A stretch of 64,000 bases of DNA from Bradyrhizobium sp. WD16. GTDB taxonomy: Bacteria > Pseudomonadota > Alphaproteobacteria > Rhizobiales > Xanthobacteraceae. Within the stretch, counting starts at the first letter, position 1. The number at the start of each line of letters is the position of its first letter. A program made the position numbers and the translations under genes. This document shows positions 1 through 64,000 of the stretch, one piece after another. A model generated the notes under the pieces. That model searched no databases, had not been told where the DNA came from, and saw only the letters and a list, made by a program, of their open reading frames with translations. Where the stretch lies: NCBI RefSeq assembly GCF_024181725.1, contig NZ_CP028908.1, positions 3,585,501 through 3,649,500 on the forward strand. The letters are read 5' to 3'.

Positions 1-255
1 GACCGCATTCTCGGTTCGATAGAAGCTCTGGCGAGATTCGTCACCATCGAGGAAGCGGCCGAAGAAGCGCAGCGCATATTGCGACCACCACGAAATAAAG
101 CCGATCTGGAGCAGTTCGTGGGTCGCGGTGATGAGGGTGATCACGCCGACTGTCTTCTCGTCGACGATATGCGTCCAGACGACCATGGCGATCAGCTGGA
201 ACAGTGGGCCGACGACCTGTGCGGGAAGATAGAGCAGGGTCTGTTTCAGAAGCAT
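1..255 (-). CDS. Wzx-like polysaccharide flippase, N-terminal part (cut by window edge)
   Basis: Only the first 85 residues are in the window; the rest lies beyond base 1. The protein starts MLLKQTLLYLPAQVVGPLFQ and shows a hydrophobic first helix, then a second segment ending ISWWSQYALRFFGRFL. This resembles the N-terminus of MOP-superfamily oligosaccharide flippases, which move undecaprenyl-linked repeat units across the inner membrane. The start is an ATG at 253-255 with AGGAG eight bases upstream, three bases after the stop of the upstream acyltransferase, so it is translated as the last visible gene of the minus-strand exopolysaccharide operon. Seen: start, RBS, frame open to the edge. 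Inferred: flippase role, from N-terminal similarity and context only. Confidence 0.72.
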   Translation of the reverse strand, partial: MLLKQTLLYLPAQVVGPLFQLIAMVVWTHIVDEKTVGVITLITATHELLQIGFISWWSQYALRFFGRFLDGDESRQSFYRTENAV

Positions 256-258
256 CGC

Positions 259-1308
259 TCAGGCTCCTAGCCAGCCGGCGACGCGGGCCGATGCGAGCGC
301 CCGGACGGCCATGAGGGCGCTGATGCTGGTCAGCGCGGTCACGCCATAGGCGGTGAGAGAGGCTGTCAATGCACTGGACGCATACAGCGAAGTATGGTCG
401 CGCAGAAGCCAGATGACGAAAATGTGCCAGAGATAGATGAAATAGCTGCCCGAGCCGAGGGCGGCGAGGAAGCGTATGGTCGGACGCACCGCGACCAGCG
501 CGACGCAGAACATCGCGGCATAGGCGAAATAGGCGGTTGAATCGTAATCGGCGGCATCGCCGATCTTGAAGATCCGCACGGAGGCATAGACCGCGTAGGC
601 GCCTAAAGTCGTCATGATCGCGACCGCACGTTTGCCGCGAAGAAGTGGCTCGAGATCGAGGGTGGCGAACAGGACGCCAAGGGCAAAGAAGCCGAACCAG
701 AACGGCAGGTCCCGCATCCGCGCTTCCTCGATAACGGAGGGCGTAAAGGCGAGACGGGTCAGTAACGGATCAAGATAGCTGCCGCAGAGCAGGCCGAGCA
801 CGATCGCGAACAGCATCAGCGCTGCGAGGGCGTCGTGCATCTGGCGGCTCGAGCTCACTGTCCGGAACGCCAGCCAGGACAGGATTACGCAGCCGATATA
901 GACGAAGACATAGTAGTAGACCGACACGTAGGCGAGCACGAAGCGCGCGGCAGTCGTCGTGATGCGATGATCCATCGCCGGATTGTGGGCCGCCATGTAG
1001 AGATAGGCGGCGACGAATGCAACGGCGTAAGGGATGAGCGTCGCCATCATCCGCTTGCGAAGCGGCACGCGCCCGGAGCGTGCCGTTAGAACGCCTGATG
1101 CGAACAGGAAGACCGGAACGCAAGGGCGCAAAGCGGCATCGATCAGCAGCGCCGAGGAAGTGCCGAGCGGCTGCTGCAGCGAATGAATGCCGATGACCAT
1201 GAGGATCGCGATGCCGCGCATGGTGTCGATGGCGGAATCGCGGCCGGCCCGCGCAAGTGCGGCGGGGGCGGAGCGATGCCGCTCCAAGACTGTCGCCAGA
1301 ACCGTCAA
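259..1308 (-). CDS. Membrane acyltransferase, acyltransferase-3 family (EPS modification)
   Basis: 349 aa integral membrane protein with about ten hydrophobic segments. Near the N-terminus DTMRGIAILMVIGIHSLQQP carries the R and H typical of acyltransferase-3 (OafA/ExoZ-like) enzymes, which move acetyl or other acyl groups onto sugars at the membrane. The open frame extends far upstream, but that extension is Arg/Pro-rich and overlaps the real upstream gene. I place the start at a TTG (1306-1308) that overlaps the upstream TGA as TTGA and has GGAGG seven bases before it, which implies translational coupling. Role in decorating this exopolysaccharide is inferred from position. Substrate and acyl donor cannot be read from the sequence. 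Confidence 0.83.
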   Translation of the reverse strand: MTVLATVLERHRSAPAALARAGRDSAIDTMRGIAILMVIGIHSLQQPLGTSSALLIDAALRPCVPVFLFASGVLTARSGRVPLRKRMMATLIPYAVAFVAAYLYMAAHNPAMDHRITTTAARFVLAYVSVYYYVFVYIGCVILSWLAFRTVSSSRQMHDALAALMLFAIVLGLLCGSYLDPLLTRLAFTPSVIEEARMRDLPFWFGFFALGVLFATLDLEPLLRGKRAVAIMTTLGAYAVYASVRIFKIGDAADYDSTAYFAYAAMFCVALVAVRPTIRFLAALGSGSYFIYLWHIFVIWLLRDHTSLYASSALTASLTAYGVTALTSISALMAVRALASARVAGWLGA

Positions 1309-2438
1309 TGCGTCGCCTCCTGAACCGGAAGCGCCGGTGTCGGTGCGGCGGGCGGCACGGCGGGATGGCCGGCGCCGGAGCGGCCAAAGGCGCGATTGAG
1401 GTGCTGGCGCAGTGGGGTTTCGAAGAACCGGTAGGACAGCACGCTGGCCGCCATGAGCGCCAGCACCGCAATCGGAATAAGTGTGAGCCGGCCCCCGGGG
1501 ATCCAGCTCGGCAGATGACGCGCCCCAAAGGTCAGCACCACAGTGGCGACTGGAACGTGGAGCATATAGCAGGAGTAGGTCAAATGTGACCAGCGATGCA
1601 GTCCGAGTTTCGTTAGCGGTGTCGAATGCCCAGCGCAGTCGAAATGGATGGCCAGCAGGGCGATGGCGTACACCGCGAGAAGGCCGACCGATACCGAAAG
1701 ATAGGAACCCAGCGCCAGAAACACGATCAACGAGGCGGGCAGGGCGAATGGATGAATGCGCCAGCGGGAGATCCAATCGCGGAACAGGTAGCTGGCGACA
1801 CCAAGGTCGAAGGCGGGCAGTGCGCGGAACGCACCTCCCTGGTTGATCCACTCCGCCCAGGGTTCGCTTCTGGCGGCCAGCACCCATAGGCAGTTTGCGG
1901 CGACCGGAAGCACGACGAGAAGCAGTGCGAACTCCTTGCGCCTGAGGCAGAGCGCGGCAATCGCCGGAAAGGCGAGATAGCAGAACATTTCTGCGGACAG
2001 CGACCAGCTCGGGAAATTGAAAGTCAGCCGCTCGCCCCAGAGCGAATGGAGAAGGACCAACTGGGCGGGAAGGTCAGTGAACGGGTAGCGGTCCGGATTG
2101 TCCGATCGGACCATGCCGAAGTGAATGGCCAGCGCCAGAACGACGTAGAAGAGCAGCGTCGCGACATGAAGAGGATAGATCCGGGCCAGCCGACGCCAGA
2201 CAAAATGGCCGACCGAGCGGGCGCTGTCGACGCTGTCGAGATACTGGCTGGCGATCACGTAGCCGGAGATCACGAAGAAAAGGTCGACGAACAGGTTGAA
2301 ATGCTGGGTATGGATCAGCAGGAAATTGCCGATCGGCTGGCTCCTGGCGTAGTCCGAATAGTGGAGCGCCACGACAGCTCCGGCGGCGATGATGCGCAAC
2401 GCATCGAGATGACGGGCGGACATTCTGCTGACTTGCAC
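1305..2438 (-). CDS. Membrane acyltransferase, acyltransferase-3 family (EPS modification)
   Basis: 377 aa polytopic protein. The N-terminal HLDALRIIAAGAVVALHYSD, then FFVISGYVIA and FNFPSWSLSAEMFCYL, are classic acyltransferase-3 signatures (R and H near the first helix, W-S-L-S-x-E in the middle). It is a paralogue of the downstream acyltransferase, so the polymer may carry two different acyl substituents. The start is ambiguous: GTG at 2436-2438 has GGAA eight bases upstream and is preferred; ATG at 2421-2423 lacks a clear RBS. The longer frame to 2591 runs into the preceding glycosyltransferase and is unlikely. The C-terminal ~30 residues are Pro/Ala-rich and probably cytoplasmic. Confidence 0.83.
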   Translation of the reverse strand: MQVSRMSARHLDALRIIAAGAVVALHYSDYARSQPIGNFLLIHTQHFNLFVDLFFVISGYVIASQYLDSVDSARSVGHFVWRRLARIYPLHVATLLFYVVLALAIHFGMVRSDNPDRYPFTDLPAQLVLLHSLWGERLTFNFPSWSLSAEMFCYLAFPAIAALCLRRKEFALLLVVLPVAANCLWVLAARSEPWAEWINQGGAFRALPAFDLGVASYLFRDWISRWRIHPFALPASLIVFLALGSYLSVSVGLLAVYAIALLAIHFDCAGHSTPLTKLGLHRWSHLTYSCYMLHVPVATVVLTFGARHLPSWIPGGRLTLIPIAVLALMAASVLSYRFFETPLRQHLNRAFGRSGAGHPAVPPAAPTPALPVQEATH

Positions 2439-2520
2439 GTGATGCGTTCCAAATGACGTGATTTGGGGCAGGCAGCTCTGGCACCGGGGAGCGTCCGTGA
2501 CGGGCGTGAAAGGCTGCTCG

Positions 2521-3615
2521 TCAAGTCGTCGGCCCCTGTTGCCGCGGCTCCAATTCGGTCCGGGTCGTTGTTGATGTTCGCTGCTCTGCAAGTTTCGTCA
2601 TCAGTTCGATGGCCGCGGCACGGTCGCCGAGCGCCAGCTCGTTCCAGCGTTGCAGATTGCGTGAGGCGAGTGAAACGTAGGTGGCGCGCCAGCCCGGTTG
2701 GTCGACGGCATTGGCGATCGTTGACGCGGCGGCGGCGGGATCGCTCGTGTCGATGAATATCCCCGAATTGCCGAGGATCTCACGGAAAATGGCGTCTTTC
2801 GGTGCAACGATCGGCAGTCCGGCATATTGAGCTTCCAGCAGGGGCAGCCCGAGACCTTCCTCGTGTGACGTACAGATGAAGACGTCGGCGTCGTCGAGAA
2901 GTCGTCGGGCCTGTTCTGTCGTTTGATAGCCGTGCAGCTTGACGCCCGGACAGGCGGCGAGCGCGTCCCAGTCCGGGCCCCAGCCACGACGCCCGGCGAT
3001 GTCGAGCGTCGCATCGGCAAAGCCAAGGCGGCGCAGGGCGGTGAGAATCCGGGCGGCGGCCGCCAGGTTCTTCCGCGGCTCGACTGTGCCGAGCGCGATC
3101 AGTCGCAGTGCCATCGGCTGTCCGGTGCGGGTCGGGCGCGCGGCCGGATCGAGCTCGAAGACATTTCGAACCGGAGGACGATAGAGCGTGATCTGGGCAT
3201 CCGGCCGACAAACGGCTGCGAGCTTCGTTCTGGTATCGATCGAATTGACCAGGAAACGGGGATAGGAGCGCACGACCAGTTCGAACGGTTTCGACATGTA
3301 GAGGCGGGCGCGCCAGTTGAGATCGGCTTGCCGCGACAACAGAAAAAGGTCGTGAATATAGGGGAGAACGCGGTCGGCGAACGGCAACAACAGCGGACTG
3401 GGCGGAAAGCCAGGGCAGAGGAGGATCGACCGCGAGGCAGCCAGCTGCAGCGGCAGTTGGAAGGACTGGGTGGCGATCATCCGCAGCTTGCTGCTCGCGG
3501 TTACCGGAATGATCTCGAGGGGCGCCAGCGCCGATGGCGAGAACAGCTCGAGCGTGATGCGCTCCAGGCCGGTGACGTGGCGCCCGAGGTGCGTGTGATC
3601 GACATAAATGGCCAT
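2521..3615 (-). CDS. Glycosyltransferase, GT4-like (group 1)
   Basis: 364 aa, no signal peptide, two Rossmann-like halves as in GT-B enzymes. The C-terminal half carries GTVEPRKNLAAAARIL (the donor-site G-x-x-E/x-R-K-N motif) and HEEGLGLPLLEAQYAGLP (the E-x7-E motif of retaining group 1 transferases). It should transfer a sugar from a nucleotide sugar to the growing lipid-linked repeat unit on the cytoplasmic face. ATG at 3613-3615 with GGGAG five bases upstream. It lies 24 bases after the polymerase gene in the same operon. The sugar is not predictable; it is the only dedicated glycosyltransferase visible here, so others must lie outside the window if the repeat unit is longer than two sugars. 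Confidence 0.85.
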   Translation of the reverse strand: MAIYVDHTHLGRHVTGLERITLELFSPSALAPLEIIPVTASSKLRMIATQSFQLPLQLAASRSILLCPGFPPSPLLLPFADRVLPYIHDLFLLSRQADLNWRARLYMSKPFELVVRSYPRFLVNSIDTRTKLAAVCRPDAQITLYRPPVRNVFELDPAARPTRTGQPMALRLIALGTVEPRKNLAAAARILTALRRLGFADATLDIAGRRGWGPDWDALAACPGVKLHGYQTTEQARRLLDDADVFICTSHEEGLGLPLLEAQYAGLPIVAPKDAIFREILGNSGIFIDTSDPAAAASTIANAVDQPGWRATYVSLASRNLQRWNELALGDRAAAIELMTKLAEQRTSTTTRTELEPRQQGPTT

Positions 3616-3639
3616 GCAAGCTCCCGGTCCCGCGCCCTG

Positions 3640-5067
3640 TTATGCTGATTGCTGCCGGTCGCCGCCGGCGCCCGTTCCTCGACGCTGGACGGCGGCAGGC
3701 GCGGACGGTCGATCGCGCGGCAGAAGCAGCGCAATCAGAACGACGAACTGCGCGAGCTGGATGTTCTTCGAAGAAAAGCTCACGGAACTCGCGGCGATGA
3801 TGGCGATCAGCAGGAAGATGACGGTGACCGACCGCTCGGAACGCCGGAAGATCTCGACGAAGAGGGCGATCAATCCGAACGTGAGCAGCGCGGTATGAAT
3901 GGCGCCGAACTGGACAGTGCTCGCGATCCAGAAATTCTCGATGCCGTAAGTCAGTCCGAGCTGGCTTTGAAGTGCGCTCACCCGGGCTTGATTCGGACCA
4001 AGCAGAAGCTCGCTCAGATCGAAGTGGGAAAGGAGGGCGACGGTCGCGACGCGGGCGTTGGCGCTGCCCTTGTCGGACGAAAAGCGCAGAAGCATCTTGT
4101 CGAAGATTCCGAGGTCGAATGCGGCGGACAGGGCCGCGATGACGACGAACAGCACGCATATGGCCGCAATCGCCGTCGGCAGCGACGTACGTCCGCCGCG
4201 AAGCATCCTGAGCATTTCGATGGCGCCGAGGCTGCCGAGAACCAGGAGCACGAAGACGAGGGCGGTGCGCCCGCCAAAAGCCATCAGCGAGCCGAGGCAG
4301 AAGGCGATCAGCGGCAGACGAAGTGTCGGCGCCGGACAGATCCGGGGGCGTAGCACGAGCGAGAGAATATAGGCCGCGACGAGACCCGAGGCGGTGAGTG
4401 GATGGCCCAGCAGGGCCGACGAGCGCCATTCGCCGTACACCACCAGATCGCCGCCGAGGCTCAGCGGGAACAGTCGATGTCCGGAGAAGTACTCGTAATA
4501 GCCGAGCACGACGTTGAGCAGGATCGTCAGATGCAGGGCCCAGACCAGCGGGCGCCTCTGTGCAGGCGAGAGCCGCCAGATCACCAGACAGAGCACCACA
4601 GGCAGAAGGAAGGTATCGATGATGACGGTGAATGGCCGTTCCAGCACGAACATCTGGATGAGCAGGAACGACCAGAACAGCAGGTGGACGAGAATCAGCT
4701 TGGCGCCGGACAACATCCGGTCGAGTTCCTCGATGGGATTGCCATTGCGAAAGAGAAGGATGATGAGGGCGAGAAACGCCGCATATGTTGTCGGATGCAG
4801 CTTTTCATAGAATGCGCCGCCCGTCGTCAGATAGTGAATCTTCCAGCTGGTCAGCATCGCCGCCGAGAGGGCGTAGACGCCGATGACGACAAGCACCATC
4901 AAGCCGGTGACGATGAAGTCCATCGGCAGGGCCGAGGCCGTAGTATTCGAGACGCTGCGTCCCGGGGGGAGCCGGGAGGCGCCGCTTGGTATGCGGTGAC
5001 GCTGGGGCAATTTCGGCGCAAGCGGCCGGCCGACAACGGGTACCGGCAGGGAGCGCGGCTGCTTCAC
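3640..5067 (-). CDS. Polysaccharide polymerase, VpsF/Wzy-like
   Basis: 475 aa with about 10-12 membrane segments and a large loop region around YYEYFSGHRLFPL and GEWRSSALLGHPLTASGL. Wzy/O-antigen-ligase-like polymerases have such a periplasmic loop with G-H-P motifs. It would join repeat units in the periplasm under control of the Wzc-like co-polymerase. I place the start at a GTG (5065-5067) that overlaps the upstream TGA as GTGA and has GGAG seven bases before it. This gives a ~45-residue basic, Pro-rich cytoplasmic N-terminus before the first helix; the longer frame to 5253 is antisense-like noise over the co-polymerase gene. Family assignment rests on topology, motifs and position; confidence in polymerase over ligase is moderate. 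Confidence 0.75.
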   Translation of the reverse strand: MKQPRSLPVPVVGRPLAPKLPQRHRIPSGASRLPPGRSVSNTTASALPMDFIVTGLMVLVVIGVYALSAAMLTSWKIHYLTTGGAFYEKLHPTTYAAFLALIILLFRNGNPIEELDRMLSGAKLILVHLLFWSFLLIQMFVLERPFTVIIDTFLLPVVLCLVIWRLSPAQRRPLVWALHLTILLNVVLGYYEYFSGHRLFPLSLGGDLVVYGEWRSSALLGHPLTASGLVAAYILSLVLRPRICPAPTLRLPLIAFCLGSLMAFGGRTALVFVLLVLGSLGAIEMLRMLRGGRTSLPTAIAAICVLFVVIAALSAAFDLGIFDKMLLRFSSDKGSANARVATVALLSHFDLSELLLGPNQARVSALQSQLGLTYGIENFWIASTVQFGAIHTALLTFGLIALFVEIFRRSERSVTVIFLLIAIIAASSVSFSSKNIQLAQFVVLIALLLPRDRPSAPAAVQRRGTGAGGDRQQSA

Positions 5068-7370
5068 CGGTTCGCTCCAGGGCTGAGCGCCGGAGCTTCG
5101 TAGGGTTTGAGATAAGCCGAGCTCAGATAATAGTCGTAGAACTTGAGCCGGTGGAGATCGACGCGCGTCAGCACGGTTCCGAGCAATCGCCCATAGACCG
5201 GTGCGAGCAGGTTGATCGCGTGGGAGACGACATCGACCGGGGTCTGATTCCACGCAACCGACAGAATGATCCGGTCGGACATTTCGGCCAGGGCGCGACC
5301 GTCGACCAGGGGAACCAGGGGCGGCGAGTCGATAATGATGAGTTCGAAATGATCGCGCAGGTGATCAAGAATGTCCCGCATCCGTTCGGAGAAGATAAGT
5401 TCGGATGCAGCCTCGATATTCTGCACCGGAAGTGATGGCAGGATGGACAGCCCGGTACTGCGATCAAGGAGGATCGCCTGATCCAATGGAGCGTCGCCGA
5501 TAGCGATGTCCATCAGGCCGATTTCGGCGTGCGGGCAGAGTGATCGCGTCAGCTCCGGATTGCGCAGGTCGCCATCGATCAAAAGGGTCTTGAGACCGAG
5601 CGAAGCCAGCGACTGCGCCAGATTTGCCGCAAGCGTCGTCTTCCCCTCGCCGTCGACGGCGGAGGTAACCATGAAGACCTTGACCGGTTCGGCCAGGAGG
5701 GCGCGCTGGACCGACAGCCTTACGGCGCGAATGGCTTCGGCGAAAAAGGTTCCCGGCTCTTCCATCGCATAGCGCAGCAGGGGGGGCTGGAGCGCTGCTG
5801 GCAGCAGTCGGGCGGTTCGGGAGTCATAGTGATCGAGGGCACGCCGACCGCGTTTGGCCAGCGCCGCAAGTTCCCGCGTGCCGATCAGCGGAATGGCCGC
5901 GAGGGCTGGAATGCCGGTCGCGCTCTGGGTCTGCTCGAGCGTCTTGACCCGACGGTCGAGATAGTCGGCGAGAAATGCCAGCACGCTCCCGAGACCGAAA
6001 CCGACGATCAGCGCGAGGCCAAGAATAAGCGAACTCTTCGGCCAGGACGGCACGATGGGGACGCTGGCCTTGGTGACCACCCTCGAGTCGGGCATCTCGA
6101 GACTCTCCTGCGCCGCGGTGTCCTTGTAGCGCGCGAGATAGGATTCATAGAGGGTGCGGGTCGCCTCGGCTTCGCGTTGCAGCTCCCGCAGTCGCACCTG
6201 TGCCTGACCCGAGGCACTCGAGACGTCCTGCGCCTGGTCGAGGTTCTTCTGCAGCGACGCTTCCCGTGACAGCGCGACTTCGTAGTCGTGCTGGGTGCTG
6301 TCCATGATCCGCTTGATTTCCGTGTCGATCAGCCGTTGCGTGTCTCGCAGCTGGGCGCGGACGTTGGCCACGAGAGGATGGTGCGGTCCGTACTTGCTCG
6401 ACATGTCGGCCAGATTCTTGGCGATGTCGGCATACTGGGTTCGTAGCCGGGTGATCAGGTCCGACGTGACGGCGGCGTTGATCCCGCCGGCATCCTTGCC
6501 GGACTGGGCCAGCTTCTGGACTTGGTCGAATTTCGCCTTGGTTTCGGCCGTCTGGCCCCGCGCTGCGATCAGCTGGTTGTTGAGATCCGTTATTTGCTGG
6601 TCGTTGATGGTCACGCCCTGCGAGACGGCGAGATTGTTGGCCGAGCGGAAATCGGCGACCGCCTTTTCGGCCGCGAGCACACGCGACTTCAAGGTGTTGA
6701 TCTGTCCGTTCAGCCAGTCCGCGGCGATTCGGGTCGCCTCGTTCTTGGCTCGGACCTGCTCGGCGAAATATTTGTCGGCGATCGCATTGGCGATTCGTGC
6801 CGCCTTGGTCGGCTCTACCGAGCTCACATTGATGTCGACCAGGAACGTCGTGCCCTGCCGCACGACTTTCAGGCGTTTCTGAAGAATGTCGACCGCCACA
6901 GCCCTGGCGGCCTCTTCGGCGCTGGCGCCGCCGGCGGGGGCGCTTCGGGCGAACAGTCTCTTGATCGGGTCCAGCAGACCCGGCCGAGGCTGAAACTCGG
7001 GATCCTTGGTCAGATCGAGCTGGCCGACCACGCTGGACAGAATGGCGATGGACTGGATCATGAGAGCCTGGCTCTCGATCGTGGCATCGTCGGTTCCGAA
7101 ATTCGAGAGCACCGTCTGGTTGGTATCGACGACATTGGCCCGGCGGGGGTCCACGAGCACCGTGGTGGTCGCAGTATATAATGTGTCGGTGGAGACGATG
7201 TAGATCACGGCGCAAACCAGCAAAGCCAGCGGAACTGCGGCCAGCATCTTCCAGCGTCGAAGCAGAATGCGAGCCATCTCGCGCAGATCGACCGTCGCCG
7301 GGTTCTCGCCGTGCTCTCCGGCCGGGAAAGCCGGAACGGGATAGTCGAAGTCAGAACTGCGCTGTAACAT
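5064..7370 (-). CDS. Polysaccharide co-polymerase with BY-kinase domain (Wzc/GumC/ExoP-like)
   Basis: 768 aa. An N-terminal Wzz domain starts at VDLREMARILLRRWKMLAA with a first membrane helix near residue 50. A long periplasmic coiled-coil region (about 190-420) follows, then a second helix before FLADYLDRRVKTLEQ. The C-terminal cytoplasmic kinase has Walker A SAVDGEGKTTLAANLA (near 575), Walker A' LLIDGDLRNP and Walker B LIIIDSPP. The C-terminal tail has several tyrosines (YDYYLSSAYLKPY), the usual autophosphorylation cluster. It controls chain length and export together with the OPX protein. ATG at 7368-7370 is preferred (GGA just upstream); a TTG nine bases earlier is possible. It overlaps the end of the barrel gene, so translation is probably coupled. 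Confidence 0.92.
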   Translation of the reverse strand: MLQRSSDFDYPVPAFPAGEHGENPATVDLREMARILLRRWKMLAAVPLALLVCAVIYIVSTDTLYTATTTVLVDPRRANVVDTNQTVLSNFGTDDATIESQALMIQSIAILSSVVGQLDLTKDPEFQPRPGLLDPIKRLFARSAPAGGASAEEAARAVAVDILQKRLKVVRQGTTFLVDINVSSVEPTKAARIANAIADKYFAEQVRAKNEATRIAADWLNGQINTLKSRVLAAEKAVADFRSANNLAVSQGVTINDQQITDLNNQLIAARGQTAETKAKFDQVQKLAQSGKDAGGINAAVTSDLITRLRTQYADIAKNLADMSSKYGPHHPLVANVRAQLRDTQRLIDTEIKRIMDSTQHDYEVALSREASLQKNLDQAQDVSSASGQAQVRLRELQREAEATRTLYESYLARYKDTAAQESLEMPDSRVVTKASVPIVPSWPKSSLILGLALIVGFGLGSVLAFLADYLDRRVKTLEQTQSATGIPALAAIPLIGTRELAALAKRGRRALDHYDSRTARLLPAALQPPLLRYAMEEPGTFFAEAIRAVRLSVQRALLAEPVKVFMVTSAVDGEGKTTLAANLAQSLASLGLKTLLIDGDLRNPELTRSLCPHAEIGLMDIAIGDAPLDQAILLDRSTGLSILPSLPVQNIEAASELIFSERMRDILDHLRDHFELIIIDSPPLVPLVDGRALAEMSDRIILSVAWNQTPVDVVSHAINLLAPVYGRLLGTVLTRVDLHRLKFYDYYLSSAYLKPYEAPALSPGANR

Positions 7371-8796
7371 TGATTCCAACCTGATGTTTCTCGAAGCTGA
7401 AGACCGGGATGTCGCTGTCGCGCTTCAGGTAGCGGTGAAAGACGGAAACCGATGCAAATCGGTTCATCAGGTATTTGATGTTGGAATCCGTCGAGATGAC
7501 ATTGTCTTTGCGCAATTGACCGACGAAGCGATCCCGCTCGAAGCTCCCGGCCAGCGACACGACGACGTTGCGCAGCAGCTCGTAGTCGAGCCCGAGTTGT
7601 ACAGCATTGGCGAGGACGCCGGTCGAGCCGGTCTCGGCCGTCTCGGTGACGATCTGTTCGGCTTTGAAATGGACATCGAGCAGGCGGGTCGGGCTCCAGG
7701 TCAACATCGCCCGATAGGTCGGTCCGGCGACCGTGCCGATGGTCGGGTCGACGAAGCGCTGTTGCACATAGCCGCCGCCGAATTCGGCCGTAATCAGGTG
7801 GGTGAGGCCGATTGTGACGCCGGAAAGAACCCTGTATCCGTCGGAATCGAGTGGATGACCCACGGTGCCGCGAAGATTGCGCTGGTTGCCTTCGACGCCC
7901 GCGAACCAGCCCAGGATCGGCGAAAAGGCGTAATCGACGCGGCCATGAAGCGTGTAGATCTGGCCGTCGCGAGAGCTCTGGTCGATCGCCGAACCGTCCT
8001 GTGCGCGGGTTGTGCCGTAGGCATAGGAGGCGGCGCCCATCCCCACGGACGTGGTCAGGCGATTGAATTCCTTGCGGACGCTGACGTCTCCCGAGAACAG
8101 GTCATAGGGTGTCGGCTGGACGGCATTGACCGGCGAACTCAGCGTGCCGACCCCCTCATTGAGGTGCGCCGCCTGGAATGCTGTCAGGACCATCAAATCC
8201 GGTGAGACATCAAGCCAAGCGTTGCCCTTAAGGCTGGCGTTTGTCTGGTTGAGGCCCGGATTCTGATTATACAGGATGGTCTGGGCATCGAGTTTGAGAT
8301 CGATGCCGTGGCGTTCCCAAAGGGTATGGGCACGCAGGTTCGGTTCGACGACGGCGGCAATATCCGAACGCTTCATCACGTTGGAGGAAAAGATGTTGCT
8401 GTCGTAGAGAAGGCCGGCCGCTAGCGACGGATTGTACATCCAGGACCCGCTGCGGATGCCGATCGGCTCGTATCCCGGCTGTTGTCGAGTCTTCACCGGC
8501 ATGTCCTCCGGTTGGATTTGTTCGCGGTAGTCCTCGCGGGCGTCACGATCCAACAGGTCCGGCAGCGGGGTTGGCTCGAACAGGCGCTGCGCGTTCCAGG
8601 GTGGAGCCACCGGGGTGAATGCGAGCGGAACCACCTGAGCTTGCGCAGGCGATGCCAGGCAAATCAGCAAAGGGACGGTGAGCGGAACGCCGGTCTGGAA
8701 CCGGGCTCTGATAACGGAGGCAAGGTGTAGAGCGGACCCTAAAGTGCACTGGCCCACTTCGGGCAACCTCGACGTTTTCAACGCAATACGACTCAT
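7351..8796 (-). CDS. Outer-membrane beta-barrel protein for EPS export (BBP2-like)
   Basis: 481 aa. After a signal sequence ending LICLASPAQAQ the mature part is rich in alternating aromatic/hydrophobic strands and ends in F (INVTAQF), the usual BAM-recognised terminal residue of outer-membrane barrels. Proteins of this type (VpsM/WbfB-like) sit beside Wzc and Wza homologues in EPS loci and probably form the outer-membrane pore. ATG at 8794-8796 with GGAA six bases upstream. The 374-base gap upstream separates it from the OPX gene, so it may have its own promoter. Seen: signal peptide, terminal F, strand pattern. Inferred: pore role. Confidence 0.82.
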   Translation of the reverse strand: MSRIALKTSRLPEVGQCTLGSALHLASVIRARFQTGVPLTVPLLICLASPAQAQVVPLAFTPVAPPWNAQRLFEPTPLPDLLDRDAREDYREQIQPEDMPVKTRQQPGYEPIGIRSGSWMYNPSLAAGLLYDSNIFSSNVMKRSDIAAVVEPNLRAHTLWERHGIDLKLDAQTILYNQNPGLNQTNASLKGNAWLDVSPDLMVLTAFQAAHLNEGVGTLSSPVNAVQPTPYDLFSGDVSVRKEFNRLTTSVGMGAASYAYGTTRAQDGSAIDQSSRDGQIYTLHGRVDYAFSPILGWFAGVEGNQRNLRGTVGHPLDSDGYRVLSGVTIGLTHLITAEFGGGYVQQRFVDPTIGTVAGPTYRAMLTWSPTRLLDVHFKAEQIVTETAETGSTGVLANAVQLGLDYELLRNVVVSLAGSFERDRFVGQLRKDNVISTDSNIKYLMNRFASVSVFHRYLKRDSDIPVFSFEKHQVGINVTAQF

Positions 8797-9170
8797 CGGG
8801 CGTTCCAAGCGGGAGAGATTCACGTTCGATGTCTGTGGCGAACATCTGTTCCTCGGCCATGCTTAAAACGTCATCGCGGCACGCTTCGAATTTGGGCTGT
8901 CGTTGAACGCTGATTGCGCAGAGGCGCCGCAACCCACACTTGCGGACAAGATCATCGCTGTGCTGCGTCCATTGGCGCACTCAACAATTCCGTAACGCAC
9001 AAAAAGATCCTGCACTGCAAAGAGACCACAGTATGGCGATGCAGCGATCTATCGCGATGAACTGCGTCGGCGCGACTGCGAACGCAGAAGTGTCATTCGG
9101 CCGAACGAGTTTTCGTCCGACGTGCGCTCGAAGCGAAGCAGAATGTTCGAGTGAGCGTCGGCTTCGAGAG
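8797..9170. other. Gene-free stretch between barrel and OPX genes
   Basis: No convincing reading frame on either strand; the frames present are short and Cys/Arg/Ser-rich. Both flanking genes are on the minus strand, so a leader or internal promoter for the barrel-Wzc operon is expected here, but I cannot pick a clear -35/-10 pair or terminator hairpin. Confidence 0.5.
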
Positions 9171-9749
9171 TCAGAAGTAGCGTTCTGGAATGCGAATGTT
9201 GTCGCCCGGGAAGACCGGAACCGGTGCATCCAATGCGTACACCTCTTCGACGGTGCTTCCCGCCCGCCGCAGATAGACCTTGTTCTCGTTGGCGCGATAT
9301 GTGTAACCGCCGGCGCTTGCGACCGCGTCAAGGACGGTCAATCCGTTCCTGAAAGGATACTCGCCAGCCTTCTTGACCTCACCGAGGATATAGAAGGGAC
9401 GATAGGCTGCGATTTCGACGTTCACTCGGGGGTCGCGAATGATTCCCTTTGAGAGTTCCGCAGCGATGGCGCGCTCAAGCTGACGCGCCGTTCGTCCTGC
9501 AGCCCTGACGCGACCGGCAAGCGGAACCGAAACGTAGCCGCCGCCATCGATTTCATATTCTCCGGTGATGTCCTGTTCGCCGTAGACCTTCACTCTCACC
9601 CTGTCGTTCGGTCCGAGAAGATAGCCCGACGACGATGCGTGCTGCGTCGTCGTCTGCGCAAAAGCGCCGGAATCAAGTCCGGAATCGGCAAGAAGAACGA
9701 AGCCTTGGAACAGCGTCAGCGCTGCGAGGTGCGCCAGTCGTTGCCGCAT
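9171..9749 (-). CDS. Polysaccharide export protein, short OPX (Wza/GumB/ExoF family)
   Basis: 192 aa. A signal peptide (MRQRLAHLAALTLFQGFVLL, cleavage near AFAQ) is followed by a Poly_export domain beginning YLLGPNDRVRVKVYGEQDIT with GGGYVSVPLAGRVRAAGRT, then one SLBB-like domain (RPFYILGEVKKAGEYPF...LTVLDAVASAGGYTYRA). There is no lipobox cysteine and no long C-terminal amphipathic helix, so unlike E. coli Wza it probably cannot span the outer membrane itself. The barrel protein encoded next in the operon could supply that pore. ATG at 9747-9749 with GGGAG six bases upstream; the in-frame extension to 9890 is Cys/Arg-rich and rejected. Confidence 0.9.
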   Translation of the reverse strand: MRQRLAHLAALTLFQGFVLLADSGLDSGAFAQTTTQHASSSGYLLGPNDRVRVKVYGEQDITGEYEIDGGGYVSVPLAGRVRAAGRTARQLERAIAAELSKGIIRDPRVNVEIAAYRPFYILGEVKKAGEYPFRNGLTVLDAVASAGGYTYRANENKVYLRRAGSTVEEVYALDAPVPVFPGDNIRIPERYF

Positions 9750-10149
9750 TGTGTGCTCCCGAAAGAAGATGGGGTGTTGCAACCGGCGTGAGCCAGTCGG
9801 TCGCGGAAAGATAGTCGGGCAAAAAAGGCAAAAACAAGTGGACTCAGCGCAGTTCCATGATCGAGGCCGATAATGAAGCGTGGTTCCCATTACATGGTGA
9901 ACGTGAATGTATGCATTCGGCGTTGCCTGCTTCCGAACGCTGCAAATGGCACATGGCTCGCGTCGAAACGATGACTGCGCTTCATCTGCAAACCATGGTC
10001 ATCGATCCCTCTGTCCTGAGTTTGAGCAGGCATGCGCATGAGAGTGGCAGCGCATGTAATCATGACGCGCTACATCCGCGGCCGCCGTCCTCGTTTGCGT
10101 GATCGGATGACCGAAATCGCAGCATCGCGAACGTGACCTGCTCCGACCG
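9750..10149. other. Gene-free stretch upstream of the OPX gene
   Basis: About 400 bases without a credible gene. It should hold the promoter of the minus-strand EPS operon. A short palindrome GAATGtatgCATTC lies near 9905-9920, but I cannot link it to a known regulator. Confidence 0.4.
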
Positions 10150-10371
10150 TCAGGAGCGCAAAAGCCAGATGAGGTACGCGATGATCATCCAGCCGATGAC
10201 ATTGGCGAGGATCAGGCCATTTCGGAGCTGACGACTGGAGCAGCGCATGGGCGATGGCGATGTCGTATCTACTTCATTCCCTTTATGTTGTGCCGGCGCG
10301 GGTAAGTACATCGGTTTTGTCGGCGCGTCGGGGTGGCCGATTCGATTGGCCTTGTCGGGCGCGGCGGTCAT
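10150..10371 (-). CDS. Small putative single-pass membrane protein
   Basis: 73 aa. The first ~50 residues are Pro/Ser/Thr-rich and look disordered; the C-terminus is one clear membrane helix, NGLILANVIGWMIIAYLIWL, ending LRS. The helix and its position between the two EPS transcription units argue for a real gene, but its composition upstream is unremarkable. ATG at 10369-10371 with a weak GAG seven bases upstream; an inner ATG at 10246-10248 would give only the helix part. No function can be assigned. Confidence 0.42.
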   Translation of the reverse strand: MTAAPDKANRIGHPDAPTKPMYLPAPAQHKGNEVDTTSPSPMRCSSRQLRNGLILANVIGWMIIAYLIWLLRS

Positions 10372-10865
10372 TGGCGGTCTCAAATCGCGTTAACGAATTT
10401 GCTTGTTGTGTGGAGCGCCCGGTCGGGAACAATGAACGAAGCGTCGCATGACGCCGGGCGGCGGGTTCCGCGCAAAGATATTCTGAAGCCGTGGCACTTT
10501 CTACATCGATCGGAGTTGCTCCTCTCCCTCTGGTGATTGCACGTGTCGTTCCGGGCCGTCGGACGCCGCGATTGTGCATGGCAGCTTGCGCGAACTGCAG
10601 TGCAACAAATCGACGACGACGACTAAGCCGCTCGCAATTCGCATCTTTTGTGCGCCGAGCATGAGCGTGACTGCATCGTGTGCGTGTGTCTGCCAAAAGT
10701 TTTCGCTTTGCCGCCGCATTTACTCCAAGAAAACTCGCAGAGTGACGGCCGACGTGGAATCGGATTTGTCGAGTTGATGTCGCATCGTTGCGATGTTCGT
10801 CCGGCAAGCTGGCCGCCGAGACCATGTGACGATCAATGCGTCGCGTCTGTTCGAAAGCGAGAGAC
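10372..10865. other. Gene-free stretch upstream of the priming transferase
   Basis: About 490 bases, lower in GC than its neighbours. Several overlapping open frames exist on both strands, but all are Cys/Arg/His-rich and unlike proteins. Probable promoter and leader region for the plus-strand EPS genes. Confidence 0.4.
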
Positions 10866-11615
10866 ATGACATCGACAGCCACACTCCAACCGGTTCGAGG
10901 CGACAATGTCACAGCGCTACGGCGGCCGCCGCTACTCGCCACACCGACTGCATACACGCGGGCCAGCGCCTATCGCCGGCGCCATTCGCGAGGGCTGGCG
11001 CATAGCGAGCCGGCGACCTCCGTCGCGAAGCGTGCATTCGACGTCGTTACGGCGAGCATGGCCCTGTTGTTCCTCGCCCCCCTCTTCGTCGGCATCGTGA
11101 TCGCGATCAAGGCGACGTCGCCGGGCCCGGTCTTCTTCCGTCAGCATCGCTATGGCTATCGAAACCGGTTGTTCAAGATCTACAAGTTCCGCTCGATGCG
11201 GACGGAACTCTCGGATGTGGGTGGAACCCGGCAGGCGGTTCAGGGGGACCCGAGAGTGACCGCGCTCGGGCGTGTTCTTCGCGCGACGAGCCTCGATGAG
11301 CTTCCGCAGCTGATCAATGTCATCAAGGGCGACATGTCGCTCGTCGGACCGCGCCCGCACGTCCCGGGAATGCTTGCGGCGGACATGCTCTATGAGGATC
11401 TGGTTCCCTACTATTTCCAGCGCCACATCGCACGTCCGGGGATCACCGGTCTCGCTCAGGTCAGCGGCTGTCGCGGTAGCACCGCTGACGCCGCTGCTGC
11501 GATCGCCAGAATTGGCTACGACCTCGAATACATCGAAAAGTGGTCGTTGTGGGTGGACGTGAAGGTCATTGCCCGGACCGTGCAGCGGGAGTTTTTGTCG
11601 GGAAGCGGCTTCTAG
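10866..11615 (+). CDS. Undecaprenyl-phosphate sugar phosphotransferase (bacterial sugar transferase)
   Basis: 249 aa, the short ExoY-like form with one membrane anchor ([20 protein letters not shown]) after a ~65-residue basic N-terminal tail. The catalytic domain shows [48 protein letters not shown] and VGPRP, the standard motifs of the family; the D-E pair in LDELPQ is catalytic. It starts repeat-unit synthesis by moving a sugar-1-phosphate to undecaprenyl phosphate. ATG at 10866 after GAGAG. The stop TAG (11613-11615) is part of the CTAG end of the adjacent palindromic repeat, so the repeat supplies the stop codon and may have trimmed the original C-terminus. Confidence 0.9.
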
Positions 11616-11691
11616 TGTGGCGTCTCGCAATTGCCTACCGCCTTCGCTGCCCCCCCTCTCGTAGGCAATTGCGAGACATAAGCCACACTAG
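11612..11691 (+). repeat. Palindromic repeat type B
   Basis: CTAG-bounded long hairpin. Outer arms CTAGTGTGGC / GCCACACTAG and inner arms TCTCGCAATTGCCTA / TAGGCAATTGCGAGA, with a ~25-base loop. It begins inside the stop codon of the sugar transferase and is joined by a 13-base linker (CACTTTGATTTTG) to the next element. Confidence 0.93.
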
Positions 11692-11704
11692 CACTTTGAT
11701 TTTG

Positions 11705-11779
11705 CTAGTGTCCCTATGTCTCCGAATGACCGTGCGAGCGTGAGGCAAACGAAGCGGTCATTCGGAGACGGGACACTAG
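11705..11779 (+). repeat. Palindromic repeat type A
   Basis: CTAG-bounded hairpin with outer arms CTAGTGTCCC / GGGACACTAG and inner arms GTCTCCGAATGACCG / CGGTCATTCGGAGAC. With the preceding B element and linker it makes the composite B-linker-A unit (11612-11779). Confidence 0.93.
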
Positions 11780-11852
11780 TGTGGCGTCTTGCAATTGCCT
11801 GTGGTGCGCGCTGCAAGGGAATACGAACGTTAGAACCGGGACACCAACGCGT
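11776..11852 (+). repeat. Hybrid remnant: left half of type B joined to right half of type D
   Basis: Begins CTAGTGTGGCGTCTTGCAAT as in type B, but ends ACGAACGTTAGAACCGGGAC as in type D. A deletion or recombination between neighbouring B and D copies explains it. It no longer folds into the full hairpin. Confidence 0.75.
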
Positions 11853-11890
11853 CGTCTCGCGCGAGCGCAGATGTATTGGGGAGATAGGCG

Positions 11891-13327
11891 ATGACACAAA
11901 ATGCAGACGGGCGCATCGTCCCGGTGTTGCTGTCGGGGGGGACGGGGTCGCGCTTGTGGCCACTGTCCCGGGAGACTTATCCGAAGCAGCTTCTGGCGCT
12001 GCTGGGGGAAAGATCGTTATTGCAGCAGACCGCGCTTCGCGCCGTCGAACCTTCGCTATTTGGCGACATCACGGTTGTCACCAACGTTGAGCATCGGTTT
12101 AGCATCGCCGGGCAACTCCGCGAAATCGGCGTGACCGATCCGACCATGATCCTGGAGCCGGTGGGGCGAAATACGGCTCCGGCTATCGCAGTTGCGGCGC
12201 TCGTGGCCGCCGAAACCAATCCTGATGCGGTCATCCTCGCCATGCCGGTCGATCATTGGATCGGCGACATCGGCGCATTCCGTGCGGCGGTGGCCAGGGG
12301 GCTGGATGCCGCGCGTGAAGGGCGCTTTGTCCTGTTCGGTATGCGGCCGACCGCGCCGGCAACCGGGTTCGGCTATATTCACATCGGCGCACCGCTGAAC
12401 GGTCGAGAAGGCACCTATGTGGTCTCGGATTTCGTCGAGAAGCCGAGCGAGAGCGTGGCCGAGAAGCTGGTGACGGGGGCTGAGCACCTCTGGAACAGCG
12501 GGATATTCCTGATCCCGGTTCGCCTGCTGATCTCGGAACTCGAGAGCCTTGCGCCGGACGTCCTCAGCGCGGCGCGCGCCTCGCTCGCGGCCGCCGGTCG
12601 CGACCGCGATTGCCTGCGCCTCGACCAGGCCTCTTTTGCCGGTGGCCCCGCGATCTCAATCGACCACGCGGTGATGGAGCAGACGGCCCACGCGGCGGTC
12701 GTTGCGGCGGATTTCGGATGGAGCGACGTTGGAAGCTGGTCGGCGCTCTGGGACGTGGCGGAAAAAGACGGCGACAACAACGTCGCGATCGGCGACGTGG
12801 TGATGGAGGATGCCAGGGACTGCTATGTCCGCGGCGAAGGACCGTTGATCGCAGCCCTCGGCGTCGAGAATCTCGTCATCACCGCGACGTCCGATGTTGT
12901 CCTGGTGGCCAGCAGGGACCGGGATCAGGATGTCGGCAAGCTGGTCAGCCGGCTGAAGAGCGATGGCCACAGCGCGGCGACCCAGACGCAGCGAGTCCAT
13001 CGGCCGTGGGGCTATTATCAGTCCATTGACACCGGCAGCCGGTTCCAGGTCAAGCGCATCACGGTCAACCCCGGCGCCAAGCTGTCGCTGCAGAAGCACT
13101 TTCACCGCGCCGAGCACTGGGTGGTGGTCACCGGAACCGCGATCGTGACGCGCGACGACGAAGAAACCTTGCTGCGCGAGAACGAGTCCATCTTCGTGCC
13201 GCTTGGCTGCATGCACCGGCTCGAAAACCCGGGCAAGGTGCCGCTCAATCTCATCGAGGTGCAATGCGGCTCGTATCTCGGCGAAGACGATATCGTTCGC
13301 GTCGAGGACGTCTATCAACGGGTCTGA
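11891..13327 (+). CDS. manC: Mannose-1-phosphate guanylyltransferase / mannose-6-phosphate isomerase
   Basis: 478 aa, full length for the type II bifunctional family (AlgA/ManC/CpsB). The N-terminal nucleotidyltransferase has LSGGTGSRLWPLSRETYPKQ and the sugar-phosphate site FVEKPS. The C-terminal cupin carries RPWGYYQSIDTGSRFQVKRI and GAKLSLQKHFHRAEHWVVV, the metal-binding isomerase motif. It makes GDP-mannose, a likely precursor of the polymer. ATG at 11891 with GGGAG seven bases upstream. The repeat remnant ends about 40 bases before it, so its promoter is either very short or lies upstream of the repeats with the sugar transferase. Confidence 0.93.
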   Translation: MTQNADGRIVPVLLSGGTGSRLWPLSRETYPKQLLALLGERSLLQQTALRAVEPSLFGDITVVTNVEHRFSIAGQLREIGVTDPTMILEPVGRNTAPAIAVAALVAAETNPDAVILAMPVDHWIGDIGAFRAAVARGLDAAREGRFVLFGMRPTAPATGFGYIHIGAPLNGREGTYVVSDFVEKPSESVAEKLVTGAEHLWNSGIFLIPVRLLISELESLAPDVLSAARASLAAAGRDRDCLRLDQASFAGGPAISIDHAVMEQTAHAAVVAADFGWSDVGSWSALWDVAEKDGDNNVAIGDVVMEDARDCYVRGEGPLIAALGVENLVITATSDVVLVASRDRDQDVGKLVSRLKSDGHSAATQTQRVHRPWGYYQSIDTGSRFQVKRITVNPGAKLSLQKHFHRAEHWVVVTGTAIVTRDDEETLLRENESIFVPLGCMHRLENPGKVPLNLIEVQCGSYLGEDDIVRVEDVYQRV

Positions 13328-13404
13328 AGCCGAAGCATCCGTGCCGAATCCGGGGTCGGCGGCAGGCGCCGGCTCTGCATCATGCATAACTATAGAGGTA
13401 GCCG

Positions 13405-14196
13405 ATGAGCGCTCTCCGACAGACCAAGACCGTGCTGAAAGAGGCATTTCCCTCGTTGTGGCTTCGTTGGCACTTCATGCATCTGCCGAAGACGGCGGAG
13501 ATCGAGCGATCGTTTCTCAAGCGGTTCATTCGCGAGGATGCGGTGACGGTCGATGTCGGGGCGAATTGCGGACTCTACACTCGCGAACTGGCGAGACTGT
13601 CGCGCTGCGTTCATGCCTTCGAGCCGTCGCGCCAGATGGCGGATCTGTTGCGCAGGACCTCGGCGCCCAACGTGAATATCCACGAGGTCGCGCTGTCCGA
13701 TCATAGTGGTGAGGCGGCTCTTTTCATTCCGGAGGGCGAACGGGGGCTGGTGCACGGACTGGCCTCGATCGAACCGCAGGCCTGTCAGTCGGGGAAGCCG
13801 GGGCGTGCCATTGCTGTGCCGACCGCACGTCTCGATGAGGTTGTGCAGGATGATGTCGAGTTCGTGAAGATCGACGTCGAAGGGCACGAGTTGAGCGTCC
13901 TGAATGGCGCCAACAGGCTGCTTGAGCGCTGCCAACCGGTCTTTCTGGTGGAAGCCGAAGATCGCCATCGCCCGGCTGCGACAAGTTGCGTCTTCGAATT
14001 CTTCCGCAACAGGAATTATCGCGGCTATTTTGTCGACGACGGTGATGTGCTTCCCATCGAGGCGTTCGACGTCGAGACCTTCCAGGATGTTGGTGCGCTG
14101 TTGCCCGACGGCGGGCGCAAGAACGGAAGGGCATATATCAACAACTTCTTCTTCTTTCCGATGCATCAGGACGGCCGGGAGATTTTGGTCGGGTGA
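13405..14196 (+). CDS. FkbM-family methyltransferase
   Basis: 263 aa. SAM-binding motif VTVDVGANCGLYTRELARL, then HAFEPSRQMADLLRR (acidic residue for the SAM ribose) and VEFVKIDVEGHELSVLNGAN, the FkbM signature I-D-V-E-G. Members in polysaccharide loci O-methylate sugar residues; the acceptor here is inferred to be the exopolysaccharide or its precursor. ATG at 13405 with GAGG six bases upstream. It lies between manC and ugd, all on the plus strand with short gaps, so the three probably share a transcript. Confidence 0.88.
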   Translation: MSALRQTKTVLKEAFPSLWLRWHFMHLPKTAEIERSFLKRFIREDAVTVDVGANCGLYTRELARLSRCVHAFEPSRQMADLLRRTSAPNVNIHEVALSDHSGEAALFIPEGERGLVHGLASIEPQACQSGKPGRAIAVPTARLDEVVQDDVEFVKIDVEGHELSVLNGANRLLERCQPVFLVEAEDRHRPAATSCVFEFFRNRNYRGYFVDDGDVLPIEAFDVETFQDVGALLPDGGRKNGRAYINNFFFFPMHQDGREILVG

Positions 14197-14248
14197 AGGG
14201 CGTGACGGCCGATGTCGTCAATAACCGCGTAGCTGGACAGGAGCACCA

Positions 14249-15574
14249 ATGCGGATTGCTATGATCGGAGCTGGCTATGTCGGGCTGGTGTCCGGAGCAT
14301 GTTTTGCGGACTTCGGCCATCATGTGGTCTGCGTCGACAAGGATGGTGACAAGATCGGCGCGCTCAGGCGCGGCGACATCCCGATCTATGAGCCCGGCCT
14401 CGCCGAACTGGTCGCCGCCAACGTCAAGCATCATCGGTTGCGCTTTTCGCAAGACCTGTCGTCGGCGCTCGAGGACGCAGACGTCGTCTTCATCGCCGTC
14501 GGGACGCCGTCACGACGCGGGGACGGGCACGCCGATCTGTCCTATGTGTTCGCCGCGGCCCGCGAGATCTCGCGCGGTCTTGGCGACCGGTTCACCGTCG
14601 TCGTGACAAAATCGACAGTGCCTGTGGGCACGGGTGACGAAGTCGACCGGATCATCCGCGAAGAGGGCGGCAAGGCGAACGTCGCCATCGTCTCCAATCC
14701 GGAATTCCTGCGCGAAGGCGCAGCGATCCGCGACTTCAAGCACCCGGACAGGATCGTGATCGGGACCGAGGACAAGCAGGCGCGCGAAGTGATGGCTGAG
14801 CTCTATCGGCCGCTCTATCTCAATGCCGCGCCGATCATCTATACCGACCGCCGCTCGGCCGAGCTGACGAAATATGCGGCCAACTCCTTTCTTGCCACCA
14901 AGATCGCCTTCATCAACGAAGTCGCCGATCTCGCCGAGAAGGTCGGCGCCAATGTGCAGGAGGTTGCGCGCGGGATCGGGCTCGACAATCGCATCGGTTC
15001 GAAATTCCTGCATGCCGGGCCGGGATTCGGCGGATCGTGCTTTCCCAAGGATACCCTGGCGCTGATCAAGACCGGCCAGGACCACGAGGCACCGCAGCGG
15101 ATCATCGAGACGGTCGTTGCCGTGAACGACCAGCGCAAGCGGGCCATGGCGCGGAAGGTCGCCAATGCGTTCGGCGGCAATATCCGCGGCAAGACCATCG
15201 CGGTGCTTGGGGTGACCTTCAAGCCGGACACCGACGATATGCGTGAAGCGCCCTCGATTCCCTTGATCACGGCGTTGCAGGACATGGGCGCCAATGTCCG
15301 CGTCTTCGATCCGGTGGGCCTCGGGCACGCCAGAACGATGCTGGGCGAGGACGTTGCTCTGGGCGAAGACTCCTATGACTGCGCAAGGGGAGCCCATGCG
15401 CTCGTCATCGTGACCGAATGGGAGCAGTTCCGCGCACTCGACCTGAAGGAGCTTGCGTCCGTCATGGCCTGTCCGGTCATTGTCGATCTGCGCAACATCT
15501 ATTCACCGGACGAGGTGATCCGGAACGGCTTTCTGTATTTCGGCGTGGGGCGGCCGCAGCCCCCGGCCTATTGA
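14249..15574 (+). CDS. ugd: UDP-glucose 6-dehydrogenase
   Basis: 441 aa, normal length. The N-terminal NAD site is MIGAGYVGLVSGACFADFGH. The catalytic cysteine sits in PGFGGSCFPKDTLAL and the conserved lysine in KYAANSFLATKIAFINEVAD. C-terminal UDP-binding domain with VLGVTFKPDTDDMREAPS. It oxidises UDP-glucose to UDP-glucuronate with two NAD+, so the polymer probably contains a uronic acid. ATG at 14249 with AGGAG five bases upstream. Confidence 0.95.
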   Translation: MRIAMIGAGYVGLVSGACFADFGHHVVCVDKDGDKIGALRRGDIPIYEPGLAELVAANVKHHRLRFSQDLSSALEDADVVFIAVGTPSRRGDGHADLSYVFAAAREISRGLGDRFTVVVTKSTVPVGTGDEVDRIIREEGGKANVAIVSNPEFLREGAAIRDFKHPDRIVIGTEDKQAREVMAELYRPLYLNAAPIIYTDRRSAELTKYAANSFLATKIAFINEVADLAEKVGANVQEVARGIGLDNRIGSKFLHAGPGFGGSCFPKDTLALIKTGQDHEAPQRIIETVVAVNDQRKRAMARKVANAFGGNIRGKTIAVLGVTFKPDTDDMREAPSIPLITALQDMGANVRVFDPVGLGHARTMLGEDVALGEDSYDCARGAHALVIVTEWEQFRALDLKELASVMACPVIVDLRNIYSPDEVIRNGFLYFGVGRPQPPAY

Positions 15575-15608
15575 AACGTCGAGGCTCGGTACAGGCGGCT
15601 GATCCGGG

Positions 15609-15854
15609 TCAGACGAATTCGACGCCGATGACGTTGCCATCGCGCCAGACCATGCGGCAACGGGCCGATTTTCGCACATCCATGTTCAGGGAGAGGCCGA
15701 GATCGCCGTCGACGAAGGTCGGGCCTTCGACGAAAAGTTTGGCGCCGCCGGTGGACAGGTCAAGCACCTTGCAGTGACGGCGGGCGAAGCCGCCGAGCGT
15801 CAGCCAGGCGTCCCGGCACATGGCGTGCCGTCGCGGTCGTTTCTCTCGTGCCAT
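15609..15854 (-). CDS. Small PilZ-domain protein
   Basis: 81 aa, a stand-alone PilZ domain. The N-terminal REKRPRR gives the RxxxR c-di-GMP contact, and KVLDLSTGGAKLFVEG gives the (D/N)xSxxG motif; the C-terminal RMVWRDGNVIGVEFV is the typical last strand. ATG with GGGAG six bases upstream. It is convergent with ugd. A c-di-GMP receptor beside an exopolysaccharide locus suggests post-translational or regulatory control of polymer output, which is inference. The in-frame extension to 16088 is low-complexity and rejected. Confidence 0.85.
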   Translation of the reverse strand: MAREKRPRRHAMCRDAWLTLGGFARRHCKVLDLSTGGAKLFVEGPTFVDGDLGLSLNMDVRKSARCRMVWRDGNVIGVEFV

Positions 15855-16224
15855 CGCCAACTCCCTTAAATTGAGATGGACAGTAGCAGCGGCGACTTTC
15901 CGAAAATTTGACGCAGAGCAGCAGGCTTGCAGCCGTTTTGCAAGCCTTCCGTAACCACGAGGTCCGGGAGCCGGGCGTCCCAGGTAACGGGAGGGTTCCG
16001 AAGCCGGCTGCGGATCAGATGTGTGAATGCGATAGGGGGCAGCCGGACGGCCGGCGCCTGTCCGTCGACCCGGGTTCCGCCCCGCCATGGCCGGGGCGAC
16101 GGTCCGCCATGCCCCTCGGGCGAATTGCCACGGCCGGGCAAGTTGACTATTGGGAAGCGGAATTCCAGCCGTTCCGGCCTAAGCTCGAGCTTGAGGCCCA
16201 AAACCGCCTTCCGAGGACGCCCCG
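15855..16224. other. Divergent intergenic region between PilZ gene and ilvD
   Basis: About 370 bases with no credible gene. It contains a 32-base block (16005-16036, CGGCTGCGGATCAGATGTGT...) that recurs with one mismatch upstream of the second dehydratase gene at 51397-51428. The rest shows no recognisable site. Confidence 0.6.
16005..16036 (+). repeat. 32-base block shared with the region before the second dehydratase
   Basis: Partner of 51397-51428; same orientation relative to the downstream IlvD/Edd gene in both places. Confidence 0.75.
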
Positions 16225-18066
16225 ATGCCTGCCTATCGTTCCCGCACTACCACCCATGGCCGCAACATGGCCGGCGCCCGCGGCCTTTGGCGCGCCACCG
16301 GCATGAAGAACGAGGACTTCGGCAAGCCGATCATCGCGGTGGTCAATTCCTTCACCCAGTTCGTGCCCGGCCATGTCCATCTCAAGGATCTCGGCCAGCT
16401 CGTCGCCCGCGAGATCGAAAAGGCCGGCGGCGTCGCCAAGGAGTTCAATACCATCGCGGTGGATGATGGCATCGCCATGGGCCACGACGGCATGCTCTAC
16501 AGCCTGCCGTCGCGGGAGATCATCGCCGACAGCGTCGAATACATGGTCAACGCCCATTGCGCCGACGCGATGGTCTGCATCTCCAACTGCGACAAGATCA
16601 CCCCCGGCATGCTGATGGCGGCGCTGCGCCTCAACATTCCCGCGGTGTTCGTCTCCGGCGGCCCGATGGAATCCGGCAAGGTCAGCATCAAGGGCGCGAC
16701 CCGCGCCGTCGACCTCATCGACGCCATGGTCGCCGCCGCCGACGACAATGTCAGCGATGCGGAGGTGGAGGTCATCGAGCGCTCGGCCTGCCCGACCTGC
16801 GGCTCCTGCTCGGGCATGTTCACCGCCAATTCCATGAACTGCCTGACCGAGGCGCTCGGCCTCGCGCTGCCGGGCAACGGTTCGGTGGTCGCCACCCATG
16901 CCGACCGCCGCGGCCTGTTCGTCGAGGCCGGCCATCTGATCGTCGACCTGGCGCGGCGCTATTACGAGCAGAACGACGAGACGGCGCTGCCGCGCAGCAT
17001 CGCCGGCTTCAAGGCGTTCGAGAATGCCATGACCTTGGACATTGCCATGGGCGGCTCGACCAACACGGTGCTGCATCTGCTGGCCGCGGCCAGTGAGGGC
17101 GAAATCCCCTTCACCATGGCGGATATCGACCGGTTGTCGCGCCGGGTCCCGGTGCTGTGCAAAGTGGCGCCCTCAGTCGCCGACGTGCATCTCGAGGACG
17201 TCCATCGCGCCGGCGGCGTGATGGCGATCCTCGGCGAACTCGATCGCGCCGGCCTGATCAATCGCGGCCTGCCGACGGTGCACAGCGCCACCATCGAGGA
17301 TGCGCTGGAGCGCTGGGACGTGATGCGTTCCGGCAGCGACGCCGTGCGCAGCTTCTATCGCGCCGCGCCGGGCGGCGTGCCGAGCCAGGTGGCCTTCAGC
17401 CAGGAGGCCCGCTTCGAGGCCCTCGACACCGATCGCGCCAAGGGGCGCATCCGCGACGCCGCACACGCCTTTTCGAAGGACGGCGGTCTTGCCGTGCTGA
17501 CCGGCAATATCGCGCTCGATGGCTGCATCGTGAAGACCGCGGGCGTCGACGAGAGCATTCTCAAGTTCTCAGGTCCCGCACGGGTGTTCGAAAGCCAGGA
17601 CGCGGCGGTCGAGGGCATCCTCACCAACAAGATCAAGCCGGGCGACGTCGTCGTGGTGCGCTATGAGGGGCCGCGCGGCGGCCCCGGCATGCAGGAGATG
17701 CTCTATCCGACGAGCTATCTGAAATCCAAGGGCCTCGGCAAGGTCTGCGCCCTGATCACCGATGGCCGCTTCTCCGGCGGCAGCTCGGGCCTGTCGATCG
17801 GCCACATCTCGCCGGAAGCCGCCGAAGGCGGCACCATCGGGCTCGTCGAGGAGGGTGATCGGATCGAGATCGACATTCCGAGCCGCTCGATCCGTCTCGC
17901 GGTTGACGACGCCGAACTGGCCCGCCGCCGCGCGGCGATGGAGGCGCGCGGCGCCACCGCCTGGAAGCCGGCCAAGCGCAACCGCAAGGTCTCCGCCGCC
18001 CTGCGGGCCTATGCGGCCCTGACCACCAGCGCCGCCAGGGGCGCGGTGCGCGCGGTGAAGGACTGA
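16225..18066 (+). CDS. ilvD: Dihydroxy-acid dehydratase
   Basis: 613 aa, the length of the E. coli-type enzyme. Iron-sulfur ligands are visible in [12 protein letters not shown] and [20 protein letters not shown]; the substrate region [20 protein letters not shown] and the [15 protein letters not shown] motif are intact. It converts 2,3-dihydroxy-isovalerate and -methylvalerate to the 2-oxo acids in valine, leucine and isoleucine synthesis. ATG at 16225 with GAGG eight bases upstream. It stands alone. A second, shorter IlvD/Edd protein lies at 51.5 kb, so this copy is the better candidate for the biosynthetic enzyme. Confidence 0.94.
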
Positions 18067-18072
18067 AAAGCC

Positions 18073-18096
18073 GCGGGGGCCCCTGCGGGCTCCCGC
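18073..18096 (+). terminator. GC-rich hairpin between convergent genes
   Basis: GCGGGGGCCC-CTGC-GGGCTCCCGC, a ten-base stem with one mismatch and a four-base loop, seven bases after the ilvD stop and before the end of the convergent lipoprotein gene. No T-run follows, so intrinsic termination is uncertain. Confidence 0.42.
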
Positions 18097-18131
18097 ACTC
18101 TTGCAATCCTCGGCGCAGTCTTCGGCAATCC

Positions 18132-18569
18132 TCAGCTCACCGGCTTGGCGGGCGGGCGGCGGTTGATCGGTTTCGGCCGGGGCGGCGCCACCGGCTGCAT
18201 GGTGACGATCACAGGGTTCGGCTTGTGATCCATCGCCGCTCCGCTCGCTCCATCGACAACCATGCCGCCGCCGCCGCCGAGCAACAGGTTTCCGGCGAAG
18301 CCGGCGGCTCCGGTCGAGGCGATCTCCCGCGTCAACGTCACCACCTGTGGCTCGTAGCCTTCCTTGTTGAAGGCGATGCTGATCTCGTCGTTGCGCTTGA
18401 TCTTGATCGCGCAGGGCGTGATGCACGGCGCCGGATAGCTCGAACCTGAGACGACGGCTTCGACGCCTGAGGGCGTCAATGAGATGGCGATCTGCTCCTC
18501 CCAGCCACGGGTCACAGAGGCGCAGCCGGCGCACAATGACGCCAGCGCAAGCAAAACTAAAAAACGCAT
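18132..18569 (-). CDS. Small lipoprotein of unknown function
   Basis: 145 aa. The signal sequence MRFLVLLALASLCAGC ends in a clear lipobox (L-C-A-G-C), so it should be lipidated at the Cys. The mature part has a short beta-rich domain with a paired-Cys segment YPAPCITPCAIKIKRNDEI and KEGYEPQVVTL, which resembles a PEGA-like surface fold, then a Gly-rich stretch and a Pro-rich tail (PPRPKPINRRPPAKP) that could reach the peptidoglycan. ATG at 18567-18569; the longer frame to 18635 is rejected because it would bury the signal peptide. I do not recognise a specific function. Confidence 0.78.
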   Translation of the reverse strand: MRFLVLLALASLCAGCASVTRGWEEQIAISLTPSGVEAVVSGSSYPAPCITPCAIKIKRNDEISIAFNKEGYEPQVVTLTREIASTGAAGFAGNLLLGGGGGMVVDGASGAAMDHKPNPVIVTMQPVAPPRPKPINRRPPAKPVS

Positions 18570-18899
18570 TCCTGAAATAGCTCCCAGCCCGCTTGCATCC
18601 AATCGCAACGCTGGCGCGAAGGCATGCCGAAACACACATGTTTGTTTGGTTGTAGGATCGGCCGCAGCAACTGGTTGTGGCAGGCCCGTCGTCGAGGCTG
18701 GGACTGCGGTGGCGGGAATAAGTGGTGGTTATGGAACCGCGCCCCAGCGCTGCGGCGATGACCCGTGAGGAAGTGCGAAAATCCTGTTAGCTTGGGTCCA
18801 ACTGGGATCCTGGGAATTAGGCGTAATTCCTCTTGGCATCTGGCATGCCAGAACGTACAGTCGATCCCTGTCGGCGGGGCGGAAGCGAGAAAAATCCTG
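18570..18899. other. Intergenic region upstream of the formate dehydrogenase genes
   Basis: 330 bases without a credible gene. It must hold the promoters of the lipoprotein (minus) and formate dehydrogenase (plus). An 18-base inverted repeat GGAATTA-GGCG-TAATTCC lies at 18813-18830, about 70 bases before the dehydrogenase start. Confidence 0.6.
18813..18830 (+). promoter_or_regulatory. Inverted repeat, candidate operator of the formate dehydrogenase operon
   Basis: Perfect 7+4+7 palindrome GGAATTA-GGCG-TAATTCC in otherwise GC-rich DNA upstream of the plus-strand dehydrogenase genes. The symmetry and position suit a dimeric regulator; the regulator is unknown. Confidence 0.4.
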
Positions 18900-20636
18900 A
18901 TGAGCAGCAACGGGATACATCCAGAGGACCGGCACGCTGAGGACCCGCGCAAGGTGCGGCCCTTCGAGCATCCGGGCGAGGGGCGGGGGCACGCCAAGCC
19001 GACGCCCAAGGGGCGCCAGGTTGATCCGGGCGCCGCGGATGAGATCGCCATGCTGCTCGGCAACCGGCCGCGCCGGCGCGACCTGCTGATCGAGCATCTC
19101 CATCTCGTTCAGGACACCTATCATCAGATCTCGGCGGCGCACCTTGCGGCGCTCGCCGACGAGATGAAGCTGTCCTTCGCGGAGGTGTTCGAGACCGCAA
19201 CCTTTTACGCCCATTTCGACGTCGTGAAGGAAGGCGACGAGAGCATTCCGCCGCTGACCATCCGTGTCTGCGACTCCATCACCTGCGCCATGCTGGGCGC
19301 CGGCAAGCTCTACTCGGAATTGCAGCGTCAGGCCGGCCCGAACGTGCGGGTGGTGCGCGCCCCTTGTGTCGGGCTGTGCGATGTCGCGCCGGTTGCCGAG
19401 GTCGGGCATCACTTCGTCCAGGAGGCGACGCCCGCAGAGGTTCTTGCCACTGCCGAGCGCGGCGACACCCATCAGCATATTCCTGCCTACGTGGACTATG
19501 ACGCCTATGTGCAGGGTGGCGGCTATAAGCTGCTCAACGACCTCCGGGCCGGTCGTATCGGCAAGGAAGACATCCTCAAGGTGCTGGACGATTCCAGTCT
19601 GCGTGGTCTCGGCGGTGCCGGCTTCCCCACCGGCCGCAAATGGCGCGCCGTTCTCGGCGAGCCCGGGTCGCGGCTGATGGCGGTGAACGGCGACGAGGGC
19701 GAACCCGGCACGTTCAAGGATCGCCTCTATCTCAACGGCGACCCGCACCGCTTTCTCGAGGGGACGCTGATCGCCGCCCATGTGGTCGAGGCCGAGGACG
19801 TCTACATCTACCTGCGCGACGAATATCCGGCCGCTCGCGAGATCCTGACCCGCGAGATCGCGAAACTGCCCCCGGACGGGCCGCGCCTGCATATGCGCCG
19901 TGGCGCCGGCGCCTATATCTGCGGCGAGGAATCCTCGCTGCTGGAGAGTATCGAGGGCAAGCGCGGCCTGCCTCGGCACAAGCCGCCCTATCCGTTCCAG
20001 GTCGGACTGTTCGGCCAGCCGACGCTGATCAACAATGTCGAGACCCTGTACTGGGTGCGCGACCTCGTCGAGAAGGGCGCGTCGTGGTGGACCTCCCAGG
20101 GCCGCAATGGCCGTCATGGGCTGCGCAGCTATTCGGTGTCCGGACGGGTGAAGAATCCGGGCGTCAAGCTGGCCCCGGCTGGACTGACCATCCGGGAACT
20201 GATCGGGGAATATTGCGGCGGCATGGCCGAAGGCCACAACTTCCGCGCATATCTGCCGGGCGGCGCCTCGGGCGGCATCCTGCCGGCGAGCATGGGCGAC
20301 ATTCCGCTCGATTTCGGCACATTGGAGAAATACGGCTGCTTCATCGGTTCGGCGGCGATCGTCGTGCTGTCCGATCACGATGACGTCAAGCAAGCGGCGC
20401 TCAATCTGATGCGCTTCTTCGAGGATGAAAGCTGCGGCCAGTGCACGCCGTGTCGGGTCGGCACCCAGAAGGCCGCGGTCCTGATGCAGGAGCGGGTCTG
20501 GAACCGGCCTTTGCTGGAGGAATTGAGCCAGACCATGCGGGATGCCTCGATCTGCGGGCTCGGCCAGGCGGCCTCGAATCCGCTGATCTGCGTGATTAGG
20601 TATTTCCCCGAGGAATTCGCGGAGGCGGCCGAATGA
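18900..20636 (+). CDS. NAD-dependent formate dehydrogenase, fused gamma-beta subunit
   Basis: 578 aa fusion. The N-terminal third is NuoE/FdsG-like (2Fe-2S ligands in IRVCDSITCAMLGAG and APCVGLCDVAP). The rest is NuoF/FdsB-like: LRGLGGAGFPTGRKWRAV and NGDEGEPGTFKDR bind FMN and NADH, GAGAYICGEESSLLESIEGK follows, and CGQCTPCRVGTQ with a later Cys (DASICGLG) ligates a 4Fe-4S cluster. It passes electrons from the alpha subunit to NAD+. This fused form matches FDH1-type enzymes rather than the separate FdsG and FdsB of Rhodobacter or Cupriavidus. ATG at 18900; its stop overlaps the alpha-subunit ATG. Confidence 0.9.
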   Translation: MSSNGIHPEDRHAEDPRKVRPFEHPGEGRGHAKPTPKGRQVDPGAADEIAMLLGNRPRRRDLLIEHLHLVQDTYHQISAAHLAALADEMKLSFAEVFETATFYAHFDVVKEGDESIPPLTIRVCDSITCAMLGAGKLYSELQRQAGPNVRVVRAPCVGLCDVAPVAEVGHHFVQEATPAEVLATAERGDTHQHIPAYVDYDAYVQGGGYKLLNDLRAGRIGKEDILKVLDDSSLRGLGGAGFPTGRKWRAVLGEPGSRLMAVNGDEGEPGTFKDRLYLNGDPHRFLEGTLIAAHVVEAEDVYIYLRDEYPAAREILTREIAKLPPDGPRLHMRRGAGAYICGEESSLLESIEGKRGLPRHKPPYPFQVGLFGQPTLINNVETLYWVRDLVEKGASWWTSQGRNGRHGLRSYSVSGRVKNPGVKLAPAGLTIRELIGEYCGGMAEGHNFRAYLPGGASGGILPASMGDIPLDFGTLEKYGCFIGSAAIVVLSDHDDVKQAALNLMRFFEDESCGQCTPCRVGTQKAAVLMQERVWNRPLLEELSQTMRDASICGLGQAASNPLICVIRYFPEEFAEAAE

Positions 20637-23407
20637 CCAAGCCCCAGACCATTGCCTTCGAACTCGATGGCCGCGAGGTCCTGGCACGTCCGGGCGAAAC
20701 GATCTGGCAGGTCGCCGAGCGCCTCGGTACCGAGATTCCGCATCTGTGCTATTCGCCCGCGCCGGACTATCGCGCCGACGGCAATTGCCGCGCCTGCATG
20801 GTCGAGATCGAGGGCGAGCGCGTGCTCGCCGCGTCGTGCAAGCGCATGCCGACGGCGGGCATGAAGGTGACGACCGAAAGCCTGCGCGCCTCAGCCGCGC
20901 GCAAGATGGTGATGGAACTCTTGGTCGCCGATCAGCCGGCTCGTGCCACGGCCCATGATCCGGATTCGAAGTTCTGGCACTGGGCGGAGCGGGTCGGCGT
21001 CACGGAGAGCCGCTTTCCGGCGGCCGGGCGCCGGGCCGGCGATGCCAGCCATCCCGCCATGCGCGTCAACCTCGATGCCTGCATTCAGTGCGGGTTGTGC
21101 GTCCGCGCCTGCCGCGAGGTCCAGGTCAACGACGTGATTGGCATGGCCTATCGCAATGCCGGCGCCAAGATCGTGTTCGACTTCGACGACCCCATGGGCC
21201 AATCCACCTGCGTCGCCTGCGGCGAATGCGTCCAGGCTTGCCCCACCGGTGCCCTGATGCCCGCCGCGCTGCTCGACGACAGGCAGACCCGGACGGTCTA
21301 TGCCGACCGCAAGGTCGATTCGCTTTGTCCGTTCTGCGGCGTCGGCTGCCAGGTCACCTATCAGGTCAAGGACGAGAAGATCGTCTATGCCGAAGGTCGC
21401 GATGGCCCGGCCAATCACAACCGGCTCTGCGTCAAGGGCCGCTTCGGCTTCGACTACATCCACCACCCGCATCGGCTGACCAAGCCGCTGGTGCGGCTGC
21501 CGAAGGCGCGGAAGGACGCCAACGATCAGGTCGATCCTGCCGATCCCTTCACCCACTTCCGCGAAGCGTCGTGGGAAGAGGCGCTCGACATCGCCGCCAA
21601 GGGGCTCGTCAAGATCCGCGACGAGAAGGGCCCCAAGGCACTGGCCGGCTTCGGCTCCGCCAAGGGCTCCAACGAAGAGGCCTATCTGTTCCAGAAGCTG
21701 GTGCGCACCGGCTTTCGCTCCAACAATGTCGACCACTGCACCCGGCTGTGCCATGCCTCGTCGGTGGCGGCGCTGATGGAGGGGCTCAATTCCGGCGCGG
21801 TATCGGCCCCCTTCGCCGCCGCCATGGACGCCGAGGTGATCATCGTGATCGGCGCCAATCCGACGGTCAATCATCCCGTCGCCGCCACCTACATCAAGAA
21901 CGCCGCCCAGCGCGGCGCCAAGCTGGTCGTGATGGACCCGCGGCGGCAGACGCTGTCGCGGCATGCCTACAAGCATCTCGCCTTCAAGCCGGGCAGCGAC
22001 GTCGCGATGCTGAATGCGATGCTCAACACCATCGTCACCGAGGGGCTGACGGACGAACAGTACATCGCCGGCTATACTGAGGGTTTCGACGATCTCAAGG
22101 AGCGCATCAAGGACTTCACGCCGGAAAAGATGGAGCCGATCTGCGGCGTTCCGGCGGAGACACTGCGGGAAGTCGCGCGCCTCTACGCGACCTCGCGCGC
22201 CTCGATCATCTTCTGGGGCATGGGTATCAGCCAGCATGTCCATGGCACCGACAATGCGCGCTGCCTGATCGCGCTCGCGCTCGTCACCGGTCAGATCGGC
22301 CGGCCCGGCACCGGACTGCATCCGCTGCGTGGCCAGAATAACGTTCAGGGCGCCTCCGATGCCGGCCTCATTCCGATGTTCCTGCCGGATTACCAGCCGG
22401 TGGGGCGCGCCGACCTGCGCGAGCCCTTCGAGAAACTGTGGCACCAGGAGCTCGATCCCAACCGCGGCCTCACCGTGGTGGAGATCATGAATGCCATCCA
22501 TGCCGGCGAGATACACGGCATGTATATCGAGGGCGAAAATCCCGCGATGTCGGATCCGGACCTGCAACATGCCCGCGAGGCATTGGCCAAGCTCGACCAT
22601 CTCGTGGTTCAGGACCTGTTCGTCACCGAGACCGCCTTCCACGCCGACGTGATCCTGCCGGCCTCGGCCTTTGCCGAGAAGGTCGGCACCTTCACCAACA
22701 CCGACCGGCGTGTGCAGATCGCCCGCCAGGTCATCGACCCGCCGAGCGGCGCCCGCCAGGACCTGTGGATCATTCAGGAGATCGCGCGCCGCATGGGCCT
22801 GCCGTGGGACTATGCCGGTCCGGCCGACGTCTTCGCGGAGATGACGCAGGTCATGCCCTCGCTCAAGAACATCACCTGGGAGCGGCTGGAGAACGAAGGC
22901 GCCGTCACCTATCCCGTCGATTCGCCCGACAAGCCGGGCAACGAGATCATCTTCACCACCGGCTTCCCCACCGAGAGCGGCCGCGGCAAGATCGTCCCGG
23001 CCCACGTCGTCCCGCCGGATGAATTGCCCGACGGCGAATATCCCATGGTGCTGTCCACCGGGCGGGTGCTCGAGCACTGGCACACCGGCTCCATGACCCG
23101 CCGCGCCGGCGTGCTCGACCAGATCGAGCCCGAGGCGGTCGCCTTCATGGCGCCGAAAGACATGCGGCGGATGGGGCTCAAGCCCGGCGACTTCGCCCGG
23201 CTGATGACGCGGCGCGGGGCGGTGGAGATCAAGATCCGCGCCGACCGCGACGTGCCCGAGAACATGGTGTTCATGCCGTTCTGCTACGCCGAGGCGGCGG
23301 CCAATCTCCTGACCAACCCGGCGCTCGATCCCTTCGGCAAGATCCCGGAATTCAAGTTCTGCGCGGTCCGGGCCGAGCCGGTCGAACTGCACTCGGCGGC
23401 GGAGTGA
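20633..23407 (+). CDS. Formate dehydrogenase alpha subunit (bis-MGD, probably tungsten- or molybdenum-containing)
   Basis: 924 aa. In order: a 2Fe-2S domain (CYSPAPDYRADGNCRACMVE), two ferredoxin-type 4Fe-4S sites (CIQCGLCVRACREVQ and CVACGECVQACPTG), a catalytic-domain cluster (CPFCGVGCQVTYQV, HNRLCVKGRFG), and the bis-MGD domain with the metal-ligand Cys373-His374 in DHCTRLCHASS, then GMGISQHVHGTDNARCLIAL and RGQNNVQGASD. It oxidises formate to CO2 and is soluble, with no signal peptide. The ATG overlaps the preceding stop (ATGA). No fdsC/fdhD or fdsD gene follows; the tungstate importer and cofactor genes come next. Confidence 0.93.
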   Translation: MTKPQTIAFELDGREVLARPGETIWQVAERLGTEIPHLCYSPAPDYRADGNCRACMVEIEGERVLAASCKRMPTAGMKVTTESLRASAARKMVMELLVADQPARATAHDPDSKFWHWAERVGVTESRFPAAGRRAGDASHPAMRVNLDACIQCGLCVRACREVQVNDVIGMAYRNAGAKIVFDFDDPMGQSTCVACGECVQACPTGALMPAALLDDRQTRTVYADRKVDSLCPFCGVGCQVTYQVKDEKIVYAEGRDGPANHNRLCVKGRFGFDYIHHPHRLTKPLVRLPKARKDANDQVDPADPFTHFREASWEEALDIAAKGLVKIRDEKGPKALAGFGSAKGSNEEAYLFQKLVRTGFRSNNVDHCTRLCHASSVAALMEGLNSGAVSAPFAAAMDAEVIIVIGANPTVNHPVAATYIKNAAQRGAKLVVMDPRRQTLSRHAYKHLAFKPGSDVAMLNAMLNTIVTEGLTDEQYIAGYTEGFDDLKERIKDFTPEKMEPICGVPAETLREVARLYATSRASIIFWGMGISQHVHGTDNARCLIALALVTGQIGRPGTGLHPLRGQNNVQGASDAGLIPMFLPDYQPVGRADLREPFEKLWHQELDPNRGLTVVEIMNAIHAGEIHGMYIEGENPAMSDPDLQHAREALAKLDHLVVQDLFVTETAFHADVILPASAFAEKVGTFTNTDRRVQIARQVIDPPSGARQDLWIIQEIARRMGLPWDYAGPADVFAEMTQVMPSLKNITWERLENEGAVTYPVDSPDKPGNEIIFTTGFPTESGRGKIVPAHVVPPDELPDGEYPMVLSTGRVLEHWHTGSMTRRAGVLDQIEPEAVAFMAPKDMRRMGLKPGDFARLMTRRGAVEIKIRADRDVPENMVFMPFCYAEAAANLLTNPALDPFGKIPEFKFCAVRAEPVELHSAAE

Positions 23408-23414
23408 CGCGGCG

Positions 23415-23492
23415 CTAGTGTGGCGTCTCGCAATTGCCTATGCCTTTGCGGCAAGCCTCTCATAGGCAATTGCGAGACATAAGCCACACTAG
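23415..23492 (+). repeat. Palindromic repeat type B
   Basis: Starts 8 bases after the formate dehydrogenase stop. Same arms as the other type B copies. On this strand the hairpin is followed by CTTTTTGATTTTG, so it could act as a terminator. Confidence 0.93.
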
Positions 23493-23505
23493 CTTTTTGA
23501 TTTTG

Positions 23506-23580
23506 CTAGTGTCCCGATGTCTCCGAATGACCGTGCGAGGGTGAGGCAAACGAAGCGGTAATTCGGAGACGGGACACTAG
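23506..23580 (+). repeat. Palindromic repeat type A (first copy)
   Basis: Hairpin with outer arms CTAGTGTCCC / GGGACACTAG. Completes the B-linker-A composite 23415-23580 and shares its right CTAG with the next element. Confidence 0.93.
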
Positions 23581-23654
23581 TGCGGTGGATCTGACGCTCG
23601 TATCCGTATTGCAGCGAGTTCTTCGTACGAGCGTCAGATCCAAAACCGCACTAG
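23577..23654 (+). repeat. Palindromic repeat type C (first copy)
   Basis: CTAG-bounded hairpin with outer arms CTAGTGCGGT / ACCGCACTAG and inner arms ATCTGACGCTCGTA / TACGAGCGTCAGAT. Type C is seen only in this cluster. Confidence 0.92.
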
Positions 23655-23667
23655 CTTTTTGATTTTG

Positions 23668-23742
23668 CTAGTGTCCCGATGTCTCCGAATGACCGTGCGA
23701 GGGTGAGGCAAACGAAGCGGTAATTCGGAGACGGAACACTAG
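23668..23742 (+). repeat. Palindromic repeat type A (second copy)
   Basis: Nearly identical to the copy at 23506-23580 (GGAACACTAG in place of GGGACACTAG at the right end). Exactly 162 bases downstream of it. Confidence 0.93.
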
Positions 23743-23816
23743 TGCGGTGGATCTGACGCTCGTATCCGTATTGCAGCGAGTTCTTCGTACGAGCGTCAGA
23801 TCCAAAACCGCACTAG
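23739..23816 (+). repeat. Palindromic repeat type C (second copy)
   Basis: Same sequence as the copy 162 bases upstream. The A-C-linker unit is thus tandemly duplicated (23506-23667 and 23668-23829). Confidence 0.92.
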
Positions 23817-23829
23817 CTTTTTGATTTTG

Positions 23830-23905
23830 CTAGTGTCCCTTTGGTTCTAACGTTCGTAGAAGTGCTCGCCGCAAGGGAAGACGAACGTTAGAACCGGGAC
23901 GCTAG
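23830..23905 (+). repeat. Palindromic repeat type D
   Basis: CTAG-bounded hairpin with outer arms CTAGTGTCCC / GGGACGCTAG and inner arms GGTTCTAACGTTCGT / ACGAACGTTAGAACC. The only complete type D copy; remnants occur at 11776-11852 and 40075-40111. Confidence 0.9.
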
Positions 23906-24128
23906 ACGTTGCCAGCGGCGGGGCCGGGCGGGTAAATTAATCGTCCCTCCATATCCAGCCCTTGGTGCCGGCGGGCGGCCGGTGCGCGTCCGGGCAGTCG
24001 GGGTGCGGCGAGGGACGTCTGCTCAATTCCACCCGCCCCCTTCTGTCGGGATGCCGGTCTGCGGTAAACTCCCTTCCCGGGCGGAGGGAATGGGATGCCC
24101 GCCTGCAAACTGGAGTTGATACCGCACG
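23906..24128. other. Leader region of the tungstate transporter operon
   Basis: About 220 bases between the repeat array and tupB, GC-rich, with a possible hairpin CTCCCTTCCCGGGCGGAGGGA near 24070. I cannot match it to a molybdenum/tungsten cofactor riboswitch or a ModE-type site by eye. Confidence 0.35.
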
Positions 24129-24821
24129 ATGCCCGGCGCGCTTGATGCATGGCACCTGATCGTGAGTGGCGACGCGACGCTGTTCGCGATCGTACGGCTG
24201 TCGTTGCTGGTCAGCCTGTCGGCGGTGATGCTCGCCGCCATGGTCGGATTGCCGTTCGGTGCGTTTCTCGCCCTGGTGCGGTTTCCGGGACGTGATGTCG
24301 TCGTCGTGGCGCTGAATGCCTTCATGGGACTGCCGCCGGTGGTGGTCGGGCTCGCCCTCTACCTTCTGCTGTCGCGCTCGGGACCGCTTGGACATTTCGG
24401 CCTGCTGTTCACGCCCACGGCCATGATCTTCGCTCAGGCTGCGCTGATCCTGCCGATCATTGCCGCTTTGACGCGGCAGACGGTTGAGGATATGTGGAGC
24501 GAATATCGCGATGAACTGACGGCCATGGATGTCGGCCCGCTCGACCGTGTGACGACACTGCTGTGGGACGCCCGCATCAGCCTGGTCACTGCGCTGCTCG
24601 CCGGGTTCGGCCGGGCCGCCGCCGAGGTAGGCGCGGTGATGATCGTCGGCGGTAATATCGACGGCTTCACCCGCACCATGACCACGGCGATCGCGCTCGA
24701 GACTTCCAAGGGCGACCTCGCGCTGGCCATGGGGCTCGGCCTGATCCTGGTCGTGCTCGTGCTCGCCATCAATGCCGCTGCCTGGGGCGTGCGCGCCGTG
24801 GCCGAGCGGCAGGCGATATGA
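24129..24821 (+). CDS. tupB: Tungstate ABC transporter permease
   Basis: 230 aa with 5-6 membrane helices. The ABC-contact loop reads EYRDELTAMDVGPLDRVTTL and is followed by GFGRAAAEVGAVMIVGGNID, close to TupB/WtpB-like permeases. It forms the inner-membrane channel of the tungstate importer with the ATPase and binding protein encoded next. ATG at 24129; the GGAG upstream is 15 bases away, a long spacing, so the start is only fairly sure. Its stop overlaps the ATPase start (ATGA). Confidence 0.88.
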   Translation: MPGALDAWHLIVSGDATLFAIVRLSLLVSLSAVMLAAMVGLPFGAFLALVRFPGRDVVVVALNAFMGLPPVVVGLALYLLLSRSGPLGHFGLLFTPTAMIFAQAALILPIIAALTRQTVEDMWSEYRDELTAMDVGPLDRVTTLLWDARISLVTALLAGFGRAAAEVGAVMIVGGNIDGFTRTMTTAIALETSKGDLALAMGLGLILVVLVLAINAAAWGVRAVAERQAI

Positions 24822-25543
24822 TGCGTGCGCCGCTCAGCGAATTGCCGGTGGTTCTGGAGCACGTCACGCTTGACGCAGGCCCGGCGCGGCTGCTCGACGA
24901 TGTCGATCTGACGATCGCACCCGGTCCGCCGACCGTGATCGTCGGCCCGAACGGCGCCGGCAAGTCGTCTCTGCTGCGTGTCCTGATGGGGCTCGCTGCG
25001 CCGACCTCGGGCCGCATCACCTGGGGTGGCCGCGAGGGCTCGGGCTTCAAGCGCCGCGCGCTGCTATTCCAGCGGCCGGTGATGCTGCGCCGCTCGGCCG
25101 CAGGCAACATCGTCTATGCGCTGCGTCAGTCCGGCGCCAGCCGGCGCGAGGTGCCGGCGCGGCTGGCGGTGCTGCTGGCGCAGGTCGGCCTGACCGAGCT
25201 GGGCGAGCGGCCGGCGCGGCGGCTGTCCGGCGGCGAGCAGCAACGCCTGGCGCTTGCCCGTGCCTTCGCCCGCGATCCGGAACTCCTGCTGCTCGACGAG
25301 CCGACCGCGAGCCTCGACCCCGCTGCGACCAAAGCAGTCGAGGAAATCGTCCGCGCGGCATCGGGGGCCGGCATCAAGGTGGTGATGGCCTCGCATGACC
25401 TCGGCCAGGTTCGCCGCCTCGCCGGCGAGGTGGTCTTCATGCTGCGCGGAAGCGTCCGGGCGCGCGCCGCCACAGATGCGTTTTTCGATCGCCCCCCGAA
25501 CGCCGAAGCCGCCGCCTTCCTGCGCGGCGAGATCGTCATCTGA
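24818..25543 (+). CDS. tupC: Tungstate ABC transporter ATP-binding protein
   Basis: 241 aa. Walker A VGPNGAGKSSLLRVL, Q-loop LLFQRPVML, signature RLSGGEQQRLALARAFARDP, Walker B LLLLDEPTASLDP and switch His in VMASHDLGQVRRLAGEV are all present. Energises tungstate uptake. ATG overlaps the tupB stop. The order B-C-A is one of the known tup layouts. Confidence 0.9.
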   Translation: MMRAPLSELPVVLEHVTLDAGPARLLDDVDLTIAPGPPTVIVGPNGAGKSSLLRVLMGLAAPTSGRITWGGREGSGFKRRALLFQRPVMLRRSAAGNIVYALRQSGASRREVPARLAVLLAQVGLTELGERPARRLSGGEQQRLALARAFARDPELLLLDEPTASLDPAATKAVEEIVRAASGAGIKVVMASHDLGQVRRLAGEVVFMLRGSVRARAATDAFFDRPPNAEAAAFLRGEIVI

Positions 25544-25563
25544 CCTCAGAGAAGGAGTTTCCC

Positions 25564-26412
25564 ATGTCGTCACGCAGGTCCTCGGCCCCAATTGCCGCGC
25601 TGCTCGCCTTGCTCGTCTTCGGCGCTGGCAGCATTGCACCAAGCTGCGCCGAAGATCGCTCCATCGTGGTGGCGTCCACCACGTCGACCCAGGATTCGGG
25701 GCTGTTCGGTCACATCCTGCCGCTGTTCAAGGCCAAGACCGGCATCGAGGTGAAGGTGATCGCGCAGGGCACCGGCCAGGCGCTGGACACCGCACGGCGC
25801 GGCGACGCCGATGTGGTCTTCGTGCATGCGCGGCCGCTGGAGGAAAAATTCCTCGCCGACGGCTTCGGCGTCAAACGTTACGACGTGATGTACAACGACT
25901 TCGTCCTGATCGGGCCGAAGGGCGATCCGGCCGGCGTCAAGGGGTCGAAGGACATCGTCTCCGCGCTGACCGCTATTCGTGACAAGGGCGCGCCGTTCGT
26001 CTCGCGCGGCGACCGTTCCGGCACGCATACCGCAGAGCTTGCGCTGTGGAAGCAGGCGGGGATCGATCCGTCGGCCGGCAAGGGCAGCTGGTACCGTGAC
26101 ATCGGCCAGGGCATGGGCGCGGCGCTCAACATGGCGAGCGCCAGCAATGCCTATCTGCTGTCCGACCGCGGCACCTGGATCTCGTTCAAGAACCGCGGCG
26201 ATCTCGATGTCTTGGTCGAGGGCGACAAGCGGCTGTTCAATCAATACGGCGTCATGCTGGTCAACCCCGGAAAATTCCCGAATGTGAAGGTGAAGGAGGG
26301 CCAGGCCTTCGTCGACTGGCTGATCTCGCCCGAAGGCCAGGCGGCGATCGCCGGCTACCGCATCGACGGCCAGCAGCTCTTCTTCCCGGATGCCGACAAG
26401 AACCGGTCGTGA
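25564..26412 (+). CDS. tupA: Tungstate-binding periplasmic protein
   Basis: 282 aa. The signal peptide ends near SIAPSCAED. The mature protein begins with SIVVASTTSTQDSGLFGHIL, the T-T-S-T-Q-D-S-G-L motif characteristic of TupA; GDADVVFVHARPLEEKFL and FVSRGDRSGTHTAELALW complete the oxyanion pocket. This motif separates TupA from ModA and WtpA, so tungstate rather than molybdate is the predicted ligand. ATG at 25564 with AAGGAG six to seven bases upstream, a strong RBS suited to a protein needed in excess over the permease. Confidence 0.93.
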   Translation: MSSRRSSAPIAALLALLVFGAGSIAPSCAEDRSIVVASTTSTQDSGLFGHILPLFKAKTGIEVKVIAQGTGQALDTARRGDADVVFVHARPLEEKFLADGFGVKRYDVMYNDFVLIGPKGDPAGVKGSKDIVSALTAIRDKGAPFVSRGDRSGTHTAELALWKQAGIDPSAGKGSWYRDIGQGMGAALNMASASNAYLLSDRGTWISFKNRGDLDVLVEGDKRLFNQYGVMLVNPGKFPNVKVKEGQAFVDWLISPEGQAAIAGYRIDGQQLFFPDADKNRS

Positions 26413-26466
26413 GGGCGCCCGGCGCCACGGTTGCGGATTGGTGACCCGATCGGTCACAGTCGGACC

Positions 26467-27588
26467 ATGACACAGCTCCGGCCAGCATTCCTGACGCCGA
26501 TCGACGACGTGCTGGCACGGCTTCGTGCCGGATGCGGGCCCGTCGTGCCGGTGGCGCTGCCGCTCGACGAGAGTTTTGGCTGCGTGGCCGCGGCGATGGC
26601 GCCCTTGCCTTGCGCGCTGCCGGCGCGAGCCGTGGCGATGATCGACGGCTGGGCATTGACCGCCGCCGATCTCACCGGCGCGTCAGCATACACGCCGGTG
26701 CCGCTGCCCAGCGCGCCGGCCTTCGTCGCGGTCGGCGGCAGCCTGCCGGCAGGCTGCGACTGCGTGCTCGAGGACAGTGCGGTCGAGCGTGTTGGCCCCG
26801 TCTTTCAGGCGCTCGGCGAAGCGATCCCGGGCCAGGGCGTGCGTCGGGCCGGCGAGGACGCTCCGGCCGGTCAGACGCTGATCCAGCAGGGCCGTGCGGT
26901 CACCCTCGTTGACCTCTTCGTTGCTCGCCAGGCCGGGCTGGCCGACCTCAGCGTCCGCCGTCCGCGTCTGGCTCTGATCGACGTTCCGGCGTCGGACGGA
27001 TCGACTGCGACCGCCGATTTGCTCGTGGCGCTTGCCCGAGCCGCCGGCGCGCAGGTGCTGCGCAGCCGCGCCGGTGGTCGTGACGTGGCGGCCGTGATGG
27101 CGGCGCTGGCAGCGGTCGAGGCCGACGTCGTTCTCACTGTCGGCGGGACCGGTGCCGGGCCCGGCGATGCCACGGTCGCAGCGCTCGCCGCCGCGGGGGC
27201 CCTGCCGGTTCATGGCATGGCGTTGCAGCCGGGGCGCAGTGCCGCCGCGGCGCTGCACGGCCGGGTTCCGGTTGTCGCCTGTCCGGGGGCCGGCGCTGCG
27301 GCATTGGCAGCGTGGTGGACACTGGCCGAACCGATCCTGGACTGGCTGGCGGGGCGTGGTCATCGTCGGAGGGTGGTGCGGCCGCTGGTGCGCAAGATCG
27401 CTTCGCAGATCGGCTTGACCGAGGTGGTGCTGCTGCGCGACACCAGCGAGGGCTGGCTGCCGCTTGCCGTCGGCGACCTGCCGGTCGCCGCGCTGGCTGC
27501 GGCGGATGCCTGGGTCGCGGTGGCGCCGGGCAGCGAAGGCCATGCGGCCGGCGAGGCGCTCGCGGCCTCGCCGCTACGCGCTGGATGA
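26467..27588 (+). CDS. MoeA-like molybdopterin-binding protein (divergent)
   Basis: 373 aa. The overall MoeA order of domains is recognisable: a domain with AVAMIDGWALTAADL (the family has x-x-D-G-Y/F-A), VGGSLPAGCDCVLEDSAVER, GQGVRRAGEDAPAGQTLIQ, then an MPT-binding MoCF domain with VVLTVGGTGAGPGDATVAAL and VHGMALQPGRSAAAAL. The MoCF T-G-G-x-S/T-x-G-x-x-D motif is altered, and the sequence is very Ala/Gly-rich. Moco genes often come in pairs where one MoeA serves tungsten insertion or has another role; here that is inference. ATG at 26467; the upstream TTG at 26431 is less likely. Overlaps the next gene (ATGA). Confidence 0.8.
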   Translation: MTQLRPAFLTPIDDVLARLRAGCGPVVPVALPLDESFGCVAAAMAPLPCALPARAVAMIDGWALTAADLTGASAYTPVPLPSAPAFVAVGGSLPAGCDCVLEDSAVERVGPVFQALGEAIPGQGVRRAGEDAPAGQTLIQQGRAVTLVDLFVARQAGLADLSVRRPRLALIDVPASDGSTATADLLVALARAAGAQVLRSRAGGRDVAAVMAALAAVEADVVLTVGGTGAGPGDATVAALAAAGALPVHGMALQPGRSAAAALHGRVPVVACPGAGAAALAAWWTLAEPILDWLAGRGHRRRVVRPLVRKIASQIGLTEVVLLRDTSEGWLPLAVGDLPVAALAAADAWVAVAPGSEGHAAGEALAASPLRAG

Positions 27589-29549
27589 TGATGACAATGG
27601 CAGATCAGTCGACCAAAGCCGTGCCGGAGCGTGCCAAAGGCGACCAGACCCAGTTTCTCGACGTGCTGTCGCGCGAAGAGGCGATGGCACGGTTCGCGTC
27701 GGCGCTGTTTCCGCGGCCGCTGCCGGCGGTCGAGTGCGATCTCGCCGCAGCGCTGGGTCTCGTGTTGGCGCACGACGTGGTGGCGCCGATCGACGTGCCT
27801 CCGTTCGATCGCGCCAATGTCGACGGTTTCGCCGTCCGCGCCGCCGACACCGCCGCCGCCAGCGAGACCGCTCCGGTGCACCTCGATCTGACCGGCGAGG
27901 TGATTGCCTGCGGTGTCGCGCCGCGGCGGACCATCGGGCGAGGCGAGGCCAGCGTCATCGCGACTGGCGGGCCGCTGCCGCGCGGTGCCGATGCGGTGGT
28001 CATGGTCGAGCATACCCAGCCGGCCGGCGTGCGGATCGCGTTGCGGCGACCGGCGTTGCCCGGCCAGTTCGTCTCCTATGCCGGTTCCGACATTGCTCGC
28101 CGCGAGGTGCTGCTGCGCGCCGGCACGCTCATCGGCTCGCGCGAGATTGGCATGCTCGCCGCTTGCGGCCTGGCGCGCGTGCTCGTGATCCGCAAGCCGA
28201 AGGTCGCGGTGATCTCCACCGGCGACGAATTGGTGCAGCCCGGGGCGGAACTGCAGCCGGCGGCGATTTACGATTCGAACGGCGCGATCGTCACCGCGGC
28301 GGTCGCCGAGAACGGCGGCGAGCCGGTTTTCCTCGGAGCCTTTCCCGACCAGGAGGACAAGCTCGCCGAGGTGCTCGCCGGCGCGGTCGAAACCTACGAC
28401 ATGGTGATCCTGTCCGGCGGCACCTCGAAGGGCGAGGGGGATGTGTCCCATCGCATCATCGCCCGGCTCGGGCCGCCGGGCATCGTCGCCCACGGCATCG
28501 CGCTCAAACCGGGCAAGCCGTTGTGCCTCGCAGTCTGCAGCGGAAAGCCTGTGGTGGTGCTGCCGGGCTTCCCGACCTCGGCGATGTTCACCTTCCACGA
28601 CATGATCGTGCCGGTGCTGCGCCGGTTGGCCGGACTGCCGCCCCGCGCCGAGACGAAAGTCATGGCGACGCTGCCGCTGCGCGTCTCATCCGAACTCGGC
28701 CGCACCGAATTCGTCATGGTGTCGCTGGTCGCGGGCGTCGATGGTCTGATCGCCTATCCGACCGGAAAGGGCTCCGGCGCCATCACCTCCTTCGCCCAGG
28801 CCGACGGCTTTCTGCGGGTCGATGCGCTTGCGGATCACCTGCCCGCCGGAAGCAGTATCGAAGTGACGCTGTTCACGCCTCACGCCCGCGTGCCCGATCT
28901 CGTCATCATCGGCAGCCACTGCACCGGGCTCGATCTCGTCACCTCCCCGCTCGCTCGCGCCGGGCTCAACGTGCGCAGCATTGCTGTCGGCAGTCTTGGC
29001 GGATTAGCGGCCGCGCGCCGCGGCGAATGCGACTTCGCGCCGATCCATCTCTTTGACGCGGCGAGCGAAACCTACAACACGCCCTATCTCAGCGAGGGCC
29101 TGGAATTGGTGCCGGGCTGGCGGCGCATGCAGGGCTTCGTCTTTCGCATCGACGATGATCGCTTCAAGGGCCTGAGCGCCGCCGACGCGGTGCAGGCGGC
29201 GCTCGCTGACGGAGCCTGTCTGATGGTCAACCGCAACCAGGGGGCGGGGACCCGCATCCTGATCGACCGCCTGCTCGATGGCGCCCGACCCGACGGATAC
29301 TTCAACCAGCCGCGCTCGCATAATGCGGTGGCCGCAGCGGTAGCCCAGGGGCGGGCCGACTGGGGGGTCACCATCGCGCCCGTCGCCCGCATCGCTGGCC
29401 TCGGCTTTCTGCCGCTGACCGAAGAGCATTACGATTTTGCGCTGGTCGCCGCGCGCCGCGACCGGCCCGCCGTGCAGGCATTTCTCGCTTCGCTGCGGTC
29501 CGACGAAAGCCGCGCCGCGCTCCGCCATGCCGGGTTTGAACCGGCATGA
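27585..29549 (+). CDS. MoeA fused to a periplasmic-binding-protein-like domain
   Basis: 654 aa. Residues ~20-420 form a complete MoeA: PPFDRANVDGFAVRAADT, ATGGPLPRGADAVVMVEHTQ, VISTGDELVQPG, IYDSNGAIV, ILSGGTSKGEGDVSHRIIA and VLPGFPTSAMF. The C-terminal ~210 residues (IIGSHCTGLDLVTSPLARAG to the end) match the PBP-like domain seen in ModE/LysR-type and MoeA fusions; it has MVNRNQGAGTRILIDRLLDG and SHNAVAAAVAQGRADWGVTI. It may bind oxyanion or cofactor while MoeA inserts metal into adenylylated molybdopterin. Start chosen at the ATG overlapping the upstream TGA; ATGs at 27588, 27591 and 27597 are alternatives. Confidence 0.88.
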   Translation: MMMTMADQSTKAVPERAKGDQTQFLDVLSREEAMARFASALFPRPLPAVECDLAAALGLVLAHDVVAPIDVPPFDRANVDGFAVRAADTAAASETAPVHLDLTGEVIACGVAPRRTIGRGEASVIATGGPLPRGADAVVMVEHTQPAGVRIALRRPALPGQFVSYAGSDIARREVLLRAGTLIGSREIGMLAACGLARVLVIRKPKVAVISTGDELVQPGAELQPAAIYDSNGAIVTAAVAENGGEPVFLGAFPDQEDKLAEVLAGAVETYDMVILSGGTSKGEGDVSHRIIARLGPPGIVAHGIALKPGKPLCLAVCSGKPVVVLPGFPTSAMFTFHDMIVPVLRRLAGLPPRAETKVMATLPLRVSSELGRTEFVMVSLVAGVDGLIAYPTGKGSGAITSFAQADGFLRVDALADHLPAGSSIEVTLFTPHARVPDLVIIGSHCTGLDLVTSPLARAGLNVRSIAVGSLGGLAAARRGECDFAPIHLFDAASETYNTPYLSEGLELVPGWRRMQGFVFRIDDDRFKGLSAADAVQAALADGACLMVNRNQGAGTRILIDRLLDGARPDGYFNQPRSHNAVAAAVAQGRADWGVTIAPVARIAGLGFLPLTEEHYDFALVAARRDRPAVQAFLASLRSDESRAALRHAGFEPA

Positions 29550-29569
29550 ACAGCGCCCTCATTCCGCCG

Positions 29570-30193
29570 TCAGCCGTCCTCGTCGCGGGCGATCTGCTCG
29601 GCGATGGCGAGGTCGGCTTCGGTATTGGCGTTGAAGAACGGGTCGAACGGCGTTGCCGGCCACGCCACCAGGGCGAGGCGATGGCGCGCGGTGAAGCGAT
29701 GCACCGCGCGGATGTTCTCCTGCGTCAGGGCATGGCGCAGCGCTTCGCGCAGCTTGACCGGCCACAGCGCAATGGTGTGGTGGGTCTCATCGCCGGATGC
29801 GGCGACCGCGATCTCGGCGCTTTCGGCGCTGCGGGCGGCGACAAGGCGGGAGACCAGGTCGCGCGGCAGGAACGGGCAATCGCCGGCGGCGCTCACCATG
29901 AGCTCGGCTTTCGGATAGCGGCTCGCGACGAAATCGAGGCCGGCGAGAATTCCGGCGAGAGGACCGGCAAAACCTTCGATCGAGTCCGCCACCACCGGCA
30001 GGTGGGTAGCCGCGAAGCGGCGCGGATCGCCGTTGGCATTGAGCACCAGGTGGTCGCATTGCGGCGCCAGCCGGTCGATGACGCGCGCGAGGAGGGTCTT
30101 GCCGCCGATCATGCGCATGGGCTTGTCGCCGCCGCCCATGCGGCGGGCGAGGCCGCCGGCGAGAATGAGGCCGATGACGGGGTGCGCGATCAT
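29570..30193 (-). CDS. mobA: Molybdenum cofactor guanylyltransferase
   Basis: 207 aa. The N-terminal motif [20 protein letters not shown] is the GTP-binding signature of Mob[19 protein letters not shown] is the metal-binding D motif, and [18 protein letters not shown] is the C-terminal N-T-P/E region. It attaches GMP to Mo/W-molybdopterin to make bis-MGD, the form used by the formate dehydrogenase encoded nearby. ATG at 30191-30193 with AGGGG close upstream. It is the only minus-strand gene in the island, convergent with the MoeA fusion (20-base gap) and divergent from mobB. Confidence 0.92.
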
Positions 30194-30312
30194 GCCCCTG
30201 AGATAGCCGAGGCGCCGTCTTTTGCAAGCCTGATGGCGTTCGGCACGTTCGGGCTGGCGTGCGGCCTCTCCATGTCGGGGCGATGTCAACGCGTGACGAG
30301 CGGAGCCGCCTC

Positions 30313-30843
30313 ATGAAGATCATCGGCCTCGCCGGCTGGAGTGGCGCCGGCAAGACCACACTGCTGCAGCGATTGATCCCGCAGCTTGCGGCGCAGGGAT
30401 TGCGGGTATCGACCGTCAAGCATGCCCACCACAATTTCGATGTCGACGTGCCCGGCAAGGATTCCTGGCTGCACCGAAAGGCCGGCGCCTTCGAGGTGCT
30501 GGTCGCATCCAGCCGGCGCTGGGCCCTGATGCATGAATTGCGCAGCGATGCCGAGCCACCGCTCGACGAACTGCTCCGCAAGCTCTCGCCGGCTGATCTC
30601 GTCATCGTCGAGGGCTTCAAGGCCGGCAGCCATCCCAAAATCGAGGTGTACCGGCAGGCCAACGGCAAGCCGCTGCTCTATCCTGGCGATCCGGCGATCG
30701 TCGGCATCGCCAGCGATATCGAACTCGAGACGCGGTTGCCGCTGGCGTCGCTCGACGATGCGGCGGCGGTGGCGAAACTGGCGCTGGCGGCGGCACGGCC
30801 GATTGCCGACGTGCTTGCGGCCGCAGCGCGTGGAGAGAAATGA
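30313..30843 (+). CDS. mobB: Molybdopterin-guanine dinucleotide adapter protein
   Basis: 176 aa. P-loop IIGLAGWSGAGKTTLLQRLI, then VSTVKHAHHNFDVDVPGKDS and LVIVEGFKAGSHPKIEVYR, all standard MobB motifs. MobB is a GTP-binding helper of MobA. ATG at 30313 with CGGAG seven bases upstream. Its stop overlaps the moeA start (AATGATGG), so the two are coupled. Confidence 0.92.
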   Translation: MKIIGLAGWSGAGKTTLLQRLIPQLAAQGLRVSTVKHAHHNFDVDVPGKDSWLHRKAGAFEVLVASSRRWALMHELRSDAEPPLDELLRKLSPADLVIVEGFKAGSHPKIEVYRQANGKPLLYPGDPAIVGIASDIELETRLPLASLDDAAAVAKLALAAARPIADVLAAAARGEK

Positions 30844-32096
30844 TGGCTCAGCTATCCGACGACTGCTTCGCCTTCGGCGGGCCGATGCTCTCGGTGGACG
30901 AGGCCGTCAAGCTGATCTCCACGCGCATGACGGCAGTATCCGAAACCGAAGGCGTTGCCCTTGCCGAGGCCGACGGGCGTATCCTCGCCAGCGATGTCGT
31001 TGCGCCGCTGCCGGTGCCGCCCTTCACCAACTCGGCCGTCGATGGTTTCGCCGTGGCGAGCGGCGATCTGCCCGCAGGAGAAGCCGGGCGATTCCAGGTG
31101 GAGGGGCGGCTCGCCGCGGGCGGGCGGGCCGCAACGCCGCACTCGGGCCACGCTCTGCGGATATTCACCGGCGCCCCGATGCCGCCGGGCCTCGACACCG
31201 TCTTCATGCAGGAGGACGTCCAGCTTCAGGGCGATGGCAGTGTGCTGTTGCCGCCGGGCCTCAAAGCTGGAGCGAATGTCCGTCCTGCGGGCGAGGACAT
31301 CGCCGCAGGCAGTGTCGCCCTTGCCGCGGGAACGCGGTTGCGGCCGCAGGAACTGGCCGTGGCTGCGGCACTCGGTTTCACCGAAGTCGATGTGCGGCGG
31401 CGCATCCGTGTCGCTGTGCTTTCGACCGGTGACGAGGTGGTCGAGCCGGGTGCGCCGCGGGGCCCGTCGCAGCTCTACGATTCCAACCGCGTGATGCTCG
31501 CCACCATGCTGCGCCGCCAGGGCTGCGCAGTGAGCGATTTCGGTATCGTGCCGGATGATGCCGAGCGTGTCGCGGCCGTGCTTGCCGAGGCCGCGAAGGG
31601 CAATGACCTGATCGTCACATCGGGAGGCGTCTCGACCGGCGAGGAGGATCACGTCAAGGCTGCAGTGGAAAGCGCTGGCCGGCTGGTGTTGTGGCGTATG
31701 GCGATCAAGCCGGGACGGCCGGTCGCCATGGGCGTCATCGAAGGCGCCGCGCTGATCGGCCTGCCGGGTAATCCGGTGGCGAGTTTCGTCACCTTCGTCC
31801 ACGTGGTCCAGCCGGCGATCGCCGCGCTGGCCGGCGCCCGCTGGCAGCGTCCGCTTCCGCTGCCGGTGCGCGCCGCCTTCAGCTATCGTAAGAAGCCGGG
31901 CCGGCGCGAATATGTCCGGGCCCATCTAAGGATCGCTGCCGATGGAAGCGTCGAAGCGATCAAGTTTCCGCGTGAAGGCGCCGGGCTGCTCTCGTCCCTG
32001 ACGCACACCGATGGTCTCGTCGAACTGCCCGAGGACATCAGCCAGGTCGCCCCCGGCGATCGCGTCGGTTTTCTGTGGTTCGCCCAGCTGATCTAG
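30843..32096 (+). CDS. moeA: Molybdopterin molybdenumtransferase
   Basis: 417 aa, canonical length. PPFTNSAVDGFAVASGDLP, FTGAPMPPGLDTVFMQEDV, VLSTGDEVVEPG, LYDSNRVML, VTSGGVSTGEEDHVKAAVE, MAIKPGRPVAMG and GLPGNPVASFVTFV are intact. It inserts metal into adenylylated molybdopterin. ATG at 30843 has GGAG seven bases upstream; ATG at 30840 is also possible. The stop TAG (32094-32096) is formed by the CTAG end of a palindromic repeat. This is the third MoeA-type gene of the island and the best candidate for the housekeeping enzyme. Confidence 0.94.
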   Translation: MAQLSDDCFAFGGPMLSVDEAVKLISTRMTAVSETEGVALAEADGRILASDVVAPLPVPPFTNSAVDGFAVASGDLPAGEAGRFQVEGRLAAGGRAATPHSGHALRIFTGAPMPPGLDTVFMQEDVQLQGDGSVLLPPGLKAGANVRPAGEDIAAGSVALAAGTRLRPQELAVAAALGFTEVDVRRRIRVAVLSTGDEVVEPGAPRGPSQLYDSNRVMLATMLRRQGCAVSDFGIVPDDAERVAAVLAEAAKGNDLIVTSGGVSTGEEDHVKAAVESAGRLVLWRMAIKPGRPVAMGVIEGAALIGLPGNPVASFVTFVHVVQPAIAALAGARWQRPLPLPVRAAFSYRKKPGRREYVRAHLRIAADGSVEAIKFPREGAGLLSSLTHTDGLVELPEDISQVAPGDRVGFLWFAQLI

Positions 32097-32167
32097 TGTC
32101 CTGTCTCCGAATGACCGCTCCATTTGCCTCATGCTCGCACGGTCATTCGAAGACATAAGGACACTAG
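32093..32167 (-). repeat. Palindromic repeat type A (reverse orientation)
   Basis: CTAG-bounded hairpin starting inside the moeA stop codon; reverse complement of the type A copies at 11.7 and 23.5 kb, with a few substitutions in the arms. Confidence 0.92.
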
Positions 32168-32180
32168 CAAAATCAAAGTG

Positions 32181-32259
32181 CTAGTGTGGCTTATGTCTCG
32201 CAATTGCCTACGAGAGGCTTGCCGCGAAGGCGGTAGGCAATTGCGAGACGCCACACTAG
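32181..32259 (-). repeat. Palindromic repeat type B (reverse orientation)
   Basis: Joined to the type A element by CAAAATCAAAGTG, the exact complement of the linker at 11.7 kb. Together they form the inverted composite unit 32093-32259. Confidence 0.93.
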
Positions 32260-32395
32260 CGAAAGCCGGAATCAGACCTGCGCAGCGGATCTGAAAGCGT
32301 TGTCAGCAACATGCCGCATCGCCCGCGCACCGTCGCGGCGGCCGGCGCGGCCCGAGCGCCGAAAAAGCCGGCAGCTTTCATGGGCATCGCGCGTT

Positions 32396-32413
32396 AATTC
32401 TAATCTTAAAGTA
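32396..32413 (+). promoter_or_regulatory. Candidate regulon operator, site upstream of ABC importer
   Basis: AATTCTA-ATCT-TAAAGTA. Same 7-4-7 layout as the five sites at 43880, 50876, 59203, 60289 and 62069; 5/7 and 6/7 matches to the half-sites of the consensus TATTTYA-N4-TAAAATA. About 20 bases before the first possible ATPase start. Confidence 0.45.
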
Positions 32414-32434
32414 ATTTGAGGGCTGGGGTAGAAT

Positions 32435-33319
32435 ATGGTCCGTGATGTTCCGCCCGCGCCAACCCAAGGGTCGAGAATGAGGCCGTTGACACTGCTGCAT
32501 GACGATCATCTTGCATCGCAGCCGCACGCCGCGCCGCCAACCGTCATCGAGATCAGGGGCGTCTCGCAAAGCTTCGAGACCGCCGGGCGCAAGAGCCATC
32601 TGGCGCTTTCCGACATCTCGCTGTCGATTGACGATGGCGCCTTCGTCTCGATCCTCGGACCGTCCGGCTGCGGCAAGTCGACCTTGCTCTACATCGTCGG
32701 CGGCTTCGTCAGACCGACGGCCGGCAAGGTCAGCATGCGCGACAAGCCAGTCACCGGGCCTGGTCCCGATCGCGGCCCGGTGTTCCAGGAATTCGCGCTG
32801 TTTCCCTGGAAGACGGTGCTGGGCAATGTCACCTACGGGCTGCGCCAGCAGGGCGTGGCTCGCACCGCGGCCGAGGCGCGCGCTCGGCAGTTGCTCGAGA
32901 TGGTCGGGCTGAAGGGCTTCGAGGGCTTCTATCCCAAGGAACTGTCCGGCGGCATGAAGCAGCGCGTCGCCATTGCCCGAACGCTCGCCTATAATCCGGC
33001 GGTGCTGCTGATGGACGAGCCGTTCGGCGCGCTCGACGCCCACACCCGGACCCGGTTGCAGAACGATCTGCTTGATATCTGGGAACGCGACCGCAAGACC
33101 GTGCTGTTCGTTACCCACGCGGTGGACGAGGCGGTGTTTCTCTCCGACAAGGTCGTGGTGATGACGCGCTCGCCGGGCCGCATCAAGGCGGTGATCGATA
33201 TCGATCTGCCGCGGCCACGCCGACGCGCCGACCTCCTGCTCGATCCGCATTACCAGAAATACGTCGTCGACATCGAGAAGCTGATCGAGGACGCTCCCGA
33301 CATCGAGCACCGCGCATGA
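32435..33319 (+). CDS. ABC transporter ATP-binding protein (nitrate/sulfonate/taurine class)
   Basis: 294 aa. Walker A LGPSGCGKSTLLYIVGGF, Q-loop PVFQEFALFPWKTVLGN, signature ELSGGMKQRVAIARTLAYNP, Walker B VLLMDEPFGALDAHTR and switch His VTHAVDEAVFLSDKVV. The F-P-W after the Q-loop and VMTRSPGRI are typical of SsuB/TauB/NrtD-like proteins. Start uncertain: ATG at 32435 has GGGG upstream; ATG at 32477 has AAGGG six bases upstream and would give 280 aa. Its stop overlaps the first permease start. Substrate cannot be read; the nearby operator-like site hints at the aromatic regulon. Confidence 0.9.
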   Translation: MVRDVPPAPTQGSRMRPLTLLHDDHLASQPHAAPPTVIEIRGVSQSFETAGRKSHLALSDISLSIDDGAFVSILGPSGCGKSTLLYIVGGFVRPTAGKVSMRDKPVTGPGPDRGPVFQEFALFPWKTVLGNVTYGLRQQGVARTAAEARARQLLEMVGLKGFEGFYPKELSGGMKQRVAIARTLAYNPAVLLMDEPFGALDAHTRTRLQNDLLDIWERDRKTVLFVTHAVDEAVFLSDKVVVMTRSPGRIKAVIDIDLPRPRRRADLLLDPHYQKYVVDIEKLIEDAPDIEHRA

Positions 33320-34110
33320 GCGCGGGGGCGGCGTCGCGGCGCTGGCTCGTGCGTTTCGCGCCGGTGCTGGCCTGCCTCGGTCTGCTGGCGGTCTGGCAAC
33401 TCGCGTCGCTGCTGCTGACCACGGAGAGCGTGCCGTCGGCGCTGGAGGCTCTGCGCGCCGTGCCGCAGATCCTCACCGACCGCGAATCCCTCGTCAACAT
33501 TCTCGATTCCATCCGGCGCATGATCATCGGCCTCTCGGCCGCCGTGGTGGTCGCGATCCCGCTCGGGCTGCTCATGGGCCGGGTCAAGACGGTGGCCGCG
33601 CTCGCCAATCCGCTGCTGATGGTGATTTACCCGGTGCCCAAGGCCGCGTTGATGCCGATCATCATGCTCTGGCTCGGCGTCGGCGATCTCTCGAAGACCC
33701 TCGTCATCTTTCTCGCGGTGACGCTGCCGATCATCTATCACTCGTTCCAGGGCGCCCGCGCCGTGGAGGAAAAGATGCTGTGGTCGGGCGCGGCGATGGG
33801 AATGTCGGCGCCGCAACGCATGCTGCGGATCGTGTTGCCGGCGGCCTTGCCGGAAATCCTCGCGGGCTGTCGCACCGGTCTCGTGCTGGCGCTGATCACC
33901 ATGGTCACCAGCGAGATGATCGCAAGGAAGTCCGGCGCCGGCAACATCCTGTTCAACGCGCTCGACATGGGGCAGTACGACACCGTCTTCGCCATGATCA
34001 TCATCATCGGCGCGCTGGGCATCGTGCTCGACGGCGCGTTCGACCGCTTGCGCCGTGCGTTGGTCTCCTGGTCGGAATCGGCGCAGGACATTCCGCTGAG
34101 TTTCTCATGA
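33316..34110 (+). CDS. ABC transporter permease (SsuC/TauC class), first
   Basis: 264 aa with six predicted helices and the EAA-like loop SGAAMGMSAPQRMLRIVLPA ALPEILAGC (split by a space here only for length). YPVPKAALMPIIMLWLGVGD is typical of the class. ATG overlaps the ATPase stop and its own stop overlaps the next permease (ATGA), so all three are translationally coupled. Confidence 0.9.
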   Translation: MSAGAASRRWLVRFAPVLACLGLLAVWQLASLLLTTESVPSALEALRAVPQILTDRESLVNILDSIRRMIIGLSAAVVVAIPLGLLMGRVKTVAALANPLLMVIYPVPKAALMPIIMLWLGVGDLSKTLVIFLAVTLPIIYHSFQGARAVEEKMLWSGAAMGMSAPQRMLRIVLPAALPEILAGCRTGLVLALITMVTSEMIARKSGAGNILFNALDMGQYDTVFAMIIIIGALGIVLDGAFDRLRRALVSWSESAQDIPLSFS

Positions 34111-34874
34111 TCGCACGCTTGTTCTCTCGCGAACTGTTGCTTGGGCTGCTGCCGATCCTGGGGCTGGGATTGCTCTGGCAGGCGCTGGTGTCGTTCGGGG
34201 CCGCGCCGATCGCGCTGCTGCCGCCGCCGGCTCTCGTCTTCGCGCGGCTCGGCCATCAACTCGCCACCGGCGAGTTTCTCGACCAGGCCGGCGCGACGCT
34301 GCTGCGGCTGTTCGTCGGCTTTGCCGTCGCCGTGGTCCTCGGCGTCGGCATCGGGCTCATGGCCGCGGTCAATCCCACCGTCGGCGCCGTCATCAGGCCG
34401 ATCGTGCGCGTGCTGGCGCCGGTGCCAAAGGTCGCGCTCTATCCGGCCCTCTTGCTGCTGCTCGGCTTTGATCACGCTTCGAAGATGGCGCTCGTCACTG
34501 CCGACGCGCTGTTTCCGATCCTGCTCTCCACCTATTACGGCGCCTCGATGGTCGAGCAGAAGCTCATATGGTCGGCGCTCGCCGCCGGAACGCCGCCGCG
34601 CGAGGTGATCTACAAGGTGGTGCTGCCGGCCGCGCTGCCGTCGATCCTCACCGGCTGTCGCATTGGACTGGTGATCTCCTGCATCGTCGTCTTCCTGGCC
34701 GAGATGATCTCCTCGACCAACGGGCTCGGCTATCTGCTGGTGCGCGCGGCGCGCAGCTTCCAGACGGTCGACATGTTCGTGCCGCTGATCTCGATTTCGC
34801 TGCTTGGGCTGATCCTCAATGCTGCGCTCAATGGGCTACGCAAGATGCTGCTGCGCGGCTTTTCCGAGAACTAG
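34107..34874 (+). CDS. ABC transporter permease (SsuC/TauC class), second
   Basis: 255 aa, a diverged paralogue of the first permease: APVPKVALYPALLLLLGFDH and SALAAGTPPREVIYKVVLPA correspond to the same loops. Two different permeases imply a heterodimeric channel, as opposed to the single-permease Ssu system. The start at 34107 overlaps the upstream stop; the longer frame from 33780 is a shadow of the first permease. The stop TAG (34872-34874) comes from the CTAG end of a palindromic repeat, so the repeat lies inside this transport operon, before the binding protein. Confidence 0.9.
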   Translation: MIARLFSRELLLGLLPILGLGLLWQALVSFGAAPIALLPPPALVFARLGHQLATGEFLDQAGATLLRLFVGFAVAVVLGVGIGLMAAVNPTVGAVIRPIVRVLAPVPKVALYPALLLLLGFDHASKMALVTADALFPILLSTYYGASMVEQKLIWSALAAGTPPREVIYKVVLPAALPSILTGCRIGLVISCIVVFLAEMISSTNGLGYLLVRAARSFQTVDMFVPLISISLLGLILNAALNGLRKMLLRGFSEN

Positions 34875-34945
34875 TGCCCCGTCTCCGAATTACCGCTACG
34901 TTTGCCTCGCACTCTCACGGTCATTCGGAGACATAGGGACACTAG
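34871..34945 (-). repeat. Palindromic repeat type A (reverse orientation)
   Basis: Starts within the stop codon of the second permease. Inner arms GTCTCCGAATTACCG / CGGTCATTCGGAGAC with one mismatch. Confidence 0.92.
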
Positions 34946-34958
34946 CAAAATCAAAGTG

Positions 34959-35037
34959 CTGGTGTGGCTTATGTCTCGCAATTGCCTACGAGAGGGTTGC
35001 CGCGAAGGCGGTAGGCAATTGCGAGACGCCACACTAG
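34959..35037 (-). repeat. Palindromic repeat type B (reverse orientation)
   Basis: Follows the linker CAAAATCAAAGTG. Its left boundary is mutated to CTGG; the right CTAG is intact. Composite unit 34871-35037. Confidence 0.92.
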
Positions 35038-35105
35038 TGTCCTGTCTCCGAATTACCGCTTCGTTTGCCTCACCCTCGCACGGTCATTCGGAGACAGGAC
35101 ACTAG
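35034..35105 (-). repeat. Extra palindromic repeat type A
   Basis: A second type A hairpin directly abutting the composite with a shared CTAG and no linker. A few bases shorter than other A copies (CTAGTGTCCTGTCTCC at the left). Confidence 0.9.
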
Positions 35106-35191
35106 TGGGGCATGAACTATCTTGCTGTAACGTTTGAAGCATGAAACACTTTGCTGCGACGGCGCGCTGACGAGAGGATGGGGATATTAGC

Positions 35192-36175
35192 ATGCGCAAC
35201 ATGATGAAGCGGGTGACTGTGGCGGGCGCTACGCTGGCGGCGCTGGTGACGGCCAATGGCGCCATGGCGCAGCAGACCATCCGGGTCGGCTGGACCATTC
35301 CGGCGGAAGAGTCCAAATACTGGATGATGAAGCGGCCGGACCAGTTCCCCGATCTCGGCAAGAAGTACAAGATCGAATGGACCCAGTTTCAGGGCACCTC
35401 GCCGATGACCCAGGCGCTTGCCGCCGGCGCGCTGGATTGCGCGACGCAGGCGCCGTTGTCCCTCGCCAACGGCGCGGTCAATGGCGGGCTGAAGGCCTAT
35501 ATCGTCGCCCAGCATGTGTTCGAGAAACCCGGCGGGTTCTCGGTGTATTGGGCGGTCAAGGAGGACTCTCCGATCAAGACGATCGCTGACCTGAAGGGCA
35601 AGACGGTCGGCATCTCCGTGCTCGGCGGCGGCACCTATGGTCCTTTCGCCATGCTGCTGAAGAAGAACGGCGTCGACCCGGAAAAGGATATCAAGCTGGT
35701 CGAAGTCGGTTTCGCCGTGTCGGAGGATGCGCTGCGTCAGGGCCGGGTCGATGCGGTCAACATGAACCAGCCCTTTGCCGCCCGCGCCGAGGCCAAGGGC
35801 GGCACCCGCAAGCTGTTTGCACTCTCCGAGGCGATGCCGAACATCGTCCACATCCTTGAGGCCTGCCGGGCCGATTTCGTCGACAAGAATCCTGATCTGG
35901 TGAAGGCCTATGTCGCGGATATCACCCGCGGCATGAAGATGGCGCTGGCCAATCGCGAGGAGACGATCAAGGTGGTGTCCGAGGTGATGAAGGCGCCGCC
36001 GGCGGTGCTGGAGACCTATCTGCTCAAGAGCAACGATTTCGGCCGCGATCCGGTGGCGGCGCCGAACTTCGAGGCGATCCAGACCATGCTCGACATCTAC
36101 GCCGAAACCGGCATGCTGCCGAAGATGAGTGTGAAGCAGTTCTATAATCCGGACGTGGTGGCGCCGATTCAGTAG
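35192..36175 (+). CDS. ABC transporter substrate-binding protein (NMT1/SsuA-like)
   Basis: 327 aa. Signal peptide VTVAGATLAALVTANGAMAQ with cleavage after A-M-A. Mature part QQTIRVGWTIPAEESKYWMM, then TQALAAGALDCATQAPLSLA, IADLKGKTVGISVLGGGTYG and FAVSEDALRQGRVDAVNMNQ: the order seen in SsuA/TauA/NMT1-like binding proteins. It delivers the ligand to the two-permease importer encoded just upstream. ATG at 35192 with GGGG eight bases upstream; ATGs at 35201/35204 are possible. It is separated from the permeases by ~320 bases full of palindromic repeats, which may allow unequal expression. A terminator follows. Confidence 0.9.
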   Translation: MRNMMKRVTVAGATLAALVTANGAMAQQTIRVGWTIPAEESKYWMMKRPDQFPDLGKKYKIEWTQFQGTSPMTQALAAGALDCATQAPLSLANGAVNGGLKAYIVAQHVFEKPGGFSVYWAVKEDSPIKTIADLKGKTVGISVLGGGTYGPFAMLLKKNGVDPEKDIKLVEVGFAVSEDALRQGRVDAVNMNQPFAARAEAKGGTRKLFALSEAMPNIVHILEACRADFVDKNPDLVKAYVADITRGMKMALANREETIKVVSEVMKAPPAVLETYLLKSNDFGRDPVAAPNFEAIQTMLDIYAETGMLPKMSVKQFYNPDVVAPIQ

Positions 36176-36197
36176 ACGTTATCGCCTCTCGGTCTTG

Positions 36198-36231
36198 AGC
36201 AATGGCCGGCTGAGCCCGGCCATTGCTTTTT
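36198..36231 (+). terminator. Intrinsic terminator of the ABC importer operon
   Basis: GCAATGGCCGG-CTGAGC-CCGGCCATTGC, an eleven-base perfect stem followed by TTTTT, 23 bases after the binding-protein stop. Confidence 0.88.
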
Positions 36232-36292
36232 GTCCCATGCCGAGCGTCGGTTGAATGTTCGTTGAGCTTTCGGAGATCGTCGCGCGCAGGCG

Positions 36293-36308
36293 CTAGTGTC
36301 CCGTCTCC
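36293..36308 (+). repeat. Fragment of palindromic repeat type A
   Basis: CTAGTGTCCCGTCTCC only; the rest of the hairpin is missing. It marks a former insertion with later deletion. Confidence 0.6.
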
Positions 36309-36494
36309 ATCGCGCCAGCAGAGCGGCAAGGTTCCCGGCGGGCGCGCCGGCAAGCTCGATGACGCAAGAGACGAGCGGCGGGACCAGCACGACAATGGCG
36401 GAACGATCATTCATGGCACGCTCCTGATAGCGGTGGTCAGCTCCGGGGCGGACGCATCGGACTTAATTCCCCCATCCCGCGGTCGATGACAGGC

Positions 36495-38081
36495 TCAGGT
36501 CGCTGTGGCGCGATCGGCTTCCCATCTTGCGACTTCGGCGAGTTCGGCCTCGGGATGCAGGGTGGCCACTTTGAAGCGGCCGAGATAGACCTTGCCGTCG
36601 CTCCCATCGATCGAGAGCCAATCGCCTTCACCAAGGCGGGCATCCTCCAGCATCGCGCCTCCGGGGCCATCGAGGCGCAGGCGCGTGCAGCCGACGATGC
36701 AGGGCTTGCCGAGTTGGCGCGCCACCAGCGCCGCGTGGGAGGTTAGTGCCCCGGTCACCGTCACGATGCCGGACGCCACGGCAAAGCCGGCGATGTCGCC
36801 GGTGCTGGCTTCGGGACGAAGCAGGATGACGGGATCGCCCGCAGCGGCGATCTGCCGCGCATCCTCGGTGCTGAAGGCGGCCCGGCCGACAGCGACACCT
36901 GCGCTGGCGCCGACGCCTTGGGCCGCAGGTTCGCCGGCATCGATCAGCCGCGTCTCGGCGATGGCGTCGAGGTCGATGCCCTGAATCCGGCGCAAGCCCG
37001 CTTGCGGCGTCAGCACGCCCTCGCGGACGAAATCCACGGCAAAGCGCAGGGCAGCGCGAGGCGTTCGCTTGGCATCCCGGGTCTGCAGGAGCCACAAACG
37101 GCCATCCTCGACGGTGAATTCGACATCCTGGACATCGCCGAACGCGCGCTCGAGGCGGAAGAGCACGGCGCTGAGTTCTGTCGCGAGATTCGGTAGCGCA
37201 CGGGCGATGGTCTCCGCAGTATCGGGCGGGCGCCGGCCCGAGACGACGTCCTCGCCCTGGCCGTCAAGCACCATGTCGATCACCGGCCGCGGCGTGCCGC
37301 TCGACGGGTCGCGGGAGAATGCGACACCGGCGCCGGAGGAAGGCCCCGAATTGCCGTACACCATCGCTTGAACGGTGACCGCGGTACCCTGGAGGGATTC
37401 CAGATTCTGCAGGCGGCGATAGGTGTTGGCGCGTTCGCTGGTCCAGGATCGATAGACGGCGCCGGCGGCAGCTTCGAGCTGCGCCATGGCGTCGTCTGAC
37501 CAGATTTCTCCAGCCTCCTCGATCAGGGCGAGGTGTTCAGCCGCGAGATCCTCGAGCGCGACGCTGTCGAGATCGCGTTCGCTCGTCGCGCCGTCGGCGG
37601 CGACGGCCGCGTCACGGCGGGCGGTGAACGGCGCCGGTGCCAGGCCCAGCACCGTCTCGGCGTAACTCTCCAGGAAGCGCCGCCGGCAGTCCCAGGCGAG
37701 TCGCGGGCGTCCGGTGCTGCGGATCAGTCCCTGCACGGCGTCCAGAGTGCAGCCGACATCGAGGACGGTGTCCAGCATGCCGGGCATCGATCGTTCGGCC
37801 CCGGAGCGCACCGAGACCAGAAGCGGGCGCCGTCGATCGCCGATTCGCTTCCCGGTCTGCCCCTCGAGAAAGGCGACGCCCTGCTTGAGACTGTCGCGTA
37901 GTTCTCGGCCGGCGCGGCGGTCGCCGCGGATCACGGCGGCACAGAGCCGGACCGGCAGGACGAAGGCCGGAGGCACCGGCAGTCCGAGCGCTGCCATGCG
38001 GGCGAGATTGGCGGCCTTGGCGCCGATGTTCTCGGCGGAATGATGCCGCTTGCTTCCATCGCCGATGAGGATGAGGGTCAT
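36495..38081 (-). CDS. PPDK-like protein: ATP-binding and phosphohistidine domains without PEP barrel
   Basis: 528 aa. Residues ~1-340 match the pyruvate phosphate dikinase N-terminal ATP domain (GAKAANLARMAALGLPVPPA, SVRSGAERSMPGMLDTVLDV, VYGNSGPSSGAGVAFSRDP, DGQGEDVVSG, DVQDVEFTVEDGRLWLLQTR). Residues ~390-500 are the swivelling domain with the phosphoryl-carrier His in VTGALTSHAALVARQLGKPC. The C-terminal PEP/pyruvate barrel (~350 aa) is absent and no frame outside the gene continues it. It may phosphorylate another acceptor. ATG at 38079-38081 with GAG upstream. It follows the DUF47-like gene by 11 bases, so they are co-transcribed. Confidence 0.85.
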   Translation of the reverse strand: MTLILIGDGSKRHHSAENIGAKAANLARMAALGLPVPPAFVLPVRLCAAVIRGDRRAGRELRDSLKQGVAFLEGQTGKRIGDRRRPLLVSVRSGAERSMPGMLDTVLDVGCTLDAVQGLIRSTGRPRLAWDCRRRFLESYAETVLGLAPAPFTARRDAAVAADGATSERDLDSVALEDLAAEHLALIEEAGEIWSDDAMAQLEAAAGAVYRSWTSERANTYRRLQNLESLQGTAVTVQAMVYGNSGPSSGAGVAFSRDPSSGTPRPVIDMVLDGQGEDVVSGRRPPDTAETIARALPNLATELSAVLFRLERAFGDVQDVEFTVEDGRLWLLQTRDAKRTPRAALRFAVDFVREGVLTPQAGLRRIQGIDLDAIAETRLIDAGEPAAQGVGASAGVAVGRAAFSTEDARQIAAAGDPVILLRPEASTGDIAGFAVASGIVTVTGALTSHAALVARQLGKPCIVGCTRLRLDGPGGAMLEDARLGEGDWLSIDGSDGKVYLGRFKVATLHPEAELAEVARWEADRATAT

Positions 38082-38092
38082 GGCAGGTCTCG

Positions 38093-40018
38093 TCAGGCGG
38101 TCAGGTCGGTCATGAGGTAGCGACGCAGCAGATGTCCGAAGCCGGCCAATCGATCGGTCGCCCGCTCGATCGCCCGCGCGAGTTCGAGGATGGCGAGCGC
38201 CTGGGGCATTTCGATCGTTCCGCTCAGGGCCAGCGCCGTCAGGTGCCTTTCGTGGGCGTCGGCGGCATGCTCGGCATCGGAGAGGCGCGCAACACAGGCG
38301 AGTGCGTCCTCGGAATCGATCTGGTTTCCCTCCGGTATCTCGCAAACCGCGGCAAGTCCGCTGGCTGCCGCCTCGATGCCGGACAGCGCCTCATGGCAAA
38401 GGCCGACCAGCGCCGGCACGCAGGTCGCGTCGATCTTCGCCGGCAGCAGCGAGGCGACAAAGGTGGCCTGTTCGAGGTCGTCGATCGCGTCTTCGAGGCG
38501 ATCGACGAACTGTTCGATCATCGCGCCGCCCTGCAGACGGGCGATATCGCCGCGCGCTTCGATGGCGATCCGATCGGCCTTGCGCTCGATCGCCGCGGCG
38601 CGGGCGGCGAGGGTGCTGCCGTCGCAGCTCCGGCCGGTCTGTAGCGTGGCGACGTGGTGAGCGAGGGCCGCGGCGATATCATGGGCAAGTCCGGCCTGGC
38701 GGATGACGATGGCGAGCAGGGTGACGTCGACACTTTCGAGGCGACGGACGAGATCGGACTCGATGCTGTCGCGCACCAGCCTGACCGAGCGGCCGGCGGT
38801 AAGACCGTCGGTCGACATGCGCAGCGTGGTCTTGAGAAAATCGACCGCTCCGCCGCGGCCCAGCACTTCGTCGAGGCGTTCACCGAAACCGATGCGCGTC
38901 GGCGCCGCATTGCGGACCGCCGCGCCGATCAGTTCGCTGCCGCCGAGTTCGAGGAACGCGCGATGCCCGACCCTCGCCCGCGCTGCCCAGGTCAGGATCG
39001 AGACGGCATCCGTCTTGCCGACATAGTCGCGCAGCAGTTTACGAGCCCGGTTCCAGTCGATCAGGAACACCAGCGTCGCGCCGAGCGCGGCAAGGGCGGC
39101 GTCGCGTTCGGCGGCGCTATCCGTCTCAAGGCGTCCGGTGACCAGATAGAAGCCGTCGTCGCCCAATCCTTCGGCGTCATGGCGGTCGAGACCGCTCCAG
39201 ACGAAGTCGTGGCCCTCCATCAGCGAGATCAGGAACTTCGCGCGCGGGCGATGCACGTCGGTATAGGTTACCGTCACGGCATTGCCTTCTACCGAGATCA
39301 CCACGACATGGGCGTCAGTCGTGCCGATGTCGTTCTGGATCACCAGCCGCTCGCCGGAGCGCGTCGCCAGCGTATCGAGTCCGGGATGGTCGAATTTGAG
39401 TCCGCGGGTTTCGGCGAGACCGCGCATGAAGGCCTCGACGGCGCGGTGATCCTGCGGCGCGAGGCCGAAGACCCGCGCGCCCGCCAGTTCCTCCTCGGCG
39501 CAGCCGGCGGCCAGCCTGTTGAGTTGCTTGTGCAGATCCAGCACCAGGCGGTGCAGGCTGTCGCCGCCGCTTTCCGCCACGGCAGTCAGTCTGGCGATCT
39601 GCGCCGCATCGATATCGTCGCCGGCGTTCAGCGCGCCGCCGCCCCTGATCGCGATGAGCCGATCCTTCACACCGGCGCCTGCCGCCGGGTCAGCGGCAGC
39701 GACGGCGTCGATCATCGCGAGAGTGTCCTCGGCAATGTCCTTCATCAGGCGGTTAAGGGCCGGCGCGGCGATGCGACCCTCGCCGACGAGATGAGCTCCG
39801 GCGATGATTGGACTAATCGCAGCGGGTGCAAGCCCCGCCTGGCGGCACTCGACATCGAGATCCGTCACGGGACGCATCGGTTCTCGGGCGTGCAGCGCCG
39901 CGGCCTGCAAGGCGCTCAGCCGCACCTTGATACGATCGTTGGCACGCAGACCCTCCGAAACCAGCTTTGGCAACAGGACGGCGGTCTCGCCGAGTTCTTC
40001 GATCATCCGGGACTTCAT
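38093..40018 (-). CDS. Large protein with C-terminal DUF47/PhoU-like domain
   Basis: 641 aa, soluble. The last ~220 residues are helical with IERKADRIAIEARGDIARLQ, FVDRLEDAIDDLEQATFVAS and LSDAEHAADAHERHLTALAL, the E/D-x-x-x-D metal-binding helices of DUF47/PhoU-like proteins. The N-terminal ~420 residues are not a family I recognise; a beta-rich middle (LVIQNDIGTTDAHVVVISVE, NAVTVTYTDVHRPRAKFLIS) lies between helical parts. ATG at 40016-40018 with AAGGA eight bases upstream. Coupling to a PPDK-like phosphotransferase suggests phosphate or phosphoryl metabolism, which is inference. Confidence 0.75.
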   Translation of the reverse strand: MKSRMIEELGETAVLLPKLVSEGLRANDRIKVRLSALQAAALHAREPMRPVTDLDVECRQAGLAPAAISPIIAGAHLVGEGRIAAPALNRLMKDIAEDTLAMIDAVAAADPAAGAGVKDRLIAIRGGGALNAGDDIDAAQIARLTAVAESGGDSLHRLVLDLHKQLNRLAAGCAEEELAGARVFGLAPQDHRAVEAFMRGLAETRGLKFDHPGLDTLATRSGERLVIQNDIGTTDAHVVVISVEGNAVTVTYTDVHRPRAKFLISLMEGHDFVWSGLDRHDAEGLGDDGFYLVTGRLETDSAAERDAALAALGATLVFLIDWNRARKLLRDYVGKTDAVSILTWAARARVGHRAFLELGGSELIGAAVRNAAPTRIGFGERLDEVLGRGGAVDFLKTTLRMSTDGLTAGRSVRLVRDSIESDLVRRLESVDVTLLAIVIRQAGLAHDIAAALAHHVATLQTGRSCDGSTLAARAAAIERKADRIAIEARGDIARLQGGAMIEQFVDRLEDAIDDLEQATFVASLLPAKIDATCVPALVGLCHEALSGIEAAASGLAAVCEIPEGNQIDSEDALACVARLSDAEHAADAHERHLTALALSGTIEMPQALAILELARAIERATDRLAGFGHLLRRYLMTDLTA

Positions 40019-40074
40019 GGCCTGTCCTTCGGGCGGCGTGGCCAATCTGCCATTTAACGGAGCCGACGTCTTGC

Positions 40075-40111
40075 GCTAGATGGGATACGAACGTTGGAAA
40101 CGGGACACTAG
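40075..40111 (+). repeat. Remnant of palindromic repeat type D
   Basis: CTAG, then GATACGAACGTTGGAAACGG and the end of type D, GACACTAG. The left arm is gone. Confidence 0.65.
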
Positions 40112-40186
40112 TGTGGCGTCTCGCAATTGCCTACCGCCTTTGCGGCAAGCCTCTCGTAGGCAATTGCGAGACATAAGCCACACTAG
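40108..40186 (+). repeat. Palindromic repeat type B
   Basis: Full hairpin with arms TCTCGCAATTGCCTA / TAGGCAATTGCGAGA in the divergent region between the DUF47-like gene and the small cysteine-rich gene. Confidence 0.93.
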
Positions 40187-40199
40187 CACTTTGATTTTT

Positions 40200-40274
40200 C
40201 TAGTGTCCTTATGTCTCCGAATTACCGTGCGAGGGTGAGGCAAACGAAGCGGTAATTCGGAGACAGGACACTAG
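40200..40274 (+). repeat. Palindromic repeat type A
   Basis: Completes the composite unit 40108-40274; linker CACTTTGATTTTT differs by one base from the others. Confidence 0.92.
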
Positions 40275-40410
40275 ATCATTCATCTGATTGTCATAACCGC
40301 TGTCGCCGCCGGCCTGCGGTTGCAGGGCGTCACTGCTACAATTGCGCAGGATCAAGGGGCGGGAGACGGGGCTATGGATGATACCCCGGGTGGAAAGCGG
40401 AGGAGCCACG

Positions 40411-40653
40411 ATGGTCATCACGGATATCAACTGCGGATGCGGCGCAAGTTATCGCTGCGCCGAATCGTTATCACTCCGCGGCGAGGGCGGAGAATTTCTC
40501 TGCAGCTGCTGCGGGGCTTTGGTCGCTCGCTGGGATCGCCCGAGCCGGCGCGCCTATCGCCTCATCCACGCGCCGGAGCGGTTCTTCGCGCTTCATGTGC
40601 CGGTCGCGCCCGCGCCCGTTGTGCGCCCCTCAGGCTTGCGTTCGCAGGTATGA
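40411..40653 (+). CDS. Small cysteine-rich protein, putative zinc ribbon
   Basis: 80 aa. Two cysteine pairs, NCGCGASYRC and FLCSCCGALVARWD, about 25 residues apart, suit a zinc-ribbon fold; the rest is basic, then Pro/Ala-rich. The start is well supported: ATG at 40411 with GGAGGAG in the right place. Not part of an obvious operon. Function unknown; it could bind metal or nucleic acid. Confidence 0.75.
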   Translation: MVITDINCGCGASYRCAESLSLRGEGGEFLCSCCGALVARWDRPSRRAYRLIHAPERFFALHVPVAPAPVVRPSGLRSQV

Positions 40654-40728
40654 GGGAAAAACCGGCATACTAAATCTTAAGCTTGCCCGGATATGATCGA
40701 GTGAACTTCAATCATACGGGCGCGCGCG

Positions 40729-42828
40729 ATGAAGCTGTTTGCCAATCTGTCGATCCGAGCAGTTCTGGGGCTGATGATCGGCCTGCTCGGCGTCTTGCTG
40801 GTCGGATTGTCGTCGATGGGCGTGCTCGGCGCGATCGAGCGCAACACCGCCGCCCGACGGGTCGAGACCCTGGCCGGGACGAGCCAGCAGCTGTTCGCCA
40901 CCCTGCTCGGGTTTCGTCTTGAGCGCGGTACCGTCAATCCAGCGCTGATCGCTGAGGCGCCGGCCGATACAGTCGCCGATGCCCGGATTGCGACCAATCG
41001 CCAGGCCTCGGAGAACGCCTACAAGGCCGTGCAGGAGCATCTCGCCGGGGTTGTTGACCAGAATCTTTCCGCACTGCTCGTCAGGCTGACCTTGGCCCAC
41101 GACGCCCTGTCGTCTCTGCGGAAAAATGCGGATGCTGCGATCCACCAGCCCAAGGCGGCGCGCAGCGCGACGATCGCAGCCGACTATGCCCGGGCGGCGC
41201 AGGCCTATCTCGATGCCATCGTCGAACTGACCGGTGAGCTGGAAGCGACCCTCAAGCTGTTCGATCCCGTGGTCGACCAGCTCCTGTCGATCAAGCAGTC
41301 GGCCTGGGCCGCCCGCAATTTCGGCGGGCTGGTGGCCGTGCGGATCGAAAATGCCGCTGCGGCCGGTAAGCCCTGGACGGCAACGGATATCGTCGGGGCA
41401 GCGGAAGACACCGGGCGTGCGGCGCAGGCCTGGTCTCAGGTGCTCGATGCCGCGGCGCGGCCCGACGCGCCCGGCGCGATCGCGGAGGCGGTGGCACGGT
41501 CGAAGGGCGCGGACGCGCTCGCCATGGCGGAGCGTCAGAAGGCGGTCGTCAAGGGCTTGAGCAACAATCAGACAATCGAAGTCAAGATCAGCGAATTGCA
41601 GAAGCTCAATACGGCGCTCCTCGTCTATAGCGTCGATGTCGCCAACTCCGCGCTCAAGGAGATGGTGGCCCGGGCGGAACGCCAGATGGCGGCCGGCACG
41701 CGTAGCCTCGTCGTCAACGGGCTGATGATGCTGGCCGCGGTGGCGATGGTCCTCCTCGGCTTTCTCATCGTGCATCGGCGCGTCAGCGCCCCGATCCTCG
41801 CCTTGACCGAGTCCATGCGCCGTCTCGCCGACCATGATCTATCGACCGAAGTCCAGGGGTTCGATCGCCGGGACGAGATCGGTGCGATGAGCCGCGCCGT
41901 CGCGGTCTTCAAGCAGAACATGATCGCCGCCGATCAGCTCGCCGGCGAGAAGGAGGCCGAACAGGCCCGCAGGGAACGGCGGCAGATCGCGGTAGACACC
42001 TTGATCGCGCAGTTCGAAAAGACGGTGCTGGAATCGCTGCAAACGCTGGCAGGAGCTTCCAATGAGCTCAATGCAACGGCCCAGTCGATGTCGTCGACCG
42101 CCGAGCAAGGGCGCTCGAAATCGACCGCCGTCGAGCTGGTCTCGAAGGAAGCTTCGGCCAACGTCCAGACCGTGGCCGCCGCGACCGAGGAACTCTCCGC
42201 GTCGATCAGCGAGATCAGCCGTCAGGTGGTGGAATCCACCAGCATCACCGGGGAAGCGGTGATGCAGGCGGAGCGGACCAATGGCGAAGTGCAGGCGCTT
42301 GCAGATGCCGCGCAACGCATCGGCGACGTCGTGCAGCTCATCAACGGCATTGCCGAGCAGACCAACCTGCTCGCGCTTAACGCGACGATCGAAGCGGCGC
42401 GCGCCGGCGAAGCTGGAAAAGGGTTCGCCGTGGTCGCTGCCGAGGTGAAGAATCTCGCGACCCAGACCGCCAGAGCGACCGGGGACATCACCGCCCAGGT
42501 GACAGCGATCCAGGACGCTACCCGGGCTTCAGTGCAGGCGATCCACGCGATCGGCGGCACCATCAACCGCGTCAACCAGATCGCCGCGGCCATCGCCGCC
42601 GCGGTCGAGCAACAAGGCGCCGCGACCCGGGAGATCGCCCGCAACGTGATGCAGGCTTCGGAAGGCACGTCCCAGGTGTCGGGGCATATCGTCGGCGTCA
42701 GCGAGGCGGCAACGGAGACCGGCGCTGCAGCCGGTGAGGTGCTGGACTCGGCGAGAATGCTGGCGCGCCTGTCCGACGACCTGCGCAACGATGTTGATCG
42801 CTTCGTCGGCCATCTGCGCGCCGCCTGA
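40729..42828 (+). CDS. Methyl-accepting chemotaxis protein
   Basis: 699 aa. First helix at ~10-33 ([20 protein letters not shown]), a ~290-residue mostly helical periplasmic domain, second helix at ~325-348 ([20 protein letters not shown]), HAMP domain ([20 protein letters not shown]), and the signalling hairpin tip [20 protein letters not shown]. It ends [11 protein letters not shown] without a CheR-binding pentapeptide. The helical sensor could bind a small acid, and the catabolic genes next door make an aromatic-acid attractant plausible, but that is inference. ATG at 40729; no strong RBS. Confidence 0.92.
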
Positions 42829-42872
42829 GGGCGCGGCGACCGCCCCGAGACGGCGGCGAGGGAAGGCCCAGT

Positions 42873-43847
42873 TCAGGGCTTCTCGCTACGCTCGTCGATC
42901 AGGAGGTCGAGCGCGTATTTGATCGTCGCGCGTTCGTCGTCGGAAAAGCGCCTCAGCAGATCGGCCTCGTGGGCTTGGGCGGCGCGCAGCACCGGCTTGA
43001 CCAGCTTGCGCCCCTTGGCGGTGAGATGGATGGGTGTGCGGCGGCGGTCGGCGGCGGTGCCGCGCCGCTCCACGAGGCCCTCGGCCTCCATGCGATCGAG
43101 CACCTTCGTGAGCCTCGGTTGCTTCATCAGCGCCATCGCGGCGAGTTCGCCGACCGAAAGGCCGTCGGCATCGGTCAGGCAGGCCAGCACCCGCCATTCG
43201 GGCACCGAGAGATTCCACGTCCCGAGCGTGGCGTGAAATTCGCCGGAGACGATGACGCTGGCGCGGGCCAGCAGATAGGGGAGATAGTTGCGGACGAAAC
43301 CCGAACTGGCGGCCGCCGGCGTCCGGCGCGGACCTTCGATCCGGCGCATCACGCCGGAATGGAACAGCAGCGGATCGTGAACCCGCTCGACCAGGCGGAT
43401 CACTTCGCCGACGAGGATGGTGTGATCGCCGCCGTCGTAACGCGCCCAGGTGCGGCATTCGAAGATCGGCGCAAGTTCGGTCAGGAGCGGGGCGCCGGAA
43501 ATTCCCGTCTCATGGGGAATATCGGCAAACTTCTCGGCAGTGCGGCTGGCGAAGCGAAGCGCAAGATCCTGATGGTCGGCGCCGAGAAAGTGGATCGCGA
43601 AGCCTTCCGCGGCGACGAAGGCGTCGTGGCTCGGAGCCGCCTTCGCCGGGCACCACAGCACCAGGGGCGGGTCGAGGGACACTGACGCGAAGGAATTGGC
43701 GGTCATGCCGAGGCGGCGATCCGCGCTCTGGGCGGTGACGATGGTGACCCCGGTGGGAAACTGGCCGAGCGCCTTGCGAAAGGACAGCGGATCGAGACCG
43801 GCAGCGCGGCGGGTGTCCAGTTTGGTTGTCACGACTTTGGTTGTCAC
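42873..43847 (-). CDS. Flavin reductase-MarR regulator fusion
   Basis: 324 aa. Residues ~15-175 are a flavin reductase-like FMN-binding domain (FRKALGQFPTGVTIVTAQSA, MTANSFASVSLDPPLVLWCP, GDHTILVGEVIRLVE with the G-D-H motif). Residues ~185-320 are a MarR winged helix (LSVPEWRVLACLTDADGLSV, MKQPRLTKVLDRMEAEGLVE with R-R-G-T-A-A-D-R-R in the wing). It could sense flavin or an aromatic ligand. GTG start at 43845-43847 with GAGG six bases upstream; a 15-base direct repeat duplicates the start and gives V/M-T-T-K-V-V-T-T-K. Divergent from the NicX-like gene, with an operator-like palindrome between. Confidence 0.87.
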   Translation of the reverse strand: MTTKVVTTKLDTRRAAGLDPLSFRKALGQFPTGVTIVTAQSADRRLGMTANSFASVSLDPPLVLWCPAKAAPSHDAFVAAEGFAIHFLGADHQDLALRFASRTAEKFADIPHETGISGAPLLTELAPIFECRTWARYDGGDHTILVGEVIRLVERVHDPLLFHSGVMRRIEGPRRTPAAASSGFVRNYLPYLLARASVIVSGEFHATLGTWNLSVPEWRVLACLTDADGLSVGELAAMALMKQPRLTKVLDRMEAEGLVERRGTAADRRRTPIHLTAKGRKLVKPVLRAAQAHEADLLRRFSDDERATIKYALDLLIDERSEKP

Positions 43848-43879
43848 GACGGTCCTCGCGATGCCGACCGGCTGGCCAA

Positions 43880-43897
43880 TACTTTAAACGTAAAAAA
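43880..43897 (+). promoter_or_regulatory. Candidate regulon operator between MarR fusion and NicX-like gene
   Basis: TACTTTA-AACG-TAAAAAA. 7-4-7 inverted repeat of the TATTTYA-N4-TAAAATA type, 33 bases from the MarR-fusion start and ~60 from the NicX-like start, so it could serve both. Confidence 0.55.
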
Positions 43898-43959
43898 ATT
43901 CCTTTTCATATAACACGGCCGCTTTTATGCTCCAATGGTCAATGCCGTCGAGGGATGGG

Positions 43960-45006
43960 ATGCTGGCCGACAGGATCGAGGGAAAGTGGATCGACGCGTT
44001 CTGCGAGGTTTTCGCACGCTGCGCCGTGAAGCCCGGTGACACAGCGGCCATCCTGTCGGAGACCCAGTCGCGCGCCCTCAACGTCCAGCTCGCCGAGCTG
44101 GCGCTGCTGCGGATGGGGGCGCGGCCGTTCCATGTGGTGGTGCCGACGCCGCGCAATCGCCAGCCGGTGCCGATCCGCTCCACCGGGGCGAGCGAGGCGA
44201 TCCAGCAGCTCGGGCCCGTGATCAGCGCGATGCAGCAGGCCGGCTTCGTCGTCGATTGCACCGTCGAAGGCCTGATGCACGCCAAGGAGACTGCCGCCAT
44301 TCTCAAGGCCGGCGCCCGCATCCAGGTGATCTCGAACGAGCATCCCGAAGCGCTCGAGCGCATGGTGCCGGATGTCGGTCTCGAAAAGCGCGTGCGCAAC
44401 GCGGCGCGGATGCTGCGAGGTTCAAAGCGCATGCGCGTCACCTCTGCCGCCGGCACCGATCTCGACGTCGACATGGAAGGCGCATCGACGGCCGGGGTCT
44501 GGGGCTGGACCGACAAGCCGGGGACGCTGGCGCACTGGCCGGGCGGCATCGTGGTGTCCTTCCCCAAAAGCAAGTCGGTCAACGGCACGCTGGTGCTCGC
44601 GCCGGGCGACATCAACCTCACCTTCAAGCGCTATCTCGCCTCGCCGGTGCGGCTGACGATCGAGGACGACTACGTCGTCGCTCTCGCCGGCGAAGGCACC
44701 GATGCGGCGATGATGCGGTCCTATCTTGCGGCCTGGGGCGACCGCGAGGCCTATGCGGTGTCCCATGTCGGCTGGGGCATGAATCCGGGAGCGCGCTACG
44801 AGGCGCTGTCGATGTACGACCAGCGCGACACCAACGGCACCGAATTGCGGGCGGTGTCCGGCAATTTCCTGTTTTCGACCGGCGCCAATGAATTTGCCGG
44901 CCGTTATACCGCCGGCCATTTCGACCTGCCGGTGATGAATACGACGATCGAGATCGACGGCACCACCGTGATCAGGGATGGGGTGCTGCAGGACGTGTTC
45001 GGCTGA
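43960..45006 (+). CDS. NicX-like 2,5-dihydroxypyridine 5,6-dioxygenase family protein
   Basis: 348 aa. Resembles the NicX family (M29-aminopeptidase-like fold, non-haem iron): DKPGTLAHWPGGIVVSFPKS, NGTLVLAPGDINLTFKRYL, YAVSHVGWGMNPGARYEALS and VSGNFLFSTGANEFAGRYTA align with the conserved H-W, G-T-L-V-L, H-x-G-W-G and N-F-L-F-S-T-G regions I remember from P. putida NicX. NicX opens 2,5-dihydroxypyridine to N-formylmaleamate. The actual substrate here may differ. Start at ATG 43960 with GAGGG five bases upstream; ATG at 43927 would add 11 residues. Alone on the plus strand, divergent from the MarR fusion and convergent with the 3-hydroxyacyl-CoA dehydrogenase. Confidence 0.82.
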   Translation: MLADRIEGKWIDAFCEVFARCAVKPGDTAAILSETQSRALNVQLAELALLRMGARPFHVVVPTPRNRQPVPIRSTGASEAIQQLGPVISAMQQAGFVVDCTVEGLMHAKETAAILKAGARIQVISNEHPEALERMVPDVGLEKRVRNAARMLRGSKRMRVTSAAGTDLDVDMEGASTAGVWGWTDKPGTLAHWPGGIVVSFPKSKSVNGTLVLAPGDINLTFKRYLASPVRLTIEDDYVVALAGEGTDAAMMRSYLAAWGDREAYAVSHVGWGMNPGARYEALSMYDQRDTNGTELRAVSGNFLFSTGANEFAGRYTAGHFDLPVMNTTIEIDGTTVIRDGVLQDVFG

Positions 45007-45033
45007 ACGAAGGCGCTGCGGGCCCTCGTCCTC

Positions 45034-46020
45034 TCAATCCAGCACCGGTGGCTTCGCCAGCCCCATCCGCTGCAGCTGGGCCGCCAGTTCGGCGAGACGG
45101 CCGTTGCGGTAGGCCTCAACGTCCATGCCGGCATAATCGAGGAAGCCCTCGCCGGTGCGCAGGCCGATGCGCCCTTCGGCCATGTTGCGCTCGACGATTT
45201 CCGGAGCGGCGTAGCGATCGCTGCCCAGCGCGCCGGACAGATAGCGGCTGGCGTAGAACAGAATGTCGCCGCCGCCCCAATCGATGAATTCCAGCAGGCC
45301 GAGCACGGCGAAGCGGAAGCCGAATCCGTACTTGATCGCCTTGTCGACATCTGCAGCGCTGGCGACGCCTTCCTCGACCATGCGCGCGGCTTCATTCATG
45401 GCGAGGGCCTGGATCCGCGGCACGATGTAGCCGGGTCGGGCGGCGCAGGTCACCGGTACCTTGCCGATGGCTTCGAGGATCGCAATCAGCCGCGCCGTGA
45501 CCTCATGTGATGTGTGCTGGCCCGGAGAGAGCTCGACCAGCGGCACGAGATGGGCGGGGTTGAGCCAGTGCGCGTTGAGGAAGCGCTCCGGCTGCGCCAC
45601 CGCGGGGGACAGGTCATCGACCAGGATGGTGCTGGTCGTGGAGGCGATGATCGGCTGCGGGCCGGCCAGCACGGCGGCTCGGCTCAGCGCCTCGCGCTTG
45701 AGATCGACCACTTCCGGTACGCCCTCGAAGATCACCTCGGCGTTGGCGAGGGCGGCGGCGGCCTCGTTCTCGGGGACGACGCTGACGCGGGACATCAGCC
45801 GATCGACCTGTGCGGGCTCAAGCGCGTTCAGGCGGCCGAGGCTGTCGAATGTGCGGCGCACGTCGCTCAGCGCCTCGTCGCGCAGGCCGGCGAAGGCGGC
45901 ACCATCGCGCCGTTTGAAATCGACGATGGCGACCGGATGCCCCGCCCAGGCGAAGGCGACGGCGATGCCGCGGCCCATCCGCCCGGCGCCGAGGCAGGCA
46001 ATGGCGGCGCGCCCGGTCAT
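45034..46020 (-). CDS. 3-hydroxyacyl-CoA dehydrogenase family protein
   Basis: 328 aa. NAD site ACLGAGRMGRGIAVAFAWAG; the middle has EVIFEGVPEVVDLKREALSR and STTSTILVDDLSP; the catalytic His region is RFLNAHWLNPAHLVPLVELS and the Glu/Asn region PGYIVPRIQALAMNEAARMV. The H-W-x-N-P variant rather than H-F-F-N-P occurs in members acting on short or unusual hydroxy acids (for example carnitine dehydrogenase or lambda-crystallin-like). ATG at 46018-46020 overlaps the preceding stop (ATGA), so it is the last gene of a five-gene minus-strand operon. Confidence 0.87.
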   Translation of the reverse strand: MTGRAAIACLGAGRMGRGIAVAFAWAGHPVAIVDFKRRDGAAFAGLRDEALSDVRRTFDSLGRLNALEPAQVDRLMSRVSVVPENEAAAALANAEVIFEGVPEVVDLKREALSRAAVLAGPQPIIASTTSTILVDDLSPAVAQPERFLNAHWLNPAHLVPLVELSPGQHTSHEVTARLIAILEAIGKVPVTCAARPGYIVPRIQALAMNEAARMVEEGVASAADVDKAIKYGFGFRFAVLGLLEFIDWGGGDILFYASRYLSGALGSDRYAAPEIVERNMAEGRIGLRTGEGFLDYAGMDVEAYRNGRLAELAAQLQRMGLAKPPVLD

Positions 46021-47108
46021 GCGAAGCCCCCCTTCAGCAGGCGCTGCAGTGCGTCGCGGTCGAGGTCGCCGAGGCCGAGGCCTGCGAGCGTGCGGCCGCC
46101 TTCGAGGAAATTCCCGCCGCAGATCGCGCCGCCGATGGCGAGAAAGGCGGTGGCGAGCGGGGTGGCGGCGCCGGCGAGGCGCGCAACCGAGGTCAGGAAG
46201 GAAAGCCCGACGCGCAGGTCCTCGCGCATGTACCGATGCTCGCGCAGCACAATGCGCTCGCGCCAGTCGCCTGAATCGGTCAGCCGGTCATGGGAGCCGC
46301 GGCCGTACATCCACTCTGGCCCTTCCTTGGCATAGTGGTCGGCCAGCGGGAAATGCGGCGCGCCGTAGTCGAGCGCGGCGCGCACGGCGATGCGTTCGGC
46401 GTCGAGCGCGTCGGTAACGCGGCGGATCGCTCCTTGCGTTCCTTCCTTGTGGATGTCCCAGCGCTCGAAATGCTCGATCGGGCCGGCATTCATCACGATC
46501 AGCGGCGGATGGATGATCGGCCCGGCATTCATCAATGCGCCGGAGAGCGCGTCGCCGCAGGAGGTGATGACGCCGGGAAAGGCCTTGCCGATCACGTCCA
46601 GGGCGTGATCGCTTGCCGCGAGCGGGAATACGCCGGTGGGCAGATGCTTGGCGCGCACGGTGATGGCGACTTCGAATGGGCCATGCTTGCGCGCGAGCCA
46701 GGGCAGCGTGCCGGTTTCGGCGAAGGCGAGCTCGGCGCGGTTTCCGGCATCATGGGCGGCTTTGGCGAAGATGAACGAACCGAATGTGGCCGGCGGCAGG
46801 AAGACCACCTGTCTGTCGGTGAGATGCGGCGCCAGCGCCTTGGCGATGTCGGCTTGGGCAAAGGCCGGCGCGGGGCAGAGCACCAGCTCGGCGTCCTTGA
46901 TCGCCGCGGCGATGTCAGTCGTGACGAGGGCGAGTTCGGTTTCACGGCGGCCGCGGGCGTCCCTGACGGTGACGCGGCTGCGCGCCTGTCGATGGGCTTC
47001 GACCATGGCCGCGTCGCGCCGCCACAGGCGCACCTCGTGGCCCTGAAGGGCGAAATCACCTGCCGCCGCGAAGGAGCCGTTGCCGCCGCCCAGTACCGTA
47101 ATCCTCAC
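46017..47108 (-). CDS. NAD/NADP octopine/nopaline dehydrogenase family protein
   Basis: 363 aa. Rossmann motif ITVLGGGNGSFAAAGDFALQ, then the C-terminal octopine-dehydrogenase-type domain with MNAGPIIHPPLIVMNAGPIE (N-x-x-x-x-x-H-P) and HFPLADHYAKEGPEWMYGRG. The family oxidises or forms imino-linked opines or reduces related oxo acids. GTG start at 47106-47108 with AAGGAG and seven-base spacing; upstream in-frame sequence is Cys/Arg-rich noise. Substrate unknown; the operon suggests a CoA-linked or amino-acid-derived intermediate. Confidence 0.85.
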   Translation of the reverse strand: MRITVLGGGNGSFAAAGDFALQGHEVRLWRRDAAMVEAHRQARSRVTVRDARGRRETELALVTTDIAAAIKDAELVLCPAPAFAQADIAKALAPHLTDRQVVFLPPATFGSFIFAKAAHDAGNRAELAFAETGTLPWLARKHGPFEVAITVRAKHLPTGVFPLAASDHALDVIGKAFPGVITSCGDALSGALMNAGPIIHPPLIVMNAGPIEHFERWDIHKEGTQGAIRRVTDALDAERIAVRAALDYGAPHFPLADHYAKEGPEWMYGRGSHDRLTDSGDWRERIVLREHRYMREDLRVGLSFLTSVARLAGAATPLATAFLAIGGAICGGNFLEGGRTLAGLGLGDLDRDALQRLLKGGFA

Positions 47109-47160
47109 GCATCGTCTCCTTGTTCGTTCTTCATGACAGCGGCGGGGTGCTTCAGTCTCT

Positions 47161-48687
47161 TCAGTCTTCGGGCGCGCGATCCCGCAGCCGGAAATGCTGC
47201 ACCTTGCCGAGCGCGGTGCGCGGCAGGTCCTCGACGAAGACGATGTCGCGCGGCACCTTGAAGCGGGCGAGATGCAACAGCACATGGCCGCGCAACTCGC
47301 TGCGCAGAGCGTCGGCGTCGGCGCTGACGCCACCGCGCAGCAGCACATAGGCCACGGGCACCTCGTCCCATCTCGGATCAGGACGACCGACGACGCCGAC
47401 GTCGGCCACTGCCGGATGGGTCAGCAGCACGCGCTCGATCTCTGCGGGGTAGATGTTCTCGCCGCCGGAGATGATCATGTTCTTCTTGCGGTCATGGACC
47501 CAGAAATAGCCGTCCTCGTCGCGGGTGCCGATGTCGCCGGTGCGATACCAGCCGTCATGGAGCGCATCGCGGGTCGCGGTCTCGTTGCCCCAATATTCGA
47601 AGAACACGTTGGGCCCGCGCACCACGATCTCGCCGGCGCTGCCGTAGGGCAGCTCGTTGCCGTCGTCGTCGACGACCGCCGCCTCGCAGCAAAGACCCGG
47701 CAGTCCGGTCGAGCCGCGGCGCGAAAGGTCGCCGCCCATTCTCGTGTAGATCGCAATCGGGCAGGTCTCCGTCGAGCCGTAGACCTGCAGCACCGGCACG
47801 CCGCGCGCAGTGAAGCGATCGATCAGCGCCGGCGGCACGATGGTGGATCCGGTGGCGATGGCGCGAAGCGAGGAGAAATCGCTCGTCGTCCAGGCAGGGT
47901 GATCGAGCAGCGCCTGAAGCGTTGCCGGCACCAGCACGGTCAGGGTCGGACGCGCGGTCGCGATGGCCGCAAGGGTGGCGTCGGGGGCAAAGCGCTCATG
48001 GATGGTGACGGTGGCGCCGTGGTGCAGCGCCGGCGTCGTCTGGATATTGAGGCCGCCGACATGGAAGAACGGCAGCACGGTAAGCACGTGATCGTCGGAC
48101 GTGAGGTCGTGCATGTGCTGGCTCATCACGCCGTTCCACAGCAGCGCCTCCTGGCGCAGCACGGCGCCCTTGGGCCGCCCGGTGGTGCCGGAGGTGTAGA
48201 CGATCAGCAGCGGGCATGTGAGGTCGGTGTGCGGATTGCGCCCGTCGCCGGCGGCGCAGGCGAGCAGGTCACCAAAGCCGAGGCCATTGGCCGGGCCGAA
48301 ATCGAGGCCGACCGGACGCACCTGGGGTAGCGCTGCGTCAAGGTCCGGCAGCAGAGCCTCGAAGGCCTGTTGCAGCACGACCACCTTCACCGCGGCGTCG
48401 CTGACGATGAAGATCTGTTCGGCGCCGGCAAGGCGCCAGTTCAGAGGCACCAGAATGGCGCCGAGCCGCGCGCAGGCATAGAGCAGAACGAGGTAATCGG
48501 GGTGGTTGAGGCTGAGAATGGCGACGCGATCGCCGCGCCCGACGCCGAGCTCGGCCTTCAGCGCCTGTGCTGTCGCCGTGATCCTCTCGTGCAGGGCGCG
48601 ATAGGTCAGGACCTCGCCGCCGAACACGATCGCCGGCTTGTCCGGGGTGAAGGCGGCATTGCGCTCGATCAGGCTGGCGAGATCCAT
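47161..48687 (-). CDS. Acyl/aryl-CoA synthetase (AMP-binding)
   Basis: 508 aa. P-loop LLIVYTSGTTGRPKGAVLRQ (A3), VLQVYGSTETCPIAIYTRMG (A5), WYRTGDIGTRDEDGYFWVHD (A7), DRKKNMIISGGENIYPAEIE (A8) and the catalytic Lys near the end in LPRTALGKVQHFRLR (A10). It activates a carboxylic acid to its CoA thioester; medium-chain, aryl and 4-coumarate-type ligases share these motifs, so the substrate is open. ATG at 48685-48687 with a weak RBS. In the operon hydrolase, acyl-CoA dehydrogenase, ligase, two dehydrogenases. Confidence 0.9.
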   Translation of the reverse strand: MDLASLIERNAAFTPDKPAIVFGGEVLTYRALHERITATAQALKAELGVGRGDRVAILSLNHPDYLVLLYACARLGAILVPLNWRLAGAEQIFIVSDAAVKVVVLQQAFEALLPDLDAALPQVRPVGLDFGPANGLGFGDLLACAAGDGRNPHTDLTCPLLIVYTSGTTGRPKGAVLRQEALLWNGVMSQHMHDLTSDDHVLTVLPFFHVGGLNIQTTPALHHGATVTIHERFAPDATLAAIATARPTLTVLVPATLQALLDHPAWTTSDFSSLRAIATGSTIVPPALIDRFTARGVPVLQVYGSTETCPIAIYTRMGGDLSRRGSTGLPGLCCEAAVVDDDGNELPYGSAGEIVVRGPNVFFEYWGNETATRDALHDGWYRTGDIGTRDEDGYFWVHDRKKNMIISGGENIYPAEIERVLLTHPAVADVGVVGRPDPRWDEVPVAYVLLRGGVSADADALRSELRGHVLLHLARFKVPRDIVFVEDLPRTALGKVQHFRLRDRAPED

Positions 48688-48710
48688 CTGTAGCCGTCGC
48701 TATGCGGTCG

Positions 48711-49988
48711 TCATTCGTCGGTTTCGCCGGGATTATACAGCGCCTCGCGGCCGATGCGGTCGAGGCACAGCTCGGCCGTCCAGGGCAGCATCAGCGATCC
48801 ACAGCGGCTGTCGCGGTAGACCCGTTCCAGCGGCAGTGACTTGAGCATCGCCTGGCCGCCGCAGGTCCGGATCGCGAGGCGGGCAAGATCGTTGGCGCCC
48901 TCCATGGTGGAATATTGCGCTGCATAAGCCCGCAAGACCTGCTCCTTGCTCGGGTTCGGTCCGGCCTCGGTCACGGCCTGGAACCACAAGGCCTTGATCT
49001 GCTCGAGCTTGACCTGCATCTCGGCGACGGCGATCTGCTTGGTCGGATACATGCGCCGCTTGACCGGCGGCATGCCCGGGACCTCGCCGCGCAGATACTT
49101 GACGGTGAAATCGACCGCCGCCTGGGCGAGGCCCATATAGGTCGGGGAGAGCGTCAGGAACATGTGCGGCCAGCGCAGCGCCGCCTGGTAATAGACCCCG
49201 CGCGGCATCAGCGCCGCATCCTCGGGCACGAAGACGTCCTTGAAAATCAAGGTGCGCGAGACCGTGCCGCGCATGCCGAGGGGGTCCCAGTCCCCCACCA
49301 CCGAGATGCCGTCGCTCACCGCGGCAATGGCAAGGTACAGCGTATTGCGGCGCGTCGCCTTGGCGCCTTCCTGCACTTCGGTGCAGAGCACGCCGTAGTA
49401 GTCGGCGTGTCCCGCGAGGGAGGCGAAGATCTTCTTGCCGTTGACGATCCAGCCGCCCGGCACCGGCCTCGCCTCGGTGCCGAAGGCGACGCCGCCGGCC
49501 GCTGCCGCGCCGCCTTCCGAGAACGGCTGCGAATAGACCGCGCCGTCGTCCATGATCCTGCGGTAATGGATCGCCCGGCGGCGCTCATGCGCCGCGCGGG
49601 TTTGCGCGTCCATGTCGAGATCGTCCGCGAGGGGGCCCGACCACAGCGTCGAGCACACGTGCATGTTCCAGGTCAGCGCGGTCGATCCGCAGTAGCGGCC
49701 GATCTCGGCGGCCGTCAGCGCATACGTCTGGTAATTCGCGCCCATGCCGCCGAGAGTCTTGGGGATGGCGATGCCGAGGAGGCCGGCGCGGTGGAGGTCC
49801 TTGTAGTTCTCGGTCGGGAAGGTGGCTTCGCGGTCATGGACCGCGGCACGGCCGGCGAACACGGTCTCGCCGAGATGACGCGCCTTGGCCATGATGTCGG
49901 CCTGCTCGGCGGTGAGGCGGAACGCCTTGGGATCGAAAATCGGCGCATCGGGCGCGGTGGTCGTGGCGGTGCTGGCGCTGCTGCTCAT
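48711..49988 (-). CDS. Acyl-CoA dehydrogenase family flavoprotein
   Basis: 425 aa. N-terminal helical domain (GLLGIAIPKTLGGMGANYQT), middle FAD/substrate domain (YSQPFSEGG, ASLAGHADYYGVLC, WDPLGMRGTVSRTLIFKDVF) and C-terminal helices with QYSTMEGANDLARLAIRTCG and the closing RVYRDSRCGSLMLPWTAELC. The family normally oxidises acyl-CoA at C2-C3 to the enoyl-CoA. The catalytic Glu position is not clear by eye, and the R-D-S-R-C-G-S segment resembles members with atypical substrates. ATG at 49986-49988 with GAGAG six bases upstream. Confidence 0.88.
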   Translation of the reverse strand: MSSSASTATTTAPDAPIFDPKAFRLTAEQADIMAKARHLGETVFAGRAAVHDREATFPTENYKDLHRAGLLGIAIPKTLGGMGANYQTYALTAAEIGRYCGSTALTWNMHVCSTLWSGPLADDLDMDAQTRAAHERRRAIHYRRIMDDGAVYSQPFSEGGAAAAGGVAFGTEARPVPGGWIVNGKKIFASLAGHADYYGVLCTEVQEGAKATRRNTLYLAIAAVSDGISVVGDWDPLGMRGTVSRTLIFKDVFVPEDAALMPRGVYYQAALRWPHMFLTLSPTYMGLAQAAVDFTVKYLRGEVPGMPPVKRRMYPTKQIAVAEMQVKLEQIKALWFQAVTEAGPNPSKEQVLRAYAAQYSTMEGANDLARLAIRTCGGQAMLKSLPLERVYRDSRCGSLMLPWTAELCLDRIGREALYNPGETDE

Positions 49989-50007
49989 GGCGGTCTCTCG
50001 GCGTCCC

Positions 50008-50817
50008 TTATGATGGCCGGGGCAGGGTGGCGAAGAAGTCGTCGAGCGCGGCGTTGAAGGCCGCCGGCTGCTCGAGATTGGCGAGATGGCCGACGCCGCT
50101 CAGTTCGACATAGTGGGCACCGGGAATGAAGGTCGCCATCCTGGCCATCATCGGCGCCGGCGCATTGGTGTCCTTGCTGCCCGCGAGGACCAGGGACGGG
50201 ACGGCGATGCGGGGCAGCGCGCTGCGCAGGTCGAAGCCGAGCAGGGCGGTCATTGTGGCGCGGTAGGTGGCCTCGGGAACTGAAGCCATGCAGTCGCGGG
50301 CTCGATCCATGCCCGCGGCATCAGGAGCCTCACCGGCGAGCTCCTGCACCAGCGATGGCGCCAGCTCCGCCATGGTGGCGCCGCGATCGAGCGGCCCGAG
50401 GCGGGCGGCGATGAAGGCCTTCTGCCAGTCGCCGTCGGATTTGCCGAAGGCGGGGCTGGTCTGCGCCAGCACCACGGCGCGGGCCGCGTTGGCGTCGTCG
50501 GCGAGCAGCTGCTGGACGATCATGCCGCCGATGGAGTGACCGACCAGCACCGGGGGGGTCGCGCCGGTTGCGGCGAGAAAATCGCGCAGCGCGCCGGCAA
50601 GCGAGGCGATGCTGACCGTGTTGAGCGGCGCTGAGCCGCCATAGCCCGGCATGTCCCAGGCGAGGGTGCGAAAGCGCGGCGCGAAGTGCGCAAGCTGCGA
50701 GCGCCAGGCGCGGGCCGCGCCGCCGATGCCGTGGAGAAAAATCAGGGCCGGCGCGTCGGTTGGCCCGGCCTCGTCGTAGACGAAGCCATCATTCGATTTC
50801 GTGGCGATCTCGACCAT
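50008..50817 (-). CDS. Alpha/beta hydrolase
   Basis: 269 aa. LIFLHGIGGAARAWRSQLAH (oxyanion H-G), nucleophile Ser in VLVGHSIGGMIVQQL, Asp in VLAGSKDTNAP and His in GVGHLANLEQP complete the triad. It resembles the 3-oxoadipate enol-lactonase/ring-fission hydrolase branch, so it could cleave an ester, lactone or thioester in the pathway. ATG at 50815-50817 with GGAG six bases upstream; the upstream ATG at 50841 has no RBS. First gene of the minus-strand operon; an operator-like palindrome lies 60 bases upstream. Confidence 0.87.
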   Translation of the reverse strand: MVEIATKSNDGFVYDEAGPTDAPALIFLHGIGGAARAWRSQLAHFAPRFRTLAWDMPGYGGSAPLNTVSIASLAGALRDFLAATGATPPVLVGHSIGGMIVQQLLADDANAARAVVLAQTSPAFGKSDGDWQKAFIAARLGPLDRGATMAELAPSLVQELAGEAPDAAGMDRARDCMASVPEATYRATMTALLGFDLRSALPRIAVPSLVLAGSKDTNAPAPMMARMATFIPGAHYVELSGVGHLANLEQPAAFNAALDDFFATLPRPS

Positions 50818-50875
50818 CAGCCTCTCCGGCCCAATATCCACAATCCTAGCAGGCCGAAGATATATGAAAAGCGAT

Positions 50876-50893
50876 AATTTTAGGATTGAAATA
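50876..50893 (-). promoter_or_regulatory. Candidate regulon operator upstream of the hydrolase operon
   Basis: Read on the minus strand: TATTTCA-ATCC-TAAAATT, 6/7 and 6/7 matches to TATTTYA-N4-TAAAATA. Centred ~67 bases before the hydrolase start. Confidence 0.58.
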
Positions 50894-51206
50894 ACTAGGC
50901 GGTAGGCAGAGCCGCGGTGGCGGTGTTGTCACGGTCCGGCCGCCGGATGCTTATGGGGTCCGTTCGCGCGATGCGTCGTCCTCGACAACCTTGTTCCTTG
51001 GCGCCAGGCACCCGCGAGCGCGGCGGTGCGCCGCTCAGGCACGCGCTGGGCGCGCTGGCAAGGTCTGCGATTGACGGTATAGTTCCTCGACGGGTTGCAC
51101 CCGCGATCACGTCCTAAAGGCATGGTCACGCAAGCATGCCGCTGTCGCCCTCCGGCTTGACCATAGGAGATTCACGCATTGGGACCGCAACAGATGCGCC
51201 CTGACA

Positions 51207-51356
51207 ATAATTCATTCTCGTCATGGCCGGGCTTGTCACCGGAAGTCGGATGTTTCCGACTTCCGGCATGAGAAAAGAACGCGATCCGGCAAGAGCCGGA
51301 TCGCTATGTCATCCACGTCTTTCAGGTTGAGAGGCTCCAAAGTCGTGGATGCCCGG
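51207..51356. repeat. Composite intergenic repeat with three hairpins
   Basis: Starts near TCATGGCCGGGCTTGTC and includes hairpins CCGGAAGTCGG/CCGACTTCCGG (51239-51266), GCGATCCGGC/GCCGGATCGC (51281-51304) and CATCCACG/CGTGGATG (51310-51351). The opening and the CATCCACG arm resemble repetitive intergenic sequence common in bradyrhizobia, from memory. No other copy is in this window. Confidence 0.55.
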
Positions 51357-51396
51357 CATCGCAGACAAGTTTACGCAGTCTGAGTGGCCGCTTTCT

Positions 51397-51428
51397 CGGC
51401 TGCGGATCAGATGTGTGAATACGATAGG
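51397..51428 (+). repeat. 32-base block shared with the region before the first ilvD
   Basis: CGGCTGCGGATCAGATGTGTGAATRCGATAGGG (R = A here, G at 16005-16036). One mismatch over 32 bases, 49 bases before the ATG of the second dehydratase and 189 bases before the ATG of the first. Confidence 0.75.
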
Positions 51429-51476
51429 GCTCGACCGGAGGGCCCAGTACCGAGGTCTTGTCGAGGGACTGTAAAG

Positions 51477-53183
51477 ATGAAGAAACCGCGGTCGCGGGTT
51501 ACGACCGATGGGCTCGATCGGGCGCCGCACCGCGCCTTCATGCGAGCCATGGGGCTAGACGATGCCGCCATCGCCAAGCCGATGATCGGCGTCGTCAGCA
51601 TGAAGGGCGAGCAGACGCCCTGCAACATGACCCATGATTTCCAGGTCGCCGCCGCCAAGGAGGGCATTGCCGAGTCCGGCGGCACGCCGCGGGAGTTTGC
51701 CACCATTTCGGTGTCCGACGGCATCAGCATGAATCACGAAGGCATGAAATTCTCGCTGCTGTCGCGGGAATTGATCGCGGATTCCATCGAGGCGGTGGTC
51801 CACGGCCTCGCCTATGACGCGCTGATCGGATTTGGCGGCTGCGACAAGACCCTGCCCGGGGTGATGATGGGCATGGTCCGCTGCAACGTGCCCTCCGTCT
51901 TCATCTATGGTGGCAGCGCGCTGCCTGGCCGATTCGAGGGGCGCGACCTCACAGCGCTCGATTCCTACGAGGCGGTGGGCTCCGTGCTCAGCGGCGACAT
52001 GGACGAGGCGACGCTGGCGCGCATCGAGCGCGCCTGCCTGCCGACCGTCGGGGCCTGCGCCGGCCAGTTCACAGCCAATACCATGGCGATGGTGTCCGAG
52101 GCGCTCGGCCTCACCATTCCGAATATCTCGATGGTGCCCGGCGTCTATGCCGAGCGCGCTCAGGCTGCGCGTCGCGCCGGTCGCCTCGTCATGGAGATGC
52201 TCGCGAGAGGTGGCCCGAAGCCGCGTGACGTCGTCACCCGCATGGCGCTGGAGAACGCCGCTGCCATTGTCGCAGCCACCGGCGGCTCGACCAATGCGGC
52301 GTTGCATCTGCCGGCGATCGCCAACGAGGCCGGCATCCGCTTTACGCTTGATGATGTCGGCGAGGTCTTCGCGCGCACGCCGCTGATCGGCAATCTTCGT
52401 CCGGGCGGCAAACACACCGCGAAGGATGTCTATGACATCGGTGGTGCCGCGGTGGTGATCCGCGCACTGATTGCAAGCGGCCACATCGAGGGGGATTGTC
52501 TCACCATTACCGGACGGACGTTGGCGCAGGAGCACGACGCCGCGCCGGCGCCCGATGGCGAGGTGGTGTTCGCGCCCGCTTCGCCGATCATGCGCGACGG
52601 CGGCGTTGCCATCCTCAAGGGCAATTTGTGCCCCGACGGCGCGGTGATCAAGGTGGCCGGGCTCAAGGCGCTGCAGTTCGAAGGGACCGCCCGGGTGTTC
52701 GAGGACGAAGAGAGCTGCGTCGCCGCGGTCCGCGACCGCGCCTATGCCGCAGGGGACGTGCTGATCATCCGCAATGAAGGTCCCGTCGGCGGGCCGGGCA
52801 TGCGCGAGATGCTGGGCGTCACAGCGCTGATCTATGGTCAGGGCATGGGCGAGAAGGTGGCGCTGGTCACCGACGGCCGTTTTTCCGGTGCCACCCGTGG
52901 GCTGTGCATCGGCTATGTCTCACCGGAGGCTGCGGTCGGCGGGCCGCTGGCGCTGGTTGCAACCGGCGATCGGATCCGCATCGACGCCGCGGCGAGGCGC
53001 ATGGATCTGCTGGTCGACGACGCCGAACTCGACCGCCGCCGCGCCGCCTGGACCGCCCCGCCGCCACGCCATCGCGCCGGAGCCTTGGCGAAATATGCCA
53101 AGCTCGTCGGCCAGGCGCCGGGCGGCGCGGTCACCCACGATTGTGCGGCGGATTGGCCGTGGTTCGATGATGAGGTGCGGTAA
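51477..53183 (+). CDS. IlvD/Edd family dehydratase, short form
   Basis: 568 aa, shorter than the ilvD at 16.2 kb and only distantly similar. Cluster ligands in [40 protein letters not shown] and the N-terminal [12 protein letters not shown]; substrate region [20 protein letters not shown]. The family includes short dihydroxy-acid dehydratases and sugar-acid dehydratases; motifs alone do not decide. Pairing with a 3-hydroxyisobutyrate-dehydrogenase-like protein one base downstream favours a catabolic role. ATG at 51477 with GAGGG nine bases upstream. Confidence 0.88.
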
Positions 53184-54076
53184 TGGCTGGTGAGCCTGCG
53201 GAAACCCTCGGTTATATCGGTCTCGGCCTGATGGGCCTGCCGATGGCCAAGCGGCTGCTTGCCGCCGGCCACTGCGTCACCGTCTGGAACCGCTCGCCGC
53301 AGAAGCTGGCCGAGGCAGTCGCCGCGGGTGCGCGTGCCGCGCCAGGACCATCCGGTGTCGCCGCCGCGAGCGAGATCATCTTCATGTGCCTGACCGACGC
53401 CGCCGCCGTGGAGCAGGTCGCCTTCGACTCCGGCGGTCTTGCCGAGGCTGCCGGAACGGGACGGATCGTCGTCGATTTTTCGTCGATTCATCCGGAGGCG
53501 ACCCAAGATATCGCCGCCCGCCTGCACGCCGCCAACGGCATGGCCTGGATCGATGCCCCGGTCTCCGGCGGGACCAAGGGCGCGGCGGAGGGGACGCTGG
53601 CAGTGATGGCCGGCGGTGTGGCCGAGGACATCGCGCGAGTCGCCCCCTATGTCGGCGTGATGGCGCGCAACTTCACCCACATGGGCCCGCTCGGCGCCGG
53701 ACAGACCACCAAGCTCTGCAACCAGATCATCGCCGGGTGCACCATGGCGGTTCTGGCCGAGGCGGCGCGGCTCGCGGTCAATGCCGGCATCGACGCGGAG
53801 CGTTTGCCCGTCGCGCTGAAGGGCGGCTTCGCCGACTCGATCCCTCTCCAGCTCTTCGTGCCGCGCATGGTCAAGGCCATCCACGATCCGCCGCTCGGGC
53901 ATGGCGTGACCATGCTGAAGGATCTCGACACGGTGCTCGACGTCGCGCGCAAGTCGAAGACGCCGGTGCCCATGACCGGTCTCGCGGCGCAGCTGTTCCG
54001 CATGCTGCAGGCAAGCCGCGGCGATGACGCCGAGGCCTTGGAGATCTACAAGCTCGGTGGTCCGATCTCTGCCTGA
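53183..54076 (+). CDS. 3-hydroxyisobutyrate dehydrogenase-like beta-hydroxyacid dehydrogenase
   Basis: 297 aa. NAD(P) motif LGYIGLGLMGLPMAKRLLAA, substrate motif WIDAPVSGGTKGAAEGTLAV, catalytic Lys region GPLGAGQTTKLCNQIIAGCT and cofactor region MLKDLDTVLDVARKSKTPVP. The enzymes oxidise 3-hydroxyacids or reduce tartronate semialdehyde. The ATG overlaps the dehydratase TAA (TAATG), so the two proteins are made together: dehydration and oxidation of a hydroxy acid is the natural reading. Confidence 0.9.
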   Translation: MAGEPAETLGYIGLGLMGLPMAKRLLAAGHCVTVWNRSPQKLAEAVAAGARAAPGPSGVAAASEIIFMCLTDAAAVEQVAFDSGGLAEAAGTGRIVVDFSSIHPEATQDIAARLHAANGMAWIDAPVSGGTKGAAEGTLAVMAGGVAEDIARVAPYVGVMARNFTHMGPLGAGQTTKLCNQIIAGCTMAVLAEAARLAVNAGIDAERLPVALKGGFADSIPLQLFVPRMVKAIHDPPLGHGVTMLKDLDTVLDVARKSKTPVPMTGLAAQLFRMLQASRGDDAEALEIYKLGGPISA

Positions 54077-54117
54077 TCGCCCTCGGTCGCGCCGGCGGTC
54101 TGGACAGTCGGCAAGAT

Positions 54118-54140
54118 AAGATGTATCTATAGTATATCTT
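54118..54140 (+). promoter_or_regulatory. Candidate NsrR operator
   Basis: AAGATGTATCT-A-TAGTATATCTT, an 11-1-11 imperfect inverted repeat (7 of 11 paired) like the known NsrR consensus of AAnATGCATTT half-sites. It lies 18 bases before the NsrR-like start. Confidence 0.65.
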
Positions 54141-54158
54141 ATTGAGCGCGAGGCCAGC

Positions 54159-54587
54159 ATGCGTCTCACCCATTTTTCCGACTACGCCCTCCGGGTGCTG
54201 CTGTTCGCGGCGGCCGCCGGCGACCGGCTGGTCACCATTGACGAGACGGCCAAGGTCTACGGCATCTCGCGGGCCCATCTGATGAAGGTGGTGAATCAGC
54301 TCACCAGGGCGGGCTTTCTCGCCGCGGTGCGCGGCCGGGCCGGCGGCCTCAAGCTGGCGCGGCCGCCCGAGGCGATCCGGCTCGGCGACGTGGTGCGGGC
54401 GACGGAACCGGATTTCGCGCTGGTGGAGTGTTTCAGCCCGGACTGTGCCTGCCGAATCATGCCGCGTTGCCGTCTGCGTGGTGTCCTCAACGAGGCGCTC
54501 GATGCCTTTCACGCCAGGCTGGACCGCAGCACGCTTGCCGATCTGATGCTGCCGCCCCGGGATTTCGGCTTGCAGCCGGCGGCCTGA
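54159..54587 (+). CDS. nsrR: Rrf2-family nitric-oxide-sensing repressor, NsrR-like
   Basis: 142 aa. The winged helix starts MRLTHFSDYALRVLLFAAAA and includes YGISRAHLMKVVNQLTRAGF and VRGRAGGLKLARPPEAIRLG, close to E. coli NsrR. Three-to-four cysteines in VECFSPDCACRIMPRCRLRG give C-x4-C-x-C-x5-C, fitting the Fe-S ligand set. NO destroys the cluster and relieves repression. The operator just upstream suggests autoregulation and control of the haemoglobin gene that follows. Confidence 0.88.
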   Translation: MRLTHFSDYALRVLLFAAAAGDRLVTIDETAKVYGISRAHLMKVVNQLTRAGFLAAVRGRAGGLKLARPPEAIRLGDVVRATEPDFALVECFSPDCACRIMPRCRLRGVLNEALDAFHARLDRSTLADLMLPPRDFGLQPAA

Positions 54588-54632
54588 GCGGATGCGGACT
54601 TTGAACGATCCAACAAAGAATCCACGACAGCC

Positions 54633-55106
54633 ATGACCGAGACTGCCATTCCCCGTGCCGTCGCCCATGACGAGGGCGGACCGGAGCGCCGCGCTCGCAT
54701 CACCGCCGAACTGGCGGCGCAAACCGGCATCGACGATGCGATGATCGCGCGTCTCGTCCGCACCTTTTACGACCGCGTTCGCCAAGATGCACTGCTCGGC
54801 CCGATCTTTGCCGCCAAGGTCGAGGATTGGGATCGGCACATCGAAAAACTCTGCGCCTTCTGGTCTTCGGTCGCGCTGATGACCGGCCGTTATCACGGTC
54901 AGCCGATGCGTGCGCATGCCGGGTTGCCGGTGGAGCGGCGGCATTTCGATCATTGGCTCGCTCTGTTCGAGCGCACGGCGCAGGACGTCTGTCCACCGGT
55001 CGCCGCCGCCCATTTCGTTGAGCGGGCGCGCCGCATCGCCGACAGTCTCGAAATGGGGATCGCCACGGCGCGGGGCGAGATCCTCGCGCCGCGCCATCAG
55101 CGCTGA
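54633..55106 (+). CDS. Group III truncated haemoglobin
   Basis: 157 aa. LVRTFYDRVRQDALLGPIFA, then IEKLCAFWSSVALMTGRYHG with the B/E-helix residues, and MRAHAGLPVERRHFDHWLAL, where the proximal His lies in R-H-F-D-H-W. This matches group III (Cgb/Ctb) globins. 45 bases after nsrR, probably in the same transcript, so a role in NO detoxification or NO/O2 handling is likely. Confidence 0.9.
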   Translation: MTETAIPRAVAHDEGGPERRARITAELAAQTGIDDAMIARLVRTFYDRVRQDALLGPIFAAKVEDWDRHIEKLCAFWSSVALMTGRYHGQPMRAHAGLPVERRHFDHWLALFERTAQDVCPPVAAAHFVERARRIADSLEMGIATARGEILAPRHQR

Positions 55107-55242
55107 GATGCCGGTTCTGTTCACCGGGTGCAAACCAGGATGAATTCAGGTCTTTCTTAACTGCGTCCGACGCTCGTGGACTCCGACAACAGAAATTAAA
55201 GGGTGCGCGTGCGAGAAGCCTCGCCAATTCAGAGCGGTTCGC

Positions 55243-57006
55243 ATGGGTAAATCGGGCATCAACGGGAAATTCTGGTATCTCGCCTCCCTGGTCATTCTCG
55301 GGGCGCTGGCGCTCGGCGTCGGTCTCGTCTGGAACGGCTACGCCAAATATCGGTCGGATGGGGTCAATCTCGTCAATATCCGGCAACTCCACGGCGCACT
55401 GATCGTCATGGACCGGATTTCCGCCGAGCGCGGACCGGCCAATTCGGCCATGACCGAGGACGCCGGCGCGGAGGCGTTTGCCAGGGCGCTGAAAGGCGCG
55501 CGCGGCGGCGTCGATGATGCCCTGACGGAACTAGCCGCGGATATCGCCGCCAGCGGCGTCGCCGATGCCCAGGCGACGCTTGCCCGGCTCGATCTCGTAC
55601 GCGATCGCCTGCTGCGCGCCCGCCGCCGGGTCGATGCCGTCGCGCAAACGCTGAAGAGCCAGCGGGATCCCGTGGCGCTGCAGGGCGCTATCGAGGCCAT
55701 GTTCGGCGTCGTGGACAGTAGCGTCGCGCTGGCGGAGGACATCGGCAGCCGGACCACCGCACATGATCCGGCGATGGCGCATACAGTCATCGTTGCCAGC
55801 ATCGTTACGGAATTGCGTGACATCGCCGGCCGGCTCGGGTCTCAATACATTGTTCCGTTGCAGACCCAGCAGGTGCCGTCGGCGGAGCGGCTGAAGGAAA
55901 TCGTCCGGTTACGCACCCGGATCGAACAGATGCGCGATATCGTCGCCACAAGCATCCGGCCGCTGCTCGATGACAGCGACGTTGCCCGCAGCTGGAGCGA
56001 AGTCAACGGGCGCTATTTCGACCGCGCGTTCCAGTTCCTCGATGGCCTGCATATGGGCGATCCCTCGGCCGTGCCTTATCCGCTGACGCCGGCCGAATTC
56101 ACCGCGCGGCTTGTCCCGGACATGAACACGCTGCAGGGACTGCGCGACGTCATCCTGCGCACGACCTTCGCCCGTGCGATGGCCGCCCGCGACGCCGCCT
56201 GGCGCGTGCTGGTGATTTCGAGCGGAACAACGACGTTGCTGATCCTCGCCATTGTCAGCATCATCATCGGTATCCAGCGCTTCCTGTTCCAGCCGCTGCT
56301 CTATATCCGTGATCAGATCATGGCGATGGCGCTGGGTACGCCGATGGAGGTCAAGATGCCTTCGGTCGGCAGCGAACAGGTCGGCGAGGTGCTGCGCGCG
56401 CTGCGACTGCTGCGCGAGAGCCAGCGAGCACGGCTCGCGGCGGAACGCGAGCGCGACGAGTTGAATTTGCGCCTGAAGCTGCTCGCCGAAACCGATCCGC
56501 TCACCGGACTGCTCAATCGCCGGGCGCTGAAGGATGCGCTCACCCACCGCCACAATCACCTTGCCGGCTTCGATGGAGCGATCGGCGTCGTTCTCCTCGA
56601 TCTCGACCACTTCAAGCAGGTCAACGACGTCCACGGCCATCTTGCCGGCGACCTGGTCCTCCAGGAAACTGCGCGGCGCATCCGGCAGTGTGTCAGGTCG
56701 GCCGATCTCGCCGCGCGCTACGGCGGCGAGGAATTCGCCATCATTGTCGCTCAGCCGACAACCGAGCTTGTGGAATCGATTGCCGAGCGGATTCGTGACG
56801 CGATCGCAGGGGGCGCTTTCGAGGCCGGGCCCGGACTGCGGCTGGACGTCACCGCCAGCCTGGGCGTTGCTCTCGGCGACGATCGCGTGCATGGCTGGAC
56901 TCACACCTTCGGTTGCGCCGACCAGGCGCTCTATCGCGCCAAGGACGAAGGCCGTAACCGCGTCATCTTCACCCGCGTAACGAGCGGCAAGCGCGCGGCG
57001 GCGTAG
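55243..57006 (+). CDS. Diguanylate cyclase with periplasmic sensor
   Basis: 587 aa. One helix at ~8-28 (FWYLASLVILGALALGVGLV), ~310-residue helical periplasmic domain, a second helix (VLVISSGTTTLLILAIVSII), a short HAMP-like linker, and a C-terminal GGDEF domain: DPLTGLLNRRALKDALTHRH, LLDLDHFKQVNDVHGHLAGD and the active site ARYGGEEFAII. RSAD five residues before it is an RxxD inhibitory site, so product inhibition is expected. It makes c-di-GMP, for which the small PilZ protein at 15.6 kb is one possible receptor. ATG at 55243. Confidence 0.92.
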   Translation: MGKSGINGKFWYLASLVILGALALGVGLVWNGYAKYRSDGVNLVNIRQLHGALIVMDRISAERGPANSAMTEDAGAEAFARALKGARGGVDDALTELAADIAASGVADAQATLARLDLVRDRLLRARRRVDAVAQTLKSQRDPVALQGAIEAMFGVVDSSVALAEDIGSRTTAHDPAMAHTVIVASIVTELRDIAGRLGSQYIVPLQTQQVPSAERLKEIVRLRTRIEQMRDIVATSIRPLLDDSDVARSWSEVNGRYFDRAFQFLDGLHMGDPSAVPYPLTPAEFTARLVPDMNTLQGLRDVILRTTFARAMAARDAAWRVLVISSGTTTLLILAIVSIIIGIQRFLFQPLLYIRDQIMAMALGTPMEVKMPSVGSEQVGEVLRALRLLRESQRARLAAERERDELNLRLKLLAETDPLTGLLNRRALKDALTHRHNHLAGFDGAIGVVLLDLDHFKQVNDVHGHLAGDLVLQETARRIRQCVRSADLAARYGGEEFAIIVAQPTTELVESIAERIRDAIAGGAFEAGPGLRLDVTASLGVALGDDRVHGWTHTFGCADQALYRAKDEGRNRVIFTRVTSGKRAAA

Positions 57007-57020
57007 GATCGCCGCGTTCA

Positions 57021-58526
57021 TCAGTTGGCCTCCGGAGGCGCCACGGTGTAGCCGGGGGCCGAGGCGAGAAACCGCGCATAGGCGTCGGCATCCGGCGGTG
57101 CGAATTTCTCGACCAGCGCGCTCCGCCGTCGGGTGCCGGCGCCCATATCCTCCAGCAATTCGTCAAAGTGCCTGAAATGGTAGGGCGCCACGCAAAGCCC
57201 GCCATAGACGCCCGCGGCCGGTCGCTCGTGCCGCTTGAAGCGCAACATCATGTCGATGTTGTCGTGCATCTGCGCCGCGGTCGGCTGCCGCGCAAGCTGA
57301 CCGTCGGCGTAGCGCACCAGCCAGTTGGCGGCGAGATCCGCGCAGAGCACGGTGCAGAAACTGGAGTTGAACCCGACGAAACCCATGTCGGGCAGGTCGG
57401 GATTGGCGATAATGCGATAAAGGCGATATTGGCCGTCGGGTTCGACCAGCTTGTCGCGCCAGGCTGCCGGCAGGAATGGCACGCCCAGCTTGAAGCCGAT
57501 GGCGAGGATGACGACGTCCGCCTCGACTGCGGTGCCCCCGGTGGTGATCACCGCGCCGGCTTCGTAGTCATTGATACTGCCGCGGATCGCCCGGATGCGG
57601 CCGTCGGCCACCATCGGATAGAAGCCCGGAGTGGCGATCGGAACCGAGCAGTTGACGCCGTCTTCAATCCGCTCGTCCGGGATCATGTCGCAGGCTTTCA
57701 GCCGAAGCTGCAGTTTGAGCAGGCTCTCCAGCGCGCGCCAGTTGGCCCAGACGAATGGCCTCGCCAGGGCGTGATTGATCCGGGAGCGAACGCTCATGCC
57801 CCAGCTTCGAAACATCTCTTCCTGAGCCCGAATGTAGAGGATCCGCTTGAAGTTGATCAGGCCGCCGATGAAGTAGGGAATGCGCCAGACGGGCGTCCGG
57901 TAAACGAGGGTCACGGCGCTGGCGCCGGATCTGACTGCATTCACCGCAATGTCGGTCGCCGACTTCGAGCCGCCCAGCACCACGACACGGCGTCCCTTGA
58001 CGATGCTGCCGTCGTTGTATTTCGACGAATGCAGGATCTGGCCGCCGGCAGCCGTGAAAGTGTCGCGGCCGGGCAGTTCGAGGTCCTGCGGCTCGTTGAA
58101 CTGTCCGGTGCAGACGGCGACGAAATCGAAATCCTCCTGAGCATGGTGTCCGTCTGCATCGCGCAGATCCAGCCGCCATCCCGGCTCGCCGTCCGGACGC
58201 CGGTTCATCTCCAGCACGGCGGTGTTGAACCGGATCAGCCGGGCGAGATCATAGGTCCTGGCGTAGTCGACCAGATAGGCATGGACCTGAGGCCCTTTCG
58301 GCCACTCCGGATAGGTATCCGGCATGGCCTTGTCGATGAAACGGTAGAGTTCCTTTGGGCTCTGGGTCTGGACGTCGGGGTAGGATCGCGCCGGCTCCCA
58401 TACGCCGCCGAGATCGCTGCTGCGTTCGATGATCGTGACCTTGTGGCCGCGCGAGGTGAATGCCTTCGCGGTGGCCAGCCCGGAGACGCCGGCGCCGATC
58501 ACGCAGACGTTCTTCTGCCGGATCAT
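57021..58526 (-). CDS. Flavin-containing monooxygenase-like protein
   Basis: 501 aa. FAD motif VCVIGAGVSGLATAKAFTSR, SSDLGGVWEPARSYPDVQTQ and the NADPH site VVVLGGSKSATDIAVNAVRS. The region between, QILHSSKYNDGSIVKGRR, corresponds to the FMO F-x-G-x-x-x-H-x-x-x-Y area in a variant form. It may oxygenate a N-, S- or ketone group; Baeyer-Villiger members are related. ATG at 58524-58526 with AGAGG five bases upstream is preferred over ATG at 58544, which overlaps the cupin stop. Downstream of the cupin gene in one operon. Confidence 0.85.
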   Translation of the reverse strand: MIRQKNVCVIGAGVSGLATAKAFTSRGHKVTIIERSSDLGGVWEPARSYPDVQTQSPKELYRFIDKAMPDTYPEWPKGPQVHAYLVDYARTYDLARLIRFNTAVLEMNRRPDGEPGWRLDLRDADGHHAQEDFDFVAVCTGQFNEPQDLELPGRDTFTAAGGQILHSSKYNDGSIVKGRRVVVLGGSKSATDIAVNAVRSGASAVTLVYRTPVWRIPYFIGGLINFKRILYIRAQEEMFRSWGMSVRSRINHALARPFVWANWRALESLLKLQLRLKACDMIPDERIEDGVNCSVPIATPGFYPMVADGRIRAIRGSINDYEAGAVITTGGTAVEADVVILAIGFKLGVPFLPAAWRDKLVEPDGQYRLYRIIANPDLPDMGFVGFNSSFCTVLCADLAANWLVRYADGQLARQPTAAQMHDNIDMMLRFKRHERPAAGVYGGLCVAPYHFRHFDELLEDMGAGTRRRSALVEKFAPPDADAYARFLASAPGYTVAPPEAN

Positions 58527-58536
58527 GGCATCCTCT

Positions 58537-58986
58537 TCACTCATTGGCTTCGGGCGGCAGGAAGTCGACGTCGTGAAGCGCCGAGATGCGGACCACTTCG
58601 GCGGGGTCGCTCAAATTGTGCAGTTGGTTGAAGAGCTCCTCGAGTTTCTGCATCGGCGACACCCAGAACAGGGCGCGCGCCGGCTTGTCCGATTTGTTGA
58701 AGTAACCATGGGGGATGCCGCGCGGCATGCGCACGAGATCGCCGACGCTCGCCTTCACCCAGACGCCGTCGAGCTTGAGATCGAGCGTCCCCTCCTGGAC
58801 GAGGATGAATTCGTCCTGGGTGGGATGAATGCGGACCGGCACGAACTGGCCGGGTTCGCTGTTGGTCTCGAATGCGAACGCCGAGTCGGTGACAGCCTTG
58901 GGGTAGTAGACCTGTCCAAGGATGTTCCAGGACTTGCCGCCGTACCCCTCTCCGTTGCGGGTAATGCCTTTTTCCAGTGCTGGCAT
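58537..58986 (-). CDS. Cupin-domain protein
   Basis: 149 aa. Cupin motifs FVPVRIHPTQDEFILVQEGT and LVRMPRGIPHGYFNKSDKPA give the metal ligands (H, E, H). Single-domain, no signal. Could be a small dioxygenase or isomerase, or a non-catalytic partner of the FMO. ATG at 58984-58986 with AAGGAG eight bases upstream. Divergent from the AraC gene. Confidence 0.82.
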   Translation of the reverse strand: MPALEKGITRNGEGYGGKSWNILGQVYYPKAVTDSAFAFETNSEPGQFVPVRIHPTQDEFILVQEGTLDLKLDGVWVKASVGDLVRMPRGIPHGYFNKSDKPARALFWVSPMQKLEELFNQLHNLSDPAEVVRISALHDVDFLPPEANE

Positions 58987-59202
58987 CTGTCGTCTCCTTG
59001 ATCGCCCGGGACGTCGAGTGTCCCCGCAACCAAGGCTGCGGCGGCGGATCGCGCCGCGCTATCCGCAAAACGAATCCGGTGTGCGGGGGCCTGCGGAAAA
59101 TGCGTCCGATGCTGCGGCGCATCAGGGAATCAGCTCCTTGCTGCGCAACAGAACAGCACCCGGTGGCGCCGAATTGAACTTGGCCGGAGCATCAGCGGTG
59201 GA

Positions 59203-59220
59203 TAGTCTAAGCTTAAAATA
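59203..59220 (+). promoter_or_regulatory. Candidate regulon operator upstream of the AraC gene
   Basis: TAGTCTA-AGCT-TAAAATA; right half perfect, left 5/7. 32 bases before the AraC start. Confidence 0.58.
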
Positions 59221-59252
59221 ACTGGCGTCGGCGCACTCGAGCGGAGCGTGCA

Positions 59253-60302
59253 ATGGCCTGGAATGCCGAAGGTGCAGAGGGCGGGCCGCAGTCGTTGCCA
59301 CTGGGCGCCTATCGGCGGGTGTCGACCGATCGTGTCGACGACGCGGCCGAGGCGATCGGGCAGATCTTCTGTCCGCACAATCTGGAACCGATCCGCGGCA
59401 CTCAATCGCGCTTCTTTGCCCGGCACCACTGCGCGGCCCTCGACGGCATCTCCGTGAACTACGTCGCTTATGGCGGCACCGTCACCATCGATCCGGGGTG
59501 CCTCGACCGCTTCTTCTTGCTGCAGGTGCCGCGCACCGGCGCTGCGCGCGTCTCAACCGCGTCGCGTCTGGTCGAGACGCTGCCGGGCAACGTGGCGTCG
59601 CTGCTGTCGCCGACGGTGCCGACGCGGATGGAATGGCACGACGGCTGCGGTCAGATGATCCTGTTGATCGATCGCGACGTCCTCGAACAGCGTGCCGCCG
59701 CGCTCGCCGGGGCGCCGCGCCAGATCGTGGAGTTCGATCCCGCCCTCGACCTGCGGAATGCGGCCGGTCGGATGCTGGTTGCGCAGCTCACTGCGTTGAT
59801 CGATGCCCTCGATCGCCCGCCGGCCGGGCGGGGCCTGTCTCGGCTGGCGGTCGCCGACTTTCGCGAAGCGTTTCTGTCGATGCTTCTCAACGGGCAGCCG
59901 CACGGGCTGACCGAGCCGATCCGCAGGTTCAGCGGACAAGCTCCGACGACGCCCGCGGCGCTGCGCCGCGCCCGCGACCATCTGCGCGCCCATGCCGACG
60001 AGGCGTTCGACCTCGCCCGGCTGGCGGCCGTTGCCGGCACTGGCATCCGGGCCTTGCAGCTCGGTTTCAAGCGCCATTTCGGCACCACCATCTCGGAGAT
60101 GCTGCTCGACATCAGGCTTGATCATCTCAATAGTGCGCTGCGTCGGGCAGCCGACGGCGCTTCGGTCACCGACAAGGCCTACGAGCTCGGCTTCACCCAT
60201 CTCAGCCGGATGGCGGAGGCCTATCGCTGCAAATATGGCGAGCCGCCGTCGGCGACGCTGCGCCGAGCCCGCCGGCCTTCCTTGCAATCATTTCAAGCTT
60301 AA
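59253..60302 (+). CDS. AraC-family transcriptional regulator
   Basis: 349 aa. The N-terminal ~200 residues form an AraC-binding-like domain (CLDRFFLLQVPRTGAARVST, MEWHDGCGQMILLIDRDVLE). The C-terminal double HTH reads AFDLARLAAVAGTGIRALQL GFKRHFGTTISEMLLDIRLD (split for length) and SVTDKAYELGFTHLSRMAEA YRCKYG. Such proteins often regulate aromatic catabolic genes. ATG at 59253 with GGAG six bases upstream. 32 bases before the SDR gene, with an operator-like site between. Confidence 0.9.
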   Translation: MAWNAEGAEGGPQSLPLGAYRRVSTDRVDDAAEAIGQIFCPHNLEPIRGTQSRFFARHHCAALDGISVNYVAYGGTVTIDPGCLDRFFLLQVPRTGAARVSTASRLVETLPGNVASLLSPTVPTRMEWHDGCGQMILLIDRDVLEQRAAALAGAPRQIVEFDPALDLRNAAGRMLVAQLTALIDALDRPPAGRGLSRLAVADFREAFLSMLLNGQPHGLTEPIRRFSGQAPTTPAALRRARDHLRAHADEAFDLARLAAVAGTGIRALQLGFKRHFGTTISEMLLDIRLDHLNSALRRAADGASVTDKAYELGFTHLSRMAEAYRCKYGEPPSATLRRARRPSLQSFQA

Positions 60303-60306
60303 AATA
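60289..60306 (+). promoter_or_regulatory. Candidate regulon operator upstream of the SDR gene
   Basis: CATTTCA-AGCT-TAAAATA; right half perfect, left 5/7. It overlaps the last codons and stop of the AraC gene and ends 28 bases before the SDR start. Confidence 0.6.
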
Positions 60307-60334
60307 TATTGACGGTCTCATCCGAGGTCGTCCG

Positions 60335-61096
60335 ATGCCGATGTTTTCCACGGATCAACATGCCCTCGTCACCGGCGGCGGCCGCGGCATCGGTCGCGCC
60401 GTTGCCGCGGCACTCAGCGAGGCCGGAGCGCGCGTCACCATCGTCGGCCGCAACCGCGCGGTGCTGGAAGCGGCCGTCACCGAGGGGGCGGCGGCGGCCT
60501 ATGCGGTCGCCGACGTCGCCGATGAAGCCGCGCTCGCCGCGGCGGTGGCCGAGGCGGCCGCCGTGCAGCCGATCAGCATTCTGGTCGCCAATGCCGGTGC
60601 GGCGGAATCGGCGCCGTTCGGCCGCAGCGACGCGGCGCTGTTCCGCCGCATGATCGACATCAATCTGATGGGCGTTGTGCATGCCGCCCAGGCGGTGGCG
60701 AGGCCGATGGCCGAGCGCAAGCGCGGGCGCATCGTCGCCATCGCCTCCACCGCGGGCCTCAAGGGCTATCCCTATGTCAGCGCCTATTGCGCCGCCAAGC
60801 ACGCCGTGGTCGGATTCGTCCGGGCGCTGGCGGTGGAGATGGCGGCGAGCGGGGTCACGGTCAACGCGGTCTGCCCCGGCTTCACCGACACCGATCTCGT
60901 CGCCGAGAGCGTCGAGCGCATCGTGCAGAAGACCGGCCGCAGCCGTGACGAGGCCCTGGCGGATCTCGCCCGCCACAATCCCCAGGGGCGGCTGGTGACG
61001 CCGGCTGAAGTCGCCGATGCCGTGCTGTGGCTGTGTTCGCCGGGAGCGAGCGCGGTGACCGGACAGGCGATTGCCGTGGCCGGCGGGGAGATCTGA
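60335..61096 (+). CDS. Short-chain dehydrogenase/reductase
   Basis: 253 aa. Cofactor motif [27 protein letters not shown], catalytic Ser in [20 protein letters not shown] and Y-x-x-x-K ([19 protein letters not shown]). Likely a 3-hydroxyacyl-CoA dehydrogenase-type step given the enoyl-CoA hydratase next to it. ATG at 60335 with GAGG seven bases upstream. Confidence 0.9.
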
Positions 61097-61178
61097 TCGC
61101 CCGCAGCGCCGCCGATTGCGGCGAGGAGGCGGAGCCGCAGATTCAAAAGCAGATATTCGAAGGACGGAGGAAGGCCCG

Positions 61179-62027
61179 ATGACCAGCAGCGCGACCGTTT
61201 ACGCCAATGCCGTGACCCTGCCGATCGCGCAGTACCAGCCGCGGCACTTCCTGCTGGTGGTAGACGGCCCGGTGGCGATTGTGACGCTCAACCGCCCCGA
61301 GCGGAAGAACCCGTTGACCTTCGAGAGCTATCGCGAATTGACGGACTTCTTCCGCGCCTGCGCCCATGACGACGTGGTCAAGGCGATCGTGGTCACGGGG
61401 GCGGGCGGCAACTTCTCCTCGGGCGGCGACGTCTTCGAGATCATCGGCCCGCTGGTCGCCATGGATACCAAGGGGCTCACCGCCTTCACCCGCATGACCG
61501 GCGATCTCGTCAAGGCGATGCGCGCCTGTCCGCAGCCGGTGATCGCTGCCGTGGAGGGAATCTGCGCCGGTGCCGGCGCCATCATCGCCATGGCGTCCGA
61601 CCTGCGGCTGGCCGCCACCGGCGCCAAGGTCGCCTTTCTGTTCAACAAGGTCGGGCTGGCCGGTTGCGATATGGGCGCCTGCGCAATCCTGCCGCGCATC
61701 ATCGGTCAGTCGCGGGCGTCCGAACTGCTCTACACCGGCCGCTTCATGAGCGCGGAGGAGGGCGAGCGGTGGGGGTTCTTCAGCCGGATCGTCAGCCCGG
61801 CGGACGTTCTGCCGCAGGCGCGACGTCTGGCCGCCGAGATCGCGGCGGGACCGACCTTCGCCAACACCATGACAAAGCGGATGCTGGCGATGGAATGGGC
61901 GATGAGCGTGGAAGAGGCGATCGAATCCGAGGCGATTGCCCAGGCCTTGTGCATGACCACCAAGGATTTCGAGCGGGCCTTCAAGGCGTTCGCTGCCAAG
62001 CAGAAGCCGGTATTCGAAGGCGACTGA
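61179..62027 (+). CDS. Enoyl-CoA hydratase/isomerase family protein
   Basis: 282 aa. Crotonase fold: [20 protein letters not shown], oxyanion-hole [17 protein letters not shown] and [20 protein letters not shown]. The usual catalytic Glu region reads [20 protein letters not shown], where Glu of hydratases is replaced by Cys/Asp (G-C-D-M-G), so hydration, isomerisation or C-C cleavage are all possible. ATG at 61179 with GGAGG eight or nine bases upstream; upstream in-frame sequence overlaps the SDR gene. Confidence 0.9.
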
Positions 62028-62068
62028 GCAAAAGCGCGCCGCAGCGCAAACGCCCTTGCGGGCCGATT

Positions 62069-62086
62069 TATTTTAGACTTAAAATA
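62069..62086 (+). promoter_or_regulatory. Candidate regulon operator upstream of the two-domain monooxygenase
   Basis: Perfect palindrome TATTTTA-GACT-TAAAATA, 29 bases before the ATG at 62116. It is the best copy of the motif. Confidence 0.65.
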
Positions 62087-62115
62087 TCTGGGTTGGCTCT
62101 GCCTCGGAGGTGCTC

Positions 62116-64000
62116 ATGAAGGTTGCGATCATCGGTGGTGGCCCTGCGGGTCTCTATGCTGCCATCCTCCTCAAGAAACAGCGCCCGGAAGCCGACATCG
62201 CCGTCTATGAGCGCAACCGGGCCGACGACACCTTCGGCTTCGGCGTGGTGTTCTCGGACGCGACGCTGGACAACTTCGAACAGCACGACCTGCCGAGCTA
62301 TCGGCGCATCACCGAAGAATTCGCCTACTGGGACGATATCGCCATCCATTTTCGCGGCACCGTTCACAAGGTCGGCGGCAACGGCTTCTGCGGCTGTTCG
62401 CGCCGCACCCTGCTCCTGATCCTGCAGGAGCGGGCTCGCGAACTCGGCGTCGCCCTGCATTTCGAGACCGAGATCAGCGACGAGGCGCAGCTCGCCGATG
62501 CCGACCTGATCCTGCTGTCGGACGGCATCAACAGCCGCTTTCGAGACAAATACCTCGATCACTTCCGGCCCGAGACCGACCTGCGCGCCAACAAGTTCGC
62601 CTGGATGGGGTCGACCAAGCCGCTCGACGCCTTCACCTTCGTCTTCCAGGAGACCGAGTGGGGGCCGTTCATTGCTCATGCCTACCAGTACGAGGCGGGC
62701 CGCTCGACCTGGATCTTCGAAACCGATCCGGACACCTTCGCCCGCGCCGGGTTGAGCGGCCTCGATGAGCAGCAGTCGGCCGACCGCATGGCCGCGATCT
62801 TCGGCTGGTTCCTCGATGGCCATCCGCTGCTGATCAACCGCTCGATGTGGCGGAATTTTCCGATGATCCGCAACCAGCGCTGGGTCAAGGACCGCATGGT
62901 GCTGCTGGGCGACGCCAAGTCGACCGCGCATTTTTCGATCGGCTCCGGCACCAAGCTTGCCATGGAGGATGCCATCGCCCTGGTCGAGGCGATCGGCAAC
63001 ACGGCCAGTCTCGACGATGCGCTTGCGCTCTACGAGAGCGGCCGGCGCGAGGAGGTCGAGAAGACGCAGCACGCCGCCGACGTCTCGCTGGTGTGGTTCG
63101 AGCACCTCGACCGCTTCTGGGATTTCGATCCTGTTCAGTTCGCCTTCGGCCTGATGACGCGGTCGAAGGCGATCACCTACGATAATCTCAAGCTGCGCGC
63201 GCCGGATTTCGTCGCCGAGGTCGATCGGGTATTTGCCCGCCAGGTCCGGGCTAAGGGGCTCGACGTCGACCTCGACAAGCCGGGCGCACCGATGTTCCAG
63301 CCGTTCCGGCTGCGCGACATGGTGCTGGCCAACCGCGCCGTGGTCTCGCCGATGTGCATGTATTCGGCCAAGGACGGTGTCCCGCAGGATTTCCATCTCG
63401 TGCATTACGGCGCGCGTGCCATCGGCGGCGCCGGGCTGGTCTTCACCGAAATGACCTGCATCGCGCCCGACGCGCGCATCACCCGCGGCTGCGCCGGCCT
63501 GTGGAACGATGCCCAGGAGGCGATGTGGACGCGCATCGTCGATTTCGTTCATGCCAATTCGGCGGCCAGGATCTGCCTGCAGCTCGGCCATGCCGGCCGC
63601 AAAGGCGCGAGCAAGCTGATGTGGGAGGGCATGGACCGGCCGTTGGAAGAGGGCGGTTGGGAAGTGTTTTCGGCGTCGCCGATTCCCTATTTCCCGGACA
63701 GTCAGGTGCCGCGCGAGCTCGACCGTGCGGACATGATCCGCATCCGCGATGAATTCGTCACCGCCGCCGAGCGCGGTATCCGCTGCGGCTTCGACATGCT
63801 CGAGCTGCACTGTGCCCACGGCTATCTGCTGGCGAGCTTCCTGTCGCCGCTGACCAACACCCGCACGGACGCCTACGGTGGCACGCTGGAGAACCGCCTG
63901 CGCTACCCGCTCGAGGTGTTCCGGGCGTTACGCGCGATGTGGCCGGCGCACAAACCGATGTCGGTGCGTATCTCGGCGACCGACTGGGCGGAAGGCGGCA
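62116..64000 (+). CDS. Bifunctional aryl-CoA hydroxylase/OYE reductase (salicyloyl-CoA 5-hydroxylase or 2-aminobenzoyl-CoA monooxygenase type), 3' end cut
   Basis: 628 residues visible, open to the window end (full members are ~770-790 aa). N-terminal FAD monooxygenase: VAIIGGGPAGLYAAILLKKQ and MVLLGDAKSTAHFSIGSGTK, with G-D in the second FAD motif. From ~residue 395 an Old Yellow Enzyme domain begins (MFQPFRLRDMVLANRAVVSP, MCMYSA, ICLQLGHAGRKGASKLMW, CGFDMLELHCAHGYLLASFL, NTRTDAYGGTLENRLRYPLE). This fusion is characteristic of 2-aminobenzoyl-CoA monooxygenase/reductase and salicyloyl-CoA 5-hydroxylase. It dearomatises or hydroxylates an aryl-CoA. ATG at 62116 with GGAGG five bases upstream. 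Confidence 0.93.
   Translation, partial: MKVAIIGGGPAGLYAAILLKKQRPEADIAVYERNRADDTFGFGVVFSDATLDNFEQHDLPSYRRITEEFAYWDDIAIHFRGTVHKVGGNGFCGCSRRTLLLILQERARELGVALHFETEISDEAQLADADLILLSDGINSRFRDKYLDHFRPETDLRANKFAWMGSTKPLDAFTFVFQETEWGPFIAHAYQYEAGRSTWIFETDPDTFARAGLSGLDEQQSADRMAAIFGWFLDGHPLLINRSMWRNFPMIRNQRWVKDRMVLLGDAKSTAHFSIGSGTKLAMEDAIALVEAIGNTASLDDALALYESGRREEVEKTQHAADVSLVWFEHLDRFWDFDPVQFAFGLMTRSKAITYDNLKLRAPDFVAEVDRVFARQVRAKGLDVDLDKPGAPMFQPFRLRDMVLANRAVVSPMCMYSAKDGVPQDFHLVHYGARAIGGAGLVFTEMTCIAPDARITRGCAGLWNDAQEAMWTRIVDFVHANSAARICLQLGHAGRKGASKLMWEGMDRPLEEGGWEVFSASPIPYFPDSQVPRELDRADMIRIRDEFVTAAERGIRCGFDMLELHCAHGYLLASFLSPLTNTRTDAYGGTLENRLRYPLEVFRALRAMWPAHKPMSVRISATDWAEGG

Follow-up and report, generated by a model that had tools for sequence, protein, structure and literature searches.

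The window, i.e. the whole 64,000-nt stretch of DNA analysed here, contains five copies of a composite palindromic unit, B-linker-A, in which a type B hairpin and a type A hairpin are joined by a 13-base linker. All five, with lengths of 168, 166, 167, 167 and 167 bp, lie where an earlier note on this DNA had placed them, and are listed below with the related pairs, hairpins and fragments of the window.

11612..11779, + strand: B1-linker-A1 unit (B 11612-11691, linker 11692-11704, A 11705-11779)
11776..11847, + strand: fragment in which a B1 plain arm is joined to the right-hand part of an A2 hairpin (delimited by eye, end approximate)
23415..23580, + strand: B1-linker-A1 unit
23577..23742, + strand: B2-linker-A1 pair, with a CTAG common to it and its neighbours
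23739..23905, + strand: B2-linker-A2 pair, last of the tandem array
32093..32259, - strand: B1-linker-A1 unit, inverted
34871..35037, - strand: B1-linker-A1 unit, inverted
35034..35105, - strand: A1 hairpin without bulge, with a CTAG common to it and the preceding unit 34871..35037
36293..36308, + strand: isolated plain-arm fragment CTAGTGTCCCGTCTCC
40076..40111, + strand: right part of an A2 hairpin, the left CTAG of which bounds the insertion on that side
40108..40274, + strand: B1-linker-A1 unit (B 40108-40186, linker 40187-40199, A 40200-40274)

Consisting throughout of two hairpins and a 13-nt linker, and devoid of a transposase gene of their own, these units of 166-168 bp have the composition of MITEs. 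The shared 13-base linker described previously was found again, its reading being corrected to CACTTTGATTTTT in the fifth unit (40108-40274); likewise, the statement that all arms end in CTAG holds apart from one hairpin border, at 34959, which is CTGG. The cluster at 23415 proved to be made of three tandem linked pairs (23415-23580, 23577-23742 and 23739-23905), overlooked until now along with the bulge-less A1 hairpin. The hairpin fragments at ~11776-11847, 40076-40111 and 36293 are absent from the earlier note. The window had also been described as free of transposases, which is correct for the two families tested, since none of the genome's 34 DDE_3 (IS630) places, nor its sole Y1 place, falls inside it. 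An Rfam scan of the window returned nothing at gathering scores, and two queries of a plasmid collection at distant sensitivity gave no match.

A search of the host genome, as the earlier note had proposed, revealed 283 copies of the linker junction (CTAG-Y-N-Y-TTTGATTTT-N-CTAG), against none for a reversed-pattern control, and a median pairwise identity of 92% among 36 B1-A1 units. Both this recurrence and the fold of unit 40108-40274 (see below) lie far outside chance expectation. Every hairpin combines one plain arm with one arm carrying 3-4 extra bases after base 7, so that B and A, formerly considered as two unrelated hairpins, are in fact related by one common arm plan. The inserted arms are turned to the linker: over 864 kb, linkers border 135 of 150 bulge ends, versus 8 of 150 plain ends. 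Counting against the pair as one unit are the 15 bulge ends (of these 150) without a linker and the 16 clusters out of 66 with only one intact hairpin. Partners are partly exchangeable, the 64 linked pairs comprising 40 B1-A1, 13 B2-A2 and 11 other combinations.

The same plan recurs in other genera with different stems and linkers, these linkers being of similar length and other sequence, while the 13-nt linker is conserved within one genome. A-type hairpins were detected in 62 of 198 genomes of the family, the exact pattern giving none in the other 136. At 20 chosen loci from two other genomes, each of the 13 hairpins with a clear bulge had a linker on the bulge side, with a partner detected for 11 and, by eye, decayed for 2, and four of the six bulge-less hairpins stood alone; counting against the one-unit reading, the other two bulge-less hairpins were partnered, and in one case of a 1-base bulge the partner lay on the other side. 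At loci from 24 other genomes, a partner hairpin lay 8-18 bases away on the bulge side of 26 of 35 bulged A hairpins (a count that omits loci cut at their ends) and on the plain side of 3, and 25 of these 26 partners pointed their own bulge at the linker.

The target of insertion was apparent from comparison with related genomes, in which the units were missing from the sister genome(s) read at all three places compared. For unit 40108..40274, whose right border is the CTAG at 40271-40274, the sister species G002 holds an empty site: it reads CTTGCG-CTAG-ATCATTCAT where the window reads CTTGCG-CTAG-[insert]-CTAG-ATCATTCAT, indicating insertion into a single CTAG that now stands on both sides. 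This is the only clean two-sided empty site, hence a small sample, and the duplicated TA target expected of the IS630 family is seen there in a form that duplication of TA and of CTAG would equally produce. We infer that TA, rather than CTAG, is the true duplication. Two further IS630 types of the genome, a and b, use a CTAG target too.

A transposase with matching ends, absent from the window, was found elsewhere in the same genome. It belongs to an IS630-family insertion sequence, here named ISc, identified by NCBIfam (254 bits, cut-off 100) and a DDE_3 match. B1 and A1 carry terminal repeats like those of this host element, B1 scoring 15 and 16 of 21 against its left and right ends and A1 13 and 17, and types a and b were rejected as their source because their ends score low (5-8 of 21). 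We take B and A to be the two ends, differing slightly, of an IS630 element. As a counter-argument, no matching insertion sequence was found in the host genome for the class 2 arms: with ISc, B2 reaches 9-11 of 21 and A2 12-13; with type b, A2 reaches 10-11. The comparison was extended to 26 ends, comprising ISc and 12 retained pairs from its relatives; the end finder gave no ends for 2 of 22 loci (L325 and L338), and L313, L327, L328, L331, L335, L336, L321 and L323 were excluded as unclear, of another end type or near-duplicates. Over positions 8-24, plain arms matched the best of these ends at 12.0 of 17 in the host genome G000 (148 hairpins), 12.4 in G001 (12) and 11.6 in G122 (118), versus 6.9, 8.2 and 6.2 for inserted arms and 8.5, 8.1 and 8.2 for permuted ends. 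The lower match of inserted arms reflects spacing rather than loss of function, and is in part a consequence of the insertion itself.

A hairpins occur in 6 of the 7 genomes with a clear GTGT-ended ISc-like element, compared with 62 of the 198 genomes as a whole (p 0.004); counting the unclear case G105 makes this 6 of 8 (p 0.012). This association is built on local end matches without control. Against ISc as the mobiliser, an ISc-like gene is missing, at E 1e-25, from 46 of the 62 genomes carrying A hairpins, and G122 combines 235 A hairpins with one DDE_3 match, a fragment. In addition, 8 copies of ISc encode the same protein (100%), compared with the 92% median of the units, so most units seem to predate its present burst, which makes an earlier relative a possible mobiliser.

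With its architecture, its distribution, the similarity of its ends to those of IS630s and its CTAG target at one clean site established, B-linker-A is very probably an IS630/Tc1-mariner MITE, presumably mobilised in trans by a transposase of the IS630 family, either ISc or earlier relatives. The outer ends C-TA-GTGTGGCGTCTCGCAATTGCC and C-TA-GTGTCCTGTCTCCGAATTACC would act as terminal inverted repeats and insertion would occur at the TA inside CTAG, thereby leaving CTAG on both sides. Behind each end stands its own inverted copy, so that each end forms a hairpin, and the 3-4 extra bases after base 7 would displace the terminal bases of the inner copies relative to the part that binds the transposase. 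Silenced by this mis-spacing, the inner ends would keep the pair together and B-linker-A would travel as one piece, while single hairpins without bulge would be able to move alone. As other CTAG sites are few in the genome, new copies and IS630 elements would insert into CTAGs belonging to older copies, producing arrays. We read this as a new architecture among IS630-type MITEs, with both ends folded back and the inner copies mis-spaced. The previous interpretation as one non-autonomous mobile unit is thus supported by the bulge ends gathered at linkers, the empty CTAG site of the sister species and the insertion sequence with matching ends, although its two hairpins can no longer be called unrelated.

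A more tentative extension, which we consider possible but doubtful, is that the element, having duplicated and inverted its ends and mis-spaced the inner copies by 3-4 bases, is thereby locked: the inner copies would bind the transposase, or conceal the end within a hairpin, and yet escape cleavage. The two hairpins would then be fixed as an obligate unit and transposase activity might be damped. Moreover, since most CTAGs of this genome, which is poor in them, lie in the units, these would also serve as landing pads diverting IS630 elements from genes.

An unlikely alternative is that these IS630-type MITEs have hairpins kept mainly for a host role, for example to terminate transcription in both directions or to act as mRNA barriers where genes end. 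Their stems are very stable (-58.8 kcal/mol for the DNA fold of unit 40108-40274, versus -20.9 on average after shuffling; z -12.3, with 0 of 200 shuffles as good), their arms covary, and stop-like TAG codons are found at 20 of 116 tested cluster borders versus 16 of 267 other CTAGs (p 8e-4). In the window, the left CTAG of units 11612..11779, 32093..32259 and 34871..35037 contains the TAG stop of ORFs 10836-11615, 30840-32096 and 33780-34874, respectively; the G001 orthologue of the second ORF stops with TGA after the same codon and, by ungapped reading, G001 and G002 have a TGA stop at the same codon for the third. However, the excess of stop codons may merely mark where CTAG is tolerated, the sister genome(s) do without the units at the three places compared, and the 136 family genomes in which the exact pattern finds no A hairpin argue in the same direction.

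Spread as REP/BIME-type repeats by the genome's REP-associated tyrosine transposase (RAYT) is very improbable, even though the inverted pairing of hairpins with bulges, their many copies and their arrays are reminiscent of BIMEs. The host genome has one Y1_Tnp match, with half an A hairpin beside it, but this RAYT has its own repeat, GTGACAGTGCACTTAATT (at most 2 mismatches), present in its locus and in 72 of 79 loci from its relatives, none of these 79 loci holding a CTAG hairpin or the linker. No association of the hairpins with a RAYT gene that they flank was found, nor was an unpaired GTAG or CGTC end tag, as CTAG pairs with CTAG at each hairpin foot; the insert is flanked by CTAG on both sides and its arms match IS630 ends. 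We thus rejected RAYT as the mobiliser, the sole gene found not being a likely partner.

It is hardly credible that B and A represent distinct single-hairpin MITEs that landed next to each other in independent events, for although every hairpin is CTAG-bounded and single hairpins and mixed pairs occur, linkers face mostly bulge ends, and a linker conserved over 283 copies, with similar-length linkers elsewhere, contradicts independent hits.

The IS630-type reading ties abundant REP-like palindromic repeats of this bacterial family to a DDE transposon rather than to a RAYT, and accounts for the arrays and for the location of the genome's scarce CTAG sites. It also provides a simple, testable rule for hairpin pairing (plain arm active, inserted arm silent) and a sequence signature for spotting such units elsewhere.

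Among the matches listed in a literature search covering little of the subscription literature, no paper reported CTAG double-hairpin MITEs in these bacteria. According to the accessible parts of the papers cited hereafter, REPs, BIMEs and REPINs form inverted hairpin pairs in high copy number and type mosaics (PMC3116915, PMC3733652), with an unpaired GTAG or CGTC tag at one end (PMC3733652). B-linker-A shares these pairs, copy numbers and mosaics, but has no RAYT association, bears CTAG on both sides and has arms matching a DDE (IS630) transposon; the main text of PMC3733652, figures excluded, holds no CTAG-initial words. RIME and the AB and C palindromes are intergenic palindromic mosaics of rhizobia (PMC2573895), as is B-linker-A, the likeness to RIMEs being one of description only. 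No CTAG hairpin occurs in the initial 50 kb of S. meliloti pSymB, an absence that says little on RIMEs. RIMEs, for their part, contain two palindromes. MITEPsy1 of Pseudomonas syringae, a 100-nt MITE duplicating CTAG or YTAA, resembles B-linker-A in its small size and in the CTAG at its target; it differs by its proposed origin from ISPsy2 (tabulated as 'IS5?'), and the accessible text mentions no double hairpin (PMC3189936). ISY100, of the IS630/Tc1-mariner group, duplicates a TA target and moves by cut and paste; its mini-transposons are functional with 30 bp per end, and its authors think that the 24-bp repeats suffice (PMC2170065). Unlike such elements, B-linker-A is gene-less and carries a folded-back second copy of each end. 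RUP of Streptococcus pneumoniae, a simple 107-bp MITE with ends like IS630-Spn1 and a TA target, clusters with other repeats inserted into one another and is proposed to be mobilised in trans (PMC2229807, PMC3049150). B-linker-A is likewise a small MITE with IS630-like ends, TA at the target and clustering with nested repeats, and departs from RUP by its two linked hairpins, its inverted end copies with a 3-4 nt insertion and its CTAG target.

All five B-linker-A units described in the earlier note were present in the window (11612-11779, 23415-23580, 32093-32259 inverted, 34871-35037 inverted and 40108-40274), each made of two long CTAG-bounded hairpins connected by a 13-base AT-rich linker. 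The host genome is a single contig of 5,945,179 bases that includes the window. Searched across 198 family genomes, the linker pattern was found 283 times in the host (0 matches for the control) and 18 times in a genome of another genus (G122), and was absent from the other 196, including both congeneric genomes, G001 and G002.

Hairpins were collected from 864 kb of the host, comprising the window and 40 segments of 20 kb distributed along the chromosome, under a rule in which the outer 10 bases pair with at most 2 mismatches, with at most 1 change across both CTAGs. The 157 hairpins recovered showed two outer stem types, B (GTGYGGY) and A (GTGTCCY), and two inner stem classes, class 1 (GTCTC..AAT..CC) and class 2 (GGATCTGACGCTCG in B2, GTTTCCAACGTTCG in A2). 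B1-A1 (40) and B2-A2 (13) dominated the 64 linked pairs, followed by B2-A1 (5), A1-A2 (2), B1-B2 (2), A1-A1 (1) and one unclassed pair, indicating two main unit families with some mixing. Intact hairpins numbered one in 16 of the 66 clusters, two in 27 and at least three in 23; some single-hairpin clusters adjoin a decayed partner, as revealed by arms found outside intact hairpins. The window also carries a 48-bp direct repeat (16005-16052 and 51397-51444, 88% identical) that is not of the hairpin type.

Bulged hairpins share a common plan, with a plain arm on one side and 3-4 added bases past base 7 in the opposite arm; the B1 consensus arms are GTGTGGC-GTCTCGCAATTGCC (plain) and GTGTGGC-TTAT-GTCTCGCAATTGCC (inserted), and B2, A1 and A2 follow the same scheme. 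With the linker recognised purely from its placement, as 11-15 bases leading to a CTAGTG-like arm, 135 of the 150 bulge ends in the host sample lay next to a linker, 11 next to another hairpin and 4 next to unique DNA; for the 150 plain ends these counts were 8, 48 and 94, and among the seven bulge-less hairpins 3 stood alone, 2 abutted a neighbour without linker and 2 had a one-sided linker, the right end of the hairpin at 35034-35105 being scored as abutting and reading by eye as unique DNA. The two arms covary: all 11 sufficiently variable positions agreed between arms above expectation, from the weakest (B1 position 7, 43/48 versus 38.2 expected; A1 position 21, 30/56 versus 21.0) to the strongest (B2 position 7, 24/26 versus 13.3; A1 position 10, 47/56 versus 27.6), these figures counting copies rather than independent events and four A1 positions depending on about 4 odd copies.

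The A-hairpin pattern, whose control gave 0 in every row listed, was matched in 62 of the 198 genomes, which belong to 24 of 47 genera, with 399 matches in the host, 235 in G122, 144 in G053 and often just 1-3 per genome. Across loci from 24 non-host genomes, 35 bulged A hairpins had a short-gap partner on the bulge side in 26 cases and on the plain side in 3, and 25 of these 26 bulge-side partners had their own bulge toward the linker. A further 20 loci, from two family genomes (G145 and G057), were picked according to the length of their hairpins, 7 being short and 13 full. Each of the 13 clearly bulged hairpins in these loci had a bulge-side linker and none a plain-side linker (11 partners detected, 2 decayed by eye), and 4 of 6 bulge-less hairpins stood alone; one hairpin with a 1-base bulge had its partner on the rule-called plain side and falls outside both counts. 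Relative to the other copies of G145, the hairpin at C83:198827-198901 has its loop inverted with respect to the bulge, as though the palindrome had been flipped.

CTAG is scarce in the host sample (421 versus 2,767 expected by base composition, ~15%). Intact hairpins hold 269 of these 421 sites, and outside them CTAG falls to ~5% of expectation; mobile units thus carry most CTAG sites of the sample. At the place of the 40076-40274 insert, G002 has a single CTAG with the same flanks as the window, the sole clean empty site found. In the 32093 and 34871 units the left CTAG includes the TAG that terminates the gene upstream. The orthologues end at that same codon with TGA, in G001 at 32093 and, by an ungapped reading, in both G001 and G002 at 34871; the G002 post-stop sequence at the latter (TGGGGC) also fits the window past the insert. 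Another site (L089, 5281) gave an empty-site match compatible on one flank only. Stop-like contexts (an upstream open frame of 100 codons or more with third-position GC >0.75) were found at 20 of 116 tested cluster borders, versus 16 of 267 other CTAGs and 335 of 5,011 other TAGs; of the remaining borders, 15 lacked a TAG and 1 lay at an edge. Units sharing a CTAG form arrays with a period of 162-163 bases, which would be explained by units targeting the scarce CTAGs that they themselves carry.

A REP-associated tyrosine transposase (RAYT) was considered as mobiliser. The sole Y1/RAYT match of the host (L068:7479-8156, 55.5-56.2 kb of the contig) has its best relatives, among the matches listed, in Bradyrhizobium, so the host is probably an alphaproteobacterium close to that genus. 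GTGACAGTGCACTTAATT repeats occur at this locus and at 72 of 79 loci of its relatives in other genomes, so this RAYT has its own conserved repeat family. Half an A hairpin adjoins the gene.

The host has 34 DDE_3 (IS630) places. Types a and b insert at the TA within CTAG, and their 15 and 10 copies (L252-L279) lie mostly in CTAGs of hairpin units; by reading, 21 of the 25 are in or against hairpin sequence, not clearly more than the hairpins' share of CTAGs. Two of the IS630 copies, L261 and L262, occupy a CTAG that separates linker from hairpin, with flanks alike. A third type, ISc (1,184 bases including CTAGs, encoding a 360-residue transposase), has ends matching the class 1 plain arms. Its copies are identical in protein and the hairpin units are more diverse, so that ISc may have come late to ends that were already old. 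One array (L307:1746-3254) holds a stop-bearing ISc copy amid four hairpin kinds, with B1 to one side of it and A1, A2 and B2 to the other.

ISc-like genes (E 1e-25) were found in 32 of the 198 genomes, and their readable ends were mostly TA-flanked repeats starting GTGT, GTGG, GTACC or GTCA. Hairpins of G122 also show GTGGTCC and GTGGAGC/T outer ends paired as linked partners, and GTGGTCT and GTGGAGC are the two ends of an IS630 (L316) in G168, a further family genome; from these sequences, we infer that one hairpin of a unit corresponds to one end of an IS and its partner to the opposite end of that IS. A hairpins occurred in 16 of 32 genomes with an ISc-like gene versus 46 of 166 without (p 0.013), in 6 of 7 with a clear-GTGT-end IS630 (p 0.004) and in 6 of 8 when G105, whose ends were unclear and may be GTGT, is added (p 0.012), all three p values being too small since the genomes are related. 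Many hairpin-bearing genomes have no ISc-like gene at this threshold. A chosen local hairpin arm compared, without control, with the better local IS end agreed at 19/24 (G057), 18/24 (G114), 16/24 (G145) and 15/24 (G050).

The position of the inner ends, together with the bulge-less hairpins, suggests that these mis-spaced ends would be silent. Mobilisation in trans would be possible for a unit whose two proper ends lie at TA, given the properties of ISY100, which targets TA, moves by cut and paste and works as a mini-transposon carrying 30 bp from each end (PMC2170065).
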